Source: Vogesella margarita (GTDB lineage: Bacteria; Pseudomonadota; Gammaproteobacteria; Burkholderiales; Chromobacteriaceae). From it: a DNA stretch of 64,000 nucleotides. Positions 1 to 64,000 of this stretch are shown here, piece by piece; position 1 is the first letter of the stretch, and each line of letters begins with the position of its first letter. Location: NCBI RefSeq assembly GCF_028548475.1, contig NZ_JAQQLE010000011.1:89682-153681 (forward strand), in the 5' to 3' direction. Below the pieces are notes generated by a model. The model was not told the DNA's origin. It saw only the letters and a program-made list of their open reading frames with translations, and did not search any database. The translations under genes and the position numbers were made by a program.

Positions 1-2
1 AC

Positions 3-497
3 CTGATCAATGCGCAGACCCGGCAGAGCCTGAGTGCCGAACGCATGAAAGTGCTGTCCGAGATCAGCTTCAACAAATTGCCCTTCGAGCAGGCGATCAA
101 GATCGTCAAGGGCAACGGCAAGCGCCAGGTGGCCGTGTTCGAGGACCCGGATTGCCCGTTCTGCAAACAGCTGGAACGCGAGCTGCAGAAGGTCAACGAT
201 GTCACCATCCATGTTTTCCTGTACCCACTTGAGCAACTGCACCCCGGCGCCACGCTGAAGTCGCGCAAGATCTGGTGTGCACCGGACCGCGCCAAGGCGT
301 GGCTGGCCGCAGTCAATGACAATACCCTGCCGGAGGGGAACGGCGAATGCGACACCCCGATCGCCAACCTGGCGAAACTGGCGCGCACCCACCGCATTAC
401 CGGCACACCGACACTGATCTTCGCCAATAACGAGCGCGTTGCCGGGGCGATACCGGCGGCACGGATAGAGCAGCTGCTGGGTAGCAAGACGCCCTGA
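3..497 (+). CDS. dsbC: Thiol:disulfide interchange protein DsbC, 3' part (5' end outside window)
   Basis: Periplasmic disulfide isomerase of the DsbC/DsbG family, which shuffles wrong disulfides in exported proteins and is kept reduced by DsbD. The thioredoxin-fold catalytic motif CPFC is visible in the context EDPDCPFCKQLE, and the second, structural cysteine pair (WCAPD ... GECDTP) and the cis-proline loop (ITGTPTLIF) follow. The frame is open to the left edge of the window, so the N-terminal dimerisation domain and signal peptide lie upstream; the methionine at 45 is internal. A hairpin without a clear U-run follows at 534-562. Identification is by motif and overall sequence; DsbG is the alternative. 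Confidence 0.88.
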   Translation: MINAQTRQSLSAERMKVLSEISFNKLPFEQAIKIVKGNGKRQVAVFEDPDCPFCKQLERELQKVNDVTIHVFLYPLEQLHPGATLKSRKIWCAPDRAKAWLAAVNDNTLPEGNGECDTPIANLAKLARTHRITGTPTLIFANNERVAGAIPAARIEQLLGSKTP

Positions 498-533
498 CGC
501 ATACTCCCTGAACCCTCGCAACCGAGTCAGTCA

Positions 534-562
534 CCGGCTAGCCGCCATCGCGGCTAGTCCGG
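534..562 (+). terminator. Hairpin downstream of dsbC (weak terminator candidate)
   Basis: Arms CCGGCTAGCCGC and GCGGCTAGTCCGG (one bulged T) flank a four-base loop, 37 bases after the dsbC stop. No U-run follows, so intrinsic termination is uncertain. Confidence 0.35.
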
Positions 563-1248
563 CAACCACGCCTTGAGCGGTGCCGCCCAGCCGGTACCGC
601 GACTCCCCGTACTCACTTGCAGCCGCATCCGGTGGCCGCCGGCATCACCCTCTTCCCGATTGCCCACGGCTCGGGATGCCTGCCTTGGGCAGCCTTCAGC
701 ACGGCTTCCGCTCACCACACCTCGCTCAGCCTTTATCACGCAGCCCTGACACACGTCTTCTGCCGGCTTCACTTACGTTTGATTCATCCGGGATTTTTTC
801 TTTGAATCCAAAACATCATAATGTTTATGAAAATATTAAAATAACCCAAAAAAATTAAAACAAACAAATTATTAAAACCATCCTGTTTAAAGTAAATTCA
901 TCATAAAAAATGACAAAATCAAAAAGCAACACAAAATTTTATAGCGACACAATATCGATAAAATTATCCGGGAGCAATATTGCCACTGCCTGTACACTGT
1001 GTATAGTTCACGGTTGAATTTTAATTTAATAACAGAAATATCCATCAGCTACCGATTTGGCAAGCAAAGGCACGGAATTTAATTCTAAAGTACTACATCA
1101 CACTTTAAATATAGCGTTTATTTAAAAGAAACACGCCAGCAGAAAACATTTTCCTGCTTTCAGGAAATGGGGAGTGGAGGAGTACAGTGATCAGCCGTGT
1201 GGCCAGTTGCGGAGGATGGACTTTTCTTTTGATGATGAGAGGAATGTC
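563..1248. other. Long non-coding stretch, becoming strongly AT-rich
   Basis: No convincing gene is seen. Up to about 780 the composition resembles the rest of the window; from about 780 to 1150 it becomes very AT-rich with many A-runs, unlike anything else here. Short open frames inside it have no recognisable product or ribosome site. The AT-rich part is the upstream region of the metalloprotease and may hold its promoter and silencing (H-NS/MvaT-like) sites; that is inference. Confidence 0.6.
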
Positions 1249-3051
1249 ATGCTTCAACGCGCGATGCGTGCCTGCGGCCAACGTTTCGGCTTGCCGACAA
1301 TGTTACTGGGCTACCTGCTGCTGTTGTGCTTTGCTACACCCGGCTTTGCCCAATCAGTGAACAATGCAGGGAAAACGCCACAAACCAACGCAACAGGTGC
1401 ACAAGCACAGCTTGAAGGTGAACTGGAGGTCTGGATCGAAGATGACTTCAAGGGAAAGAAAAGCCGTACTCGGCACTTCTTGAAGACCGAATCAGGGCCG
1501 CGTTACGAACTCAAGTTCAAGAAATCCCCACCACAGCACGAGCCTGGCAGCAAGATCCGGGTGAAAGGCACGCAGAGCGGCGACACACTCACTCTGGAAT
1601 TGGAGAGCAGTGATAGCAACAGCTACCAAATCCTGGCCGCGCCAGCACCTGGCTTGAGTTCACTAGGGGAGCAAAAGACGGCGGTACTGCTGGTCAACTT
1701 CCAGGATCAGCCGACGAACAAGCCGTGGACAACCGGTCAGTGGAACAGCTTTATGTTCGGCACGACCAGTGACTCGGTGAATCACTTCTTCCTTGAAAAT
1801 TCGTACCAGCAGACTTGGCTAACCGGGAATACTTTCGGCTGGTATACATTGCCAATAAATAGCACGGATACCTGTAACCAAAACAATATCGCCACAGCAG
1901 CCAAGTCGGCGGCGGAAGCCGCTGGCGTAGATCTCTCTTCCTATACCCGACTAGTGTTCGCTTTTCCGGCAAACAGTTGTAGTTGGAGCGGTCTGTCATC
2001 CACAGTAAGCGTCCCATCCCAATCGTTTATCAATGGCGGAATGTCTCTGAACATCGTCACACACGAATTGGGTCATGCTTTGGGTTTGTTCCATTCACAT
2101 GGGATTGACTGTGACGTCAGCGCAATCGGAAACATTTGTTCTTATGCGGAATATGGGGACAAGGTTGATACCATGGGTGCTGGCCTTGGGCACTTCAACG
2201 CGGCGCAAAAGGAACGGCTGGGGTGGCTTAATTACAATGTTTCCCCGCCAATTACGACCGTACAGAGCAACGGTAACTATGTTATCGAGCCAATTGAAAC
2301 TGGGAGCAGCGGCAGCGCCAAGGGTCTGAAGATTCTAAAGGGAACCGACCCCACTACCGGTACCCTAAGCTGGTACTACCTCGAGTACAGACAGCCGATT
2401 GGAATCGATGCATATATCACCAGCAAAAGTATTTACTATCCGGAAAACATTCTGGCCGGTGTGCTGGTTCATACAGCAACCGATGGTGCTGGAAATAGCA
2501 ACCACGAGGTAGACATGACTCCGGGTAGCCTAAACGCTTATTCCAGCCAAGACTTGAGCGATGCAGCCCTCGTTGTGGGTAAAAGCTACACAGATACTTC
2601 TGCTGGCGTAACTATCACTCCAACTTGGGCCAACAGTACCGGTATTGGTGTAGACGTCACTTTCAGCAAGTCGTCGTGCAACCGTGCCAATCCTTCGGTT
2701 GTAATGTCAACGCAAGCGTCTTCGGTAAAAGCTGGTTCGACCGTGATCTACACCGTGGTGGTGACCAACAACGACAGCAGTGAATGTGCCTCTTCCAACT
2801 TCAACCTGCAAGGAACTTTGCCCACAGGCTGGACCGAAGCCTGGTCAGCATCCCAAATGAATATTGGAGCTGGTAGTACGGCATCTACCTCCGTGACGAT
2901 AACCTCTTCGACGACATCAACCGCAGGAACCTATAGCATCACCGGCAAGGCGACCAATAGCATAGCAACAAGCTACAGCGGCAGCACTTCCAGCAATTAT
3001 GTCATTGCTACTTCCTCAACAACAACGAGCAAAGGTAAAGGCCGCAAGTAA
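1249..3051 (+). CDS. Secreted metzincin metalloprotease, gametolysin (M11)-like, with C-terminal NEW3-type domain
   Basis: Predicted secreted zinc endopeptidase of about 600 residues. Start 1249 is chosen because GAGAGGA lies just upstream and it opens directly into a signal peptide (Arg-rich start, hydrophobic LLGYLLLLCF, cleavage after PGFA); an in-frame GTG at 1174 would bury that signal. The catalytic motif HELGHALGLFH gives zinc ligands near residues 272, 276 and 282, with a Met-turn DTMGAG near 309, the metzincin layout; the LGHFNAAQKERLGWL stretch after it matches the M11/gametolysin group. The last ~120 residues form an Ig-like NEW3/CARDB-type domain. The start contains one copy of the window-wide GTTGGCCGC word (1274-1282, complement). 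Codon use is more AT-rich than its neighbours, suggesting transfer. Confidence 0.78.
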   Translation: MLQRAMRACGQRFGLPTMLLGYLLLLCFATPGFAQSVNNAGKTPQTNATGAQAQLEGELEVWIEDDFKGKKSRTRHFLKTESGPRYELKFKKSPPQHEPGSKIRVKGTQSGDTLTLELESSDSNSYQILAAPAPGLSSLGEQKTAVLLVNFQDQPTNKPWTTGQWNSFMFGTTSDSVNHFFLENSYQQTWLTGNTFGWYTLPINSTDTCNQNNIATAAKSAAEAAGVDLSSYTRLVFAFPANSCSWSGLSSTVSVPSQSFINGGMSLNIVTHELGHALGLFHSHGIDCDVSAIGNICSYAEYGDKVDTMGAGLGHFNAAQKERLGWLNYNVSPPITTVQSNGNYVIEPIETGSSGSAKGLKILKGTDPTTGTLSWYYLEYRQPIGIDAYITSKSIYYPENILAGVLVHTATDGAGNSNHEVDMTPGSLNAYSSQDLSDAALVVGKSYTDTSAGVTITPTWANSTGIGVDVTFSKSSCNRANPSVVMSTQASSVKAGSTVIYTVVVTNNDSSECASSNFNLQGTLPTGWTEAWSASQMNIGAGSTASTSVTITSSTTSTAGTYSITGKATNSIATSYSGSTSSNYVIATSSTTTSKGKGRK

Positions 3052-3089
3052 GACAGATTTAGCGCTCTTGTCGAACCTGGCTGGTTACC

Positions 3090-3138
3090 ATAAAACAAAG
3101 GGCAATGGGTCTTTCGCCCCATCGCCCTTTTGTTTTAT
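3090..3138. terminator. Bidirectional intrinsic terminator between convergent genes
   Basis: Long imperfect inverted repeat with outer arms ATAAAACAAAGGGC and its near complement GCCCTTTTGTTTTAT. A-runs on one side and T-runs on the other let it terminate both the metalloprotease (plus) and the repeat-domain protein (minus). Confidence 0.75.
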
Positions 3139-3156
3139 CCAACCAGAACATCAAGC

Positions 3157-5082
3157 TTAATGCTGATTTGGATCTGTTGGATACTTGTCATTAACGTCGG
3201 CAAAAGAGTCGACATCATCATCACACAGGAAGCACGAAACCACAGATGACTTCTCTTCGAATGCTTTTGTGCTGAGTGCGCCATGAGCTTTGGCAGTTGC
3301 CTGATCCGTAAAGAACGTCGTAGACGGGTCAGTCTGACCATTCAAGTCGCCATTAGTCGGCGTGTAGCTGCCGATGAAGCAAGCAGTTTCACCCGGAGAC
3401 AGATTAAGGTCATTGGCTGCCGTTACAGGAGAGGCTGGCTTCGGTGGGGTGCTGCTGTCGCAAAGCACTTGAGTTAAGTGGCCAATCACTTGGCTACCCA
3501 GAGCTCCGACTTTGCTGTCGGTTACCGAGTCGATCACCACACTCTCGTTGACGGGCACTGGCACGTTATTAACCAAAATCGAAGCCGGGTTTGTGACAGT
3601 GACTGCAACACTTGCCAGCAGCTGGATCGGATCGCTAGCCACGCTAGAGGGCACAATATTCAGACCCGTACATTGCTTGGTGATCTGCAGGCCGGAATTT
3701 ACAGTAGCCGAGCAAGTGTCGCTCTGAACACCACTCTTCGAAATATCCGACAACCCAGATGAGGACCCTGCCAAAACATTAACGGCATTCTGGAAGCCAT
3801 TTGCGGAACCGGTACACGTGATTTCAACGCTCACATCTGCACCTGCTGCCAAGCTGCTGGTGAGTTTTACCGGAGTACCACCATTCGTAAGTGGAACGTT
3901 GTCAACGTTTTGATCGCCGGTATTACTGTTTGCAAGGATTTTGCAGGTCTCGCCGGATGGAATAGCGTTGGCTGCCTCGTTGAACGATACGTCATGGACA
4001 GTACCGGTTGCACTGTCGTTGGTAATGGTCACCTTGAACGTACTTGTGTAGTTGTTGTCCGCCGTATTCACGACAGTAGTTTCGCAAGACTTGCTCGCCT
4101 TGATACTACAGCTAGCGAAGTCACCGATCACAAAGTCAAAGATGGTTGCACCCAGCGAGGTGGACGAACGGGTATCAGCCAAGTAACGGTTAAAGCAACC
4201 GGAGATGCCAGCCGCAGTCAGGTCGATACCACCTTCGAAGAACATGCCAAGATCCAAGTCGGTAGGACTGTCATAACCTGGATTCGGATTGGAAGTCTTG
4301 GTCTTGACCAGCCAAGGCACTTGGTCTCCATTGCCGGTCCCGGAGCCATTAAGAACCACATCGTTTACTCTCGCGCAGACGTTACCGCTACCACTACCAC
4401 ATTCCGCCCCCACGGCTACCGGATTAGAGTCGAGATAACCATTCGCACCGCCAACCCACTTGTACGCCTTTATCTCACTGACCCGACCACCACTGGTGAA
4501 CTCGGATACGATCAGCACGTCACCATCAGTGTGACTCCCCACAAAGGGAGTCGATCCGCCACCACTAGGGCAACTTACGCTTGGATCTTTGAGGAACCAG
4601 AAACCGACATCCTTGGTACCCTCGTTGGAGGCCACGTCCAATGCAAAATAGACAAACAGATGTGGCTTGTTATCAGCCCCGGTCTTGACGGCTGCAACTG
4701 CGAAGGCATTGTTGATATCGGTCTTGTCATTGACATTGTTGGTCCTCTTACACTGCCAGCCCGGAGTAATATTCAGGGTGTCCTTACTCCCCGTGGCAAA
4801 GAGGCTGTCATCGTTGTTACCGGTAGGATTGAAGTCTGCCCTGAACAACTGTGCGCTGAAACCAGCAGGCAGCGCGTTATAAGTAACACCTGCGCCAGGA
4901 AGCTTTCCTGTGAAAATATTAGTCCAGTCAGGTTTCGTGGAGTTACCCCCGGTCATGTTGCCGTCAAGTTCAAAATGTGTTGCTGGGTCATCTGCTAAGG
5001 CCAGCGGCGCAATGCCCATTACGCCCAGACAGCAGAGGGCGAAGGCGGACAGCGCCTTTCTTAGCTTGCTTAATGAGAACAT
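3157..5082 (-). CDS. Secreted repeat-domain protein of unknown function (DUF11-like domains)
   Basis: A 641-residue exported protein. GGAGG lies 10 bases before the start, followed by a signal peptide (hydrophobic ALCCLGVMGIAPLALA, cut before DDPATH). The first half is rich in Asn, Gly, Asp and Thr and resembles extracellular proteins that carry conserved-repeat domains; from about residue 330 come two cysteine-containing beta domains of the DUF11 type (SCETTVVNTADNNYTSTFKVTITNDS region, then QITKQCTG region). The C terminus ends in an acidic DDDVDSFADVNDKYPTDPNQ segment that looks like a calcium-binding thrombospondin-3-type loop. I see no sortase, PEP-CTERM or autotransporter anchor. It converges on the metalloprotease and shares its unusual composition; no function can be assigned. 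Confidence 0.7.
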   Translation of the reverse strand: MFSLSKLRKALSAFALCCLGVMGIAPLALADDPATHFELDGNMTGGNSTKPDWTNIFTGKLPGAGVTYNALPAGFSAQLFRADFNPTGNNDDSLFATGSKDTLNITPGWQCKRTNNVNDKTDINNAFAVAAVKTGADNKPHLFVYFALDVASNEGTKDVGFWFLKDPSVSCPSGGGSTPFVGSHTDGDVLIVSEFTSGGRVSEIKAYKWVGGANGYLDSNPVAVGAECGSGSGNVCARVNDVVLNGSGTGNGDQVPWLVKTKTSNPNPGYDSPTDLDLGMFFEGGIDLTAAGISGCFNRYLADTRSSTSLGATIFDFVIGDFASCSIKASKSCETTVVNTADNNYTSTFKVTITNDSATGTVHDVSFNEAANAIPSGETCKILANSNTGDQNVDNVPLTNGGTPVKLTSSLAAGADVSVEITCTGSANGFQNAVNVLAGSSSGLSDISKSGVQSDTCSATVNSGLQITKQCTGLNIVPSSVASDPIQLLASVAVTVTNPASILVNNVPVPVNESVVIDSVTDSKVGALGSQVIGHLTQVLCDSSTPPKPASPVTAANDLNLSPGETACFIGSYTPTNGDLNGQTDPSTTFFTDQATAKAHGALSTKAFEEKSSVVSCFLCDDDVDSFADVNDKYPTDPNQH

Positions 5083-5567
5083 GTTGTGCCTCCATTAGAT
5101 CGCAATGTAGAGGCGGTTCCTGCCAAGGAATCGCACGCGTGATTCCCACCTCATGGCACGTGCCGAGAACGTTCACACCGCATGGCTTCTTCCATGGTGG
5201 CGACGACACCAGCAAGTGCCGATACCACCGCTAAAGCTCTATCGGATACTGCACCTCGTCCTGACAAACCCAGACCGCACTGAAAGCCCTCCTCCCTGAT
5301 GCCGGCCGGTTTTGTTACGCTTTATCGTAGGTTATGGTAAAAACAGATTCAAGCGATAGTTGAAAATATAACATCAGGAAAACCGGCGGGGAAAGCGGTA
5401 TTGATCGGCATTTTTATGGCAGAAAGCGCCACGGGAAGTCACGAAACAGACAGGTAGCGATGCGGCGGCAATGCAGTATAGACCCAGGCGCGATCGCGGG
5501 CCGGCGGCGCGTCATGCAGCAGCCCCGCATCGGACGATGCGGGGCTGGCCTTGCAGGAGTGGGAAGC
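5083..5567. other. Intergenic stretch between the accessory pair and ahpF
   Basis: No supported gene. Contains the ribosome site and presumably promoter of the minus-strand repeat-domain gene, an AT-rich patch at about 5330-5380, and a perfect hairpin at 5521-5546 (arms AGCCCCGCATC, four-base loop) immediately before the ahpF terminator. This is probably the right-hand edge of the compositionally odd block. Confidence 0.5.
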
Positions 5568-5598
5568 AAAGGTTGGCCGCAAGCTGCGGCCAACCTTT
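5568..5598 (-). terminator. ahpF terminator built from two inverted GTTGGCCGC words
   Basis: Perfect 14-base arms AAAGGTTGGCCGCA and complement around a 3-base loop, 3 bases past the ahpF stop. Both arms are full copies of the window-wide repeated word. The AAA/TTT ends give only a short U-run. Confidence 0.75.
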
Positions 5599-5601
5599 GG
5601 C

Positions 5602-7176
5602 TCAGTCGGCGGTGACGCCGCTGCGGATCAGGTGGTCGAAAGCGCCCAGCGCAGCCTTGGCGCCCTCGCCCATGGCGATGATGATCTGCTTGTACGGCAC
5701 GTCGGTCACGTCGCCAGCGGCGAACACCCCCGGCACGGTGGTGTCCTGATGGCGGCCAACCAGAATCTCGCCACGGCTGGACAGCTCCACGCTGCCGCGC
5801 AGCCAGTCGGTGTTCGGCAACAGGCCGATCTGCACGAAAATCCCCTCCAGCGCAATGTGGCGCGCTTCGCCGCTGGCACGGTCAATATAGTCAAGGCCGC
5901 TCACCTTGCTACCATCGCCCGTCACTGCGGTGGTCTGCGCCTGCAGGATCACCGTGACATTGGGCAGGCTGCGCAGCTTGTTCTGCAGCACCGCATCGGC
6001 ACGCATGGCATCGCCGAACTCCAGCAGGGTAACGTGCGACACGATGCCGGCCAGGTCGATGGCTGCTTCAACGCCGGAGTTGCCGCCGCCAATCACCGCC
6101 ACGCGCTTGCCCTTGAACAGCGGGCCGTCGCAGTGCGGGCAGTAAGCCACGCCCTTATTTCGATACTCTTTTTCGCCCGGCACGTTCATTTCGCGCCAGC
6201 GCGCACCGGTGGCGATGATCACCGTTTTGGCTTTCAGGACTGCACCGCTTTGCAGCTGGATTTCGGTCAGGCCGCTGGCGGTTTCGCTGGCCGGCAGCAG
6301 CTTGCTGGCACGCTGCAGGTTCATCACGTCCACGTCGTATTCCTTGACGTGCTGCTCCAGCGCCATCGCCAGCTTCGGGCCTTCGGTTTCCTTCACCGAG
6401 ATGAAGTTCTCGATGCCCATGGTGTCCAGCACCTGGCCGCCGAAACGCTCGGCCACCACGCCGGTGCGAATGCCCTTGCGGGCGGTGTAGATGGCTGCCG
6501 CCGCGCCAGCCGGGCCGCCACCCACCACCAGCACGTCAAACGCCTCCTTGGCGGCAATCTTGTCGGCCTCGCGCGCTGCCGCTCCGGTATCTAGCCGGGC
6601 AACAATCTCTTCCAGCCCCATGCGCCCCTGACCAAACACTTCGCCGTTCAGGTACACGGTAGGTACCGACATGATCTGGCGGGCGGATACCTCATCCTGG
6701 AACAGCGCACCATCGATCATGGTGTGGCGGATGTTCGGGTTCAGCACCGCCATCAGGTTCAGCGCCTGCACTACGTCCGGGCAGTTCTGGCACGACAGCG
6801 AGATATAGGTTTCAAAGCGGAATTCGCCTTGCAGCTCTTTCACCTGCGCAATCAGCTCCTGCCCGGCCTTGGACGGATGGCCGCCCACCTGCAGCAGCGC
6901 CAGTACCAGCGAGGTGAATTCGTGCCCCATTGGCACACCGGCAAACTGCACGCGCGGCGCGGTGTCGCCACTGCGGCCAACGCTGAACGACGGCTGGCGG
7001 GCATCGTTGCCATCGAAGCGAGCGCTTACCTTGTCGGACAGACTGGCGATGTCGGCTAGCAGGCCGCGCACTTCCTCGTCCTTGGCGCCGCCGCCCAGAC
7101 TGGCCACCAGCTCGATCGGGTGCTGCAGGTTAGTGAGGTAGGCTTGCAGTTGGGTCTTGATAGCGTTGTCCAGCAT
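5602..7176 (-). CDS. ahpF: Alkyl hydroperoxide reductase subunit F
   Basis: Flavoprotein disulfide reductase that passes electrons from NADH to AhpC for detoxifying H2O2 and organic peroxides in the cytoplasm. At 524 residues it has normal length. The N-terminal tandem thioredoxin-fold domain carries the redox pair CQNC at residues 129 and 132, followed by a dinucleotide-binding motif [12 protein letters not shown] for FAD, the TrxR-like active pair CPHC, and a second GGGNSG motif for NADH. AAGGAG precedes the start. It lies downstream of ahpC on the same strand across a 245-base gap that holds a hairpin and a repeated word, suggesting partial separation of expression. Confidence 0.96.
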
Positions 7177-7218
7177 GATGTGCTCCTTGGTATACGGGTA
7201 CCCGGGAAAGCGGCTTCA

Positions 7219-7231
7219 AGGTTGGCCGCAA
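7219..7231 (+). repeat. Single copy of the AAGGTTGGCCGCA word, intergenic
   Basis: Full 13-base form in the ahpC-ahpF gap. Flanking bases form an imperfect larger hairpin (about 7202-7246), so this copy sits in a loop rather than in a paired arm. Confidence 0.7.
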
Positions 7232-7336
7232 GGCCGTTTTCCGGGGCACCCGGCAATGAATGTCGGGTACTTTTTTGTGTGGGGTTGCCACCTGGTTTCC
7301 GCCGATGATTCGGTCCGAGAGCGCGAAGGCAAGCAA

Positions 7337-7378
7337 GCGGGGGCGCAGACAGTACATGGAGTACGGCAAGCCCCCGCG
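7337..7378 (-). terminator. Stem-loop downstream of ahpC
   Basis: GC-rich arms GCGGGGGCG and GCCCCCGC separated by about 25 bases, starting about 45 bases after the ahpC stop. No U-run is evident. It could act as a partial terminator or an mRNA-stabilising element that keeps ahpC above ahpF. Confidence 0.4.
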
Positions 7379-7421
7379 CCGCGCCGCCGACAAAGCTATC
7401 GGGTCGAAGCGCGGCGGAAAC

Positions 7422-7985
7422 TCAGATCTTGCCGACCAGATCCAGCGACGGTGCCAGCGTGGCATCGCCTTCTTTCCACTTGGCCGGGCACACTTCACCC
7501 GGGTGGGCGGCCACGTACTGGGCGGCCTTGATCTTGCGCAGTAGTTCGGCGGCATCGCGGCCCACGCCGCCGGCACTGATTTCCACGATCTGGATCTTGC
7601 CTTCCGGGTCGATCACGAAGGTACCGCGGTCGGCCAGGCCAGCTTCCTCGATCAGCACGCCGAAGTTGCGCGAGATCAGGTGGGTCGGGTCGGCCAGCAT
7701 CGGGTACTGGATCTTCTTGATGGTGTCGGAGGTGTCGTGCCACGCCTTGTGGGTGAAGTGGGTGTCGGTGGAGACCGAGTAGATTTCCACGCCCAGCTTC
7801 TGGAATTCCGGGTACAGGTCAGCCAGGTCGCCCAGCTCGGTCGGGCATACGAAGGTGAAGTCCGCCGGGTAGAAGAAGACAACGGACCACTTGCCCAGCA
7901 GGGTCTGGTCAGTCACGTCGATGAACTGGCCGTTGTGGAAGGCTTTGCTGGCAAACGGTTTGATCTGGCTGTTGATGATGGACAT
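7422..7985 (-). CDS. ahpC: Alkyl hydroperoxide reductase subunit C (2-Cys peroxiredoxin)
   Basis: Typical 187-residue AhpC. The peroxidatic cysteine is C47 in [10 protein letters not shown] and the resolving cysteine lies near residue 166 in [10 protein letters not shown]. It reduces peroxides and is recycled by AhpF, encoded downstream. The start has an AAGGAG ribosome site 6 bases upstream. The gene is divergent from the lipocalin gene; an OxyR-like dyad lies in the shared upstream region (8037-8077). Confidence 0.97.
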
Positions 7986-8036
7986 GCTTGGCTCCTTGGA
8001 TCGGTGAGTCGTTGTTGACGGATGCCATCATGCCGG

Positions 8037-8077
8037 ATAGAAATAGTCATTTCCAATTGAATGTTTATTTCGTATAG
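8037..8077 (-). promoter_or_regulatory. Possible OxyR site upstream of ahpC
   Basis: ATAG begins at 8037 and a partial dyad is centred at about 8055-8056 (CATTTCC / CAATTGAATG) in a very AT-rich patch about 50-90 bases upstream of ahpC. Tetrads at the 11-base spacing expected for OxyR only partly match, so this rests mainly on position and the gene family. Confidence 0.25.
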
Positions 8078-8151
8078 TTTTATTTTCTTTATCGCCCCAT
8101 TACGCGCGCCCCGGCTGCGTACGACGGGCGTGTCCAGAGTGAGAATCCCCG

Positions 8152-8715
8152 ATGAAAAAAACACTTGCTGCCGCCCTGCTCGGCCTTGCCACCCTGACCT
8201 CCTGTGCCAGCCCGCAAGCGGCAGGCCTTGCCGGCGACAAGCCGCTGCAAACTATCGCCGCGCTGGACGTGCCGCGCTACATGGGCACCTGGTACGAGAT
8301 CGCCCGCTATCCCAACTGGTTTCAGCAAAAGTGCGTCGCCAATGCCAGCGCCCGTTACCGGCTGCAGACGGACGGCACGGTGACGGTGGACAACCGCTGC
8401 CGGCTGGCCAATGGCGACGTCAGCAGCGCCAGCGGCAGCGCGCGGCAGATCGGCGGCGCCGGCTCGCCAAGGCTGCAGGTACGCTTCGCGCCGGCCTGGC
8501 TGTCATGGTTGCCATGGGTGTGGGGGGATTACTGGGTGATCGATCTGGACGAGGACTACCAGCTGGTCGCCGTCAGCGAACCGAAGCGCGACTACCTGTG
8601 GGTGCTGGCGCGCAGCCGCAGCGTGGCGCCGGCCGCCTACGCCGCGCTGCTGGCCCGGCTGCGGCAGCAGGGCTTTGACACCGGCAAGCTGCAGCGCACG
8701 CCGCAACTCGACTGA
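8152..8715 (+). CDS. blc: Outer-membrane lipocalin (Blc-type lipoprotein)
   Basis: Bacterial lipocalin of 187 residues. The signal peptide ends in a lipobox (LTSC, Cys18), so it is lipidated and probably sorted to the outer membrane. The family signature GTWYEIARYPNWFQ, the YRLQTDGTVTVDN strand and the C-terminal RDYLWVLARS motif are all present. Family members bind lysophospholipids or fatty acids and are induced by envelope stress. It is divergent from ahpC and convergent with the soluble chemoreceptor gene. Confidence 0.9.
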   Translation: MKKTLAAALLGLATLTSCASPQAAGLAGDKPLQTIAALDVPRYMGTWYEIARYPNWFQQKCVANASARYRLQTDGTVTVDNRCRLANGDVSSASGSARQIGGAGSPRLQVRFAPAWLSWLPWVWGDYWVIDLDEDYQLVAVSEPKRDYLWVLARSRSVAPAAYAALLARLRQQGFDTGKLQRTPQLD

Positions 8716-8737
8716 GTGGCCGCCGCGCGGCGCCGGC

Positions 8738-10054
8738 TCACGACTTGAGGTGGGTAAAACGGCCGATGGCCTCCACCACCGCATGCGCGCCGTCGCGGAT
8801 CTGCTCGATGGTGCTGCCGGCGCGCTGGGTTAGCGTCACGCTGTGCTGCGCCTGCTGCAGGATCTGCGCCATGCTCTGCACCGCGCTGCCGGTCTGCTGC
8901 TGGATGTCGCTGACCATGGCGGCAATCTCGGTGGTCGACGCGGTGGTGCGCTCCGCCAGCTTGCGCACCTCGTCGGCCACCACCGCGAAGCCACGGCCGG
9001 TCTCGCCGGCGCGCGCCGCCTCGATCGCCGCGTTCAGCGCCAGCAGGTTGGTCTGGTCGGCGATGTCCTTGATGGTCTGTACGATGGAGGTGATCTGCAG
9101 CGAGCGCGCGCCCAGCTGCTGCACAGTGCCGCTGGCCGCCTCGATGCTGCCGGCCATCTGCCGGATCTCGTCCACGCTCTGGCGGATACCGGCCACGCCG
9201 CTGTCCGACCACTCCAGCGTCTGCCGTGACGAGCCGTAGGCAAACTGGGCGCTGTCGCGCTCCTGCTCTACCTGCTCGACGCGGGCGCTGATGTCGGTGG
9301 CGAACTTGATCACGCTGACCACCTGCTTGTTTTCGTCCAGCACCGGGTTGTAGCTGGCCTCCAGCCACACAGTACGGCCGTCATGGTGACGGCGCCGGAT
9401 CTGGCCGGCGAAGAACTCGCCGCGGCGCAGGCGCTGCCACAGCTGTTCGTACTCCGCGCTGCCGGCGAACTCGTGCTCGCACAGCAGGCGGTGATGCCGG
9501 CCGCGCAGCTGCTCCGGCCGGTAGCCCATGGTGCGCAGGAAGTTGTCGTTGGCACCGACGATGGTTCCGTCGGGGCGGAACTCGATGGTCGCCATCGCGC
9601 GGTCCAGCGCCTGCAGTACCGAGCGGTTGTGCGCCGCCTCGCGCACGCGGGCGGTGATGTCGGTCGCAAACATCGCGTAGCCGTCGATCCGGCCGGCATC
9701 GTCGACGATCGGGCTGTACGTCGCCTCCAGCCACACCACCTCACCCGCGGCGGTCACGCGCCGCACCTCGCCCTGGAACGGCTCGCCGCGCTGCAAGTGC
9801 GCCCAGAACTGTGCGTAATCACGGCTGGCGGCATGGTCCCTGGCGCAGAACAGGCTGTGCGGCTGGCCGAGGATGTCGCCAAGCTGGCGGTAACCCAGTG
9901 CATCCAGAAAGTTCTGGTTGGCCGCCACCACCCTGTGCTCCGCATCGAAACGGACGCTGGCAAAGGAAGCCTCCAGTGCGCCGACAAGCGCCTGCTGTTT
10001 GCGCAGCTGCTGTTGCAGCTCGCCGATCTGCTGTTTGAGCCTGGTATTGAACAT
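8738..10054 (-). CDS. Soluble chemoreceptor with two PAS domains (BdlA/Aer-like)
   Basis: Methyl-accepting chemotaxis-type transducer of about 438 residues without a membrane segment. After a short coiled coil (residues ~1-25), two PAS domains follow (~25-125 and ~150-250), each ending in an ATDI(T/S)ARV-type exit, then a compact MCP signalling domain whose hairpin tip [19 protein letters not shown] is intact. An earlier in-frame ATG at 10114 lies in AT-rich promoter-like DNA; the start at 10054 opens directly into the coiled coil. The layout matches BdlA of Pseudomonas and related cytoplasmic energy/redox sensors; PAS cofactor (heme or FAD) cannot be told from sequence alone. Confidence 0.85.
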
Positions 10055-10493
10055 GGTGGTTTCTCGTGGTGGCGAACGGGTTATCGCAATTTGTATATCG
10101 ATTGTATTGTACAAATATCTTATTTACAAAAAATTGTAGCCGTTTGACTACGCATCGCGGTGACACAAATATTCGCCACGAATTTATCGAAATAGCCATC
10201 CATTGCTGGTAAACCACTGAAAGCCACGCCGCTATTGGGGTGCGTCCAACCCTGACACGCGCAGCACGCCCACCATCAAACGGACAAGCTCTGTTGCAAT
10301 ACTGCCCGTGCCGCGATGTCGCACTTCAGGGTGGCGGCAGCTGTTATAGATTGTTATCATCGCGCGCGCTGATTTATCACAAAGATTCATAAAATAAGGT
10401 GCAAGTACTGCACCCCGACACACCCCACCCGACCCCGGCAACGCCAGGCGGCCGCCAGAGCCGCCGCGTTGCCCCGTTACTACGAGGAATGCC
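10055..10493. other. Intergenic region between divergent chemoreceptor genes
   Basis: No gene seen. The left part (about 10080-10200) is AT-rich and should hold the promoter of the PAS receptor; the right part holds a 17-base palindrome at 10398-10414 and a GC-rich leader to the next gene, whose ribosome site is ACGAGGAA. Confidence 0.6.
10398..10414. promoter_or_regulatory. Palindrome, possible operator
   Basis: Arms GGTGCA and TGCACC around AGTAC, 80 bases upstream of the dCache chemoreceptor start and just after an AT-rich promoter-like patch. No regulator can be assigned. Confidence 0.3.
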
Positions 10494-12380
10494 ATGTCGT
10501 TAAAACAGCGACTCCTGTTTTTTGTCGCCATCCTGCTGGCGATTGCCATCGCGCTGCTATCCGCGCTCTCCTACCAGCGCATGCGCAGCGAGATCATCCT
10601 TGGCGTGCAGCAGGAGCTGGACGCCGCCATCGCCGGCAACAGCGAGGCGCTCGGCCGCTGGATGGCCCAGCGCCGCGACGCCATCCAGTCGACGGCCAAC
10701 CGCCTCGCCGACGTCGACGCCAGCGCGCCCTACCCGTTCCTGCAACAGGGCAAGGAAGCCGGTGGTTTCGACCAGACCTTTGCCGGCTACACCGACAAGG
10801 CGATGCGCTACCACACGCCTGACAAGCTGCCGGGCGACGGCTACGACCCGACCGCGCGGCCGTGGTACCAGCTGGCGACCGCGCAGAAAGGCGTCGCCAT
10901 CACCGCGCCCTATGCCTTTGTAGAAAAACAGACGCTGGGCATCACGGTGGCCAGCCCCATCCTGCACGGCGGCACGCAGATCGGCGTGGTCGGCGGCGAC
11001 ATCTCGCTGGAAGGCCTGACCTCGGTGGTGAAGGCGATCAGGCTGCGCGGCGACGGTTATGCCTTCCTCGCCACGCGCGACGGCAAGATCGTCAGCCATC
11101 CGGCGACCGGCTCCACCCTCAAGCCGGTGGCCGAGGTGATGCCGGGCTTCGACGCCGCGCTGGTGAGCGCCGCCAGCAACAGCCCGACCCTGCATGAGGT
11201 GGAAATCGATGGCCGCAGCTACTACGCCGAAGTGGCCAACATCGCCGGCAGCGACTGGGTACTGGGCACGGTGGTGGAGAAGGACGTGATGCTGGCGCCG
11301 CTGAACCACCTGCTGCTGACGCTGGTGCTGGCGGGCCTCGCGGTCGCGGTGACCGGCATCGTGCTGGCCAACTTCGCCCTCACCCGCCTGCTGGCCAGCC
11401 TGATACGGCTGCGCGATGCGCTGCTGGATGTCGCCAGCGGCGACGGCGACCTGACCCACCAGCTGAGCGTGGACAAGCAGGACGAGATCGGCCAGACCGC
11501 CGAGGCATTCAACCGCTTCATCGGCAGCCTGCGACAGATGTTCCTGGAAGTGCGCGAGCACTCGGTGTCGCTCAACGGCGGCATCGACGCGCTGAACGGC
11601 ATCACCCGCCAGCTGGCCAGCGATTCTCAGCAGCAAGCGGACGCCTCCAGCGCCACCGCCGCCACCATCGAACAGATCACCGTCAGCATCAACCACATCG
11701 CCGGTAACGCTACCTCGGCGGAAGAGGTGGTGGTACAGACCGGGCAGACCTCGCGCCAGTCGGCGCAGGCGGTGGGCGAGCTGGCCGGCGGCATCGAACG
11801 CATCGCCGGCCAGGTCGGCCAGCTGGCCACCACCCTCGGCGCGCTGGGGCAGCGCTCGGCGCAGATGGACCAGATCATCAACGTGATCAAGGACATCGCC
11901 GACCAGACCAACCTGCTGGCGCTGAACGCGGCGATCGAGGCGGCGCGCGCCGGCGAGACCGGACGCGGCTTCGCGGTGGTGGCCGACGAGGTGCGCAAGC
12001 TGGCCGAGCGCACCGGCAAGGCCACGGTGGAGATCGGCGCGCTGATCGACGCCACCCACCACGACGTGGAATCGGCGCTGGGCGACATGGAACACACCCG
12101 TGAATCGGTACAGCACGGGGTCAGCGCTTCGCGCCAGGTCGCCGGGCAGATGGCCGGCATCGAGGACGAGGTGTCGCGCGTGGTACTGACCATCCGCGAC
12201 ATCGCCGACGCCACCCGCGAGCAGTCGATCGCCACCACCGACATGGCCCGCGCGGCGGAGACCGCCAACCACATGGCGATCGAAACCGACCAGGCGGTGC
12301 AAAGCGCCACCCGCACCGTGAACGAATTGCACCAGCTGTCCAACCACCTGCACGACATGGTGGCGCGCTTCCGCCTCTGA
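10494..12380 (+). CDS. Methyl-accepting chemotaxis protein with dCache amino-acid-binding domain
   Basis: Membrane chemoreceptor of 628 residues: transmembrane helix (~7-27), periplasmic double-Cache domain (~35-265), second helix (~270-295), HAMP (~297-350) and a signalling domain with the conserved tip [19 protein letters not shown]. The dCache domain carries the residues known to bind the amino-acid backbone in PctA-type receptors: Y117, R122, W124, Y125 in [10 protein letters not shown] and D169 in GGDISLE, at the same spacing. It is therefore probably an amino-acid sensor. No C-terminal CheR-docking pentapeptide is seen (it ends VARFRL). Confidence 0.92.
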
Positions 12381-12399
12381 GCGGTGTTTACGCCATGAC

Positions 12400-12435
12400 A
12401 AGGTTGGCCGCAGCGTCCGCGCTGCGGCCAACCTT
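12400..12435 (+). terminator. Terminator built from two inverted GTTGGCCGC words
   Basis: Perfect 16-base arms (AAGGTTGGCCGCAGCG and complement) around a 4-base loop, followed by a six-T run: a textbook intrinsic terminator 20 bases after the chemoreceptor gene. Confidence 0.92.
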
Positions 12436-12630
12436 TTTTGTTTGTTCACCTCGCCTCGGTCGGCACCGGCGCCGCGCCGGTTCATCGGCCCCGGAAGCGC
12501 CGGCCGGTGCCTGCCCTCGCAAATCGGCGCCACCGCCCGCGGCAACTCACTATATATAAGAGTGAACCGCCGCGCCGCCCCCACTGCGCGACGCCCTGCC
12601 ACCAGCGCCCCAGCGGCACAGGAAACGCTC

Positions 12631-13989
12631 ATGCATCTCACCTTTCTCGGCGCCGCCGGCACCGTCACCGGCAGCAAGTACCTGCTGGAATGCGGCGGCC
12701 GCAAGATCCTGCTCGATTGCGGCCTGTTCCAGGGCTACAAGCAGCTGCGGCTGCGCAACTGGGCCGGGCTGCCGTTCGCCCCGGCCGATCTCGACGCGGT
12801 GGTGCTCAGCCACGCCCACCTCGACCACAGCGGCTACCTGCCGGCGCTGGTGCGCGACGGCTTTCGCGGCCCGGTATACGCCACCGAAGCCAGCTGCGAG
12901 CTGGCGGCGATCCTGCTGCCCGACAGCGGCTACCTGCTGGAAGAAGAAGCCGAATACGCGAACCGCCGCGGCTACTCCAAGCACCAGCCGGCACTGCCGC
13001 TGTACACCGAGGCCGACGCCGAACGCGCGCTGGCCTACCTGCGGCCGCTGCCGTTCAACCAGCGCCGCGAAATCTTCCCCGACATCCACCTGCTGCTGCG
13101 CCCGGCCGGCCACATCCTCGGCGCCGCCACCGTCACCATCGAGGCCGAAGGCAAGACCCTGGTCTGCTCCGGCGACCTCGGCCGCCAGCACGACCCGATC
13201 ATGCTGCCGCCGCAGCCGATCCAGCACGCCGACTACCTGCTGGTGGAATCCACCTACGGCGACCGCAGCCACCCCGCCACCGCGGTGGCCGACGTGCTGG
13301 CCGAGGTCATCAACCGCACCGTCGGCCGCCACGGCATCACCGTGATCCCGTCCTTTGCCGTCGCCCGCGCCCAGCTGCTGATGTACTACATCTACCAGCT
13401 GAAACAGCACGGTCGCATCCCGCAGCAGCTGCCGGTCTACATCAACAGCCCGATGGCAACCGACGTCACCGCGCTGTACCAGCAGTTCCGCCAACTGCAC
13501 AAGCTGTCGGAAAGCGAGTGCGAAGGCATGTGCCGCGTCGCCCACATCGTGCGCTCGGTCGACGAATCCAAGCGCCTGAACCAGAGCAAGGAACCGTGCA
13601 TCATCATCGCCGCCAGCGGTATGGCCACCGGCGGCCGCGTGCTGCACCACCTGAAGGCGTTCGCGCCCAATCCGCGCAATACGCTGCTGTTTTCCGGCTT
13701 CCAGGCCGGCGGCACCCGCGGCGCGCTGATCGTGGCCGGCGCCGACTCGGTGCGCATTCACGGCCAGGACGTGCCGATCAATGCCGAAGTGGTGGCGCTG
13801 GACCACCTGTCCGCCCACGCCGACGGCAACGAGATCCTGCAGTGGCTGCGGGGCTTCGACACTGCGCCGCAACAGGTGTTCGTGGTCCACGGCGAGCCGG
13901 CCGCCGCCGACGCGCTACGCCGCCGCATCAGCCTGGAGCTGCACTGGCACGCGACGGTGCCGGAACACCAGCAACGCGTCGCGCTGTAG
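12631..13989 (+). CDS. Metallo-beta-lactamase fold / beta-CASP RNA-processing nuclease
   Basis: Cytoplasmic zinc-dependent ribonuclease of the CPSF73/Ysh1-like beta-CASP family (452 residues). The start at 12631 follows an AGGAAA ribosome site and opens with the first beta strand MHLTFLGAAGTVTGSKYLL. Motif 2 SHAHLDHSG and a distal Asp in GDLGRQHDP are visible, then the beta-CASP insert (IPSFAVARAQ ... INSPMATDVT), and the motif C histidine region LSAHADGNEI near the end. An AT-rich promoter-like TATATATAAG stretch lies at about 12550. Bacterial relatives act in mRNA decay or rRNA maturation; the exact substrate is unknown. Confidence 0.88.
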   Translation: MHLTFLGAAGTVTGSKYLLECGGRKILLDCGLFQGYKQLRLRNWAGLPFAPADLDAVVLSHAHLDHSGYLPALVRDGFRGPVYATEASCELAAILLPDSGYLLEEEAEYANRRGYSKHQPALPLYTEADAERALAYLRPLPFNQRREIFPDIHLLLRPAGHILGAATVTIEAEGKTLVCSGDLGRQHDPIMLPPQPIQHADYLLVESTYGDRSHPATAVADVLAEVINRTVGRHGITVIPSFAVARAQLLMYYIYQLKQHGRIPQQLPVYINSPMATDVTALYQQFRQLHKLSESECEGMCRVAHIVRSVDESKRLNQSKEPCIIIAASGMATGGRVLHHLKAFAPNPRNTLLFSGFQAGGTRGALIVAGADSVRIHGQDVPINAEVVALDHLSAHADGNEILQWLRGFDTAPQQVFVVHGEPAAADALRRRISLELHWHATVPEHQQRVAL

Positions 13990-14003
13990 CGGCGCCAGCC
14001 CGC

Positions 14004-15212
14004 TTACGGCAACGCCAGCAGACTCTCCAGCAGCTTGCCGTCGCGGGCGATCACCCGGCCGTGGCGGATCACCGTGCGCTGCGGCGGACGCAGCGCGATG
14101 GCCTCGCCCACCGTTTCCGCCGGCAGCAGCAGGAAGTGCGCCGGCTTGCCCTGCTCCAGCCCGTAATCGGCCCAACCCATGGCGCGCGCGCCGTTGACGG
14201 TGCCGGCGTCGAACGCCGCCCGCAGCCCGGCGTCGGTGCGCTCATAGAAACGGTAGGCCTGCAGCATCACCCGCTCCAGCATGTCGCCGTTGCCCATCGG
14301 CGACCAGGCATCGCGAATGCCATCCGAACCGAGGCAGACGGTGACACCGGCCGCCGTCAGCTCGGCAAACGGCGGCACGCCGATGTCCGCCGGCGCGGTG
14401 GTGACGATGCTGATGCCGTTGGCGGCCAACCTTGCCGCCAGCGGCGCCACTTTCGGCCACGGCAGCATGCCCAGGCAGAAGGCGTGGCTGAGCATCACCC
14501 GCCCCTGGCGCCGGTACTGCTCGGTAAAGTCACAGATGCGCGCGATCTGCCACAGCCCCAGCTCGCCGCCGTCGTGCAGGTGGATGTCGACGCCGCGGTC
14601 GAACTCGGCGGCCAGCTCGAACACCTGCGTCAGCTGCGCGACCGGATCGCCGTCGATGCCGCACGGGTCCAGCCCGCCCACCACTTCCACCCCGGCTTGC
14701 AGCGCCTGTCGCATCAGCGCAGCGGCACCGGGACGGGTGACGAGGCCAGCCTGCGGGAAGGTAACCAGCTCGATGTCGACCAGCTCGGCGTAGCGTTCGC
14801 GCAGCGCCAGCATGGCCTCGATATGCGACCAGCCCAGCTCCGGATCGGCATCCACGTGGCAGCGCAGCAGCTGCGTGCCCTTGCCAATGCAGTGTTCCAG
14901 CAGCGCGCCGGCGCGCTCGGCGATCGGCACCGTCTGCTCGCGCAGGATGCGGCGCTCGTTGTCGATGCGCGCGCGCAGATTGTCGGCGGCGCTGTGCGGC
15001 TGCCACGGCAGGCTCCACAGCGTCTTGTCGAGGTGGGTGTGCGCCTCCACCAGTGGCGGGGTCAGCAGCTGGCCGCCGCCGTCGAGATCGCCGTCCGCCA
15101 GCGGCAGGTTGGCCGCAGGCCGGCGCGCACCGATACGGCCGGCCACGATTTCGATGTCTTCCGCCACGCCGCCGTAGGGGCGCACATTACGCAGCCAAAA
15201 TGGGTGTTGCAT
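14004..15212 (-). CDS. Amidohydrolase, cytosine-deaminase-like
   Basis: Metal-dependent hydrolase of the amidohydrolase superfamily, CodA/atrazine-degradation branch (402 residues). Metal ligands appear in EAHTHLDKT (H58, H60), HLHDGGE and GSDGIRDAWSP. It is the last gene of a minus-strand operon, 34 bases after the ATP-binding gene of a polar amino-acid-type transporter, so its substrate is probably imported by that system. Family members deaminate cytosine, isocytosine, creatinine or N-alkyl amides; the substrate here cannot be told. Two internal copies of the GTTGGCCGC word occur (14422, 15108). Confidence 0.78.
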   Translation of the reverse strand: MQHPFWLRNVRPYGGVAEDIEIVAGRIGARRPAANLPLADGDLDGGGQLLTPPLVEAHTHLDKTLWSLPWQPHSAADNLRARIDNERRILREQTVPIAERAGALLEHCIGKGTQLLRCHVDADPELGWSHIEAMLALRERYAELVDIELVTFPQAGLVTRPGAAALMRQALQAGVEVVGGLDPCGIDGDPVAQLTQVFELAAEFDRGVDIHLHDGGELGLWQIARICDFTEQYRRQGRVMLSHAFCLGMLPWPKVAPLAARLAANGISIVTTAPADIGVPPFAELTAAGVTVCLGSDGIRDAWSPMGNGDMLERVMLQAYRFYERTDAGLRAAFDAGTVNGARAMGWADYGLEQGKPAHFLLLPAETVGEAIALRPPQRTVIRHGRVIARDGKLLESLLALP

Positions 15213-15246
15213 GCTCGTCTCGCTTGTTGGGTTGGAGCCGTGAGGC

Positions 15247-16014
15247 TCATTTCAGGCTGCCGGACAGGAACTGCGCCAGCCGTTCGCTCTTGGGCGCTAC
15301 CAGCACCTGCTTCGGGTCGCCCTGCTCTTCGATGCGCCCCTGGTGCAGGAAGATCACGTGGTTGGACACCTCGCGGGCAAAGCCCATCTCGTGGGTGACC
15401 ACCACCATGGTGCGGCCCTCTTCCGCCAGCGCCTGCATCACGCGCAGCACCTCGCCCACCAGCTCCGGGTCCAGCGCCGAGGTCGGCTCGTCGAACAGCA
15501 TCACGTCCGGCTCCATCGCCAGCGCGCGGGCGATGGCCACCCGCTGTTGCTGGCCGCCGGACAGGTGCGACGGGTACTTGTCTTCCACCGCGCTGGCGAG
15601 GCCAACCTTGGCCAGGTAACGGCGCGCGCGGACGATGGCCTCGTCGCGATCCAGCCCCAGCACGTTCACCGGCGCCTCGATCACGTTTTCCAGCACCGTC
15701 ATGTGGCCCCACAGGTTGAAGTGCTGGAACACCATCGCCAGCCGGGTGCGCAGCCGTTGCAGCTGGCGCGGGTCGGCGGCGCGCAGTGCGCCGTTCTTGT
15801 CCGACACGGTACGGACTTCTTCATTGCCGACAAAGATGCGGCCCTGGCTCGGCTGCTCCAGAAAGTTGATGCAGCGCAGGAAGGTACTCTTGCCGGAGCC
15901 GGAGGAGCCGATGATGCTGATCACATCGCCGGCCTTGGCCTGCAGCGAGACGCCTTTCAGCACTTCGTGCGTGCCGTACTGCTTGTGTAGTTCATCCACG
16001 GTCAGTTGGTACAT
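15247..16014 (-). CDS. Polar amino-acid ABC transporter ATP-binding protein (HisP/ArgT-system type)
   Basis: ABC ATPase of 255 residues for a histidine / lysine-arginine-ornithine-type importer. Walker [10 protein letters not shown], the signature LSGGQQQR, Walker [12 protein letters not shown] and the switch histidine (VVTHEMGF) are intact. It follows the two permease genes and precedes the amidohydrolase in one operon. Substrate preference among basic amino acids cannot be fixed from the ATPase. Confidence 0.92.
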
Positions 16015-16036
16015 GTTTGTTCTCCGATACGCGCGG

Positions 16037-16759
16037 CTAGTGCGCGCGCGGTTGCAGGAAGGCCAGCCAGCGACGTTCGCAGCGGCGGAACAGCCACACC
16101 AGCGCGAACACCACGCTGGCGTACAGCACGGCGGCGATGCCGAAGGCCTCGAACGAGGCGTAGGTGGCCGAGTTCACGTCGCGCGCCACTTTCAGCAGGT
16201 CCGGCACGGTGGCGGTAAAGGCGATGGAGGTGGAGTGCAGCATCAGGATCACCTCGTTGCTGTACGAGGGCAGCGCCCGGCGCAAGGCGGACGGCAGGAT
16301 GATGCGGCGGTACAGGGTAAAGCGCGACATGCCGTAGGCGCGCGCCGCCTCGATCTCGCCGTGCGGGGTTTCGCGGATCATGCCGGCGAACACCTCGGTG
16401 GTGTAGGCGCAGGTATTCAGCGCGAACGCCAGCAGCGTGCAGTTGAAGCCTTCGCGGAAGAAGGCGTCCAGCAGCGGCTGCGTCCGCACCGACTCCAGGC
16501 TGTAGATACCGGAATAGATGATCAGCAGCTGGATATACAGCGGCGTGCCGCGGAACACATAGGTATACAGCCACACCGGGCCGCTGATGAAGCGGTTGGA
16601 CGACACCCGCGCCACCGCCAGCGGCACCGACATCACGAAGCCGATGGCAATCGACAACAGCAGCAGCCACAGCGTCATGGCGAGGCCGGACAGGCGGTAG
16701 CCGTCGCTCCACAGATAGGCCTGGCCGTATTCCTGCACGATGGCAATGATCTCGTTCAT
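16037..16759 (-). CDS. Polar amino-acid ABC transporter permease (HisM-like)
   Basis: Inner-membrane permease of about 240 residues with five hydrophobic segments and the EAA-type loop ([20 protein letters not shown]) that docks the ATPase. The start at 16759 overlaps the stop of the previous permease by ATGA, so the two are translationally coupled; an in-frame ATG further up (16804) lies inside that gene and is rejected. Confidence 0.9.
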
Positions 16760-17442
16760 AGCTCGGCCTTTCTGACGCCAGCGGCGTAGTGACGACCCAG
16801 CCACGCCAGCAGCAGGGTGGATACCGTGGTGATGGCGAGGTAGATCGCCGCCGCCACCAGGCTGAAGAAGAACAGCTGCAGCGAGCTCTTGCCGGCGTCC
16901 TGGGTGGCTTTCACCACGTCGGACAGCCCGATGATGGACACCAGCGCGGTGGCCTTGATCATCACCTGCCAGTTATTGCCGATGCCGGGCAGCGCGAAGC
17001 GCATCATCTGCGGGAACAGCACGCGGCGGAACACCTGCCATGGCGTCATGCCGTAGGCCACGGCGGCCTCAAGCTGGCCGCGCGGCACCGCCTGGAACGC
17101 GCCGCGGAAGGTCTCGGTGAAGTAGGCGCCGTAGATGATGCCCAGCGTCACCACCCCGGCCACGAACGGGTCGATGTCGATCTGCGCCAGCCCGGCCCAG
17201 TCGGTGAGGTGGTTCAGCGCGATCTGCAGGCTGTAGAACAGCAGCAGCATGGTGACCAGATCCGGCACGCTGCGGATCAGCGTGGTATAGCCTGCGGCCA
17301 ACGTTTGCAGCAGGCGGCTGGCCGACAGCCGCGCGCTGGCACCAAGCAGGCCCAGCAGCAGCGCCGCCGCCAGTGCCAGCAGCGCCAGCTGCAGCGTCAT
17401 CCAGGTGCCGCTGGCGATCAGCGGCCCATAGCCTTGTAACAT
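16756..17442 (-). CDS. Polar amino-acid ABC transporter permease (HisQ-like)
   Basis: Inner-membrane permease of 228 residues pairing with the next one to form the channel heterodimer. The EAA loop RGQLEAAVAYGMTPWQVFRR is present. The ribosome site AAGGAG lies 7 bases before the start. A short stem-loop (17458-17480) separates it from the binding-protein gene, a usual arrangement for keeping binding protein in excess. Confidence 0.9.
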   Translation of the reverse strand: MLQGYGPLIASGTWMTLQLALLALAAALLLGLLGASARLSASRLLQTLAAGYTTLIRSVPDLVTMLLLFYSLQIALNHLTDWAGLAQIDIDPFVAGVVTLGIIYGAYFTETFRGAFQAVPRGQLEAAVAYGMTPWQVFRRVLFPQMMRFALPGIGNNWQVMIKATALVSIIGLSDVVKATQDAGKSSLQLFFFSLVAAAIYLAITTVSTLLLAWLGRHYAAGVRKAEL

Positions 17443-17490
17443 GATGATCTCCTTGCGGCACGGAGCTGTGCGCCCCGTGCTGGCGGCGGC

Positions 17491-18258
17491 TTAGTAGATA
17501 TCGAAGGAGAAGTACTTGGCGGCCAGGCGCTTGTAGGTACCGTCCTTGTGTACCTCGGCCAGCGCGCGGTTCAGCTGCTGCGCCAGATCGCCGTCTTCCT
17601 TGCGCAGGCCGATAGCGGCGCCGACACCCAGGGTTTTCACGTCCGCCACGCCGTTGCCGGCGAAGGCGTAGTCACGCCCGGCTGCGGTCTTGAGGAAGCC
17701 CAGATCAGCCTGCACCGAGGACTGGAACGCCGCATCCAGCCGGCCGGAGGTCAGATCCTGGTACACCTGGTCCTGGTTCTGGTACGAGGTCACCGTCACG
17801 CCCTTCGGCTCCCAGTAGGCCTTGGCGTAGGCCTCGGCGGTGGAGCCCTGCTCCACGCCGATGCGCTTGCCGCGCAGGGTGTCCGGCGCCGGCTGCAGCG
17901 CGTTGCCCTTTTTCGCCACCAGTCGCGGCGGCACGTTGTAGATCTTGTCGCTGAAGCTGATCTGCTGCAGGCGTTTTTCGGTTACCGCCATCGACGACAG
18001 GATGGCGTCGAACTTCTTCGCCTTCAGCGCCGGGATGATGCCGTCCCAGGCGTTCTCCACCCACACGCATTTGGCTTTCAGCTTGGCGCACAGCGCGTTG
18101 CCCAGATCAATGTCGAAGCCGACCAGCTCACCGCTGGCGGCCTTGGATTCGAACGGGGCGTAACTCGGATTGACGCCGAAGCGGATGACTTTCCAGTCCT
18201 TCGCCACCGCACCCATGGATGCACAAACCAGCATTACGCCCAGTGCAAGCTTTTTCAT
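17491..18258 (-). CDS. Periplasmic basic-amino-acid binding protein (ArgT/HisJ-like)
   Basis: Solute-binding protein of 255 residues with a cleavable signal (MKKLALGVMLVCASMGAVA). The SBP_bac_3 fold is clear: FGVNPSYAPFE near the mature N terminus, GFDIDLGNALC, an acidic WDGIIPALKAKKFDAI stretch, and a Cys pair (ALCAKLKAKC) as in ArgT and HisJ, which bind lysine, arginine, ornithine or histidine. GAGGAG precedes the start. It heads an operon of binding protein, two permeases, ATPase and amidohydrolase. The ligand could be a nitrogen compound other than an amino acid, given the amidohydrolase. Confidence 0.9.
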   Translation of the reverse strand: MKKLALGVMLVCASMGAVAKDWKVIRFGVNPSYAPFESKAASGELVGFDIDLGNALCAKLKAKCVWVENAWDGIIPALKAKKFDAILSSMAVTEKRLQQISFSDKIYNVPPRLVAKKGNALQPAPDTLRGKRIGVEQGSTAEAYAKAYWEPKGVTVTSYQNQDQVYQDLTSGRLDAAFQSSVQADLGFLKTAAGRDYAFAGNGVADVKTLGVGAAIGLRKEDGDLAQQLNRALAEVHKDGTYKRLAAKYFSFDIY

Positions 18259-18303
18259 GACAGATCTCCTCTTGATGTAGACAGGCGTGGGCTACCACAC
18301 CGT

Positions 18304-18344
18304 TGCGGCCAACCTTGCTCTTGCTGTTGCTTTGGGTTGGCCGT
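18304..18344 (-). terminator. Inverted GTTGGCCGC-type words between MFS and binding-protein genes
   Basis: A full TGCGGCCAACCTT copy at 18304-18316 faces a decayed copy (GGTTGGCCGT, 18335-18344) across about 20 bases, giving a 9-base stem 47 bases after the MFS stop. Its position suggests a terminator, but there is no clear U-run. Confidence 0.45.
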
Positions 18345-18390
18345 ACTGCAACCGGCGGCGGCACGGCCGCGCACCGGGAAAACCGTTTGT

Positions 18391-19629
18391 TCAGATGCCG
18401 CGCATGCTGTGGCGGTAGCTGGCCGGCGAAAAGCGCACCGTCAGCAGCGCCATCGCCAGCACGATGGCGCAGTGCCACCACCAGCCGGTGGCAAAGCTGC
18501 CGCCACGATCGCGGAACCAGCCCAGCAGCCACGGCCCAGCCGCGGTGATCAGGAAACCGCAGCCCTGCACGAAGGCGGCCAGCAGGCCGGCCTGGCGCAC
18601 ATCGGGCAGGTGCTCCAGCACCACGATCAGGCTCAGCGAAAAGAAACCGCCCAGACCGACCCCGGCCAGAGCCGCCCACAGCCACGGCGCCAGTTGCGGC
18701 TGCAAGGCGAGGCCGGCAAACCCGGCCGCCTGGCAGGCCAGCGCCAGCCACAGCATCGCGCGGCGGTCGTGGCGATGGCGCGACAGGAAGGGCAGCGCAA
18801 AGGCCGCCGCCGCCTGCAGCAGCGCCATCCACGCCAGCAGGTTGGCCGCAGCCTGCGCCGCCTGCCCCTGCTCGCGGTAGAACGACGGCAGCCACGCCAC
18901 CAGGCTGGAATAGCCGCTATTGGTGAGGCCGAAATACAGCGCCAGCTGCCAGGCGCGGCGGTTGCGGAAGAATGGGCGCATCGACAGCCCGCCCTCGCCC
19001 GGCATCGCCGCCAGCTGCCGGCCGGCGGTCTGCTGCAGCCACAGGACGAGGCCGAGCAGCGCCGGCAGCAGCCACACCGCCAGCCCCAGGCGCCAGCCGC
19101 CGTAGTGTTCCAGCCACGGGCTGGCCGTCGCGCCCAGCGCGCCACCGCCGACCAGCGCCGCCGAGTAGATGCCCATCGCCAGCCCCACCCGCTGCGGGAA
19201 CAGGCGCTTGGCCACCCCCGGCATCAGCGCCTGGATCGCCGCCACCCCGGCACCGGCCACCCCGGCGCCGGCGATCAGCGAGGCCGCGTCCGTCGCCCAC
19301 AGCCGCGAGGCGCAGCCGGTGGCCAGCAGCAGCAGCGCCAGCGCCACCGTGCGCCGCTCGCCGATGCGCTGCGCCAGTTGCGCGCCGACAAAGGCCAGCA
19401 GCCCCATCAGCAGGAAGGGCAGCGCCGTCATCACCGCCGCCGCACGAAAGCTGAGGCCGGTGGCGGCGCGCAGCGGCTCCAGCAGCGGCCCGACCGAGGT
19501 GATGAACGGCCGCAGGTTGAGCGCCACCAGCGCCAGCAGCAGCAGCGCCGCCAGCGGCAATTCGCCGGCCAGTGTGGCGGGAGCGGTCACGACACGCGAT
19601 TCAGCCACGGCGCGCTTTCCGGCCGGCAT
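18391..19629 (-). CDS. MFS transporter, CynX/NimT family
   Basis: Twelve-helix major facilitator transporter of about 412 residues in the CynX/NimT (YeaN) group: the motif ALVALNLRPFITSVGPLL in helix 1, a GERRTVALALLLL loop, and a GIYSAALVGGGALGA helix 5 are typical. It probably exports a small organic anion or drug-like compound. The start is uncertain; 19629 gives normal family length, but the frame stays open to 19746 and an upstream or GTG start is possible. Divergent from a LysR gene that is a likely regulator. Confidence 0.8.
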   Translation of the reverse strand: MPAGKRAVAESRVVTAPATLAGELPLAALLLLALVALNLRPFITSVGPLLEPLRAATGLSFRAAAVMTALPFLLMGLLAFVGAQLAQRIGERRTVALALLLLATGCASRLWATDAASLIAGAGVAGAGVAAIQALMPGVAKRLFPQRVGLAMGIYSAALVGGGALGATASPWLEHYGGWRLGLAVWLLPALLGLVLWLQQTAGRQLAAMPGEGGLSMRPFFRNRRAWQLALYFGLTNSGYSSLVAWLPSFYREQGQAAQAAANLLAWMALLQAAAAFALPFLSRHRHDRRAMLWLALACQAAGFAGLALQPQLAPWLWAALAGVGLGGFFSLSLIVVLEHLPDVRQAGLLAAFVQGCGFLITAAGPWLLGWFRDRGGSFATGWWWHCAIVLAMALLTVRFSPASYRHSMRGI

Positions 19630-19812
19630 CGCCAGCGCGATGCGGCCCGCGCGGCAGACTCGCGCAGGTAAAGGGGGTGGACAGGGGTGACGCCATGATT
19701 CGACTCCTCGATGCCTCGCACGATGGCGAGTGGTGATTGCTTGCAACGAGTCTACTGAGCCGCGCTACAATTCAGAAATTAAATGTTCAACTACCCATCA
19801 GTGGAAAACGCA

Positions 19813-20691
19813 ATGACAAATCCGATGCTGGACCCGGTACTGCTGAAGAGCTTTGTCGCGGTGGTGGAGAGCGGCAGCTTCACCCGCGCCGGCGAGCGGG
19901 TGCACCTGAGCCAGTCCACCGTCAGCCAGCACCTGCGCCGGCTGGAAGAGCAGCTGGGCAGCGAGCTCTTGGACCGCAGCGGCCGCTACGTGGTGACCAC
20001 CGAAAGCGGCACCCGCCTGCTGGGCCACGCGCGCAAGCTGCTGACGCTGATGGAAGAAGCGGTGGCGGAGCTGCACGCGGGCGAGGTACAGGGCGAGATC
20101 CGCCTCGGCGTGCCGGAAGACTTCGCCGCCGACCTGCTGACCCCGCTGCTGGCCGCCTTCGCCCACGATAACCCGGCCATCAGGCTGGAAGTCAGCAGTG
20201 GCCTCAGCAACACGCTGTGGCAGCAGTTCTGCGCCGGCGGCCACGACCTGGTACTGGTCAAGCAGCGCCAGGGCCATACCGTCGGCGACGCCGCCTGGCC
20301 CGAGCCGCTGGCGTGGCTGGACAGCCGCGAGCACCCGACCTGGCAGCGCGACATCCTGCCGCTGGTGGTGTTTCCGGTGGGCGGCCTGTACCGCGACGAG
20401 ATGATCCACGCGCTGGAAAGCAGCGGCCGGCGCTGGCGCATCGCCTACAGCAGCGCCAGCCTGGCCAGCATCCGTTCGGCGGTCGCCAGCGGGCTGGGCG
20501 TCAGCCTGCTGCCGGCCCGCCTCGCCCGCGCCGACCAGCACAGCCTGACACCGGCACAGGGCTTCCCGGCGCTGCCGCCGCTGGAGCTGGTGCTGCACAG
20601 CCGCCAGGAAGTGCCACAGCGGGTGCGCGATCTGGCGCAGCGGATGATCGCGCTGTGCGATACGGTGATGCAGGCCGGGCCGCGGCCGTAG
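19813..20691 (+). CDS. LysR-family transcriptional regulator
   Basis: DNA-binding regulator of about 292 residues. N-terminal winged helix-turn-helix: LLKSFVAVVESGSFTRAGERVHLSQSTVSQHLRRLE pattern (residues ~9-45), then a coiled linker and a two-lobed effector domain. Start 19813 follows GGAAAA; an upstream ATG at 19783 lacks a site. It is divergent from the MFS transporter, the standard LysR/target arrangement, and convergent with the DUF1993 gene. Confidence 0.88.
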   Translation: MTNPMLDPVLLKSFVAVVESGSFTRAGERVHLSQSTVSQHLRRLEEQLGSELLDRSGRYVVTTESGTRLLGHARKLLTLMEEAVAELHAGEVQGEIRLGVPEDFAADLLTPLLAAFAHDNPAIRLEVSSGLSNTLWQQFCAGGHDLVLVKQRQGHTVGDAAWPEPLAWLDSREHPTWQRDILPLVVFPVGGLYRDEMIHALESSGRRWRIAYSSASLASIRSAVASGLGVSLLPARLARADQHSLTPAQGFPALPPLELVLHSRQEVPQRVRDLAQRMIALCDTVMQAGPRP

Positions 20692-20710
20692 CCCGGCCGC
20701 GCATGAAAAT

Positions 20711-20740
20711 GCCGCCGCGATCCGGGGAGATCACGGCGGC
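20711..20740. terminator. Hairpin between convergent lysR and DUF1993 genes
   Basis: Arms GCCGCCGCGATC and GATCACGGCGGC (one G-T-type mismatch) around a six-base loop. Stable but without a U-run on either strand; plausible bidirectional terminator or barrier. Confidence 0.4.
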
Positions 20741-20801
20741 AGGGGTTCGGCGAAGACGCTTAATCCGGCGCACGGCGACCATCTGGCCGCCGTTGCCGAT
20801 G

Positions 20802-21311
20802 CTAGCCGCCGCCGCCCAGGTAGTCCACCTTGCCCAGCGGCACGCCGTTGTGGCGCAGGATGGCGTAGGCAGTGGTGAGGTGGAAGTAGAAGTTGGGCAG
20901 CACAAAGAACTGCAGGTAGTCCTGGCCGGTGAAGTTCAGCGTCTGGGTGGGAAACTTCAGCACGATGTCGCGCCCTTCGCTGCCGTCGAACTGCGCCGCC
21001 GGCAAGCCCTGCAGGAACAGCACAGTCTTGGCGATGCGCTGCTGCAGCTCGGCAACGCTGGTTTCGTTATCCGGGTAGCTGGGAACCTCCACCCCCGCCA
21101 GCCGCGCGCCGCAGCCCTTGGCGGTATCCGCCGCAATCTGCACCTGGCGAATCAGCGGAAACATGTCCGGCGCCAGCCGCGCCTGCAGCAAGACGGCGGC
21201 GTCGACATGGCGGGACTCGGCATTCAGCAGTGCCTTGTCGAGGATGGCGGACAGATTGGCCAGCCCGCGCAACAGCGGCGGTATCGCGGCCTGATACATG
21301 GAAAGCGGCAT
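20802..21311 (-). CDS. DUF1993 domain protein
   Basis: A 169-residue cytoplasmic protein of the DUF1993 family, a DinB-like four-helix bundle with no known role. The start at 21311 has GAGGGAG 7 bases upstream and matches the family N terminus (MPLSMYQAAIPPLLRGLANL); the frame runs further upstream but without a ribosome site. The typical FYFHLTTAYAILRHNGVPLGK motif closes the protein. Confidence 0.85.
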   Translation of the reverse strand: MPLSMYQAAIPPLLRGLANLSAILDKALLNAESRHVDAAVLLQARLAPDMFPLIRQVQIAADTAKGCGARLAGVEVPSYPDNETSVAELQQRIAKTVLFLQGLPAAQFDGSEGRDIVLKFPTQTLNFTGQDYLQFFVLPNFYFHLTTAYAILRHNGVPLGKVDYLGGGG

Positions 21312-21418
21312 GATGACTCCCTCGGTCGGTATGGCGGCCAGGGTTGGCCGCCGGAACAACTTCACCATAGCCGATAGACCCGCAAGCAGTCCCGTTCTTG
21401 TGCCCCCTTCCACCAACA

Positions 21419-21444
21419 AAAAACCGGCCCGCAGGCCGGTTTTT
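21419..21444 (-). terminator. Intrinsic terminator of the ThDP-enzyme gene
   Basis: Arms AAAAACCGGCC and GGCCGGTTTTT around a CGCA loop, 17 bases past the stop; the U-run on the minus strand makes it a classical terminator. Confidence 0.9.
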
Positions 21445-21460
21445 CACGTCAAGAACTACC

Positions 21461-23182
21461 TCAACCGCGTGCCAGCGCCGCCTGGGTGATGGTGGTCAGC
21501 GTGGCGCGGGTGCTGATGATGTCAGGCGGCAGGCGGATTTCCAGCAGCGTGCCGCTCTCGCGCGCCAGTGCGCGTTCCAGCGCGGCGTCGAACTCGTCGT
21601 TGCTGGCGATGCGCTCGGCGGCGTAGCCGTAGGCAGCGGCCAGCTGGCAGAAGTCCGGATTACCCAGCTGGGTGCCGCTGATGCGGTTGGGGTACTCGCG
21701 CTCCTGGTGCATGCGGATGGTGCCGTACACGCCGTTGTTGAGCAGCAGGATGATGGATTTGCCGCCGTGCTGCAGCGCGGTGGCCAGCTCCTGGCCGTTC
21801 ATCAGGAAGTCGCCGTCGCCGGCGATGGTGAAGGCGGTGCGGCCGGTGGCGAGGTTGGCCGCAATGCCGGCCGGCACGCCGTAGCCCATGGCGCCGTTGG
21901 TGGGCGCCAGCTGGGTTTTGTGACCTTTCACCACGCCGTGGTACTGGAAGTAGCGGTGAATCCAGCTGGCGAAGTTGCCGGCGCCGTTGGTGATGACCGC
22001 GTCGGCCGGCAGCTGGCGCTGCAGGCTGGCAATCACGCGCGGCAGGTCGATGTCACCGCTGATGCCTTCGCTCAGCCCGGCCAGGCGCTGCGGCACCAGG
22101 TTGGCGCGGTAGTCGGCGTTCAGCTGCCGGCTCCAGGCCTGCCAGCGCGGAGCGGCGGCAGGTGCCGGCAAGGCGGCCAGCGCCTGTGCGGCAGCGTTGA
22201 CACCGGACTGGATCGCCACATCGGCCTGGTACACGCGGTCCAGCTCGTCGCCCTGCGGCAGGATGTGCACCAGTTGCTGCTGGCTGCGCGGCGCCTGCAG
22301 CAGGGTGTAGCCGCCAGTAGTCATCTCGCCCAGCCGGGCACCGATGGCGATGATCAGGTCGCTGTTGCGGATGTTGGCCGCCAGCGCCGGGTTGATGCCG
22401 ATGCCGACGTCGCCGGCATACAGCGGGTGATGGTTGTCGAAGGTGTCCTGAAAGCGGAAGGCGTTGCCCACCGGCAGCTGCCAGCGCTCGGCAAAGGCTT
22501 GCAGCGCGGCGGCGCCTGCGGCGTCCCAGCCGCTGCCACCGGCGATCAGCAGCGGGCGCTCTGCCTTCTCTAGCAGTTGCTGCAAGGCGGAAATGCCGGC
22601 CGGATCCGGGAACGGCGTTACCGCCTCCACCCGCGGCAGCGGCGCCAGGCTGTCGGCCACCGGCTGCACCAGCATGTCTTCCGGCAACACCAGCACCACC
22701 GGGCCGGGACGGCCGTTCATGGCGGTGGCGAAGGCGCGGCTGATGTATTCCGGGATGCGGTTGGCGTCGTCGATGCGCTCCACGCGCTTGGCCATGCCCT
22801 TGGTGGACGGGCCGAAGTACACGCTGTAGTCCATTTCCTGGAAGGCTTCGCGGTCGCGGCAATCGCTGCCCACGTCGCCCACCAGCAGCACCATGGGGGT
22901 GGAATCCTGGAACGCGGTATGCACGCCGATGCTGGCGTTGGTGGCGCCGGGGCCACGCGTGACCAGGCACACGCCGGGGCGGCGCGTGAGCTTGCCGTGC
23001 GCCTCGGCCATGAAGGCGGCGCCGCCTTCGTTACGGCAGGCGATAAAGCGGATCTGCTCGCGGCTGCGATAGAAGCCGTCCAGTACCGCCAGGTAGCTTT
23101 CGCCCGGTACGCCAAAGGCGATGTCCACACCCTGTGCCACCAGGCACTCCACCAGTAGATGCCCTGCCAACTTGCTGTTCAT
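21461..23182 (-). CDS. Thiamine-diphosphate enzyme, acetolactate-synthase-like
   Basis: A 573-residue ThDP-dependent enzyme of the acetolactate synthase / decarboxylase / benzaldehyde lyase superfamily. The catalytic glutamate lies in RNEGGAAFMAEAHGK (E51), and the ThDP/Mg site is GDGDFLMNGQEL ... LLLNNGVYG. No regulatory IlvN/IlvH subunit gene adjoins it, so biosynthetic acetolactate synthase is unlikely; a catabolic 2-oxo-acid or acyloin enzyme fits better. It lies downstream of the D-2-hydroxyglutarate dehydrogenase on the same strand with a 183-base gap holding stem-loops, so a link to that pathway is possible but unproven. Confidence 0.8.
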   Translation of the reverse strand: MNSKLAGHLLVECLVAQGVDIAFGVPGESYLAVLDGFYRSREQIRFIACRNEGGAAFMAEAHGKLTRRPGVCLVTRGPGATNASIGVHTAFQDSTPMVLLVGDVGSDCRDREAFQEMDYSVYFGPSTKGMAKRVERIDDANRIPEYISRAFATAMNGRPGPVVLVLPEDMLVQPVADSLAPLPRVEAVTPFPDPAGISALQQLLEKAERPLLIAGGSGWDAAGAAALQAFAERWQLPVGNAFRFQDTFDNHHPLYAGDVGIGINPALAANIRNSDLIIAIGARLGEMTTGGYTLLQAPRSQQQLVHILPQGDELDRVYQADVAIQSGVNAAAQALAALPAPAAAPRWQAWSRQLNADYRANLVPQRLAGLSEGISGDIDLPRVIASLQRQLPADAVITNGAGNFASWIHRYFQYHGVVKGHKTQLAPTNGAMGYGVPAGIAANLATGRTAFTIAGDGDFLMNGQELATALQHGGKSIILLLNNGVYGTIRMHQEREYPNRISGTQLGNPDFCQLAAAYGYAAERIASNDEFDAALERALARESGTLLEIRLPPDIISTRATLTTITQAALARG

Positions 23183-23215
23183 GCATTACCCCTTGTCGGT
23201 GGTGATTGGTCATCG

Positions 23216-23234
23216 TGCGGCCAACGTTGGCGGC
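23216..23234. repeat. GTTGGCCGC word with overlapping degenerate inverse copy
   Basis: TGCGGCCAAC (complement copy, 23216-23225) joins directly to GTTGGCGGCC, a one-base-shifted version of the inverse copy, in the gap between the dehydrogenase and ThDP-enzyme genes. A palindrome CGAAAATTTTCG (about 23250) and a 7-base stem CGGGAGC/GCTCCCG (23312-23328) lie beside it. Confidence 0.5.
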
Positions 23235-23365
23235 CACACGCCGGGCGATTCGAAAATTTTCGAGGTGCCCGTCTGGCAGGCCGCTTCGGCCCACCGCAAA
23301 ACAGTCACGGCCGGGAGCATGGCTCCCGACAAAATGCAGTACAACGGCGCTGGCAGGGCCTGATA

Positions 23366-26300
23366 TCAGGCCGCCGGCGTCAAAGCCCTCAACAACGCAC
23401 TGGCCGGATGCGGCAGCGCCACGTCGTCCATCAGCGCCACCTGGCAGCGGCAGGAGTAGCCGGTAGCCAGCAGCGGGCTGTCGTCGCCCTGGCCGGCCAC
23501 GATGCCTTGCCAGCTCTGACGATAGATGGTTTCCGACAATGCACGCTTGTCGGCCTCGTGGCCGAAGGTGCCGGCCATGCCGCAGCAGCCGCTGGCGAGG
23601 GTGGCCAGGTTCAGGCCGCAGGCGGCAAACACCTTTTGCCAGTCGCCCACCGCCGCCGGGGCGTTGGTCTTTTCGGTGCAGTGCGGCAGCAGGGTGAAGC
23701 TTGCGCCGGCGGCAGCGCGCACGTCGGCTGGCAGTTCGGTCAGTCGGCTGGCCAGCCATTCCTGCAGCAGCTGTACCTTGGGCAACTCACCTGCCAGTGC
23801 CAGCTTGGCGTATTCGCTGCGGTAGGTCAGCGTCATCGACGGGTCGATGCCCACCAGTGGCAGGCCGCTGGCCGCCAGCTGTTGCAGGCTGGCCACGTTG
23901 GCCGCAGCCACTTTTTCGAAGCGGGCGAGGAAGCCATGCACGTGCAGCGGCTTGCCGTTGGCGCGGAACGGCGCCAGCAGCGGCACAAAGCCCAGTCGTT
24001 GCAGCAGCGCGCACACGTCCAGCACCAGCGGCGTTTCGAAGTAGCTGGTAAACGCATCCTGCACCACGATCACCGCGCGGGCGAGCTCCGCCGCCGGCAA
24101 GGCCGCCAGCGCCTTTGCACTGGCCACCGCCACACCGCGGCGCGCCAGCTCGGCCTGCAGGTTGATGCCGGACAGTAGCGGGCTTTCCACCAGATTCAGC
24201 TTGCGCAGCAGCATGCGGCCAACCTTGCTGCCGATCACGCCGTTGTACAGCCACGGCAGGCGTGCGGCCAGCGGCAGCGTATGTTCCAGCCCGCCGATCA
24301 GGTAGTCCTTGAGCGGGCGCAAGTAACGGCCGTAATACAGCTCCAGAAACTTGGCGCGGAAGCTTGGCACGTCCACTTTCACCGGGCACTGGCCAACGCA
24401 GGATTTGCACGCCAGGCAGCCGTCCATTGCCTCTTTCACCTCGTGCGAGAAGTCGGTCTCGCCACGGCGCTTGCCCAGGGTGTTGGCGATGCGTGCCGGC
24501 AGGCCGGCAACAAAGCCGCGCGCACGCAGGGCACGGCTGGCGCTCACCGGGTCACTGCCCTGATCGGCCAGCTGGCGCAACCATTCGCGCAGCAGCGAGG
24601 CGCGGCCTTTCGGTGAATGGCGCCGCTCGCGGGTGCCTTTCCACGACGGGCACATGGCGTCGTCGGGGTCGAAGTTGTAGCAGGCACCGTTGCCGTTGCA
24701 GTGCAGTGCCTCGTCGTAGTGCTGGCGCACGGCGATGGGGATGGTGCGGTCCAGCTGGCCACGGGTGGTCACGCCATCCACCTTCCACAGCCCGTCCGGC
24801 GTCGGCGCGGCGATCTTGCCCGGGTTGAGCTGGTTGTACGGGTCGAACGCAGCCTTGATCTGCTGCAGCCGCGGGTACAGCGGGCCGAAGAAGGCCGGCG
24901 CGTACTCGGAGCGCACGCCCTTGCCGTGCTCGCCCCACAGCAGGCCGTGGTATTTCCGGGTGAGCGCCACCACGCCATCGGTGATGCTGCGCACCAGGCC
25001 TTCCTGCGCCTGGTCTTTCATGTCGATGGCCGGGCGCACGTGCAGCACGCCGGCATCCACGTGGCCGAACATGCCGTAGCGCACGCCGTGGCTGTCCAGC
25101 AGCGCGCGGAATTCGGCGATGTAGTCGGCCAGGTTTTCCGGTGGCACCGCGGTGTCTTCCACAAACGGGATCGGCCGGCGGCTGTCGTTGACGTTGCCGA
25201 GCAGGCCCACCGATTTCTTGCGCATGCCCCAGATGCGGCCAACCGCGGCGCCGCGTGCCACGGTGTGGCCCTGGCGACCATGGCTGTCGCCCTCGGCGCT
25301 CAGCTGCGCGCCGATATCCGCCAGCGTGGCTTCCAATGCGGCATCGCTGTCAGCGAGGAACTCCACCAGGTTGATGCCCTGTGCCGGGGTGGCGTCGTCC
25401 GGAAAGAATTCGCGCACGCCGTGCCACACGATGTCCTGCCGTGCCAGGTTCAGCACCGTGGAATCCACCGTTTCGATGGAAGCGGCACCCAGCTGCATCA
25501 GCGCCGGCGCGTCGCGCAGCGCGGCATCGAAGCTGGCATAGCGCACGTTCACCAGCGCGCTGGCTTTCGGGATCGGCAGCACGTTCAGCCTGGCCTCGAC
25601 GATGAAGCCCAGCGTGCCTTCCGAACCGCACAGGATGTTGTTGAGGTTGAAGCGGCCGGCGTCGTCGCGGATGTGCGCCAGGTCATAGCCGGTGAGGCAG
25701 CGGTTGAGCTTGGGAAACTTGTCGGCGATCAGCGCCGCGTCGTCGCGCTGGATGTCGTCCAGCAGGCGGTGTACCGCGCCAACGCGGTCGTCGCGGCGGC
25801 TGATGGCGGCAAACTCGGCCTCGTCCAGCGGCGCGGAGTGCCACAGCGTGCCATCCAGCAGCACGGTGTCCAGTTCCAGCACGTGGTCGCGGGTCTTGCC
25901 GTACAGGCAGGAGCCCTGGCCGCTGGCATCGGTGTTGATCATGCCGCCGATGGTCGCCCGGTTGGAGGTGGACAGCTCCGGCGCAAAGAACAGCCCGTGC
26001 GCCTTCAGCGCGGCATTGAGCTGGTCTTTCACCACGCCGCCCTGTACCCGCACCCAGCGCTCTGCGGCGTTGATTTCCAGGATGCGGTTCATGTGACGCG
26101 AGATGTCCACGATCACGCCGTGGCCCAGCGACTGGCCGTTGGTGCCGGTGCCGCCGCCGCGGGCGTTCAGGCTCAGCCCCTGAAAGCGCGGCTCGCCGGC
26201 CAGGCGGGCGATGCGGATTACGTCGTCGTTATCGCGCGGGAACACCACCAGCTGCGGCAGCACCTGGTAGATGGAGTTGTCGGTGGACAGCACGGTCCGG

Positions 26301-26410
26301 TCGGCATAAGCGTGGCTGATCTCGCCGGCAAAGCCGCGCACGGCCAGTTCGGCCGCAAAGTCGAGGTACAGCGTGTCGCTGGTGGGGGTGGTATGCAGAC
26401 GGGGAATCAT
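23366..26410 (-). CDS. ydiJ: D-2-hydroxyglutarate dehydrogenase (YdiJ-type FAD/Fe-S oxidoreductase)
   Basis: A large (about 1014 residues) two-part oxidoreductase. The N-terminal half is a VAO-type FAD-binding domain (LSLNARGGGTGTNGQSLG, GNDPxT-like regions) with a D-lactate dehydrogenase-like cap; the C-terminal half has cysteine clusters for Fe-S (CNGNGACYNF..., CLACKSCVGQCPVK) and a CCG-type segment (SGCCGMAGTFGHE). Length and motifs match E. coli YdiJ, which oxidises D-2-hydroxyglutarate to 2-oxoglutarate. It follows the gene for a 2-oxoadipate dioxygenase that makes D-2-hydroxyglutarate, giving a coherent two-step route. Start 26410 has no strong ribosome site but matches family N termini. 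Confidence 0.88.
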   Translation of the reverse strand: MIPRLHTTPTSDTLYLDFAAELAVRGFAGEISHAYADRTVLSTDNSIYQVLPQLVVFPRDNDDVIRIARLAGEPRFQGLSLNARGGGTGTNGQSLGHGVIVDISRHMNRILEINAAERWVRVQGGVVKDQLNAALKAHGLFFAPELSTSNRATIGGMINTDASGQGSCLYGKTRDHVLELDTVLLDGTLWHSAPLDEAEFAAISRRDDRVGAVHRLLDDIQRDDAALIADKFPKLNRCLTGYDLAHIRDDAGRFNLNNILCGSEGTLGFIVEARLNVLPIPKASALVNVRYASFDAALRDAPALMQLGAASIETVDSTVLNLARQDIVWHGVREFFPDDATPAQGINLVEFLADSDAALEATLADIGAQLSAEGDSHGRQGHTVARGAAVGRIWGMRKKSVGLLGNVNDSRRPIPFVEDTAVPPENLADYIAEFRALLDSHGVRYGMFGHVDAGVLHVRPAIDMKDQAQEGLVRSITDGVVALTRKYHGLLWGEHGKGVRSEYAPAFFGPLYPRLQQIKAAFDPYNQLNPGKIAAPTPDGLWKVDGVTTRGQLDRTIPIAVRQHYDEALHCNGNGACYNFDPDDAMCPSWKGTRERRHSPKGRASLLREWLRQLADQGSDPVSASRALRARGFVAGLPARIANTLGKRRGETDFSHEVKEAMDGCLACKSCVGQCPVKVDVPSFRAKFLELYYGRYLRPLKDYLIGGLEHTLPLAARLPWLYNGVIGSKVGRMLLRKLNLVESPLLSGINLQAELARRGVAVASAKALAALPAAELARAVIVVQDAFTSYFETPLVLDVCALLQRLGFVPLLAPFRANGKPLHVHGFLARFEKVAAANVASLQQLAASGLPLVGIDPSMTLTYRSEYAKLALAGELPKVQLLQEWLASRLTELPADVRAAAGASFTLLPHCTEKTNAPAAVGDWQKVFAACGLNLATLASGCCGMAGTFGHEADKRALSETIYRQSWQGIVAGQGDDSPLLATGYSCRCQVALMDDVALPHPASALLRALTPAA

Positions 26411-26427
26411 GTGTGTGTTCAGGCTAA

Positions 26428-26440
26428 AGGTTGGCCGCAG
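26428..26440 (+). repeat. Single intergenic AAGGTTGGCCGCA word
   Basis: Full copy between the hglS terminator and the ydiJ start, on the strand opposite to the genes. Confidence 0.65.
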
Positions 26441-26445
26441 GCCGG

Positions 26446-26477
26446 AAAAAGACCTGCCCAGGCAGCCCGGGCAGGTC
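26446..26477 (-). terminator. Intrinsic terminator after hglS
   Basis: Arms GACCTGCCC and GGGCAGGTC with a short loop, followed on the minus strand by a five-U run. It lies between hglS and ydiJ, so ydiJ is probably expressed by read-through or a promoter of its own. Confidence 0.85.
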
Positions 26478-26521
26478 AAGCAGGCAACTAGGAGCCGTTA
26501 CCCAGAGAGATCGGACGGCGC

Positions 26522-27568
26522 TTAGCAGGCGGCGGCGGTCATCTTGAAGATGCCCTGCGCATTGGAGCTGTCGAAGCGCAGATCCAGCTTGTCGTTGCCC
26601 GCTTCGTCGGTGTAACGGTCGCGGGTGATGAATTCGTAGAACGAGCCCGGCACGATGCGGCTTACGCACTGGCCGTCGGCGTCGATGAATTCGCGCTCCA
26701 CCTGTGCCGCCTTGAACGCAGTCTGGCGTACGCGGCCGCTGGCGGAAACTTCCACCTTGTCCTTGATCGGCTGGCCCTTGGCGCGCAGTTCGTCGGCAGT
26801 GGCGAATACGTCAGCCACGTGGTCGGTGGCGTGGTTGAAAGCGTTGCCCTCGGTGGAGATCCACGCCATTTCGGCGGATTCCTGCAGCAGGGTGTGGTAG
26901 TCGGCCAGTGCCGGGGTGGCGTGCTGCACGTCGAAGCAGCCCACCAGCTTGGGCAGCAGGCTGGCAGCGTCGGCAAACGGCAGTTCGCGGTTGTCGGACA
27001 GCGTGGCCAGCAGCGCCTTGTCGGCGGCGGACAGCGGGTCGCGCGAGGTGGATACCACATTGTTCACCGCTGCCTGGAAGGCAGGCGAGAACTGGTCTAC
27101 ATGCAGTTCGGACACGAAGAACTGTGCCACCTGTTCCGGTGCATCCTGATGGCAGTAGGCGCGGCCGGTCATCTTCAGGCGCGGCAGCGGGTACACGTCG
27201 GCGACGGCAAAGCCCAGCGGCTCCAGAAAGCGCTTGAATGCCAGCTCGCCCTGCGGCAGCGCGCCGGTGTTGGCCGCAGCCACGGTGCGCAGCGCGCCGT
27301 GGTCAAACACCACCTGCCCGCCGGCGGCCAGCTTGTCGGCGACGTAGCGCTTGCCTTCCGGTACCGCTTCCAGGTTCTTCGCGAACAGCAGCATGTTCAT
27401 CGCCTGCGCCAGCGTGAGGCGCGATACGGTGGCGCCGGCCTGCTCGACCAGCAGTACGTCTTCAACCTTGATCATGGTGAACAGGTCGGCGGCGGTTTGT
27501 TCACCGGCTACCTGTACCAGCAGTTTGTGCAGTTGGCTGTTGGCGGCGGACGCTTGAGCTTGTGTCAT
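26522..27568 (-). CDS. hglS: 2-oxoadipate dioxygenase/decarboxylase (HglS, DUF1338 family)
   Basis: Fe(II)-dependent enzyme (348 residues, the shorter class of the DUF1338 family) that converts 2-oxoadipate directly to D-2-hydroxyglutarate with O2 and loss of CO2, the late step of D-lysine/2-aminoadipate breakdown. The family signature VFDHGALRTV with a metal-binding histidine is present, as are histidines in ISTEGNAFNHATDHV and the closing Glu/Arg region SRIVPGSFYEF. The next gene encodes the dehydrogenase that uses its product, which strongly supports the assignment. A LysR gene is divergent upstream. Confidence 0.82.
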   Translation of the reverse strand: MTQAQASAANSQLHKLLVQVAGEQTAADLFTMIKVEDVLLVEQAGATVSRLTLAQAMNMLLFAKNLEAVPEGKRYVADKLAAGGQVVFDHGALRTVAAANTGALPQGELAFKRFLEPLGFAVADVYPLPRLKMTGRAYCHQDAPEQVAQFFVSELHVDQFSPAFQAAVNNVVSTSRDPLSAADKALLATLSDNRELPFADAASLLPKLVGCFDVQHATPALADYHTLLQESAEMAWISTEGNAFNHATDHVADVFATADELRAKGQPIKDKVEVSASGRVRQTAFKAAQVEREFIDADGQCVSRIVPGSFYEFITRDRYTDEAGNDKLDLRFDSSNAQGIFKMTAAAC

Positions 27569-27719
27569 TTGTGAATACCCTTCCCTGAGTGTGCGATATG
27601 GCCGGCGATCTATCGCTGATCTTTGCAGCGGCCTTGATGAAGCAAAGTGTCACGGCTTTCCCTGCCACGCTCAAGCGATGTATTCTGCTGACTTCATTCC
27701 GTAAACTCATGAACTCACC

Positions 27720-28628
27720 ATGCGCCGCACCCTCCCCTCGCTGATGGCCCTGCAGTGCTTCGAAGCCGCCGTGCGCCACCTGAGCTTTACCCGCGCCGCC
27801 GAGGAACTGAACCTGACGCAAAGCGCGGTCAGCCGCCAGATTCGCGGTCTGGAAGACTTCATCGGCCGCCCCTTGTTCGAGCGCGTCAAGCAGCGGTTGG
27901 TGCTGACCGTGGCCGGCGAGGCCTACGCCGCCGCGGTGCAGGACGTGCTTGATCGCGCCGAGGCTGCCACGTTGCAGCTGATGGCTTATCGCGGCGAAGG
28001 CGGCGTGCTGACGGTGGCGATGCTGCCTACCTTCGGCTCGCGCTGGCTGGTGCCACGGCTGGTGGATTTCAGCGCGCGCTACCCGGACATCCAGCTCAAT
28101 CTGGTGACCCAGGTGCGGCCGTTCGATTTCGACAAGGTGGAGGCCGACGTGGCGATCCACTTCGGCCCGGCGCTGTGGCCGGGGGCGATCTGCCACCGGC
28201 TGATGGGCGAGGACATCGTGCCAGTGTGCGCGCCCGGCCTGCTGAAAAAACCGCTGCTTGATGCGCGCGAGCTGCTGGACTACACCCTGCTGCAGCACAC
28301 CACCCGGCCGCAGGCGTGGAACGACTGGCTGTCCGCCGCCGGGCTGCAGGACATGGACACGCACCAGCCCAGCCTGCTGAGCGGGCCCCGCTTCGAGCAT
28401 TTCTTCATGGTGATCCAGGCGGCGATCTCCGGCCTCGGCATCGCGGTGCTGCCGCAGTTTCTGGTGGCGGAGGAACTGGCCAGCGGCCGGCTGCAGCTGG
28501 CACTGGACCTACCGGTGCGCAGCCAGCACGCCTACTACCTGGTGCACCCGGCCACCCGCACCGACGTCTACAAGGTACGCGTGTTCCGCGAATGGCTGCT
28601 GGCGCAGGCGGCTGCGGCGGAAGGCTGA
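27720..28628 (+). CDS. LysR-family regulator (GcvA-like), likely controls hglS
   Basis: Regulator of 302 residues with the N-terminal helix-turn-helix (FEAAVRHLSFTRAAEELNLTQSAVSRQIRGLE pattern) typical of the GcvA/AmpR branch and an effector domain containing FDFDKVEADVAIHFG. It is divergent from hglS across about 150 bases, so it probably senses 2-oxoadipate or a lysine catabolite; that is inference from position. Convergent with the ribonucleotide reductase gene, with a hairpin (28632-28659) between them. Confidence 0.88.
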   Translation: MRRTLPSLMALQCFEAAVRHLSFTRAAEELNLTQSAVSRQIRGLEDFIGRPLFERVKQRLVLTVAGEAYAAAVQDVLDRAEAATLQLMAYRGEGGVLTVAMLPTFGSRWLVPRLVDFSARYPDIQLNLVTQVRPFDFDKVEADVAIHFGPALWPGAICHRLMGEDIVPVCAPGLLKKPLLDARELLDYTLLQHTTRPQAWNDWLSAAGLQDMDTHQPSLLSGPRFEHFFMVIQAAISGLGIAVLPQFLVAEELASGRLQLALDLPVRSQHAYYLVHPATRTDVYKVRVFREWLLAQAAAAEG

Positions 28629-28631
28629 GGC

Positions 28632-28659
28632 GGCCGTCCATCCCCAAAAACGGACGGCC
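28632..28659. terminator. Hairpin between convergent lysR and nrdJ
   Basis: Arms GGCCGTCC and GGACGGCC separated by twelve bases that include an A-run; positioned 3 bases after one stop and 20 before the other. Confidence 0.45.
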
Positions 28660-28679
28660 ATTGGCCGGCGCCGGGATGC

Positions 28680-31583
28680 TCAGCCGCAGGCGCCGACGTG
28701 GCCGCAGGCGGTGCAGAATTCGCAACCGTCCTTCTTGATCAGCGCGCGGTTGCCGCATTCCGGGCAGGCCTTGCCGGCCATCTGTGCCGGTGCAACGCTC
28801 ACCACTGCGCTTTCGAACAGGTCGCCCTGCTCCGGCACCATCACGCCCATTTCCTCCACCGGCACACCTTCCTCGCTGAGGATGCCCAGCATCGCGTAGC
28901 GGTGGATCACCAGTCGCGCGAGATACGCTTCGGTGGACGGCCAGCTCTGCGACTTGTCGCTGCCCGGCGTGCGGGCAAAGAAGTCCGCCTGCGGCTCGGC
29001 ATAGCTCAGCAGCTTGCGCAGCTTCATGCCGATCCACGCCGGATCGATCACCCGCATGTCGAGGCTGAGCATCTTGCACAGGCCGTCCAGCTCGCGCGGG
29101 TAGTGGCCCGCCAGCCACAGCGAGTACGGGCGGCGCTGGCCGTTGGGCAGCACCAGCTCCTTCACGAACAGCACGAAATCGTCGCCGGTCTGCGGGTTGT
29201 TCACGTCCACCGACCAGCTGATGGTGCCGTCGGTGCCGGATTTCGGCTCCTTGCGGGCAAACAGCGCGTCCATCACCGGGGTGGCGTCGCCTGCGGCCAA
29301 GGTCAGCGCGCCCAGCTGCTCGACGCGGTACTTCACCACCCGGCCGAGCGCAGCGGCGGCGGCGCTGCTGCCCACCGGACTCGTGTTCTGCTCGGCGCCC
29401 AGTTCGACACGATAGTGACGGTCGCCGCGGGTGGCGGCCAGCGCGTCCAGCTTGGCGGCCAGCCAGGCGCGGTCGCGGCAGCGCATGTCCATGGACAGCG
29501 TCTTGGCAATCGCCCCCAGGCCGCGCGGCACGTCGCCGTTGACCCAGCACTCGAACGGCAGCGGTGCCTCGCCCGGCTGCTGGCCGTCGATATGGCCGAC
29601 CATTACCGCGAAATCGCCCTCCTCGCCTTCCACCATGAAGGTCCACGACGGGTTGCCTTGCTTGAGCTTGGGACGATGCGGCCACTTCAGGCTGGCCAGC
29701 GCCGGGCTGGGTGCGGTGTTCAGGGTGATGCGGCGGTCCGGGTCGTTCTGGTTGCCCAAGTCCTGTGGCAGCTGCTGGCTGCCCGTGCTGCCAGCGGCAG
29801 GGTTGGCCGCAGGCGTTGGCTCAATCGACAATACCGAGCCCAGCACGCTGTTGGGGCGGTAGGTGGTGATGCCCTTCAACCCGGCGCGCCAGGCTTCCAG
29901 GTACAGCGTCTCGAAATCGGCAAACGGATAATCGGCCGGCACGTTCACGGTCTTGGAGATCGCGGTATCCACGTACGGTGCCACCGCCGCCACCATGCGC
30001 ATGTGGTCCAGCGCGCTCATCTGCAGCGCGCTGACGAAGTAATCCGGCAGCGCATTGGTATCGCCGCCCTGCATGCGGTACACGCGGTAGGCATGGTCTT
30101 CCACCAGGTATTCCTGCTGCGTGCCGTCGGCCATGCGCTTCTTGCGGGTGTAGTACCAGCTGAACGGCGGCTCGATGCCGTTGGAAGCGTTGTCGGCGAA
30201 GGCCAGCGAAATGGTGCCAGTCGGCGCGATGGACAGCAGGTGCGAGTTGCGGATGCCGTGCTTCTTGATGCGCGCCTTGATCTTGTCCGGCAGGCGGCTG
30301 GCGCAGTGTGGTGCCGCCAGGTACTTGTCGGCATCGAACAGCGGGAAGGCGCCCTTCTCGATGGCCAGATCCACCGACGCATCGTAGGCGGCATCGCGCA
30401 TGTGCTCGGAGATGCTGGCGGCCAACCTGCGGCCCTCTTCGCTGTCGTAGCGCACCTTGAGCATGATCAGCGCATCGCCGAGGCCGGTGAAGCCCAGGCC
30501 AACGCGGCGCTTGTTCTGCGCCTCGCGCTGCTGTTCCTTCAGCGGCCACACGGTGAGGTCCAGCACGTTGTCCAGCATGCGGATCGAGGTGCGCACCACC
30601 TTCTCGAAGGCCTTGAAATCGAAGCTCGGCGCCTCGCCGAACGGCTGGCGCACGAACTTGCACAGATTGATGGAGCCCAGGTCGCAGCAGCCGTAGTCCG
30701 GCAGCGGCTGTTCGCCGCAGGGGTTGGTGGACTCGATCACCTCGCAGTACGACAGGTTGTTGTCGGCGTTGATCTTGCTCATGAACAGCACGCCAGGCTC
30801 GGCGTGGTCATAAGTAGAGTGCATGATCTGCTGCCACAGCTCGCGGGCGCGCACGGTGCGATACACCCACAGCCCGTCGCCGCGCTGGTAGCTACCGGGG
30901 AAGGCGTCGGACGCCGGCGCCACCGCGTGGGTCAGCTCCCAGTCGCCATCGCTATCCACCGCCTGCATGAAGGCGTCGGACACGCCGACCGAGATATTGA
31001 AGTTGGCCAGGTCGCCCTGGTCCTTGGCGTGGATGAAGGCCTCGATGTCCGGGTGGCTCACGTCCAGCACGCCCATCTGCGCGCCGCGACGCGCGCCGGC
31101 GGACTCCACCGTCTCGCAGCTGCGGTCGAACACGCGCATATACGATACCGGCCCCGAAGCGCGGCTGTTGGTGCCCTTCACCCGTGCGCCCTTGGGGCGG
31201 ATGCGGCTGAAGTTGTAGCCGACGCCACCGCCGCGGCGCATGGTCTCGGCCGATTGCAGCAGCGCCTCGTAGATGCCGACCTTGCCGTTCTCGGCCTCGG
31301 ACACCGCATCGCCCACCGGCTGCACGAAGCAGTTGATCAGCGTGGCCTTGAGGTCGGTGCCGGCAGCGGAGTTGATGCGGCCACCGGGAATAAAACCGCC
31401 GTCCAGCGCCTCGAAGAACAGCGGGGCAAAGCGTTGCGGCTCCTGCTCCTGCTCGGCCAGCGCCTGCGCCACGCGCTGGCGCACTTCGCTGACCGACTGT
31501 TCGCCGTTTTTCGCGTATTTTTCCAGCAATACCTCGCGCGAAATATCCTGTTCCGCAAACGCTACGCTCTTGTCCCGGTTCAT
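28680..31583 (-). CDS. nrdJ: Adenosylcobalamin-dependent (class II) ribonucleoside-diphosphate reductase
   Basis: Single-polypeptide ribonucleotide reductase of 967 residues that makes deoxyribonucleotides using B12 to generate the thiyl radical; works with or without oxygen. The substrate-site cysteine region [13 protein letters not shown], the [20 protein letters not shown] active-site stretch and the SIAPTGTIS loop are intact. The C-terminal part carries a cysteine-rich zinc-ribbon-like tail (CPECGN ... [14 protein letters not shown]) as in the TIGR02504-type enzymes. No class I small subunit is nearby. Two NrdR boxes precede it (31591-31637), so it is probably repressed when dATP is high. 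Confidence 0.93.
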
Positions 31584-31590
31584 GCCGTCC

Positions 31591-31637
31591 CCGCTATATG
31601 TGGTGTAAAAAATATGGAATCTAACTATATATAGCGG
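31591..31637 (-). promoter_or_regulatory. Tandem NrdR boxes upstream of nrdJ
   Basis: Core CTATATATAG at 31625-31634 matches the NrdR core CWATATATWG exactly. A second, weaker core CTATATGTGG (two mismatches) lies at 31594-31603. The two are exactly 31 bases apart, three helical turns, the spacing NrdR tetramers require, and both lie just upstream of the ribonucleotide reductase start. Confidence 0.75.
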
Positions 31638-31734
31638 TTCTTGACCTTGATGGCCATCAAAGTCTCACCGCAACGGCTCAGTCTGCCGCCAGTACGGCCG
31701 TCGTGCAACAGCTACAACACAGCGCCCCAAACGC

Positions 31735-31767
31735 TTGCGGCCAACCTTGTGACAAGGTTGGCCGCAA
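31735..31767 (-). terminator. Inverted pair of GTTGGCCGC words after the AsmA-like gene
   Basis: Perfect 16-base arms (TTGCGGCCAACCTTGT and complement) with a single-base centre, 17 bases past the stop of the DUF748 gene. No U-run; terminator by position. Confidence 0.7.
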
Positions 31768-31783
31768 ACGGAAAAGCCCGGTC

Positions 31784-34700
31784 TTATTTCAGCTTCAGCA
31801 GCAGCGGCACGCCGTCCTTGTCGGCCTTGACCTTGTCGGCCTCCAGCACGCTGATGCGCGATTCCAGCTCCGGTTTCGCCGCCAGCAGCAGCTGTCGCGC
31901 CGCGTTGCCGCGCGCGGTGGCCAGCGCCCGCAAGTCCGCATCGTCGATCTTCTGCGCCGCCAGCAGTTCGGCACGCATCGCCTGCGCGCGCTCGGCGGTG
32001 TCCTTCTCGGTGGCGACGCGCTTGAGCCAGGCGAAACGGCCGAACTGCTGCGCGTAGCCATCGCCCACCGCCTTGCGGATCGCCGGATCGCCCATGTCCG
32101 GCAGCGGCAGCGGCTCGTCCGCCTGCAGCCGGTAGGCGGCGCGTTTCAGGATGTCGCTGTCGACGCGGTAGCGGGCGAGCTCGCGGCTGTCCTGCTCGGC
32201 GTCATAGCCGCCGCCGATCGCCAGCGCGAGCTTCGGCCGCTTGGCCATCAAGTCGGCCAGCTTGCCCAGCTTCTCGCGTTCCGGCGGCGGGATGCGATCG
32301 TCACCGGCATCGGCGTAGATCTCGTCGAAGCCCTCGCCGCCGAACAGCGCACGGAACGGCGCCGTCACCACCTTCACCAGGATGTTGCGCAATGCCTGCC
32401 ACACCAGGTGGCCGTAGGAGAAGTCCGGCGCATCCAGGCTACCCGCTACCGGCAGCGCGAGGTCGATGCGGCCGTCGCTGTCTTCCAGCAGCGCCACCGC
32501 GAGGCGCAGCGGCAGGCGGGTGCCGTCGTAGTCGGCGACTTCCTCGCCCAGCCGGATATGGTCGATCACCACGCGGTTGTCGCCGTTGAGCTGGCGATCC
32601 TTCAGCAGGTAACGCAGCTCGGTCGTCAGGCGGCCGTCGGTGATCTGCCAGCCGGCAAAGGTCATCGAGTACGGGTTGAGGCTGCCCAGCGGGATGTTGC
32701 GGAAGTTCAGCGCCATGTCGAGGTCATTGGTCACCGCCAACGGCGACAGCGCGCCGCGGATGCGCACGTCACCGAACTGGTCGACGCGGCCGTCCAGCGT
32801 CACCGTGCCGCGCCGCCCCGGACGACTGGACAGGCCGAGTACGGTACCGGACAGCGAATGAATGCGGGTAGCGAAGCTGGGCTGCAAGCCCAGATCGGCA
32901 AAGTCCATACGCGCGTTACGCACGCGCACGGCGCGCACGTCTACCACCGGCACACCACCGGCCTTGCCTGCCGCCGCCGGCCTGGCAGGCTGCATGCTCG
33001 CCGGCTGCGGCTTCATCAGGTGCGCAAAATTGGGCACCCGTTTTTCGTCCAGGATCAGCCGCAGCTGCGGCGACACCAGCCGCACGTCGGCAATGCTCAC
33101 CCGCTCCGGCTGCGCCTTGATGCCGGACACCGCCAGCTGCTGCCAGCCCAGCAGCGGCTCGCGCCGGCCCGGTTCATACAATGCCAGCCTGTCCAGCTGC
33201 GCCTTGCCGTCGGCCTGCCAACGGCTGCCATTCAGCGCAAACCCCAGATCGGCCGACAGCTCGCCACCGCCGAAGCGCAGCACGGTCTGCGCCAGCGCGT
33301 ACGGCGCCAGCTCGCGCAGCGGCAGGCGGCTGGCCTGCACGCGGCCGCTGATGTCCTGCAAGTTGGCCGCAGCCTTGGCATCCAGCTGCAGCTTGCCCTG
33401 CCCCATCGCCGCCGCCAGCTGCACGGCGAAGCCCTGCTGCGGATCGCCGCTGACGCTGACGCCGACATCCTGCAGCGTCACGCTCACCGGCTGGCTGATG
33501 CCGGCATCGCGCCAGCTGACACTGCCGCCCGCCAGTGTCAGCTGCGGGTAGCGGATCTGCCAGGCTTGGCCGCCGCTTGCGGCGACCGGTGCGGCAGGGG
33601 TGACGGCTGGCCGCTGGCGCAGCGCCTCGGCGATATCCAGCTTGCCGTCCTTGCCGCGGTTCAGCGCCAGCTGCAGTCCCGTCAGCGTCACGTTGCCCGG
33701 CGTGATGCGATGCTTGCCCAGATCCAGCTCGCTGCTGGCCAGCTGCACACCGGCCAGGGTGGCGAACGGGGGCCGCTCGCCACTGGCGGCGATGAGCTGC
33801 GACAGCGCCAGCGTGGCCCCCTGCACCTTCACCCCGCCCCCGGCGTCGACGGCAACGGCGGCCTGCAGGCTGTCCAGCTTCAGGCTGGCGGACAGCGGCG
33901 CAACAAAGCCCTGGTGCGTGGCGCGCAGCTGCCAGTTGTCGACGCGGATAGCCGGCAGGCTCACCGTCCAGCCCTGCTCCGGCTTGGCTGGAGCGGGTTT
34001 GCCCGGAGCTGACTTGGTCGTCGCGATGGTTTTCACGCCGCTCATCGCTGCCGGTGGCGGCAAGGCCGCCAGCCAGTCCGGCTGCCCCTGCGGATCGAGC
34101 ACGGTGTCCAGCTCGCCGCCGGCGAGGCTGAGTTTGCCCACGCTCAGCCGACGGCCGGCGAGGTCGAACTCGCCACCACCCAATGCAAGCTGGCCGAGCC
34201 TGAAGCGGCTAGCACTGCCCGGCGCGCTCACCACCAGCCCCGCAAGGTTGGCCGCAACGCCCTTGGCCGACAGCCGCACCGTCTTGCCGGCCAGATCGAA
34301 GTGGTAGGGCAGGCTAACGCTGAGCTTGCCCTGCGGCGGCGCCAGCCTGAGATGCGGCTGCACGTACGGCCACACGCTAGCCAGGGTCAGGCCGGTCACG
34401 TTCAGTACCCCGTCCGACTGCAGCGGTTGCAGCAGCAGGCTGCCCTGCCAGTCCAGCCGGGTGCCGTCGTCCAGCTCGGCGGCGAGTCGGTAATGGCCCT
34501 GGTTATTGGGCAGCGTGGACAGGTTTTTCAGCTGGAAATCCAGAGGCAGCACCTGGCGCTGCACGTCGCCGGCCAGCCGGTCGTGCAGCAGCAACTGGCC
34601 CTTGTTCAGCGCCAGCTGCGTCAGCAGCAGCTTGGGCGGATCACGCTCGCCCTCGTCCGGCGCGGTGTCCGGGCCGGCGGCGTCATGCAGCAGCCGTGTC

Positions 34701-35089
34701 CAGTTCCACTCGCCCTGCGCATTGCGCGTCGCCCACAGTCGCGGCGTGTCCAGCGTCAGCTCCGCCAGCTCGATGCGACCGATCAGCAGCGGCAGCGCCT
34801 CGGCGTCGACATTCAGCCTTGCGGCGCTGAACAGCGGCGTGCCGTCGCGATCGTTCAGGCGCACATCGTGCACGGTCAGCCGCCACGCCCACGGCGCGAA
34901 CTCCACCTTGCCCAGCGTCAGGCTGCGGCCAAGCTTCTGCGCCCAGTTGCCGGCGGCGTAGTCCACCGCCTTGGGCACGCCGGCCCACAGCCCGCCCAGC
35001 AGCACGGCCACGGCGGCGGTGCTCCATAACAGACGACGGGGCCAGCGCGACGGCGTGGCGACAGGTTTGGCAGCGGTTTCACTCATCAT
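31784..35089 (-). CDS. AsmA-like DUF748 envelope protein
   Basis: A very large (about 1100 residues) inner-membrane-anchored protein: one N-terminal transmembrane helix (LLWSTAAVAVLLGGLWAGVP) then long beta-rich repeats, the DUF748 domains of the AsmA superfamily. The family motifs DVRLNDRDGTPLFSAARLNVD and AWQIRYPQLTLAGGSVSWRD are seen. Such proteins form hydrophobic grooves bridging the envelope and are implicated in phospholipid transport to the outer membrane. The start is the ATG pair at 35089/35086; the longer open frame to 35332 has no ribosome site. Three copies of the GTTGGCCGC word flank or lie in it (31757, 33362, 34247). Confidence 0.85.
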   Translation of the reverse strand: MMSETAAKPVATPSRWPRRLLWSTAAVAVLLGGLWAGVPKAVDYAAGNWAQKLGRSLTLGKVEFAPWAWRLTVHDVRLNDRDGTPLFSAARLNVDAEALPLLIGRIELAELTLDTPRLWATRNAQGEWNWTRLLHDAAGPDTAPDEGERDPPKLLLTQLALNKGQLLLHDRLAGDVQRQVLPLDFQLKNLSTLPNNQGHYRLAAELDDGTRLDWQGSLLLQPLQSDGVLNVTGLTLASVWPYVQPHLRLAPPQGKLSVSLPYHFDLAGKTVRLSAKGVAANLAGLVVSAPGSASRFRLGQLALGGGEFDLAGRRLSVGKLSLAGGELDTVLDPQGQPDWLAALPPPAAMSGVKTIATTKSAPGKPAPAKPEQGWTVSLPAIRVDNWQLRATHQGFVAPLSASLKLDSLQAAVAVDAGGGVKVQGATLALSQLIAASGERPPFATLAGVQLASSELDLGKHRITPGNVTLTGLQLALNRGKDGKLDIAEALRQRPAVTPAAPVAASGGQAWQIRYPQLTLAGGSVSWRDAGISQPVSVTLQDVGVSVSGDPQQGFAVQLAAAMGQGKLQLDAKAAANLQDISGRVQASRLPLRELAPYALAQTVLRFGGGELSADLGFALNGSRWQADGKAQLDRLALYEPGRREPLLGWQQLAVSGIKAQPERVSIADVRLVSPQLRLILDEKRVPNFAHLMKPQPASMQPARPAAAGKAGGVPVVDVRAVRVRNARMDFADLGLQPSFATRIHSLSGTVLGLSSRPGRRGTVTLDGRVDQFGDVRIRGALSPLAVTNDLDMALNFRNIPLGSLNPYSMTFAGWQITDGRLTTELRYLLKDRQLNGDNRVVIDHIRLGEEVADYDGTRLPLRLAVALLEDSDGRIDLALPVAGSLDAPDFSYGHLVWQALRNILVKVVTAPFRALFGGEGFDEIYADAGDDRIPPPEREKLGKLADLMAKRPKLALAIGGGYDAEQDSRELARYRVDSDILKRAAYRLQADEPLPLPDMGDPAIRKAVGDGYAQQFGRFAWLKRVATEKDTAERAQAMRAELLAAQKIDDADLRALATARGNAARQLLLAAKPELESRISVLEADKVKADKDGVPLLLKLK

Positions 35090-35301
35090 TAAACAGTCCG
35101 GCAAAAATGGGGCACCTTCGCCCGCAGGCAGCACGGACGCGGCTGTGGGCTTTATTCCACAACCGCTCGCCGGCAAGGCGGACGAAGGTTGCAGTCGCGC
35201 CGCGCCGCTCATAGCATGGCGAAGCGTGACCATAATTTTAAACACCGCAGTCCAGACTGCGGCTTTCATTAAGCATTCTATACCCTGAAGAGGAACGCAT
35301 T

Positions 35302-35463
35302 TTGATTGATCTCGCCTGGCCGTGCCATGCACGCCAGCCGCTGCTGCGGCAACCCTGCGACCAGCGCCTCGACGCCGCGCAGGCCTTCCTGACGCTGGCG
35401 CGCCGCCGCGACGCGCTGCTCAACCACGAACGCCGCAGCACCAGCTCCGGCGCCCACACCTGA
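35302..35463 (+). CDS. Possible small protein (53 aa, TTG start) upstream of the glutamine-synthetase gene
   Basis: A short frame from a TTG at 35302 preceded by an AGAGGAA ribosome site at correct spacing, ending 19 bases before the next gene. Nearly every third codon position is G or C, as in the surrounding real genes. The product is basic and cysteine-poor (LIDLAWPCHARQPLL at the N terminus) and matches no family I know. It could be a real small gene or a translated leader coupled to the downstream enzyme. Confidence 0.4.
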   Translation: MIDLAWPCHARQPLLRQPCDQRLDAAQAFLTLARRRDALLNHERRSTSSGAHT

Positions 35464-35482
35464 TCGCTTACAGGACGACCCG

Positions 35483-36820
35483 ATGAACGACGCACAGAAG
35501 ATCCAGCAATGGCTGGACGAAAACCGGATTACCGAAGTTGAATGCCTGATCCCGGACATGACCGGGCTGGCCCGCGGCAAGATCGTGCCGCGCCACAAGT
35601 ACAACCCCGCCGAGGGCCTGCGCCTCCCGGAAGCCGTGCTCAGCATGACCGTGACCGGCGATTACCCAGAACAGGACTTCACCTCCGTCGCCGACCCCGA
35701 CATGCGCCTGATCCCGGACGCCGGCACCGTGCGCCCGGTACCGTGGGCGAAGGAGCCCACCGCGCAGATCATCCACGACTGCGTCAATTTCGACGGCACG
35801 GATGCCGAGCTCGCACCGCGCAACGTGCTCAAGCGCATCCTGAAGCTGTACGAGCAGGACGGCCTGTCCGCCATCGTCGCCCCGGAAATGGAGTTCTACC
35901 TGGTACAGGTGGAGCCCGACGAAGACATCCCGCTGAAACCGCCGGTTGGCCGCACCCGCCGTACCGAGGCCGGGATGCAAAGTTTCAGCATCGACGCGGT
36001 CAACGAGTACGACGACATCTTCGACGTGATGTACGACTGGTGCGAGGCACAGGGCCTGGCGCTGGACACGCTGATCCACGAGATGGGCACCGCGCAGATG
36101 GAGATCAACCTCGACCACGGCGACCCGCTGGCGCTGGCCGACCAGGTGTTCCTGTTCAAGCGCACCGTGCGCGAGGTGGCGATCCGCAACAATATGTACG
36201 CCACCTTCATGGCCAAGCCGATGCAGGGCCAGCCGGGCAGCGCGATGCACATCCACCAGAGCGTGGTCGACGCCGACGGCCGCAACATCTTCAGCAACGC
36301 CGACGGCAGCCCGTCCGACGCCTTCCTGCACTTCATCGGCGGGCTGCAGACCTATCTGCCGGCGGCGATGCCCTTCTTCGCGCCCTACGTGAACAGCTAC
36401 CGCCGCCTCAGCCGCTTCACCTCGGCGCCGATCAACCTCAGCTGGGGCTATGACAACCGCACCTGCGGCCTGCGCGTGCCGCACTCCGGCCCCGAGGCGC
36501 GGCGGGTGGAAAACCGCCTGGCCGGCGTGGACGTGAATCCCTACCTGGCGATTGCCGCCAGCCTCGCCTGCGGCTACCTGGGCATGACACAGCGCATCCA
36601 GCCGAGTGCGCCGCTCACCGGCAGCGCCTACGAGCAGCCACACCAGCTGCCGCGCCACCTCGATGACGCCATCGACACCCTGCTCAAGTGTCAGCCGCTG
36701 GCGGAGATCTTCGGCGAGCACTTCATCCAGACCTACAGCGCGATCAAGGAAGCCGAGTACCGCGAGTACTTCGACGTGATCAGCCCGTGGGAGCGGCGCT
36801 TCCTGCTGCTGCACGTGTAA
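35483..36820 (+). CDS. Glutamine synthetase family enzyme, PuuA/gamma-glutamylamine-ligase-like
   Basis: A 445-residue ATP-dependent ligase of the glutamine synthetase superfamily. The adenylation/ammonia-site helices and metal glutamates (APEMEFYLVQ, GTAQMEINLDHGDP), GSAMHIHQSV and the closing NRLAGVDVNPYLA are intact. Sequence features (ITEVECLIPDMTGLARGKIVP at the N terminus) match the PuuA-like group that joins glutamate to putrescine or other amines rather than GlnA. No other polyamine-catabolic gene adjoins, so the amine is unknown. Downstream lies an inverted pair of the repeated word. Confidence 0.85.
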   Translation: MNDAQKIQQWLDENRITEVECLIPDMTGLARGKIVPRHKYNPAEGLRLPEAVLSMTVTGDYPEQDFTSVADPDMRLIPDAGTVRPVPWAKEPTAQIIHDCVNFDGTDAELAPRNVLKRILKLYEQDGLSAIVAPEMEFYLVQVEPDEDIPLKPPVGRTRRTEAGMQSFSIDAVNEYDDIFDVMYDWCEAQGLALDTLIHEMGTAQMEINLDHGDPLALADQVFLFKRTVREVAIRNNMYATFMAKPMQGQPGSAMHIHQSVVDADGRNIFSNADGSPSDAFLHFIGGLQTYLPAAMPFFAPYVNSYRRLSRFTSAPINLSWGYDNRTCGLRVPHSGPEARRVENRLAGVDVNPYLAIAASLACGYLGMTQRIQPSAPLTGSAYEQPHQLPRHLDDAIDTLLKCQPLAEIFGEHFIQTYSAIKEAEYREYFDVISPWERRFLLLHV

Positions 36821-36840
36821 GCGGCAGCACCGTCACCGCT

Positions 36841-36872
36841 TGCGGCCAACCTTGCGCACAAGGTTGGCCGCA
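36841..36872 (+). terminator. Inverted pair of GTTGGCCGC words after the glutamine-synthetase gene
   Basis: Perfect 14-base arms (TGCGGCCAACCTTG and complement) around CGCA, 20 bases past the stop and before earP. No U-run; positional terminator. Confidence 0.7.
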
Positions 36873-36930
36873 TCGCTTTGTCGCCGGCGCCGGCTGCGCT
36901 ATGCTGCGCAGCCATTCCAAGGAGAGCAGC

Positions 36931-38079
36931 ATGGCGCAACGCTGGGACATTTTCTGCACCGTGATCGACAACTACGGCGACATCGGCGTCACCTGGCGCC
37001 TGGCACGGCAGCTGGCGCACGAGTACGGCTTCGCGGTGCGCCTGTGGGTGGACGATCTGGCCAGCTTTGCCCGCATCGCCCCCGGCCTGCAGCCGGCACT
37101 GGCGCAACAATCGCTGGACGGCGTCGACATCCGCCACTGGCCGGCGCAGGACTTTCCGGCCACCGATGCCGCCGACGTGGTGATCGAGGCCTTCGGCTGC
37201 CCGCTGCCGGAGCGCTATCTGGCCGCCATGGTCGGCCGGGCGCGCAAGCCGGTATGGATCAACCTGGAATACCTGTCGGCGGAAGACTGGGTCGCCGGCT
37301 GCCACGGTCTGGCCTCGCCGCATCCGCAGCTGCCGCTGACCAAGCACTTCTTCTTCCCCGGCTTTGGCGACGATACCGGCGGCCTGCTGTGCGAACAGTC
37401 GCTGCCGGCAGAGCGCGACGCGTGGCAGGCCGACGCGGCGGGGCTGGACGCCTACTGGCAAGGCCTGGGCGTGCCGCCGCGCCGCGCCGGCGAGCTGCGC
37501 GTCAGCCTGTTCTGCTACGAGTCCGCCGCCGCACGGCAGTGGCTGGCCAGTTGCGCCGCCGGCAGCCAGCCGCTGCGGCTGCTGGTGCCGCAGGGCAAGG
37601 TGCTGCCGGATGTCGCCGCCGCGCTGGGGCTTGCGCAGCTGCCGCAGGCCGGCGACGTGCTGCAGCGTGGAGCGCTGACGCTGCACGTGCTGCCGCTGAG
37701 CGACCAGCACGGCTACGACCGGCTGCTGTGGTCGTGCGATCTCAATATCGTGCGCGGCGAGGACAGCTTCGTGCGCGCGCAGTGGGCGGCGCGCCCCTTC
37801 CTGTGGCACATCTATCGCCAGGACGAGGACGCGCACCTCGTCAAGCTGGAGGCTTTTTTGCAACGCTACCTGGCGCCGCTGCCGGTGGCGCTGCAACAGG
37901 CGGTGGGCGAGCTGTGGCGCGGCTGGAACCGCGAGCAGGGCGTCAGCGCCAGCTGGCGGCAAGCGCTGGCCCTGCTGCCGGCGTGGCAGGCGCACGCCCG
38001 CGCTTGGCCACAAATGCAACTGGCGCACGGCGACCTTGCCACGCGACTGGTGCAGTTCACTGAAAAGCAGCTACAATAA
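36931..38079 (+). CDS. earP: EF-P arginine rhamnosyltransferase EarP
   Basis: GT-B fold glycosyltransferase (382 residues) that transfers rhamnose from dTDP-L-rhamnose to Arg32 of elongation factor P, activating it for polyproline translation. AAGGAG precedes the start; the family N terminus RWDIFCTVIDNYGDIGVTWRLARQLA is clear, with the catalytic Asp in DNYGDIG, and the C-terminal RGEDSFVRAQWAARPFLWHIY segment that holds the donor. It is followed 57 bases later by its substrate gene efp, the standard pairing. Confidence 0.95.
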   Translation: MAQRWDIFCTVIDNYGDIGVTWRLARQLAHEYGFAVRLWVDDLASFARIAPGLQPALAQQSLDGVDIRHWPAQDFPATDAADVVIEAFGCPLPERYLAAMVGRARKPVWINLEYLSAEDWVAGCHGLASPHPQLPLTKHFFFPGFGDDTGGLLCEQSLPAERDAWQADAAGLDAYWQGLGVPPRRAGELRVSLFCYESAAARQWLASCAAGSQPLRLLVPQGKVLPDVAAALGLAQLPQAGDVLQRGALTLHVLPLSDQHGYDRLLWSCDLNIVRGEDSFVRAQWAARPFLWHIYRQDEDAHLVKLEAFLQRYLAPLPVALQQAVGELWRGWNREQGVSASWRQALALLPAWQAHARAWPQMQLAHGDLATRLVQFTEKQLQ

Positions 38080-38136
38080 CCGGTTTCCAAGGGGATCGGT
38101 TTCCGATTCCGATTCAAGACTTTAGGACTTAAACGC

Positions 38137-38700
38137 ATGAAAACCGCTCAGGAACTCCGCGCAGGTAACGTATTCATGGTCGGCGGCGAGCCGATGGTTG
38201 TACAAAAAGCTGAATTCAGCAAATCCGGCCGCAATGCATCGGTCGTGAAAATGAAGATGAAGAACCTGCTGTCCGGCGCCGGTTCCGAAGCCGTGTATCG
38301 TGCCGACGACAAGTTCGACGTGGTGGTACTGGATCGCAAGGATTGCCAGTACTCCTACTTCGCTGATCCGATGTACGTGTTCATGGACGCCGAGTTCAAC
38401 CAGTACGAAGTCGAAGCCGACAACCTGGGCGAGACCATCAACTACATCGTTGACGGCATGGAAGACGTTTGCCAGGTGACCTTCTACGACGGCAAGGCCA
38501 TCTCCGTGGAACTGCCGACCACCGTGGTTCGCGAAGTGGAATACACCGAGCCGGCCGTCCGTGGCGACACTTCCGGCAAGGTACTGAAGCCGGCACGCCT
38601 GGTAGGCACCACCTTCGAAGTGCAGGTTCCGGCTTTCGTCAACACCGGCGAAAAGATCGAAATCGATACCCGCACCAACGAATTCAAGAAGCGCGCCTGA
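38137..38700 (+). CDS. efp: Elongation factor P, arginine-type
   Basis: Translation factor of 187 residues that rescues ribosomes stalled at consecutive prolines. Three beta-barrel domains, KOW-like first. The tip loop reads KSGRNAS with Arg32, the site rhamnosylated by EarP (encoded just upstream), rather than the lysine of the EpmA/EpmB type. Followed by a strong terminator. Confidence 0.97.
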
Positions 38701-38720
38701 TTCCCCGGCCCGCAGCAAGC

Positions 38721-38748
38721 AAAAGACCACCGCACGCGGTGGTCTTTT
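38721..38748 (+). terminator. Intrinsic terminator of efp
   Basis: Arms AAAAGACCACCGC and complement around AC, ending in a T-rich run, about 20 bases past efp. Can also serve the minus-strand gene that converges on it. Confidence 0.92.
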
Positions 38749-38764
38749 CTTTTGCCGGCAACAC

Positions 38765-38956
38765 TCAGAACTGCAGCTGCTTGCAGCGCGGACAGCGCAT
38801 CATCATGCCGGCAATGGTGCGCACCTCGACCAGGCCGCGCGCGGAACAGTGCGAACAGACCCGGTCGCGGCCGGGGGTATCGATCAGCTCCGGCTGACGG
38901 ATGCCCCAGCTTTTCGGGGTAATCAGGCGGCGACTGGTGGTGGTTTTGCTGGCCAT
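38765..38956 (-). CDS. Small zinc-ribbon-like protein, unknown function
   Basis: A 63-residue protein with two CxxC pairs (VCSHCSARGL and RCPRCKQLQF) that would bind one zinc. Start 38956 (MASKTTTSRRLITPKS) is chosen for composition; a longer form from 38980 is possible, and neither has a good ribosome site. Similar short zinc-ribbon proteins sit near efp/phoU in related genomes as far as I recall, but no role is known. Confidence 0.65.
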   Translation of the reverse strand: MASKTTTSRRLITPKSWGIRQPELIDTPGRDRVCSHCSARGLVEVRTIAGMMMRCPRCKQLQF

Positions 38957-39028
38957 GGCATTCCAATCCGCATAGATCAAAATAAAAACTTATCGCAAAG
39001 CCATGGCATTTTCAACAATTTCCAGCCG

Positions 39029-40513
39029 TCAGGCCGGGCGCAGCTCCAGCAACATGCCGACGCGGCGCCACTGGCCGACTTCCTGACCGAAGGCGCTGGT
39101 GGTCAGCGGGTTGGTTTCCAGCCAGTCGCCATCGATGGTGATGGCGTAGCCGTTCATGGTCTGCTGCACGTTCTGCACCGCCCGGCCATCAACATCGTTG
39201 CGGCTGCGACAGAACAGTGCGGCCAACCTCAACGCCAGTACCGCGTGCCACAGTTCCGGATCGGCGATCTCGCGCGTCATCTTGCCCATGTCGCCACGGT
39301 GGCCGAGCACGATGGTGGCCAGCTCGCTCTGCTCGCGCCGCGAGAAGCCCGGCATGTCGGCGTTCTGCAGGATGTAGGCGGAATGCTTGTGGTAGGCGGT
39401 GTGCGCGATCGACAGCCCGATCTCGTGCACCTTGGCCGCCCAGTTCAGGCATTTCAGCAGTGGGCCGTCCGGCGCCACCATGCCGTAAAACTGCTCAGCC
39501 AGGCGCAGCACCCGCTCCGCCTGTGCGGTATCGACGTGATAACGGCGCTTGAACTGGGCAATGGTGGAGTCGCGCATGTCCTTCTCCCGCTGTCGACCCA
39601 ACAGGTCGTAGAGCACGCCGTCGCGCAACGCGCCGTCGGTGACGATCATGCGCTCGATGTGCAGGGTCTGGAATACCGCGATCATCACCGCGAGACCGCC
39701 GCAGATCACCGGCGCCCGGTCCGGCTTCAGGCCGTTCAGGTCGATGGCCTTGAACGAGCCGAAGCGCAGCAGCTCCTCGCGCAGGCGCAGCATGCCGCCG
39801 AGGGTGATCTCGCCGCTGGTCCAGTCGTTGATTTCCAGGATGTCGCGCAGCGAGCGCGCGGTGCCGGAGGTGCCGACCGCCAGCTGCCATTCACTCTGCG
39901 GGTAGGCGTGGGTAATGCGCTGGATCTCGCTAGCGGCAGCCAGCTCGGCGTCGCGGAACGCGGCCTTGCTGATCTTGCCGCCGGGGAAATAGCGCAGGCT
40001 GTAGGTGACGCAGCCCAGTGGCAGGCTCTCGGTCACGTGAGCCTTGTACTGGCTGCCGATGATGAACTCGGTGGAGCCGCCACCGATGTCGACCACCAGC
40101 CGGCGCTCCCGGGTGGCCGGCAGGCTGTGTGCGGCGCCCAGGTAGATCAGGCGCGCTTCCTCGCGCCCGGCAATGATCTCGATCGGGAAGCCCAGCAACC
40201 GTTCGGCTTCGCTGATGAAGGCCGGCGCGTTTTTGGCCACGCGCAGGGTGTTGGTGCCGACGATGCGCACCTGGCGCGGCTCGAAGCCGCGCAGCCGCTC
40301 GCCAAAGCGCGCCATGCAGGCCAGCGCGCGATCGATGGTGTCCTGCTCCAGCAGTTTGTCTTCGGTGAGGCCCCCGCCCAGACGGACGGTTTCCTTCAGT
40401 ACATCCAGCGGGTACAGCTGGTCATCCACCACGCGCGACACTTGCAGCCGGAAGCTGTTGGAGCCGAGGTCGACGGTGGCCAATACATCGTAGGGGGGCG
40501 TGGTACTGTTCAA
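39029..40513 (-). CDS. ppx: Exopolyphosphatase / guanosine pentaphosphate phosphatase
   Basis: Ppx/GppA-family enzyme of 494 residues that removes terminal phosphates from polyphosphate (and pppGpp in some). The ASKHA phosphate loops DLGSNSFRLQV and DIGGGSTEF are intact, followed by an HD-like C-terminal domain. The start is a TTG with AAGGGG 6 bases upstream. It lies downstream of phoU, separated by an intrinsic terminator, a common phosphate-metabolism pairing. Confidence 0.92.
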   Translation of the reverse strand: MNSTTPPYDVLATVDLGSNSFRLQVSRVVDDQLYPLDVLKETVRLGGGLTEDKLLEQDTIDRALACMARFGERLRGFEPRQVRIVGTNTLRVAKNAPAFISEAERLLGFPIEIIAGREEARLIYLGAAHSLPATRERRLVVDIGGGSTEFIIGSQYKAHVTESLPLGCVTYSLRYFPGGKISKAAFRDAELAAASEIQRITHAYPQSEWQLAVGTSGTARSLRDILEINDWTSGEITLGGMLRLREELLRFGSFKAIDLNGLKPDRAPVICGGLAVMIAVFQTLHIERMIVTDGALRDGVLYDLLGRQREKDMRDSTIAQFKRRYHVDTAQAERVLRLAEQFYGMVAPDGPLLKCLNWAAKVHEIGLSIAHTAYHKHSAYILQNADMPGFSRREQSELATIVLGHRGDMGKMTREIADPELWHAVLALRLAALFCRSRNDVDGRAVQNVQQTMNGYAITIDGDWLETNPLTTSAFGQEVGQWRRVGMLLELRPA

Positions 40514-40549
40514 GAATCACCCCTTCTTGGAAACGGGTTGGAAAATGAA

Positions 40550-40577
40550 AAAACGGCGGTAACCGATGTTACCGCCG
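40550..40577 (-). terminator. Intrinsic terminator of phoU
   Basis: Arms CGGCGGTAAC and GTTACCGCCG around CGAT, followed on the minus strand by a run of six U, between phoU and ppx. Confidence 0.9.
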
Positions 40578-40600
40578 CCTCCGGAGTACTGCACGCAAAA

Positions 40601-41314
40601 TCAGGCCGGATCTTGCGTCTGGGTCTCGCGCTTCTTGTCTTCCAGCGAGGTATGACGGATGTCCTTGCCCTTCACCAGATACACCACGTACTCGGAAATG
40701 TTCTTGGCGTGGTCGCCGATGCGCTCGATCGCCTTGCAGATGAACAGGGTATCGATCGACAGCGTGATGGTGCGCGGATCTTCCATCATGTAGGTGATCT
40801 GCGAACGCAGCTCGGACGCGTAGTCCTCGTCCAGCATCATGTCTTCTTCGGCCAGTTCCACCGCGGCGGTGGTATCGAGGCGGGCAAACGCGTCCAGCGC
40901 GCGGTGCAGCATCGCCAGCGCCGACTTGGCCATCTTGTCGGCCTCGCGGAAGCGCGGCGTCGGATAGCGCGACGACTGGTACAGCGAGCGGCCGACACGG
41001 GCGACCTTCTGTGCCTCGTCGCCGATACGCTCCAGGTCGGTAATGGTCTTGATCACCGTGATCACCATGCGCAGGTCGCTGGCGGCCGGCTGGCGGCGGG
41101 CGATGATGTGCTGGCAGTCCTCGTCGATCGCCACTTCGAAGGCGTTGACCTTGGCGTCGTCGGCGATCACGCGGTCGAGACGATCCACATCCCCGTCCTG
41201 CAACGCCTCCATCGCGGCGCGGATTTGCTGCTCGACCAGTCCCCCCATCTGCAGCACGCGGGTGCGGATATTTTCGAGCTCCATATCAAACTGCTTGGAA
41301 ATGTGATCAGGCAT
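40601..41314 (-). CDS. phoU: Phosphate-signalling regulator PhoU
   Basis: Cytoplasmic all-helical protein (237 residues) with two PhoU repeats; each carries the metal-binding (E/D)xxxD motif (e.g. ERIGDEAQKVARV and ERIGDHAKNISEYV). PhoU damps the PhoR-PhoB phosphate response and gates Pst. No pst genes are in the window; ppx follows. Confidence 0.96.
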   Translation of the reverse strand: MPDHISKQFDMELENIRTRVLQMGGLVEQQIRAAMEALQDGDVDRLDRVIADDAKVNAFEVAIDEDCQHIIARRQPAASDLRMVITVIKTITDLERIGDEAQKVARVGRSLYQSSRYPTPRFREADKMAKSALAMLHRALDAFARLDTTAAVELAEEDMMLDEDYASELRSQITYMMEDPRTITLSIDTLFICKAIERIGDHAKNISEYVVYLVKGKDIRHTSLEDKKRETQTQDPA

Positions 41315-41404
41315 GAGCGACCTCGTTGGTTTTCGGCTTCAAGCGCGCCATGATAGACGCGCAACATGACAGTTCTGTTGCAGCAAGATGGACGGTAACG
41401 CAGT

Positions 41405-41430
41405 GCTTGCGGCCAACGTTGGCCGCAAGC
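41405..41430. repeat. Perfect 26-base palindrome from two fused GTTGGCCGC words
   Basis: Arms GCTTGCGGCCAAC and complement with no loop at all, between the rpiA stop and phoU start. Acts as a terminator by position, though a loopless palindrome must open a few bases to form a hairpin. Confidence 0.7.
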
Positions 41431-41440
41431 GTGGCCGGAC

Positions 41441-42103
41441 TTAGCTGAATTCCTTCACGCCGTCGGCCGTCCCCAGCAGCAGCACGTCGGCCCGGCGCGC
41501 GGCGAACAGGCCGTTGGTGACCACGCCGACGATCTGGTTGATCTGCTGCTCCAGCTTCACCGGCTCGGCGATCTGCAGGCCGTGCACGTCGAGGATGATG
41601 TTGCCGTTATCGGTGGTCACGCCCATGCGCCACTCCGGATGGCCGCCGAGCTTGACGATCTCGCGCGCCACGTGGCTGCGCGCCATCGGGATCACCTCCA
41701 CCGGCAGCGGGAAGGCACCCAGCACTGACACATACTTGCTCTCGTCGGCGATGCAGATGAACTGCTGCGCCACCGCGGCGATGATCTTCTCGCGCGTCAG
41801 CGCCGCGCCGCCGCCCTTGATCATGTGCAGGTGATGATTGACCTCGTCGGCGCCGTCGATATACACCGGCAGCTCGTCCGGGCCGACGCTGTTGAGGTCC
41901 AGCACCGGAATGCCGATCGCCTTCAGGCGCTCGGTACTGGCCACCGAACTGGACACCGCGCCCTTGATGCGGCCTTTGATCTTGGCCAGTTCGTCGATGA
42001 AGAAATTGACGGTGCTACCGGTGCCGACGCCGACGATGCAGTCATCCGGCACGAATTTGATGGCCTGTTGTGCCACCAGCTGTTTCAGTTGATTCTGGTC
42101 CAT
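41441..42103 (-). CDS. rpiA: Ribose-5-phosphate isomerase A
   Basis: Pentose-phosphate-pathway isomerase (220 residues) interconverting ribose-5-phosphate and ribulose-5-phosphate. Motifs [37 protein letters not shown] and GKxP-type loops are typical. The start at 42103 has CGGAG upstream; the open frame extends to 42304 into ispF in another frame and is rejected. Confidence 0.95.
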
Positions 42104-42125
42104 GAGTGTTCTCCGGAATGAGGAA

Positions 42126-42608
42126 TTATTGCGGCACCAGCAGGCACACCGCCTGCGTTTCGATCGCCTCCGCACGGCCGAGGTAGCCGAGCTTTTCATT
42201 GGTCTTGCCCTTGACGTTGACACAGGCCACGTCAATGTCCAGCAGCGCGGCGATGCGGGCGCGGATGGTGTCGATGTGCGGCGCCAGCTTCGGCGCCTGC
42301 GCAATGATGGTGCTGTCCACGTTCACCAGCTGCCAGCCGGCGGCACGCACGCGGCGCATCGCCTCCTGCAGCAGCACGCCGCTGTCGGCGCCCTTGAACG
42401 CGGCATCGGTATCCGGGAAGTGCCGACCGATGTCGCCCAGCGCCGCCGCGCCCAGCACCGCGTCGGTGATGGCGTGCAGCAAGGCGTCGGCATCGGAGTG
42501 GCCGAGCAGGCCCTTGTCGTGCGGGATGTGTACCCCGCCCAGCATCAGCGGGCGGCCTTCGACCAGACGGTGCACGTCGTAGCCCTGGCCGATACGGAAT
42601 GGCGTCAT
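42126..42608 (-). CDS. ispF: 2-C-methyl-D-erythritol 2,4-cyclodiphosphate synthase
   Basis: Non-mevalonate isoprenoid pathway enzyme (160 residues). Metal ligands lie in GYDVHRL (D11, H13) and the [33 protein letters not shown] region. Only 4 bases separate it from ispD upstream, its usual operon partner. Confidence 0.96.
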
Positions 42609-42612
42609 CTGC

Positions 42613-43296
42613 TTATCCTTTGCGTGCCGCGAGGATGGCGCCGGCCAGCGCCAGATCCTGCGGCCACGTCACTTTGAAGTTCTGGGCCTCGCCCTCCACC
42701 AGCCGCGGCGCATGGCCCAGCAGCTCGATGGCGGAGGCTTCGTCGGTAATCGCAGGGTTGGCCGCATCCTGCAGCGCCTCGACCAAGAGGCCGGCGCGGA
42801 ACATCTGCGGCGTCTGCGCCAGCCACAGGCCGTCGCGCGGCACGGTGGCGGCGACGCGGCCCTGCGGGCTGGCCCGCTTGACGGTATCGGCCACCGGCTG
42901 CGCCAGCAGGCCGCCGACCGCGTCGTCCTGCAGGCTGTCGATCAGGCGCTGCAGCGCGCTGTCGCTCAAGCAGCAGCGCGCCGCGTCGTGTACCAGCACC
43001 CAGTCGTCGGCGTCGGCCGCCAGCGCCGCCAGGCCGCCGGCCACGCTCTCGGCGCGGCTGGGGCCGCCAACGCGCAGCACTTCCAGCTTGGGCTGCAGCC
43101 AGTCAAAGCTGTCGAACCACTCGTCGCCGGACGAGATCACCACCGCCACGCGGCTGATCGCCGCATTGCGGCACAGCACGTCCAGCGTGTGCGCCAAGAG
43201 CGGCCGGCCGGCCAGCGGCAGGTACTGTTTCGGGGTGGCGGCACCAAAGCGGCTGCCGTGACCGGCAGCCGGCACCAGCGCGATGCAGGCGCTCAT
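42613..43296 (-). CDS. ispD: 2-C-methyl-D-erythritol 4-phosphate cytidylyltransferase
   Basis: Isoprenoid-pathway cytidylyltransferase of 227 residues. The nucleotide-binding N terminus [19 protein letters not shown] and the VLVHDAARC and [11 protein letters not shown] motifs are intact. The start overlaps the dnaQ stop (ATGA), so the two are translationally coupled; a much longer open frame upstream lies inside dnaQ and is rejected. Confidence 0.95.
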
Positions 43297-44015
43297 GATT
43301 GCACCGGCGCCGGGCTCTCGATGCTGCGCCACAGGCAGCTGCCCTTCACCGTCTTGTCGAGCAGGTCGAGGTACTCCTGGTGCGCGGCCAGCTCCTCCGC
43401 CGTCGGCGCCAGCACCGTCAGCGGCTTGCGCTCGAACGCGAGGTTCAGCCCGGTGCCGCCCTCCCCCTCGCCCGGCCCGGCGTCCATCATCAGGCTTTCC
43501 TGACCACGGGTCATCCACAGGTAGACCTCGGCCAGCAGCTCGCAGTCGATCAGCGCGCCGTGCAGGGTCCGGTTGCTGCGGTCGATCTCGAAGCGGTCGC
43601 ACAAGGCGTCCAGGCTGTTGCGCTTGCCGGGAAAGGTGTCGCGCGCCATGCGCAGGGTGTCGGTAACCGCCGCGCACAGCTTGTCCACCGGCGCGATGCC
43701 CAGGCGGGCAAATTCGGCATTGAGGAAGCCGACGTCAAACGGCGCGTTGTGGATGATCAGCTCGGCGCCGCTGATGAAGTCCACCAGCTCGTCGGCGACG
43801 GCGTGGAACTTCGGCTTGTCGGCGAGAAAATCCAGCGAGATGCCGTGCACGCGCTCGGCGTCGGGGTCGATCTCGCGCTCGGGGTGCATGTACAGGTGCA
43901 GGTGGCGACCGGTCAGCTTGCGGTCCACCATTTCCAGGCCGGCAAACTCGATGATGCGGTGGCCCTGGCTCGGCTCCAGGCCGGTGGTCTCGGTATCAAG
44001 AATGATTTGGCGCAT
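43293..44015 (-). CDS. dnaQ: DNA polymerase III epsilon subunit (proofreading exonuclease)
   Basis: DEDDh 3'-5' exonuclease of 240 residues. Exo I DTETTGLEP (D7, E9), Exo II HNAPFDVGFLN and Exo III (H ... D in LHGALIDCELLAEVY) are present, followed by the C-terminal alpha-subunit-binding tail. Lies between rnhA and ispD on the same strand; dnaQ-rnhA adjacency is conserved in proteobacteria. Confidence 0.95.
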   Translation of the reverse strand: MRQIILDTETTGLEPSQGHRIIEFAGLEMVDRKLTGRHLHLYMHPEREIDPDAERVHGISLDFLADKPKFHAVADELVDFISGAELIIHNAPFDVGFLNAEFARLGIAPVDKLCAAVTDTLRMARDTFPGKRNSLDALCDRFEIDRSNRTLHGALIDCELLAEVYLWMTRGQESLMMDAGPGEGEGGTGLNLAFERKPLTVLAPTAEELAAHQEYLDLLDKTVKGSCLWRSIESPAPVQS

Positions 44016-44036
44016 GATGGTATCGGATGGGGTTCA

Positions 44037-44049
44037 AGGTTGGCCGCAA
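44037..44049 (+). repeat. Intergenic AAGGTTGGCCGCA word between rnhA and dnaQ
   Basis: Single full copy in the 46-base gap; no inverse partner. Confidence 0.65.
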
Positions 44050-44061
44050 GCGGACAGACGG

Positions 44062-44505
44062 CTAGCGGCGCAGGCTGTCGACGCCGGCATTGGCCAGCTG
44101 GTCGGCGCGCTCGTTGAATTCATGGCCGGCATGGCCCTTGACCCAGCGCCACTCAACCTGGTGGTTGTTGCGCAGCGCATCCAGCTGCTGCCACAGGTCG
44201 GCGTTCTTCACCGGCTCCTTGCTGGCGGTCTTCCAGCCGCGCGCCTTCCAGCCGTGGATCCACTCGGAGATGCCTTTTTGCACGTACTGCGAGTCGGTGT
44301 ACACCACGATACGGCAGCTGCGCTTCAGCGTTTCCAGTCCGCGGATCACCGCCAGCAGTTCCATGCGGTTGTTGGTGGTGCCGGCTTCGCCGCCGAACAT
44401 TTCCTTTTCCTGCCCCTTGTAGCGCAGCAGCACGCCCCAGCCACCGGGGCCGGGGTTGCCCTTGCAGGCGCCATCAGGGTAAATCTCGACGATCTCGTCA
44501 GTCAT
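44062..44505 (-). CDS. rnhA: Ribonuclease HI
   Basis: Degrades RNA in RNA-DNA hybrids (147 residues). Catalytic residues D11 ([11 protein letters not shown]), E49 (NNRMELLAV), D71 (YTDSQYV) and the later His/Asp in [14 protein letters not shown] are present. The start overlaps the stop of the methyltransferase gene by 8 bases. Confidence 0.97.
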
Positions 44506-45259
44506 GCAATGTCTCGTTATCAGAGCTACGGGTAAGCGGGTTGCGGTCGTTGCCGCCGGCGACCAGCATCGCCCGGGCCGGCTTGGCCGGTGCCCAGCGC
44601 GGCGTGATCAGGCGCAGCCCGCGCTGGCGCTTGACGGCGACGACGCCATAGACGCCGGCGGCCAGCGGCCAGCAGCGCGCGCCGGTGCTTTCCATGAACT
44701 GCCAGCGCGCCAGCCAGTCCTTGCGCGCCAAAGGCGGCGAGTATGCCATGAATGAGGTGGCCTCGTGCTCCAGCTCCAGCAATTTCAGCCAGTCGCGGAT
44801 GCGCGGCAGCGACACGAAGTTGCCGCGCCACGGGTTGTCTTCCCGCCCCTGCAGCAGGCGGCGCACGCCCCACAGCGACGCCGGGTTGAAGCCGGTGACG
44901 ATCAGCCGCCCTTCCGGCACCAGCACCCGCTCCGCCTCGCGCAGCACCTGGTGCGGCAGGCTGGTAAAATCCAGACCGTGCGGCAGAATGACCAGATCCA
45001 GGCTCTTGCTGTCGAAGGGCAAAAAGGCCGGATCGCAGACCACGCCCGGCTCGCCGCAGGCCGCCGCCAGCCCCTTCCACGGGATACGGTTCATGGCGAG
45101 GAAATCGTGCTGGCACAGGCCGATCTGCAGCGCGCGAAAACCGAACACGTCGGCCACCGCGCTGTCGAAGAAAGCCTGTTCCTGCGCCAGCAGGTATTGT
45201 CCCAGTTCGGCGCTGGCCAGCCAGTCAGCGAACTCTTCCATCATTGCAGGATCATTCAT
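44498..45259 (-). CDS. SAM-dependent methyltransferase (class I), substrate unknown
   Basis: About 253 residues with a Rossmann methyltransferase core: a motif-I-like segment replaced by [12 protein letters not shown], then [18 protein letters not shown] and [14 protein letters not shown], the Methyltransf_11 pattern. Orthologues commonly sit between gloB and rnhA in beta- and gammaproteobacteria. The start may be 45259, whose ATG overlaps the divergent gloB ATG, or 45244 (MMEEF), 15 bases later; neither has a clear ribosome site. Confidence 0.82.
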
Positions 45260-46031
45260 GGCCGACATTGTACGCATTACCCCACTCAAGGCGTTCTCTG
45301 ATAATTATATCTGGGTTTTGCACGACGACCGCGCCGCGATCGTGGTCGACCCGGGTGACGCCGCCCCGGTGCAGCAGTTTCTGGCGCAGGCGCAACTGGC
45401 GCTGCAAGCGATCTGGATCACCCACCACCACCACGACCATATCGGCGGCCTGCCGGCACTGCACGCGCAGTGGCCGGACTGTCCGGTGTACGGCCCGGCC
45501 GGGGTCAGCGGCGTCAGCGTGCCGGTGATGGAAGGCAGCCAGCTGCCGGCACTGGGTCTCGCCTGCCAGGTCTACGAAGTCCCCGGCCACACCGCCAACC
45601 ATCTGGCATTTCATTGCGGCCAGCACCTGTTTTGCGGCGACACCCTGTTTGCCGCCGGCTGTGGCCGCGTATTTGACGGCAGCATAGAAAGCCTGCACGC
45701 CTCGCTGCAAAGGTTGGCCGCATTGCCGCCGCAGACGCTGTGCTATCCGGCCCACGAGTACACGCTGGCTAATCTACAATTTGCATTGGCACTGGAGCCG
45801 GACAATCCGGCGCTGCAGCAGCGCTGGCAACGCGACAGCGCGCGGCGCGAACAGGACTTGCCGACGCTGCCCTGCCTGCTGGCGGACGAGCTGCAGCACA
45901 ACCCGTTCCTGCGTTGCGGCGAAGCCGGCATCCGCCGCGCCGCGCATCACCATCAGCCGGACGGCGGCAACGACGTGCTGGGCGTGTTTGCCACCCTGCG
46001 GCAGTGGAAAAATGACTTCCGCGTCAGCTGA
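45258..46031 (+). CDS. gloB: Hydroxyacylglutathione hydrolase (glyoxalase II)
   Basis: Second enzyme of methylglyoxal detoxification; hydrolyses S-lactoylglutathione to D-lactate. Binuclear metal site from THHHHDHIGG plus downstream His (PGHTANHLAFH) and Asp (FCGDTLF), then a family C-terminal domain (PAHEYTLANLQFALALEPDN). AGGA is 7 bases before the start, which overlaps the divergent methyltransferase start. One full GTTGGCCGC word is inside (45713). Confidence 0.95.
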   Translation: MADIVRITPLKAFSDNYIWVLHDDRAAIVVDPGDAAPVQQFLAQAQLALQAIWITHHHHDHIGGLPALHAQWPDCPVYGPAGVSGVSVPVMEGSQLPALGLACQVYEVPGHTANHLAFHCGQHLFCGDTLFAAGCGRVFDGSIESLHASLQRLAALPPQTLCYPAHEYTLANLQFALALEPDNPALQQRWQRDSARREQDLPTLPCLLADELQHNPFLRCGEAGIRRAAHHHQPDGGNDVLGVFATLRQWKNDFRVS

Positions 46032-46172
46032 ATGGCCGTGGCTTGCCCGACAGATAGTTTTGTCGTGAAAGACACAAAAATTTAGAAATTAAATGAACAA
46101 CATAGGGCTTCACAATTGACGTTGCAGGCGGGCGTGGTAGCATCGCCCGATATGCTCCAACAGGCCGTTGCC

Positions 46173-48179
46173 ATGAAAAAATTTACCCCGCTCGCCCTCG
46201 CCGTTCTCCTTGCCCTGCCCGCCGCCCACGCAAGCCCTGGCGTGACGATACCGGGCTGGAGCATGCCCGGTGTCGACGACGGCCTGGCCGCCGGTCTGGA
46301 CATGATGCTGATCAACACCAGCCTGCTGCGCAACGGCGACAACGTGTGGCAACGCGCACGTGAAGGCTTCCAGCTGCCGGAGGTCAACCCCGAGCTGGTG
46401 CGCCGCCACGAGAAGTACTACACCGCGCGCCCGGAATACCTGCGCCGCACCCTGGACCGCAGCCGCAAATACCTGTTCTACATCATGAACGAAGTGGAAA
46501 AACGCGGCATGCCAACCGAACTGGCCTTCCTGCCGGTGGTGGAAAGCTCCTTCGTGCCGACGGCCAGCTCGCCGGTCGGCGCCGCCGGCCTGTGGCAGTT
46601 CATGCCGGCCACCGGCCGCGAGTACGAGCTGGAACAAACCTGGTGGTACGACGGCCGCCGTGACGTAGTGGAATCCACCCGTGCCGCGCTGGACTACCTG
46701 CAGGTGCTGTACAACCGCTTCGGCGACTGGAACCTGGCGCTGGCCGCCTACAACTGGGGCCAGGGCAACCTGAGCAAGGCGATCAGCCGCGTGCGCGCCC
46801 GCGGTGAAACCGAAACCTACGAAAACATCGCGATGCCGGTCGAGACGCGCAACTACGCGCCGAAACTGCTCGCCATCCGCAACATCATGGCGCAGCCGGA
46901 GAACTTCGGCCTGCGCATCGACGTGCTGCCCAACAAGCCGGCCTTTGTCGCCGTCAGCACCGGCAAGCACATGAACATCGACATCGCGGCCAAGCTGGCA
47001 GAAATGCCGGTCTCCGAGTTCAAGGAGCTCAACCCCGCGTTCAACCTGCCGGTCTATGCCCACAAGAGCGGCCGCCAGATGCTGCTGCCGGCAACCAAGC
47101 TGCACCGCTTCGAGACCAACCTGGCCAAGTGGGACAAGCCGTTGCTGACCTGGCAGGTGCACGTACCGGAGAGCGACCTCAGCGTTACCGAGCTGGCCCA
47201 GCAATTCGACATGAATCCGAACGAGCTGCTGGTCGCCAACAGCCTGCAGGGCAACCGCACCGTCAGTGCCGGTCGCCCGGTGCTGGTGGCGGCCCGCAAT
47301 ACGGATGCCCCGGCGACACTGGAGGCCAGTGACGTCGCCCCGGCCACCGCCCCGGTGCTGCTCGCCAGCAATGAACAGCCGATGGTACGCGTCGCGAGCG
47401 TCAGCGTTGCCGCGACCACCCCGATCGCCAGCGTGACGCCTGCCGTCACCCCGGCCGCAGCCAGCGTCACCAGCAGTGCAGCGGCAAGCCGCGTGATGAC
47501 CGCCGTAGCTACGCCAAGCATCACCCAGACTACCAATAACACGCCGGCGGCTGTAGCCGTAGCGCTGGCGACACCAGCCGTTGCGACTGTCGCCGGCACC
47601 ACCTCTCCAGTAGTGCCAGCAGCCGAGACAGTCAACAGCTCCGCCAGCACCACTCCGGCAATGACCTTAGCCAATGCTAGTGCTCCTGCCGTCGCCCCAA
47701 GCCAGCCGGCCAGCAAACCGCAGGTGACCGTGATCGCCCGCACCAAACCGGCAGTGACCACCGTGGCCAGTACCGCCCCCGAACTGCCGCTGCGTCCGGC
47801 CACCCGCGTGGAAAGCCATGTCGTTGCCAGCGGTGACACGCTGTACAACATCTCGCGCCGCTATAACATGAGCGTGACTGAACTCAAGAGCCTGAATATG
47901 CTGAACAGCGACGCGGTCAAGCTGGGGCAGAACCTGCGCGTGCTGGGCGCCCCGCTCGGCACCGTTACCGCGACCGTGACCTCGCCACTGCGGGCCGTCG
48001 CCTACCAGCAGCCGGTGCGCAAGTCGGCCGAGTACGTGGTGCAGGCGGGTGATACAGTGTTCAGCATCGCCCGCAAGTTCGGCATCCATCACACCGACAT
48101 CCAGCGCTGGAACAACCAGCTGGTTGCCAACCAGATCCAGCCGGGTCAGGTACTGCGCGTCGAGGACGGCGGGCTGTAA
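46173..48179 (+). CDS. mltD: Membrane-bound lytic murein transglycosylase D with LysM repeats
   Basis: Peptidoglycan-cleaving enzyme of 668 residues. A signal peptide (MKKFTPLALAVLLALPAAHA) is followed by an SLT domain; the catalytic glutamate is E124 in PVVESSFVP, with AAGLWQFMPATGREY and AAYNWGQGNL motifs. Then a degenerate LysM (~320-360), a long Ala/Thr/Val/Pro-rich linker (~365-535), and two clear LysM repeats (VASGDTLYNISRRYNMSVTEL; VQAGDTVFSIARKFGIHHTDI). No lipobox is seen, unlike E. coli MltD. Confidence 0.9.
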   Translation: MKKFTPLALAVLLALPAAHASPGVTIPGWSMPGVDDGLAAGLDMMLINTSLLRNGDNVWQRAREGFQLPEVNPELVRRHEKYYTARPEYLRRTLDRSRKYLFYIMNEVEKRGMPTELAFLPVVESSFVPTASSPVGAAGLWQFMPATGREYELEQTWWYDGRRDVVESTRAALDYLQVLYNRFGDWNLALAAYNWGQGNLSKAISRVRARGETETYENIAMPVETRNYAPKLLAIRNIMAQPENFGLRIDVLPNKPAFVAVSTGKHMNIDIAAKLAEMPVSEFKELNPAFNLPVYAHKSGRQMLLPATKLHRFETNLAKWDKPLLTWQVHVPESDLSVTELAQQFDMNPNELLVANSLQGNRTVSAGRPVLVAARNTDAPATLEASDVAPATAPVLLASNEQPMVRVASVSVAATTPIASVTPAVTPAAASVTSSAAASRVMTAVATPSITQTTNNTPAAVAVALATPAVATVAGTTSPVVPAAETVNSSASTTPAMTLANASAPAVAPSQPASKPQVTVIARTKPAVTTVASTAPELPLRPATRVESHVVASGDTLYNISRRYNMSVTELKSLNMLNSDAVKLGQNLRVLGAPLGTVTATVTSPLRAVAYQQPVRKSAEYVVQAGDTVFSIARKFGIHHTDIQRWNNQLVANQIQPGQVLRVEDGGL

Positions 48180-48201
48180 GCCGCACCCGACCAGGCATGA
48201 G

Positions 48202-48233
48202 AAACGCCTTGCACCGGCCGGTGCAAGGCGTTT
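48202..48233. terminator. Bidirectional terminator between mltD and rdgC
   Basis: Perfect 16-base arms (AAACGCCTTGCACCGG and complement), U-run on the plus strand side and A-run on the other; serves mltD and possibly the convergent rdgC. Confidence 0.88.
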
Positions 48234-48293
48234 TTCATGGTGACCACGCCAGCAAGGCTGTCCTGCCACCAACGGCGGCAGGCACCCACAAGA

Positions 48294-49283
48294 TCAGTCC
48301 CAGGGCACGTCAACCGCGCCAGGCGCGGCAGCAGCTGGCGCAGCCGCTGTGGCCGGAGCAGCGACCGGCGATGCAGGGCTGGCCGCATCCTGCAAGCCGC
48401 CCAGCGCCTGTACCAGATCGTCGATCAGCTCGCCCAGCTCCTCGCTCATCAGCAGGAAGGTCGCCTCGAACAGGCTGGCGGCATCGTCTCCCGCCTGGCT
48501 GGCCTCTTCCTGCAGCACATCGAGAAACTGCAGCTTTTTCAGTTGCAGGGTATCGGTCAGCGTGAAGCGGATGCGCTCGCGCCAGATCAGACCGAGACGG
48601 GTCACCTGCTTGCCGGTGGCGATGTGCTGACGGATCTCGTCCGCGGTCAGGTCCATGCGGGTGCAGCGCACGACCGCGCCGTTTTCCGAGCTGTCCTTCA
48701 GCTCGCAGTCGGAATCCAGCACGAAGTCGCCGCTGGCCTCGCCCGCCGCCAGCCAGTCTGTCATCAGCGTGTGCGGCGACAGCGCCGTGCGTGGCAGCGT
48801 GGCCGGCAGTGGCGGCATCGCCTCGCGCAGATTGCTTAGCAACGCCTCGGCCTTGCTGGCGGAACCGCTATCCACCACCAGCCAGCCACGCGCCAGATCG
48901 AAATAGGCGGCCGTGCGGCTGGTACGGGTGAAGGCGCGCGGCAGCAGGTCGTCGGTGATCTGCTCCTTCATCGCCAGCTTTTCCTTGCGGCCAACCTTGC
49001 GCAGCTCCTGCTGCTCGATCTCGCGCAGCTTGGCGTCCAGGAAGTCGCGGATCACGCCGGCCGGCAACACCTTGTCCTCACGGCGCAGCGACAGCAACAG
49101 GCGCTCGCGCTGCACATACAGCGGCTCGTCGAGATGCGGCGCGGGGGCGCCCCAGCCCTCGCTGAACCAGTCCAGACCGGAACAGCGCTGGAACTGGCGC
49201 ACGGTCAGCGCATCGGCCAGCTTGCTGGCCACGATCTGCTCCGGGGCAGGCAGATGGTAAAAACTGAGTTGTCGGAACCACAT
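48294..49283 (-). CDS. rdgC: Recombination-associated protein RdgC
   Basis: Ring-shaped DNA-binding protein (329 residues) that modulates RecA. The family N terminus MWFRQLSFYHLPAPE, the GWGAPAPHLDEPLYVQ region and the RMDLTADEIRQHIATGKQVTRLGLIW core are typical. The last ~30 residues are an Ala/Pro-rich tail extending past the usual end. A full GTTGGCCGC word encodes KVGRK here (48986-48998). Confidence 0.93.
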   Translation of the reverse strand: MWFRQLSFYHLPAPEQIVASKLADALTVRQFQRCSGLDWFSEGWGAPAPHLDEPLYVQRERLLLSLRREDKVLPAGVIRDFLDAKLREIEQQELRKVGRKEKLAMKEQITDDLLPRAFTRTSRTAAYFDLARGWLVVDSGSASKAEALLSNLREAMPPLPATLPRTALSPHTLMTDWLAAGEASGDFVLDSDCELKDSSENGAVVRCTRMDLTADEIRQHIATGKQVTRLGLIWRERIRFTLTDTLQLKKLQFLDVLQEEASQAGDDAASLFEATFLLMSEELGELIDDLVQALGGLQDAASPASPVAAPATAAAPAAAAPGAVDVPWD

Positions 49284-49331
49284 GATATTGACTTGAATTA
49301 TCCAGAAGAAGGGAACGGTCGCGACGCCCGA

Positions 49332-50096
49332 TCAGGCCATTTTGGTCAGCGCGCGACGGATAGCCAGCAGATCCTGCCACGCCTTGGCTTTTTCGCCAGG
49401 GCTGCGCAACAGATACGCCGGATGGAATGTAACGAACAAGGGGATGCCCTGGTACTGGTGCGTCTCGCGCCGCAGTGCGCCGATGGCGGCATCGCTCTGC
49501 AACAGTGCGTGGGCGGCGAAGCGGCCCAGCGTCACCAGCACGTCCGGTTTGACGTGGGCAATCTGCCAGCGCAGGTAGTCGGCACAGGCGGCCATTTCGT
49601 CGGCCGCCGGATTGCGGTTGCCCGGCGGACGGCACTTCAGCACATTGGCGATGAAAACATCGTCCTGACCCAGGCCGATGGCAGCCAGCATATTGTCCAG
49701 CAGCTGTCCGGCCTTACCAACGAAGGGCAGGCCCTGCTTGTCCTCTTCCGCCCCCGGCGCCTCGCCGACCAGCATCAGGCGCGCCCGCTGATTGCCCTTG
49801 CCGAACACTGTCTGGGTGCGAGTCTGGCACAGGCCGCAGGCGGTACAGTTTGCCACCTGCTGCTGCAGGTCCGCCCAGTCCGGCAACGCGGCTGGTTCGG
49901 CAACAAGCGGCACCGGCATGCCCTCCGCCTGCGGCACGGGTGCGGCGGGCACTGGCACAGCGGCTGCAGCAGGCACAAGGTTGGCCGCAACCGGCGCCAG
50001 GGCGGGTGTCAGTACCGGCTCCGGCTCTGTTCCGCGGCGCAAGCGCCAGCGCGGCGCCAGCCCCAGTTCGCGAAGCAGCAGATGCTGGCGGCTCAT
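49332..50096 (-). CDS. Uracil-DNA glycosylase family 4/5 (Fe-S, type A-like)
   Basis: Removes uracil from DNA; about 254 residues. A poorly conserved Ala/Pro/Val-rich N-terminal linker (~25-75) precedes the catalytic domain with the iron-sulfur cysteines (NCTACGLC, LKCRPPGNRNP), the active-site GEAPGAEEDKQGLPFVGKAG and the closing TFHPAYLLR. The start overlaps the rimI stop (ATGA). The open frame reaching 50471 runs over rimI and is rejected. Confidence 0.88.
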   Translation of the reverse strand: MSRQHLLLRELGLAPRWRLRRGTEPEPVLTPALAPVAANLVPAAAAVPVPAAPVPQAEGMPVPLVAEPAALPDWADLQQQVANCTACGLCQTRTQTVFGKGNQRARLMLVGEAPGAEEDKQGLPFVGKAGQLLDNMLAAIGLGQDDVFIANVLKCRPPGNRNPAADEMAACADYLRWQIAHVKPDVLVTLGRFAAHALLQSDAAIGALRRETHQYQGIPLFVTFHPAYLLRSPGEKAKAWQDLLAIRRALTKMA

Positions 50097-50539
50097 AGCG
50101 GGCACTCCATCAGCAAGGCATCCTCGCGGCCGTGTTCGTGCCGGTAGTAACCCTTGCGCACGCCGCAGTCGACAAAGCCGAGCGCGCGGTACAGGCCGAT
50201 GGCGGCGACATTGCCGGCGCGCACCTCCAGCAGGCAACGCGTGACACCGGCCGCCTTGGCCTCGTTCATGGCCGCCTGCAACACGGTGCGGGCATGGCCA
50301 CGGCGCTGTGCGGCCAACGGCACGAAAATATTGTGGATGTGCAATTCGTCCAGGATCTGCTCGGACACCAGCACCGCCAGCCATTGTTCGGCCTGCGGCA
50401 ACACCTGCACCCGCTCGCTTGCGGAAGCCAGTGTTTGCGCGTAGACCGCCACGGCCCACGGATGCGCGCACACCGCCGACTCCAGCTGGTGCAACGCTTC
50501 GGCCAGCGCCGGATCGGACAGCCGACGCAGCTCAGCCAT
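50093..50539 (-). CDS. rimI: Ribosomal-protein-S18 alanine N-acetyltransferase
   Basis: GNAT acetyltransferase of 148 residues with the acetyl-CoA loop AAQRRGHARTVLQAAMNEAKA and a C-terminal ALGFVDCGVRKGYYRH motif, matching RimI. Overlaps the tsaB stop by 8 bases and the glycosylase start by 4, so all three are one operon. Confidence 0.92.
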   Translation of the reverse strand: MAELRRLSDPALAEALHQLESAVCAHPWAVAVYAQTLASASERVQVLPQAEQWLAVLVSEQILDELHIHNIFVPLAAQRRGHARTVLQAAMNEAKAAGVTRCLLEVRAGNVAAIGLYRALGFVDCGVRKGYYRHEHGREDALLMECPL

Positions 50540-51173
50540 GCTTGCGGGCTTGCTGTTCGGCGGCGGTCAGCGCCACCTTGTCGCGGATATACAGCAGCCC
50601 CGCCGCCTCCGGCGCAACGGCGGCATAGCCGCCACGGCGCACCAGCCGGATATAGCTGGCCGCATCCGGACGCAGCTCGCACGCGCTCTTGCCTGGGTGA
50701 TTCAGCTCCTGTGCGCAATCCCCCGCCAGCAGCGGGATATCGGCGGGAACGGACAATGCGGCGCGCGGCTGCAAGGTGATCGGGGTTTGCGCCACGCCGT
50801 CGCGATAGCTCGCAGTGTAGACCTCGTTCATGCGCGCATCCATCACCACCTGCACCGCCGGCGCGCCGGACTGGAAGGCAATCACGTCCAGCGTCGGCAC
50901 CGGGATCAGCGGCAAGTCATGGGCCAGCGCCAGCCCCTGCGCGATGCCGCAGCCGATGCGCAAACCGGTGAAGGCTCCCGGCCCCTGGCCGTAGATGATG
51001 CCGTCCAGTTCGGCGAGGCCGATGCCGCTATCGGCCAGCAGACGCTGGATCAGCGGCAGGGTCTCTTCGGAGTGGCCGTTCACCACCGGCAGCGTTGCCG
51101 AGAAAAAACACTCGCCCACGGCGACAGCAATCGAAACATGCGTGTTCGACGTATCGATAGCCAGATACTTCAT
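50532..51173 (-). CDS. tsaB: tRNA threonylcarbamoyladenosine biosynthesis protein TsaB
   Basis: Essential partner of TsaD in making t6A37 of tRNA. The ASKHA-like N terminus MKYLAIDTSNTHVSIAV, the SEETLPLIQRLL and YGQGPGAFTGLRIGCGIAQGLA motifs are diagnostic; 213 residues. First gene of the tsaB-rimI-glycosylase operon. Confidence 0.95.
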   Translation of the reverse strand: MKYLAIDTSNTHVSIAVAVGECFFSATLPVVNGHSEETLPLIQRLLADSGIGLAELDGIIYGQGPGAFTGLRIGCGIAQGLALAHDLPLIPVPTLDVIAFQSGAPAVQVVMDARMNEVYTASYRDGVAQTPITLQPRAALSVPADIPLLAGDCAQELNHPGKSACELRPDAASYIRLVRRGGYAAVAPEAAGLLYIRDKVALTAAEQQARKHG

Positions 51174-51206
51174 GATTTGAGTTAACCGAGAGAAACAGAG
51201 GGGTGA

Positions 51207-52424
51207 TTATAGACTAAGCTCTTCCACCCAAGAGAGTGCACTGGTGTGCAACAGGTTCAAGGCCTCGGCCTCGATGTTCAGACGCTGCGCCAGTTGCGGC
51301 AGATTGTCGGTACCGGCTTCCATCGCCAGCACCAGTTCCAGGCACAGGCCATAGCGGCCGGCATGCAGCATCAGCGCCTCGCAAATCTCTTCCGGCAGGT
51401 TGAGATGCTCCAGCGCCAACGCGATCGGCATGTCGAAAATCACGTCCAGCAAGGAGAACATGCCGGTGATGAAGAAACTGTCGGCAACATCGGACGACAG
51501 GCCGGACTCCAGCGCGATCAGCTCCATCATGCGCGCGCGCGACACCGCAGTTTTCTGCAGCGCGGCCGGCATCAGGCCGTTTTCCGAACTGGTCACCAGC
51601 AACAGCGTCAGCCAGCGGTACAGGCGCTTGTAGCCCAGCACCGTCAAGGCGTGCGAGAAGGAGCTGATGGTGGTATTCAGCCCGGCTGCGGCCGAGTTGA
51701 CGTAGCGCAGCAGCTTGAAGGACAGCGCAACGTCGGTTTTCAGTACCGCCTCCACCTCTTTCAGCGCCGCATCCTGACGCAACAGGTTCAGCAGCTTGAG
51801 GGTATTGGCAAAGCTTGGGTGAATCACCTTGGCGGACAGGGTTTCCGGCTTGGCAAAGTAGTAACCCTGATAGCCGTCCAGCCCCAGATCGCGGGCCAGA
51901 TGGTAGTGCTCGTAGGTTTCGACACGCTCGGCGATACGGATCACCGGATAGCTTCGCAAACGCACCGCCAGCGTCTGGAAGGCCTGCGCGTCCATCGACT
52001 GCACATCCAGCTTGACGTAGTTGGCCAGGTCGAGGAATGCCACCGCCGGCGACTCGAACGAGAAACCGTCCAACGCCACCCCGAAGCCAAGGGAGCGCAG
52101 GTGACGGACACGGGACAGCAACTCATTGGAAGGCGTCAGCTTGCCGGAGAGCTCCAGCACGACCCGCCGTGGCGGCAGCAGCTCCAGGAAGTCGCTGCCT
52201 ATCATCGACTCGCCAACGTTGATGAAGGCCAGCTTGTTGCCGATCAGCCAGCTGGTACCCATGTTATTCAGGGTATTGACCAGCACCTCGGTATCGGCAT
52301 CCAGCTCGGCATGCCGCCCGATCTCGGTCGAGGTTGCACTTTCACGGAACAGCAGCTCATAGCCGATGAGCTGCTGATTACGGTTCAGGACAGGCTGTCT
52401 TCCCAAAAAAGCCGATACGGACAT
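51207..52424 (-). CDS. EAL/HDOD-domain protein (YuxH-type)
   Basis: A 405-residue protein with an N-terminal EAL domain (~1-200) and a C-terminal HDOD domain (~205-395). The EAL motif reads ELLFR and later metal-binding residues are poorly kept, so it probably binds c-di-GMP without hydrolysing it. HDOD domains lack the HD catalytic pair and act as signalling scaffolds. It follows cheA by 11 bases on the same strand, suggesting a role in motility/chemotaxis signalling. Confidence 0.87.
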   Translation of the reverse strand: MSVSAFLGRQPVLNRNQQLIGYELLFRESATSTEIGRHAELDADTEVLVNTLNNMGTSWLIGNKLAFINVGESMIGSDFLELLPPRRVVLELSGKLTPSNELLSRVRHLRSLGFGVALDGFSFESPAVAFLDLANYVKLDVQSMDAQAFQTLAVRLRSYPVIRIAERVETYEHYHLARDLGLDGYQGYYFAKPETLSAKVIHPSFANTLKLLNLLRQDAALKEVEAVLKTDVALSFKLLRYVNSAAAGLNTTISSFSHALTVLGYKRLYRWLTLLLVTSSENGLMPAALQKTAVSRARMMELIALESGLSSDVADSFFITGMFSLLDVIFDMPIALALEHLNLPEEICEALMLHAGRYGLCLELVLAMEAGTDNLPQLAQRLNIEAEALNLLHTSALSWVEELSL

Positions 52425-52435
52425 TACAGGCAGGC

Positions 52436-54301
52436 TCAGTAAGAATAATTATCAGCATTGCGCAGCATCATCGTGCCGCTACCCGATGCATCCGCCTGCC
52501 CTGACAGCAAGTCTTCCATGTCCAGCACCAGTACTACCGAACCGTCACCGGACAGGGTCGCACCGGCAACCCCCTTCGGACGGATGTTCTGCAGCGGCTT
52601 GATCACCACATCGTCACGACCGACAAAGGAGTCGACGGCGAGGATGAAGGACTTCTCGGCGGATTGCATCAGCACACCGAATTGCGGCTTCTGGGTCGGC
52701 GCCCAGTTCAGCAGGTTGGCCAGCGTCTTCAACGGCAGGATCTCGTCGCGTACCACGATGGTTGGCCGCCCGGAAACCTCCTGGATGGCAGAGACATCGA
52801 TAGGAATGATTTCGCGCACCATGGCCAGCGGTACGGCAAATGGCTGGTTGCAGGCACGAACCACCAGCACTGGGAGGATAGCCAGTGTCAGCGGCAGAGA
52901 GATGCTGATCCGGGTACCGACACCTTGCTCAGAGTTGATGTCGATACGGCCATTCAGCTTCTGGATATTGGTCCGTACCACATCCATGCCGACACCACGG
53001 CCGGACACGTTCGAAATCTGGTCCTTGGTGGAGAAGCCCGGCAGGAAAATCAGCTGCAGGCACTGCTTCTCGTCGAGACCGTTTGCTGTTTCCGCGTCGA
53101 TCAGGCCTTTTTCGATGGCCTTACGGCGCAGTGCCTCGGGATTCATCCCCTTGCCGTCATCGGTGATCTCGATGACGATATGATCGCCGACCTGCTCGGC
53201 CGACAGCTGCACCAGCGACTGCGGCTTCTTGCCGACGCTGATGCGCTCCTCGGAGGATTCGACACCGTGGTCGACCGCATTGCGCACCAGATGCACCAGC
53301 GGATCGTTCAGGTCCTCAATCATGGTCTTGTCGAGTTCAGTCTCCTCGCCAGTAATGACCAGCTCGACTTCCTTGCCCAATTGTCGCGCCAGATCACGCG
53401 CCAGACGCGGATACTTCTGGAACAGACGGCCGATCGGCTGCATGCGGGTCTTCATCACCGCATTCTGCAAATCGCTGACCAGCAGATCCAACTGGCTGAT
53501 CGCCTCGTCGAGGGAGCGCAGGGTATGCGTCTCCATATTGCCCTGCAGGATTTCGGTACGCAGCGTGGTCAGGCGGTTCTTGGTCAGACCGATTTCACCG
53601 GACAGGTTCAGCACCTGATCCAGACGGACGGTATCGATACGAATGGTGTTTTCCGGCGGCGCACTGGCCATGCCTTGCTGTGGCGCCACTTTTGCCGGTA
53701 CCGGCTTGGCTGCCACGACCGGCATCGCCGGCGTCTCGACCACAGCCTCAACCACCGGCGCAGCAACAGCTGCGGACGGCGCCGGCGTCGATGCAGCCGC
53801 AGCCGTGGCCTTGGTTACCGCGGCGTGCAGCACATTCCAGTCCGGTGTATTGGCAGCGGCAGCCGGTGTCGCTGCAGGCGCAGCAACCGGTGCCGCAGGG
53901 ACCGCCAGATTACCAGCCAATGCACTATCCAGCGCCGCGAGCAGACCGGCATCCGGCACGGCCGGCGACAATCCTTGCGACAGGGTGGTGAACATGCCAC
54001 GCACCACGCCGGTTGCATCCAGGATCACATCCATCAGCTCAGACGACAGCGGCAACTCGCCATTGCGCAGCTTGTCGAAAAGGTTCTCGGTACGGTGACA
54101 AATGGTCACCATTGCCGACACATTCAGAAAGCCGGCTCCGCCCTTGATGGTATGGAAGCCCCGGAAGATATCATTCAGCAACGCCTTGTCATTAGGCCGT
54201 TTCTCGAGCTCGCACAGCTTGTTGTCGACATCGGACAACAGCTCGGTGGACTCGAGCAGGAAATCCTGCATCAGATCTTCCATACCTGCAAAGTCGCTCA
54301 T
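52436..54301 (-). CDS. cheA: Chemotaxis histidine kinase CheA lacking a P2 domain
   Basis: CheA of about 621 residues. P1 (HPt) has H50 in FHTIKGGAGF; the region where P2 should be (~125-215) is an Ala/Val/Pro-rich, low-complexity linker with no visible CheY-docking fold; then P3 dimerisation (LDQVLNLSGEIGLTKNRL), P4 kinase with N box VRNAVDHGVES and G boxes ITDDGKGMNP and GRGVGMDVV, and P5 CheW-like. Start 54301 follows AAGGAAG; the frame to 54385 is rejected. Last chemotaxis gene of cheV-cheV-cheY-cheZ-cheA. Confidence 0.93.
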   Translation of the reverse strand: MSDFAGMEDLMQDFLLESTELLSDVDNKLCELEKRPNDKALLNDIFRGFHTIKGGAGFLNVSAMVTICHRTENLFDKLRNGELPLSSELMDVILDATGVVRGMFTTLSQGLSPAVPDAGLLAALDSALAGNLAVPAAPVAAPAATPAAAANTPDWNVLHAAVTKATAAAASTPAPSAAVAAPVVEAVVETPAMPVVAAKPVPAKVAPQQGMASAPPENTIRIDTVRLDQVLNLSGEIGLTKNRLTTLRTEILQGNMETHTLRSLDEAISQLDLLVSDLQNAVMKTRMQPIGRLFQKYPRLARDLARQLGKEVELVITGEETELDKTMIEDLNDPLVHLVRNAVDHGVESSEERISVGKKPQSLVQLSAEQVGDHIVIEITDDGKGMNPEALRRKAIEKGLIDAETANGLDEKQCLQLIFLPGFSTKDQISNVSGRGVGMDVVRTNIQKLNGRIDINSEQGVGTRISISLPLTLAILPVLVVRACNQPFAVPLAMVREIIPIDVSAIQEVSGRPTIVVRDEILPLKTLANLLNWAPTQKPQFGVLMQSAEKSFILAVDSFVGRDDVVIKPLQNIRPKGVAGATLSGDGSVVLVLDMEDLLSGQADASGSGTMMLRNADNYSY

Positions 54302-54356
54302 TTTGACTTCCTTTTCATTATCGGCCCGCAGTAGACGGCCTAGACGATCTCGCGTC

Positions 54357-55088
54357 TTAGAAACCCAAGCTTTCCAGCAAATCATCCACTTGCTGCTGAT
54401 TGGTCACCACGTCGGAACGGCCATCAGGGTTCACGACTGGCCCCTGCAACAGATCAGTGCCGAGCTCCACTTTCTTCTCGGCCGGCAGGTATTCGATCAG
54501 CACGGTCAGCAGCTCGCTTTCCAGCGTTTTGACCATGTCCATGACCTTCTTGATCACTTGCCCGGTCAGATCCTGGAAATCCTGAGCCATCACGATTTCC
54601 AGCAACTGGGCATTGGTTGCCGCCGTCTGTTGCGGTGCCTGCGCCAGGAATCGGCGGGTATCAGCAGCCAGCAGCTTGAAATCGTCAACGGACAACTGGT
54701 TGGCAAACAACTGGTCCCAACGCCCCGACAGGCTTGCGGACTGGGACTGCAGCTCATCCTGGATCGGACGGGCAATATCGGTGGCATTCAGCACACGCTC
54801 TGCAGCATTGGCTGTCAGCGTGGCGATGTAACCCAAACGGTCCTTGGCATCGGGAATGGCATCCGCCACTTTTTCCAGGGACTTGTCGTACCCCAGCTCG
54901 CGCAGTGCATCGTGCAGCTTGCGGGTCATTTGCCCGATCTGGGCATAAATTGCCAACGCAGCCTGGGGATTCGCGCCATCAACCTCTATCGAGGATGCCT
55001 CTTGTTGAGAGGCCTGCTGTTTGGCAATGCTTTCAAATAGAGCTTCCAGCTCTGGCGAGTCGCCACTTTCAAGAAGATGATCCGGCAC
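54357..55088 (-). CDS. cheZ: CheY-P phosphatase CheZ
   Basis: All-helical chemotaxis phosphatase of about 243 residues. The catalytic motif QDFQDLTGQVIKKV, with the Asp and Gln of CheZ, is intact; a central long hairpin and a C-terminal CheY-docking helix (QQVDDLLESLGF) are seen. The start is probably a GTG at 55088 with an AGGAG site eight bases upstream; the frame is open to a TTG at 55106, whose upstream has no site. Confidence 0.93.
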   Translation of the reverse strand: MPDHLLESGDSPELEALFESIAKQQASQQEASSIEVDGANPQAALAIYAQIGQMTRKLHDALRELGYDKSLEKVADAIPDAKDRLGYIATLTANAAERVLNATDIARPIQDELQSQSASLSGRWDQLFANQLSVDDFKLLAADTRRFLAQAPQQTAATNAQLLEIVMAQDFQDLTGQVIKKVMDMVKTLESELLTVLIEYLPAEKKVELGTDLLQGPVVNPDGRSDVVTNQQQVDDLLESLGF

Positions 55089-55122
55089 GACAATTTCTCC
55101 TGGCAAACAGTACAGGCTGCTT

Positions 55123-55512
55123 TTATTTGTTTAGGCTCTGGAAGATCTTGCCCATCTTTTCTTCCAGTGTCGCGGCAGTAAATGGCTTCACGATATAGCC
55201 ACTGGCCCCCGCCGTTGCGGCCTCGATGATGTTCTCGCGTTTCGCTTCTGCGGTAATCATCAGGAACGGCAGTGTCTTCAGCTGCGGATCGGCCCGCACC
55301 GCACGCAGCAGTTCGATACCGGTCATGTTCGGCATGTTCCAGTCGGAGACGATGAAGTCGAAATGCTGTGTCTTCAGCTTGTGCAATGCGACTTGGCCAT
55401 CCTCGGCCTCGTCCACATTGGTAATGCCCAACTCCTTCAGGAGGTTGCGCACAATCCTTCTCATTGTTGAGAAATCATCAACAACCAGAAATCTCATATT
55501 TTTATCAATCAT
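55123..55512 (-). CDS. cheY: Chemotaxis response regulator CheY
   Basis: Single receiver domain (129 residues) with acidic pocket D12/D13, phosphorylation site D57 (VSDWNMP), T87 and K109, exactly aligned with E. coli CheY. AGGAAAAAGG precedes the start. Lies between cheV and cheZ. Confidence 0.97.
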
Positions 55513-55556
55513 TGCCTTTTTCCTGACCTGATATCCATTCCCAGCTTATTTTGTTC

Positions 55557-56492
55557 CTAGCGCTGAAGGAAAGGAATAATTGTATCCGCTAGTACCGCTG
55601 GGTCGAACTTGGCGACATAGGCGTCGACGCCGACACTGGCACCCATGGCCCGGTTGGCATTCGACGACAGGGATGAGTGCATCACGATCGGGATGCCGGA
55701 GAAGCGGGCATCCGACTTGATCAGTTTGGTCAAGACATAACCGTCCATTTCCGGCATTTCCGCATCAACCAGAATAAGTTTCAGGTTGTCGTGCAGGCTT
55801 TCGGTGTCGGACCAGGTTCTGTTCGCCAGAACCTGCAACTTGTCCCACGCTTCTTTGCCGTTATTTGCCTGATGATACTTGATGGACATCTTGTCCATCA
55901 CGTTGGAAATTTCTTTCCGCGCCACGACCGAGTCGTCGACAAAGAACACGTACTGGTCATCCTCCAGCGCAGCCTGCGGAATATCCGGCAAACGCGTCTC
56001 GCCGACAACACTGGACAGGATCTGCTCGACATCCAGGATGGAGACCAGCTTGCCGTCTTCCAGCTCGGTTACCGCCGTGATCAGGGTCTGCTGGGTAGTA
56101 TTCATCACATTTTCAGGCGCACGCACCTTGTCCCAGTCGACACGGATGATGCGGTCTACCGAATCCACCAGGAACGCCTGGGTACTCTTGTTGAATTCGG
56201 TAACGATCATGGTGTTGTAGCCACCTTCCGCCAACTCACAGCCGATGAACTTGGCCAGCGAAATCACGGGGATGATATTGCCGCGCAGGGACAACACCCC
56301 CTCGACACCGAACGGCATATTGGGGGTTTTGGTAACGAAAGGCGTCTGCGACACTTCGCGCACCTTGAATACGTTGATCCCGAAGGTTTCGCGGGTCCCC
56401 AGCGAAAACAGCAGGATTTCCATCTTGTTCGACCCCGCCAGCTTGGTACGGGCATCGATATTGGCTAGCAAAGAGGCATCAGAGGCGGACAT
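55557..56492 (-). CDS. cheV: Chemotaxis coupling protein CheV (copy nearest cheY)
   Basis: CheW-like domain (~1-160; KMEILLFSLGTRETFGINVFKVREV) fused to a receiver domain (~170-311; YVFFVDDSVVARKEI, DAEMPEMDG). It couples receptors to CheA and adapts by phosphorylation. Start 56492 follows AAGGAG; the frame to 56498 would place the GTG on the ribosome site. Adjacent to a second cheV. Confidence 0.93.
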   Translation of the reverse strand: MSASDASLLANIDARTKLAGSNKMEILLFSLGTRETFGINVFKVREVSQTPFVTKTPNMPFGVEGVLSLRGNIIPVISLAKFIGCELAEGGYNTMIVTEFNKSTQAFLVDSVDRIIRVDWDKVRAPENVMNTTQQTLITAVTELEDGKLVSILDVEQILSSVVGETRLPDIPQAALEDDQYVFFVDDSVVARKEISNVMDKMSIKYHQANNGKEAWDKLQVLANRTWSDTESLHDNLKLILVDAEMPEMDGYVLTKLIKSDARFSGIPIVMHSSLSSNANRAMGASVGVDAYVAKFDPAVLADTIIPFLQR

Positions 56493-56522
56493 GGCCACTC
56501 CTTAAATAAAGCGCAAATCAGC

Positions 56523-57488
56523 TCAAATCTTCAGCATCTCGCGGATTTTCATCGAGAGCTTTTGTGGCTCGAACTTGGAGACATAGGCATCGACACCAAC
56601 CGACTCACCCAGCTTCTGGTTGGACTGACCCGACAGCGAGGAGTGCATCAGCACAGGAATGCCATGGAAGCGCGGATCGGACTTGATCAGCTTGGTGAGC
56701 ATATAACCGTCCATCTCCGGCATCTCGACGTCGGTCAGCACCAGGTTCACGACATCGCTCAGCTTGCGCCCGGCCAGCTCGGCCTGCGACGCCATGCGCT
56801 GCAGGTCATCCCAGGCTCGCATGCCATTGATGGCCGAAGCGTACTTGATGTTCATGACTTCGAATGTCTGCTGGATCTGTTTGCGCGCAACCGCCGAGTC
56901 GTCGGCAAAGTACACCATGCGCGGCTCTTTGATCGGATCGATGCCGATGAACTGGTGCTCGTCACCGTACATGGCCGTTTCTGCCAGCACCTTTTCAACG
57001 TCCATCATCATGACCAGCGTGCCGCCATCCAGCTCGGTCACTGCTGTAACCAGACCGCCCATCCGGTTGGTAATCATCTCCGGCGGCACCCGCATCGCGG
57101 CCCAGTCCAGTCGCAGGATGGTATCCACCGCTTCGACCAGAAAGCCCTGGGTATGGCCGTTGTACTCGGTCACAATCATGATTTCCGGACGCTTCTCGCT
57201 GACGATACCGGCGTAGCGCGCCAGATCGATCACCGGCACCAGGCTGCCACGCAGGCTGACCATGCCCTCGACGGAAGAAGGCATTTCCGGCGCCGACGTG
57301 ATTTCCGGTGTCCGCATTACCTCGCGCACTTTGAAAACGTTGATGCCGAAGGTCTCCTTGCGCCCTGTTCTTTGGTCAACCCCAAGAGAGAACAAGAGAA
57401 TTTCCAGTTTGTTCGTTCCTGCCAGCTTGGTGCGGGCATCGATTTTTTTAAGAAGCTCAGACACGGAAACCTCCGAGTAAAAATTCAT
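56523..57488 (-). CDS. cheV: Chemotaxis coupling protein CheV (first copy)
   Basis: 321 residues, CheW-like plus receiver domain (MVYFADDSAVARKQI, LTDVEMPEMDG), first gene of the operon. About half identical by eye to the next one, so the pair looks like an old duplication; differences near the CheW surface (an insert SLGVDQRTGRKETFG) could select different receptors. Divergent from the sensor kinase. Confidence 0.93.
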   Translation of the reverse strand: MNFYSEVSVSELLKKIDARTKLAGTNKLEILLFSLGVDQRTGRKETFGINVFKVREVMRTPEITSAPEMPSSVEGMVSLRGSLVPVIDLARYAGIVSEKRPEIMIVTEYNGHTQGFLVEAVDTILRLDWAAMRVPPEMITNRMGGLVTAVTELDGGTLVMMMDVEKVLAETAMYGDEHQFIGIDPIKEPRMVYFADDSAVARKQIQQTFEVMNIKYASAINGMRAWDDLQRMASQAELAGRKLSDVVNLVLTDVEMPEMDGYMLTKLIKSDPRFHGIPVLMHSSLSGQSNQKLGESVGVDAYVSKFEPQKLSMKIREMLKI

Positions 57489-57665
57489 TGCTGACGGCTA
57501 TTAAAGATACTCATGCCAGCCGGTATCAAGCCCTACATTCCAGAATGGCAACACTGGGAGTAGTATCGCCTGTGCCCCACAAGGAGTCCAGCATCATCAC
57601 ACCCGACGCACAGGGGTAGGATTATCATACGGTTTAACTAGCCTTTACAAATGGCACCCTCATTA

Positions 57666-58838
57666 ATGACGAACAATCCATCAACAGACGCCACACCAGA
57701 GACGTTGGCCGCAACATTTGCTCACTTCAACGCGGTAACCGATGAACTGATCAGAGCATACCAACAGCTTGAAATCAAAGTTGAAGAGTTGAACAGTCAG
57801 TTGACCCAGGCCAATGATGAACTACTGCAAAAGTCTCAAGCCAATGCCCAGCTGGCGCAGAGGCTGGCCACGCTCGTTAATGAGTTACCCGCAGGCGTCA
57901 TAGAAACGGATGCACAAAAGCAGATCATTTCCCTGAATAATGCCGCCAAAACGATGCTGCCCAGGCTGCAAAACCATGCACACTGGGACGAAACGGCGCT
58001 ACTGAACCAGATGGATGCAGACGGCGTCATTCACCTCGCCGACCCTCACAGCGGCAGGACGCGCTATCTAACCCTGCAAACCTGCCCGCTGGACGACCAG
58101 TCAACGATTTTCCTGCTTCATGACGTGGGAACCCTGCGCCATCTGCATGAACAACTGGCGCAACAAAACAAGCTGGCCTCCATGGGGCAAATGGCCGCCT
58201 CGCTGGCTCACCAGCTGCGCACTCCGCTCGCCACCGCCCTGCTCTACGCCAAGAACCTCGAGCGGCCAACCCTTTCCGCCGAGGAGCGACTGAAGTTTTC
58301 ACGCAAGATCGTCGACCGGTTACAAGCGCTGGAGGGGCTAACCCAGGAAATGCTGGGATTTGTGCGCCAGAACACCTCCAGCGAACAGATCACACGCTAC
58401 CCGTTATCCGAGCTGGTACATGAACTGGAGCAGTCGTTCGCACCACAATGCGAGGGCCATGGCGTGCGTTTCCAGATCCGCAGTGACGCGCTGGCGCAAG
58501 CATCATTAAACTGCCGGCCCAAAGAGCTGACAGCGGCCATGATCGGCCTGCTCGAAAATGCGCTACAACACGTGCCGGCTGACGGAAAAATCATGCTGGA
58601 GGTGCTGAACCGCGAAAACTGTCTTACATTCAAAATATGGGACAACGGCCCCGGCATTGCTCAGGAACTGGTGCCCCGCATCTTTGAACCCTTTTTCACG
58701 ACCAGGGCAAACGGCACCGGTCTTGGCCTAGCCATTACCAAGCGGGTAATTGACGCACTGGGTGGCGAGCTAAGTTATCATCGCGACGATGACAACACCG
58801 TGTTCTCGGTTGTCCTTCCACAGACAGGCGAACCATGA
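57666..58838 (+). CDS. Sensor histidine kinase, FleS/FlrB-like
   Basis: Cytoplasmic kinase of about 390 residues: N-terminal coiled coil (~25-65), PAS-like domain (~70-165), H-box MAASLAHQLRTPLATALLYA and HATPase motifs (LLENALQHVP, DNGPGIA, TRANGTGLGLAITKRV). The H-box matches flagellar kinases FleS/FlrB. No FleR/FlrC gene follows; a STAS-domain gene overlaps its stop instead. Start uncertain (57666 or 57651), neither with a ribosome site. A GTTGGCCGC word lies near the start (57704). Confidence 0.82.
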   Translation: MTNNPSTDATPETLAATFAHFNAVTDELIRAYQQLEIKVEELNSQLTQANDELLQKSQANAQLAQRLATLVNELPAGVIETDAQKQIISLNNAAKTMLPRLQNHAHWDETALLNQMDADGVIHLADPHSGRTRYLTLQTCPLDDQSTIFLLHDVGTLRHLHEQLAQQNKLASMGQMAASLAHQLRTPLATALLYAKNLERPTLSAEERLKFSRKIVDRLQALEGLTQEMLGFVRQNTSSEQITRYPLSELVHELEQSFAPQCEGHGVRFQIRSDALAQASLNCRPKELTAAMIGLLENALQHVPADGKIMLEVLNRENCLTFKIWDNGPGIAQELVPRIFEPFFTTRANGTGLGLAITKRVIDALGGELSYHRDDDNTVFSVVLPQTGEP

Positions 58839-59161
58839 ATGGCAATGACCCAATGATGAAACCTATCGTTAAACTGCGCGGCCATGTTGGCAGCATCTTT
58901 CTTGTCGGCCAGTTCGACTTCAACGCCCACAAGGCTTTTCGCCAGGCGAGCCAGGAACTGCTCGACAACCATGACATCACCGAAATCGAGGTCGATTTCG
59001 ACCAGGTACCCTATCTGGACAGCTCGGCACTGGGCATGCTGCTGCTGCTGAAAGAACGCGCCAGCAGCGCAGGCAAGGGCTTGGCACTGGTCAACTGCCG
59101 CGAGACCGTGCGCCAGGTACTGGAGATTGCCTGTTTTACCAAGCTATTCAATATTTCCTGA
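58835..59161 (+). CDS. STAS-domain protein (anti-anti-sigma-like)
   Basis: About 108 residues, single STAS domain. The conserved serine lies in PYLDSSALGMLLLLKERA, the phosphoserine site of SpoIIAA-type partner-switch proteins. The start overlaps the kinase stop (ATGA), implying coupled translation and a joint function, but no cognate anti-sigma kinase or phosphatase is nearby. Stress or flagellar control is possible. Confidence 0.82.
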   Translation: MNGNDPMMKPIVKLRGHVGSIFLVGQFDFNAHKAFRQASQELLDNHDITEIEVDFDQVPYLDSSALGMLLLLKERASSAGKGLALVNCRETVRQVLEIACFTKLFNIS

Positions 59162-59236
59162 TGCGTTTGGCTAGCCTCACGTCCGGCTTGGGCGGTAAAA
59201 TCCGCGGCTAATTCAAGCGCCTTGGAAAACAACAAG

Positions 59237-59806
59237 ATGAGCATCAAATCCGACAAATGGATCCGCCGCATGGCCGAAGAGCACGCCATGATCGAGCCAT
59301 TCGCATACGAGCAGGTCAAACAGGTCAACGGAGAGAAGGTCATTTCGTACGGCACGTCGAGCTACGGCTACGATATTCGCTGCGCCGATGAATTCAAGGT
59401 GTTCACCAATATCAACAGCACCATCGTCGACCCGAAGAACTTCGATCCGCAATCGTTTGTCGAGGTCTCCGGCAAAGGTTACTGCATCATCCCGCCCAAC
59501 TCCTTTGCACTCGCCCGCACCGTCGAATACTTCAAGATTCCGCGCTCGGTACTGACCGTGTGCCTGGGAAAATCGACCTATGCCCGTTGCGGCATCATTG
59601 TCAATGTCACCCCGTTTGAACCGGAGTGGGAAGGCTATGTGACGCTGGAGTTCTCCAACACCACGCCGCTGCCGGCAAAGATCTACGCCAACGAGGGGGT
59701 TGCTCAGGTGCTATTCTTCGAGTCCGACGAAATCTGCGACGTTTCCTACAAGGATCGTGCCGGCAAATACATGGGACAAGTCGGCGTCACCCTGCCGCGC
59801 ACCTGA
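59237..59806 (+). CDS. dcd: dCTP deaminase
   Basis: Trimeric dCTP deaminase (189 residues) producing dUTP for dTMP synthesis. The motifs [33 protein letters not shown] (catalytic Glu region) and [22 protein letters not shown] are typical. Start 59237 ([15 protein letters not shown]) agrees with family; a TTG at 59222 is rejected. Confidence 0.96.
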
Positions 59807-59910
59807 CCCTACGGCCTAGGCACTGGCCGCAATTCCTACTCGCAATTCAGGCCATCTGGTCTAGGATGAAGAACACGGCGGGCAATACTGTTGCTGACGT
59901 GTTTCTTCCT

Positions 59911-59949
59911 GAGCGTTGTGGTTCCCCCTTGCCGCAACGCTCTTTTTTT
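59911..59949 (+). terminator. Intrinsic terminator/attenuator-like hairpin before gpx
   Basis: Arms GAGCGTTG(TGG) and CCGCAACGCTC separated by about ten bases, followed by a seven-T run. It ends the dcd transcript but lies only 25 bases before gpx, so gpx must use a promoter within this gap or read-through. Confidence 0.85.
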
Positions 59950-59973
59950 GTCCATTTGCAAAGCAAGACAAGC

Positions 59974-60465
59974 ATGGCCATTTCCGATTTCAGCTTCAAC
60001 ACCATCGATGGACACAGCACACCCCTCGCCCGCTTTTCCGGTCGCGTCCTGTTACTGTGCAACACGGCCAGCGAGTGCGGCTTCACCAAGCAATACGAGG
60101 CACTGGAAAAGCTGCATCGACGCTACCAGCACGAGGGATTGAGCGTAATCGGTTTTCCCTGCAACCAGTTTGGGCAACAAGAACCGGGACAAGCAACAGA
60201 CATCAAGCAATTTTGCCAGATCCGGTACGGCGTCAGCTTTCTGCTGAGCGAAAAAATCGAGGTCAACGGCCAGCATGCCCACCCTCTCTGGCAGTACCTT
60301 ACGAAGCACAAGCGAGGGATTCTGGGCAGCAAGGCCATCAAGTGGAACTTCACCAAATTCCTGATTGATCGCGAAGGCAAAATTGTTGGCCGCTATGGGC
60401 CACTAACCCCACCGCAAGCACTGCAAGACCGGATAGAAGAATTACTGCAGGTAAAAACCGGGTGA
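59974..60465 (+). CDS. Glutathione/thioredoxin peroxidase (cysteine type)
   Basis: Peroxidase of about 163 residues (Gpx/BtuE fold) reducing peroxides. Cys35 replaces selenocysteine in NTASECGFTKQY; Gln and Trp of the tetrad lie in FPCNQFGQQE and KWNFTKFLID. Start 59974 follows the terminator run closely; another in-frame stretch upstream lies in dcd and is rejected. Confidence 0.92.
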   Translation: MAISDFSFNTIDGHSTPLARFSGRVLLLCNTASECGFTKQYEALEKLHRRYQHEGLSVIGFPCNQFGQQEPGQATDIKQFCQIRYGVSFLLSEKIEVNGQHAHPLWQYLTKHKRGILGSKAIKWNFTKFLIDREGKIVGRYGPLTPPQALQDRIEELLQVKTG

Positions 60466-60495
60466 ACATCGGGAATCCGGCACGTGACCAGCGCG

Positions 60496-60882
60496 CTAAT
60501 CGCTGACTTCGCCATCAAGATAACGCCACAGGCCCTGCTCGCGCACAAAACGGCTACGCTCCTGCATCCGCCCGGCACGGCCATTGACCTTGTAGCGAGC
60601 AACAAAAGTCACCACCCCGCTCTGATCCAGCTCGCTGCCGGCTTCCGTCGACAGGATTGCCAGCCCCAGCCACTTTACCGCTGCATCCAGCAACGGCTCA
60701 GCCGGCAAGTTTTCTGCCGCCCAGGTCCGGCGCAGATAAGCCTCATCTCCCAACACAAAGGCACTATAACGCGAGCGCATCAGCGCCTCGGCGCTCGGCG
60801 CCGGCAGGCCGCCATGATACTGGCCGCAACAGGCGTCATAAACCTGACCACTGCCACATGGGCACGCCACGACACGGCTCAT
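60496..60882 (-). CDS. YchJ-family protein with SEC-C metal-binding motif
   Basis: About 128 residues, UPF0225 (YchJ) family. Zinc-binding SEC-C motif CPCGSGQVYDACCG at the N terminus and the RSRYSAFVLGDEAYLRRTW region. The start may be the ATG at 60882 or a GTG at 60900, one base after the lipoprotein stop. Function unknown. Confidence 0.85.
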   Translation of the reverse strand: MSRVVACPCGSGQVYDACCGQYHGGLPAPSAEALMRSRYSAFVLGDEAYLRRTWAAENLPAEPLLDAAVKWLGLAILSTEAGSELDQSGVVTFVARYKVNGRAGRMQERSRFVREQGLWRYLDGEVSD

Positions 60883-60901
60883 TGTTTTACGTTTGCTCAC
60901 G

Positions 60902-61357
60902 TCACTGCCCCAGCGCTGGCATGCTGTACAGCTTGAGCATGAAGCTGGTGAATGCCGGCTGTGCCGGCTTGCCTGCCAGACGCGGCCAACGTTCCAGCCA
61001 CAGCTGCAAGCGCTGTTGCATCAGTTGTTGCGCCTTGGCGCCATCCAGCTGTCCGGCATCGCGACGTACCGCAATCTGGCGATACAGGGCGAACACATCA
61101 TCATCGACTGCATTGCGGCCAACCAGTTGTACGCGTAGCGCTCCCAGTCGATCGGCAACCTGAACCCGGTTCAGCTCACCCTTGGCCAGTCGTGCGGAAA
61201 GCGCTTGCGCCTCCTCGTACAGGCGTTGGGATGGTGCGACCGCAACAGGCCGCGGCGTGACACTCCCGCCGACACCAGACGAAGGCGGCAGCACGGCACA
61301 TCCCGACAGCACGCCCGAAATAAAAACGACCATGAATATCTGTTTCATGGTCGTCAT
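60902..61357 (-). CDS. Predicted lipoprotein, unknown function
   Basis: About 151 residues with a signal peptide and lipobox (LSGC, then AVLPP). The rest is helical and hydrophilic (LARRLAKGELNRVQVAD region), with no domain I recognise. Start 61357 or 61348; the frame further upstream overlaps the cysK stop. Lies between cysK and ychJ on the same strand. Confidence 0.6.
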   Translation of the reverse strand: MTTMKQIFMVVFISGVLSGCAVLPPSSGVGGSVTPRPVAVAPSQRLYEEAQALSARLAKGELNRVQVADRLGALRVQLVGRNAVDDDVFALYRQIAVRRDAGQLDGAKAQQLMQQRLQLWLERWPRLAGKPAQPAFTSFMLKLYSMPALGQ

Positions 61358-61379
61358 TGTAACGCTGCGCTCACTCACT

Positions 61380-62312
61380 TCAAGCAAGGTGCTCAAATAA
61401 TGGCGTCGACAGGTAACGCTCACCAAAAGACGGGATCACCACCACAATCAGCTTGCCGGCATTTTCCGGACGCTTGGCCAACTGCAAGGCGGCCCACACG
61501 GCGGCACCGGAGGAAATCCCCACCAGCACACCTTCCTTGGTTGCCACGGCACGGGCAGTCTCGAAGGCATCCTCATTCTTGACCCGGATCACCTCGTCGT
61601 AGATCTCGGTATTCAGGATGGCCGGCACAAAACCGGCACCAATGCCCTGGATCGGATGCGGCCCCTTGGCCCCGCCGGACAACACCGGCGACGCGTCCGG
61701 CTCGACCGCCACGATCTGCACCCCGGGTTTGCGTGCCTTGAGCACCTCACCCACACCGGTAATAGTGCCGCCAGTACCAACGCCAGCAACAAAAATATCG
61801 ACTTGCCCGTCGGTATCGCGCCAGACCTCTTCCGCGGTGGTCTGACGGTGGATCTCCGGATTGGCAGGGTTCTCGAACTGCTGCGGCAGGAAGTAGGTTT
61901 CAGGGTTGGCCGCAACCAACTCCTTGGCCTTGGCGATGGCGCCACCCATGCCTTCCGGACCGGGGGTCAGGATCAGTTCCGCACCATAGGCGCGCAGCAA
62001 TTGGCGACGCTCGCGGCTCATCGTTTCCGGCATGGTGATTACCAGCTTGTAGCCACGCGCTGCACAGACCATGGCCAGGCCGATACCGGTATTGCCCGAT
62101 GTCGGCTCGACAATAATCGTCTCCGGTCCGATCTTGCCAGCCCGCTCCGCCGCATCAATCATCGATACCGCGATACGGTCCTTGACGCTATGCCCGGGAT
62201 TGAAGAACTCCAGCTTGGCGACCACCGTCGCCCCTACGCCCTCGGTGACCCGATTGAGGCGCACCAGCGGGGTATTGCCGATCAGCTCAGTAACAGAATT
62301 TGCGATGTGCAT
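61380..62312 (-). CDS. cysK: Cysteine synthase A (O-acetylserine sulfhydrylase)
   Basis: PLP enzyme of 310 residues that makes cysteine from O-acetylserine and sulfide. K44 in [19 protein letters not shown] and [11 protein letters not shown] loops are intact. Start 62312 ([18 protein letters not shown]) has GGAGG just upstream. The MxxAKAK-type loop and lack of a rhodanese domain fit CysK rather than CysM. Confidence 0.95.
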
Positions 62313-62471
62313 TTTATTCCTCCAGTCCATCTTTCATGGCGACAGATATTGCCATTTATTCTAACCAGCACCTTCGTCGCTGGCTAATACCAATTCTTGC
62401 TAAGCATTGATCTGATCGCATGGATTCCCGGCTGACATGTGCGGCATGCTGTCATGCCCTGCGAACTGGTA

Positions 62472-63005
62472 TCAGCTGATGCCGACCAGCACCTTCTGCC
62501 AGGCACGATGGACTTCGTCATCAAAGGCGACAAAAACAATCTTGCGCAGCGCCGGCGGCGGTGCCGCCAGATAGGTTTCCACCACATGCCAAGCGATATT
62601 GGCCGCAGCCAGCGGCGGAAAATGGTTGGCACCACAACTGATGGCGGCGAAGGCGATGGAGCCTACCTGCTTCTCTGCCGCCAGTTGCAGGCTCTTGTGA
62701 TAGCACGACGCCAGCAATTGTGCCTCGTTATCCTCACCGCCTTTCCACAATGGCCCGACCGCGTGAAAAACCCAGCGCGCCGGCAAGGCAAAACCTGGCG
62801 TGACACAAACATCCCCCGCTGCACAGCCCCCCTGCCGCAAACAGGCCGCAAGCAGCTCGCCACCAGCGGCACGATGCACCGCCGCGTCCACCCCGCCACC
62901 GCCACGCAATGAAACGTTGGCCGCATTCACGATTGCCGAGACATCCAGCTGCGTGATGTCGCCACGCCAGACCTCGACCCGCACGCCGTTACGAACGGTC
63001 AGCAT
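62472..63005 (-). CDS. Macrodomain ADP-ribose/O-acetyl-ADP-ribose hydrolase
   Basis: Macrodomain protein of 177 residues (YmdB/AF1521-like). ADP-ribose-binding segments IVNAANVSLRGGGGVDAAVHRAAG, RWVFHAVGPLW and SCGANHFPPL are intact, with the catalytic Asn/Asp region. It may remove ADP-ribose from proteins or hydrolyse O-acetyl-ADP-ribose; no sirtuin or ART is nearby. Confidence 0.9.
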   Translation of the reverse strand: MLTVRNGVRVEVWRGDITQLDVSAIVNAANVSLRGGGGVDAAVHRAAGGELLAACLRQGGCAAGDVCVTPGFALPARWVFHAVGPLWKGGEDNEAQLLASCYHKSLQLAAEKQVGSIAFAAISCGANHFPPLAAANIAWHVVETYLAAPPPALRKIVFVAFDDEVHRAWQKVLVGIS

Positions 63006-63033
63006 TGCCGCACCTCAAACAAGTACCGCACAA

Positions 63034-63056
63034 GAAAAACCCCTCGCGAGAGGGGC
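63034..63056 (-). terminator. Intrinsic terminator of the ProQ-like gene
   Basis: Arms CCCCTC and GAGGGG around GCGA with a five-U run on the minus strand, 17 bases after the stop. Confidence 0.85.
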
Positions 63057-63072
63057 TGGCAACATCGGAGCA

Positions 63073-63513
63073 TTACGCTTCAGAGATATCGGAAGCGACA
63101 GGGTCGGCAGAAGGCTGCGGCACCTCGGCGGCAACGGTCGCGGGCTTCTCCGCTTTTGGCAGCGTCATTTTCTCGGCGGCCGCTTTTTCCTCAGCCGAAA
63201 CCACACCCACCGGTTTGAGCGCGAGATCGAAGCGCTTACCACCACGCGCAAGCGACTTCACGTAGCGCTGTTTGCGACAATGGTTGGCCAGCATGCGCGA
63301 AACCAGTTGCGGATCAAACTGCGGCAGTTCCGCAATCAAGGCCTCATGAATCCCCAGCGCCAAAGGACGGAATAGTTTGAACACGTCGTACTTGGCGTAA
63401 ACATGTGCCGCAATCATTTCTGTCTGGCTTTTCTTGCTAAGACTCTGGACAGCTGACTTGAGCGCCGCACCGAGCGCGGTTTCATTGTTGGACTTCATCT
63501 GAGGATTCTTCAT
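63073..63513 (-). CDS. ProQ/FinO-domain RNA-binding protein
   Basis: RNA chaperone of about 146 residues. The FinO/ProQ core (~25-115) is clear: KYDVFKLFRPLALGIHEAL, VSRMLANHCRKQRYVKSLARGGKRFDL with basic RNA-binding residues. The C terminus (~115-146) is Ala/Glu/Pro-rich and lacks ProQ's Tudor-like domain, so it resembles NMB1681-type minimal ProQ of Neisseriales. Start 63513 (MKNPQMKSNN). Confidence 0.88.
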   Translation of the reverse strand: MKNPQMKSNNETALGAALKSAVQSLSKKSQTEMIAAHVYAKYDVFKLFRPLALGIHEALIAELPQFDPQLVSRMLANHCRKQRYVKSLARGGKRFDLALKPVGVVSAEEKAAAEKMTLPKAEKPATVAAEVPQPSADPVASDISEA

Positions 63514-63770
63514 GGTTAATCTCATGGGGCAACACGGAGAAGCGACAAGTAGTGAACGACCCACTCTGACACGACCCGAAAAAAGACGCCTATCTTAATG
63601 CAGAGCCGGTCTTGTTGCTACGACTACCGTCATCGACTCGTACTATAGGACACAAGCCAGCATCTGGCGTTCGTATACGGAGCCCATTGCACTGCTGAGC
63701 CGGCAGGAAGACTGGTCAAGGTTGGCCGCAATGCACTTGAGGAGCGGATAAGGTAGCACCACAAAGCACA
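63514..63770. other. Intergenic region between ProQ-like gene and 5S rRNA
   Basis: No gene. Holds the ProQ-like gene upstream region and a single full AAGGTTGGCCGCA copy (63719-63731) just past the rRNA terminator. Confidence 0.6.
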
Positions 63771-63796
63771 AAGCCCAGCTCGATTGAGCTGGGCTT
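63771..63796 (-). terminator. rRNA operon terminator
   Basis: Perfect 11-base arms (AAGCCCAGCTC and complement) with a four-base loop, followed by U-rich sequence on the minus strand, right after the 5S gene. Confidence 0.8.
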
Positions 63797-63807
63797 CGTA
63801 AGGGGGC

Positions 63808-63921
63808 GTCTGGCGGTGTCCTACTTTCACACAGGTATCTGCACTATCATCGGCGCTAAGGCGTTTCACGGTCCTGTTCGAAATGGGAAGGCGTGGGACC
63901 ACCTCGCTATGGCCACCAGAC
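63808..63921 (-). rRNA. rrf: 5S ribosomal RNA
   Basis: Complement strand begins TCTGGTGGCC and ends near CACCGCCAGACG; pairing of the ends and the conserved CCCATTTCGAACAGG segment identify it as 5S. The sequence to 64000 is 23S-5S spacer; 23S lies beyond the window, so the operon is read right to left. Confidence 0.95.
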
Positions 63922-64000
63922 ATAAACTGTCACAAATCAAAGAAGCCTACACTGAGTCTGTCACTCAGCCTGGTAGAAGATCTTTTGTATCGGTCGCTTG

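What the first reader, a model, noticed from the sequence alone, without database searches (positions are those of the whole stretch)
1274..63731. Highly over-represented word AAGGTTGGCCGCA: candidate novel DNA uptake sequence
The exact core GTTGGCCGC occurs 48 times (both strands) against roughly 1-2 expected for a 9-mer of this composition. Copies are spread over core genes and gaps, as uptake sequences are in Neisseriaceae and Pasteurellaceae, but the word contains neither the Neisseria GCCGTCTGAA nor the Haemophilus AAGTGCGGT core. Uptake signal, Chi-like recombination signal, KOPS-like strand marker or nucleoid-protein site are all possible; inverted pairs serving as terminators favour uptake.
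Basis: partly seen in the sequence, partly recalled or inferred. Interest (0 to 1): 0.95.

Follow-up and report, generated by a model that had tools for sequence, protein, structure and literature searches.

The report
DUS-like DNA uptake code in Vogesella
The water bacterium Vogesella repeats one 13-letter DNA word 951 times, sister genera repeat dialects of it, and the word is likely the label by which a predicted ComP pilus receptor picks kindred DNA for uptake, which would extend the Neisseria uptake code to a second family.

The parts
5568..5598 (.). inverted pair of the word (+ then -), 7 bp past the stop of the minus-strand gene 5602-7176; likely terminator hairpin
12399..12436 (.). inverted pair (+ then -) followed by CTTTTTT, 22 bp past the stop of gene 10494-12380; classic terminator shape
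31735..31767 (.). inverted pair (- then +), 18 bp past the stop of the minus-strand gene 31784-35011
36840..36873 (.). inverted pair (- then +), 21 bp past the stop of gene 35483-36820
41407..41428 (.). back-to-back inverted pair with gap 0 (perfect palindrome), 14 bp past the stop of the minus-strand gene 41441-42103
1272..1286 (-). word, AAACGTTGGCCGCAG
5750..5764 (-). word (core exact, flanks poor), in gene 5602-7176
6971..6985 (-). word, in gene 5602-7176
7217..7231 (+). full 15-mer consensus CAAGGTTGGCCGCAA
9913..9927 (+). word (core exact), in gene 8738-10054
14420..14434 (-). word, in gene 14004-15212
15104..15118 (+). word, in gene 14004-15212
17292..17306 (-). word, in gene 16756-17442
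18303..18317 (-). full 15-mer consensus
18837..18851 (+). word, in gene 18391-19629
21339..21353 (+). word
21850..21864 (+). word, in gene 21461-23140
22369..22383 (+). word (core exact), in gene 21461-23140
23215..23229 (-). word
23893..23907 (+). word, in gene 23366-26410
24213..24227 (-). word, in gene 23366-26410
25233..25247 (-). word (core exact), in gene 23366-26410
26426..26440 (+). word
27265..27279 (+). word (core exact), in gene 26522-27568
29798..29812 (+). word, in gene 28680-31583
30416..30430 (-). word, in gene 28680-31583
33358..33372 (+). word (core exact), in gene 31784-35011
34243..34257 (+). full 15-mer consensus, in gene 31784-35011
35941..35955 (+). word (core exact), in gene 35483-36820
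39217..39231 (-). word, in gene 39029-40483
42753..42767 (+). word, in gene 42613-43296
44035..44049 (+). full 15-mer consensus
45709..45723 (+). word, in gene 45258-46031
48985..48999 (-). full 15-mer consensus, in gene 48294-49232
49976..49990 (+). full 15-mer consensus, in gene 49332-50096
50308..50322 (-). word (core exact), in gene 50093-50539
52757..52771 (+). word (core exact), in gene 52436-54301 (CheA-like)
57700..57714 (+). word, at the called start of gene 57705-58838
58260..58274 (-). word (core exact), in gene 57705-58838
60381..60395 (+). word (core exact)
60980..60994 (-). word (core exact), in small called gene 60902-61096
61113..61127 (-). word (core exact)
61901..61915 (+). 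word, in gene 61380-62312
62912..62926 (+). word
63717..63731 (+). full 15-mer consensus

Best explanation
The word AAGGTTGGCCGCA is likely a DNA uptake sequence of the Neisseria DUS type: it stands 951 times in this Vogesella genome, on both strands alike, and would be bound by the predicted minor-pilin receptor ComP encoded near the pilMNOPQ operon, so that DNA of close kin is taken up in preference. Shown here: the word, its density, its strand neutrality, its dialects in sister genera, its inverted pairs behind stop codons, and genes for ComP, PilQ, ComEA, ComEC and DprA. Inferred: ComP on a retracting type IV pilus binds the word in double-stranded DNA; ComEA and ComEC carry the DNA inward; biased uptake and recombination multiply and keep the word (molecular drive); paired copies double as transcription terminators. 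Also inferred: the word shares ancestry with Neisseria DUS, because AGGTTGGCCGAA (the form in most of these genera) aligns in register with AGG....CTGAA dialects, with the CTG core changed to CCG.
Confidence: 0.87

Rival explanations
1. Independent invention: the word is an uptake sequence, but its likeness to Neisseria DUS is chance and the two codes arose separately on the same inherited ComP pilin.
For: Vogesella's own word matches Neisseria dialects at only 6-8 of 12 and lacks the CTG core. ComP homologues are family-wide, with or without words. 38 of 61 family genomes have no word.
Against: The form in most word-bearing genera matches mucDUS and simDUS at 9 of 12 in the same register (P 0.003-0.009). 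The alpha1-beta1 loop lysine is shared by DUS-bearing Neisseriaceae and word-bearing family ComPs. Among 375 sampled genomes of the order outside the two families the highest excess over the reversed control that I read in the table is about 3.1-fold.
Confidence: 0.25
2. A Chi-like or KOPS-like signal for RecBCD or FtsK that guides recombination or segregation along the leading strand.
For: Very abundant short word in core genes.
Against: 146/146 strand split over 400 kb of one-signed GC skew, 100/99 relative to genes. Inverted pairs favoured, direct pairs absent. 13 to 15 specified bases and about 3500-fold excess of the 13-mer (131 seen, 0.037 expected), far beyond Chi or KOPS as I recall them. 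Absent from 38 of 61 genomes of the same family.
Confidence: 0.02
3. The word is first of all a terminator or REP-like hairpin element; single copies are its debris.
For: 36 inverted pairs in 464 kb, 30 near stop codons; hairpins of -24 to -34 kcal/mol with z -3.4 to -6.2 in the window.
Against: 270 of 342 copies are not in such pairs, and 199 of 292 on contig C1 lie inside called genes. The 15-bp motif has no conserved flanks, unlike a mobile repeat. Only 12 of 36 pairs have a T-run of 4 or more.
Confidence: 0.03
4. Binding site of a nucleoid, replication or restriction-modification protein.
For: Genus-wide abundance; a sharp non-palindromic 13-mer is what a protein reads.
Against: Endings change with genus; copies are spread evenly with no preferred zone in 464 kb (variance/mean 0.68 in 58 tiles); restriction sites are usually avoided and shorter (recalled).
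Confidence: 0.06

Closest known systems
Neisseria DNA uptake sequence (DUS, dialects AT-DUS, AG-DUS, mucDUS, kingDUS, simDUS, eikDUS; receptor ComP)
   Same: Repeat of 10-15 bp in a thousand or more copies, strand-neutral, in genes and as inverted pairs behind genes, one dialect per clade, ComP minor pilin in the genome, in-register similarity AGGTTGGCCGAA to AGGTCGTCTGAA / AGGCTGCCTGAA (9 of 12).
   Different: Core CTG replaced by CCG; +9 is C in Vogesella (as in king3DUS) and +10 is G in genus g4; ComP shorter, with one cysteine pair; different family.
Pasteurellaceae uptake signal sequence
   Same: Same way of working: abundant self-specific word, uptake bias, terminator pairs (recalled).
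   Different: No evident sequence likeness (judged by eye); receptor not ComP (ComN/PpdA predicted, PMC12616744, start of abstract seen in the listing).
Chi and KOPS
   Same: Short over-represented words in core genome.
   Different: Those are strand-biased along replichores and shorter (recalled); this word is strand-neutral.

Membership tests
DUS-type uptake sequence | Extreme genome-wide over-representation of one word of 10 or more bases | tested here: met
   951 copies of the 13-mer, reversed control 0; 131 vs 0.037 expected in 464 kb
DUS-type uptake sequence | No strand bias with replication or transcription | tested here: met
   146/146 on 400 kb of positive GC skew; 100/99 in genes. 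Only 400 kb of one contig mapped
DUS-type uptake sequence | Inverted pairs behind genes acting as terminators | tested here: met
   36 inverted vs 0 direct pairs, 30 within 60 bp of a stop; 5 window hairpins fold well. Termination itself not measured; T-runs in 12 of 36
DUS-type uptake sequence | One dialect per species or clade | tested here: met
   CA form in 13 of 13 Vogesella; AA or AG form in 10 genomes of six other genera
DUS-type uptake sequence | Raises DNA uptake and transformation | not testable with these tools
   needs living cells
Neisseria DUS (published dialect set) | CTG at positions +6 to +8, common to all dialects and required (PMC3630211, passages and section 6) | tested here: not met
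   CCG in the family logos; so filed as DUS-like, not as a published DUS dialect
Neisseria DUS (published dialect set) | Register similarity to known dialects | tested here: inconclusive
   9 of 12 to mucDUS and simDUS, chance 0.003-0.009; Vogesella's own word 8 of 12, chance 0.02-0.05
ComP (DUS receptor) | Sequence and fold closest to ComP among solved proteins | tested here: met
ComP (DUS receptor) | Two disulfides with DD-region | tested here: not met
   One C-terminal cysteine pair in family ComPs; the same in the DUS-rich Neisseriaceae genome G224, so this feature is not universal there either
ComP (DUS receptor) | Binds DUS and raises transformation | not testable with these tools
   needs protein and cells
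Natural competence machinery | ComEC, ComEA, DprA, PilQ, type IV pilins present | tested here: met
   the four named families over their cut-offs. These also ring in control genomes without uptake words. PilT and others not searched
KOPS / Chi | Orientation bias along the replichore | tested here: not met

The most novel reading that the evidence does not exclude
The DUS/ComP uptake code is older than Neisseriaceae: the common ancestor of Neisseriaceae and Chromobacteriaceae already had one, and the core thought indispensable (CTG) was rewritten to CCG in the Chromobacteriaceae as ComP's two DNA-facing loops changed with it, while at least two lineages dropped the code and let the loops decay. 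Freshwater bacteria thus carry a second, mutually unreadable branch of the same mating language.
Probability: 0.55. Interest if true: 0.8.

Novelty: new variant of a known kind. Interest (0 to 1): 0.7.

Why it matters
Uptake words of this abundance are described for two families, Neisseriaceae and Pasteurellaceae (recalled). A third family, with seven genera in which some or all genomes carry a dialect, word-free sister genomes, and a ComP homologue in most of both, is a natural experiment on how such a code begins, shifts and dies, and on which ComP residues read DNA. That is hard within Neisseria because all eight published dialects share the CTG core. It gives a ready tag for trying to transform Vogesella and relatives, and suggests that these water bacteria are naturally competent and pick kin DNA.

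Tried and rejected
The listing seemed to show only + copies over most of contig C1; the tool lists forward matches first, and the fetched sequence gave 146/146. Conservation of sites between Vogesella species looked strong at first (7 of 15, 7 of 12, 29 of 34, 29 of 33), but the compared loci had been picked because they hold an inverted pair; with those pairs left out it is 2 of 10, 3 of 8, 21 of 26, 17 of 21 against 16, 30, 62, 68% for shuffled 9-mers. That excess is small, so conservation is no longer used as support, and I lowered the main odds by 0.01. Pfam PF16732 (ComP_DUS) looked diagnostic but also hits the PilE-type paralogue L195 with a better score, so I used PDB profile search, fold and tree instead. 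The longest stretch of C1 without a copy (12.3 kb, 88.9-101.2 kb) looked like a foreign island; the four of its proteins that I scanned include flagellin and a nucleotidyl transferase. Low-GC tiles hold only modestly fewer copies (4.56 vs 6.14 per 8 kb, 9 vs 49 tiles; Spearman of GC and count 0.35, p 0.007), so depletion in islands is not claimed. The first AlphaFold model was weak (pLDDT 65) and was replaced by a deeper alignment. The degenerate DUS pattern AGGYHRBCYGMR is compositionally noisy: G204 of another family reaches 3.1 times its control, the same as G017 of this family, so G017 is judged on GGTTGGCCGAR (629 vs 8). The loop motifs were picked after seeing the alignment; no significance is claimed. 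They rest on ComPs of 14 of 23 word-bearing and 10 of 38 word-free family genomes and 6 of 11 Neisseriaceae genomes; the rest were left out as near copies, or because I did not cut their full frames (among them word-bearing G021), or have only weak hits. One word-free ComP (G035) has NID where word-bearers have NTD, NAD or NVD. Gene calls come from my own codon-usage caller, which misses some genes in low-GC parts of the window.

Full report
What is there. The 9-base core GTTGGCCGC stands 50 times in the window, 29 + and 21 -, against 2.01 expected from shuffles. The window is G000:C11:89682-153681 of a 3.33-Mb, 26-contig genome in which AAGGTTGGCCGCA occurs 951 times, 466 + and 485 -, and never when read backwards. 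In 464 kb (window plus 400 kb of contig C1) 342 core copies give the motif cAA[G/C]GTTGGCCGCAa with little information outside about 15 positions. Changing any one base within the core drops the count from 131 exact 13-mers to 0-3, whereas some changes at the left edge are tolerated (AAC in 48 copies).

Which organism. The ComP protein of this genome is 81-97% identical to its nine nearest database relatives, one of which is named Vogesella sp. EB. Vogesella belongs to Chromobacteriaceae, Neisseriales.

Where else. All 13 Vogesella genomes searched (this one included) hold 680-1095 copies of AGGTTGGCCGCA; 24 other genomes of the family hold 0-15 and 24 of other families 0-5. Sampling 80 kb from each of nine other genera showed related words: AGGTTGGCCGAA(G) in g2, GTTGGCCGAA in g3, GTTGGCCGAGC in g4, GGTTGGCCGAAG in g5, GGTTGGCCGAA in g10, and none in the sampled genomes of g6 to g9. 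Counting GGTTGGCCGAR in all 61 held family genomes gives 126-1068 copies in g2 (3 of 3), g3 (2 of 2), g4 (2 of 2), g5 (1 of 1), g10 (1 of 1) and in 1 of 10 genomes of g6 (G017), and 4-20 in the other 38 outside Vogesella; with 13 Vogesella, 23 of 61 genomes carry a form of the word. In 369 genomes spread over the class, of which only this one is of the family, this genome has 1161 copies of AGGTTGGCCGMR and the other 368 at most 19. A degenerate pattern that covers both these words and the Neisseria DUS dialects stands out in Vogesella (6 of 6) and in one other family, f44 (10 of its 11 genomes, 450-4766 copies); among 375 genomes of other families the highest I read is about 3.1 times its reversed control. 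The same word-finding script run on f44 recovers GCCGTCTGAA and AGGCCGTCTG, so f44 is taken as Neisseriaceae and the method works.

How it behaves. On 400 kb of contig C1, whose GC skew is positive in all ten tiles, copies split 146 + and 146 -. In called genes there 100 copies read with the gene and 99 against. Counts per 8-kb tile are more even than random (variance/mean 0.68). Non-coding DNA, 12% of C1 by my gene caller, holds 93 of its 292 copies. Close pairs (under 60 bp) are inverted in 36 cases and direct in none (p = 3e-11), 30 of 36 within 60 bp of a stop codon. In the window five such pairs lie 7-22 bp behind stops and fold with -24 to -34 kcal/mol, z -3.4 to -6.2. The same preference, 14 inverted and 0 direct, appears in 80-kb samples of six other word-bearing genomes. 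Between Vogesella species single sites are kept only a little more often than shuffled 9-mers: 2 of 10, 3 of 8, 21 of 26 and 17 of 21 at 70-80, 80-90, 90-95 and 95-100% identity, against 16, 30, 62 and 68%. So the word persists while its places turn over, which drive by uptake would allow but does not prove.

Receptor and word change together, perhaps. NMR work on Neisseria ComP places DNA contact at the tip of the beta1-beta2 loop, part of the alpha1-beta1 loop and the DD-region (PMC12061091, passages). In the family, 14 of 14 aligned word-bearing ComPs have N-T/A/V-D in the beta1-beta2 loop and 0 of 10 word-free ones do (one has NID). A lysine in the alpha1-beta1 loop is present in 13 of 14 word-bearing family ComPs and 5 of 5 DUS-bearing Neisseriaceae ComPs; none of the 10 word-free family ComPs nor the ComP of DUS-free G147 has it. 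The lysine and RNTD stand in 33 of 33 Vogesella-like database proteins. These motifs were chosen after looking, and related genomes count more than once. Against the idea, overall charge of family ComPs is not positive as a rule, and the second cysteine pair is missing.

Relation to DUS. Published dialects begin AGG, ATG or AAG, then have four variable bases, then CTG and AA or CA. The family word reads AGG TTGG CCG AA, 9 of 12 identical to mucDUS and simDUS in the same register and orientation; random words do so in 0.3-0.9% of trials, while Vogesella's own word reaches 8 of 12, which 2-5% of random words do. Vogesella's C at +9 has a parallel in king3DUS (AAGCAGCCTGCA; PMC10715097, passages). 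But the CTG core, present in all eight dialects and required for transformation in the published tests (PMC3630211, passages and section 6), is CCG here.

In print. Searches of the held open library for Vogesella with uptake sequence (0 papers), Vogesella with natural transformation (2, unrelated by their listing), uptake signal sequence with Chromobacterium and DNA uptake sequence (2, one read in part), Chromobacteriaceae with DNA uptake sequence (3, of which one was opened at its passages), and the letters themselves (17 papers, 99 of which 20 were listed; listings only, mostly far-off topics) showed no description of this word. Subscription papers are not covered.

Verdict. An uptake sequence in the manner of DUS is by far the best reading (0.87). 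Common descent with Neisseria DUS is likely but unproven (about 0.55-0.6). It fails one published DUS criterion (CTG) and one ComP criterion (two disulfides), so it is filed as a new DUS-like variant, not as a ninth dialect.

Noticed in passing
window 41407-41428 and contig C1 of G000: 12 of 20 inverted pairs in the - then + order abut with no gap, making the 18-bp palindrome GCGGCCAACGTTGGCCGC; this may explain part of the AAC flank variant. Why gap 0 is so common is unexplained.
   Followed up: partly
L129:10506-11042: A fast-diverging GspH-like pilin gene overlaps the start of comP in Vogesella; in the eight more distant Vogesella genomes it is 34-40% and comP 38-50% identical where aroB is 72-75%. 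It could be a partner of ComP.
   Followed up: partly
L250/L278, L253/L275, L254/L276: Several Neisseriaceae genomes carry two ComP or ComP-like genes: side by side in G187, two copies with identical protein in G424, two about 13 kb apart in G315.
   Followed up: no
G017 (genus g6): Only 1 of 10 genomes of g6 has the word (629 copies of GGTTGGCCGAR against 4-15 in the others), and its ComP beta1-beta2 loop is of the word-bearing type although the alpha1-beta1 lysine is missing: a relict or a regain.
   Followed up: partly
window and C1 coding regions: In genes the word prefers certain frames: read as GCG GCC AAC (Ala-Ala-Asn) 96 times of 228, so protein sequence may bend to hold it.
   Followed up: no
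window 63808-63920: 5S rRNA gene on the minus strand at the window edge.
   Followed up: no
window 52436-57263: Chemotaxis cluster (CheA-like, CheZ, two CheW-response regulator proteins) of low GC holding the longest word-free stretch of the window.
   Followed up: partly
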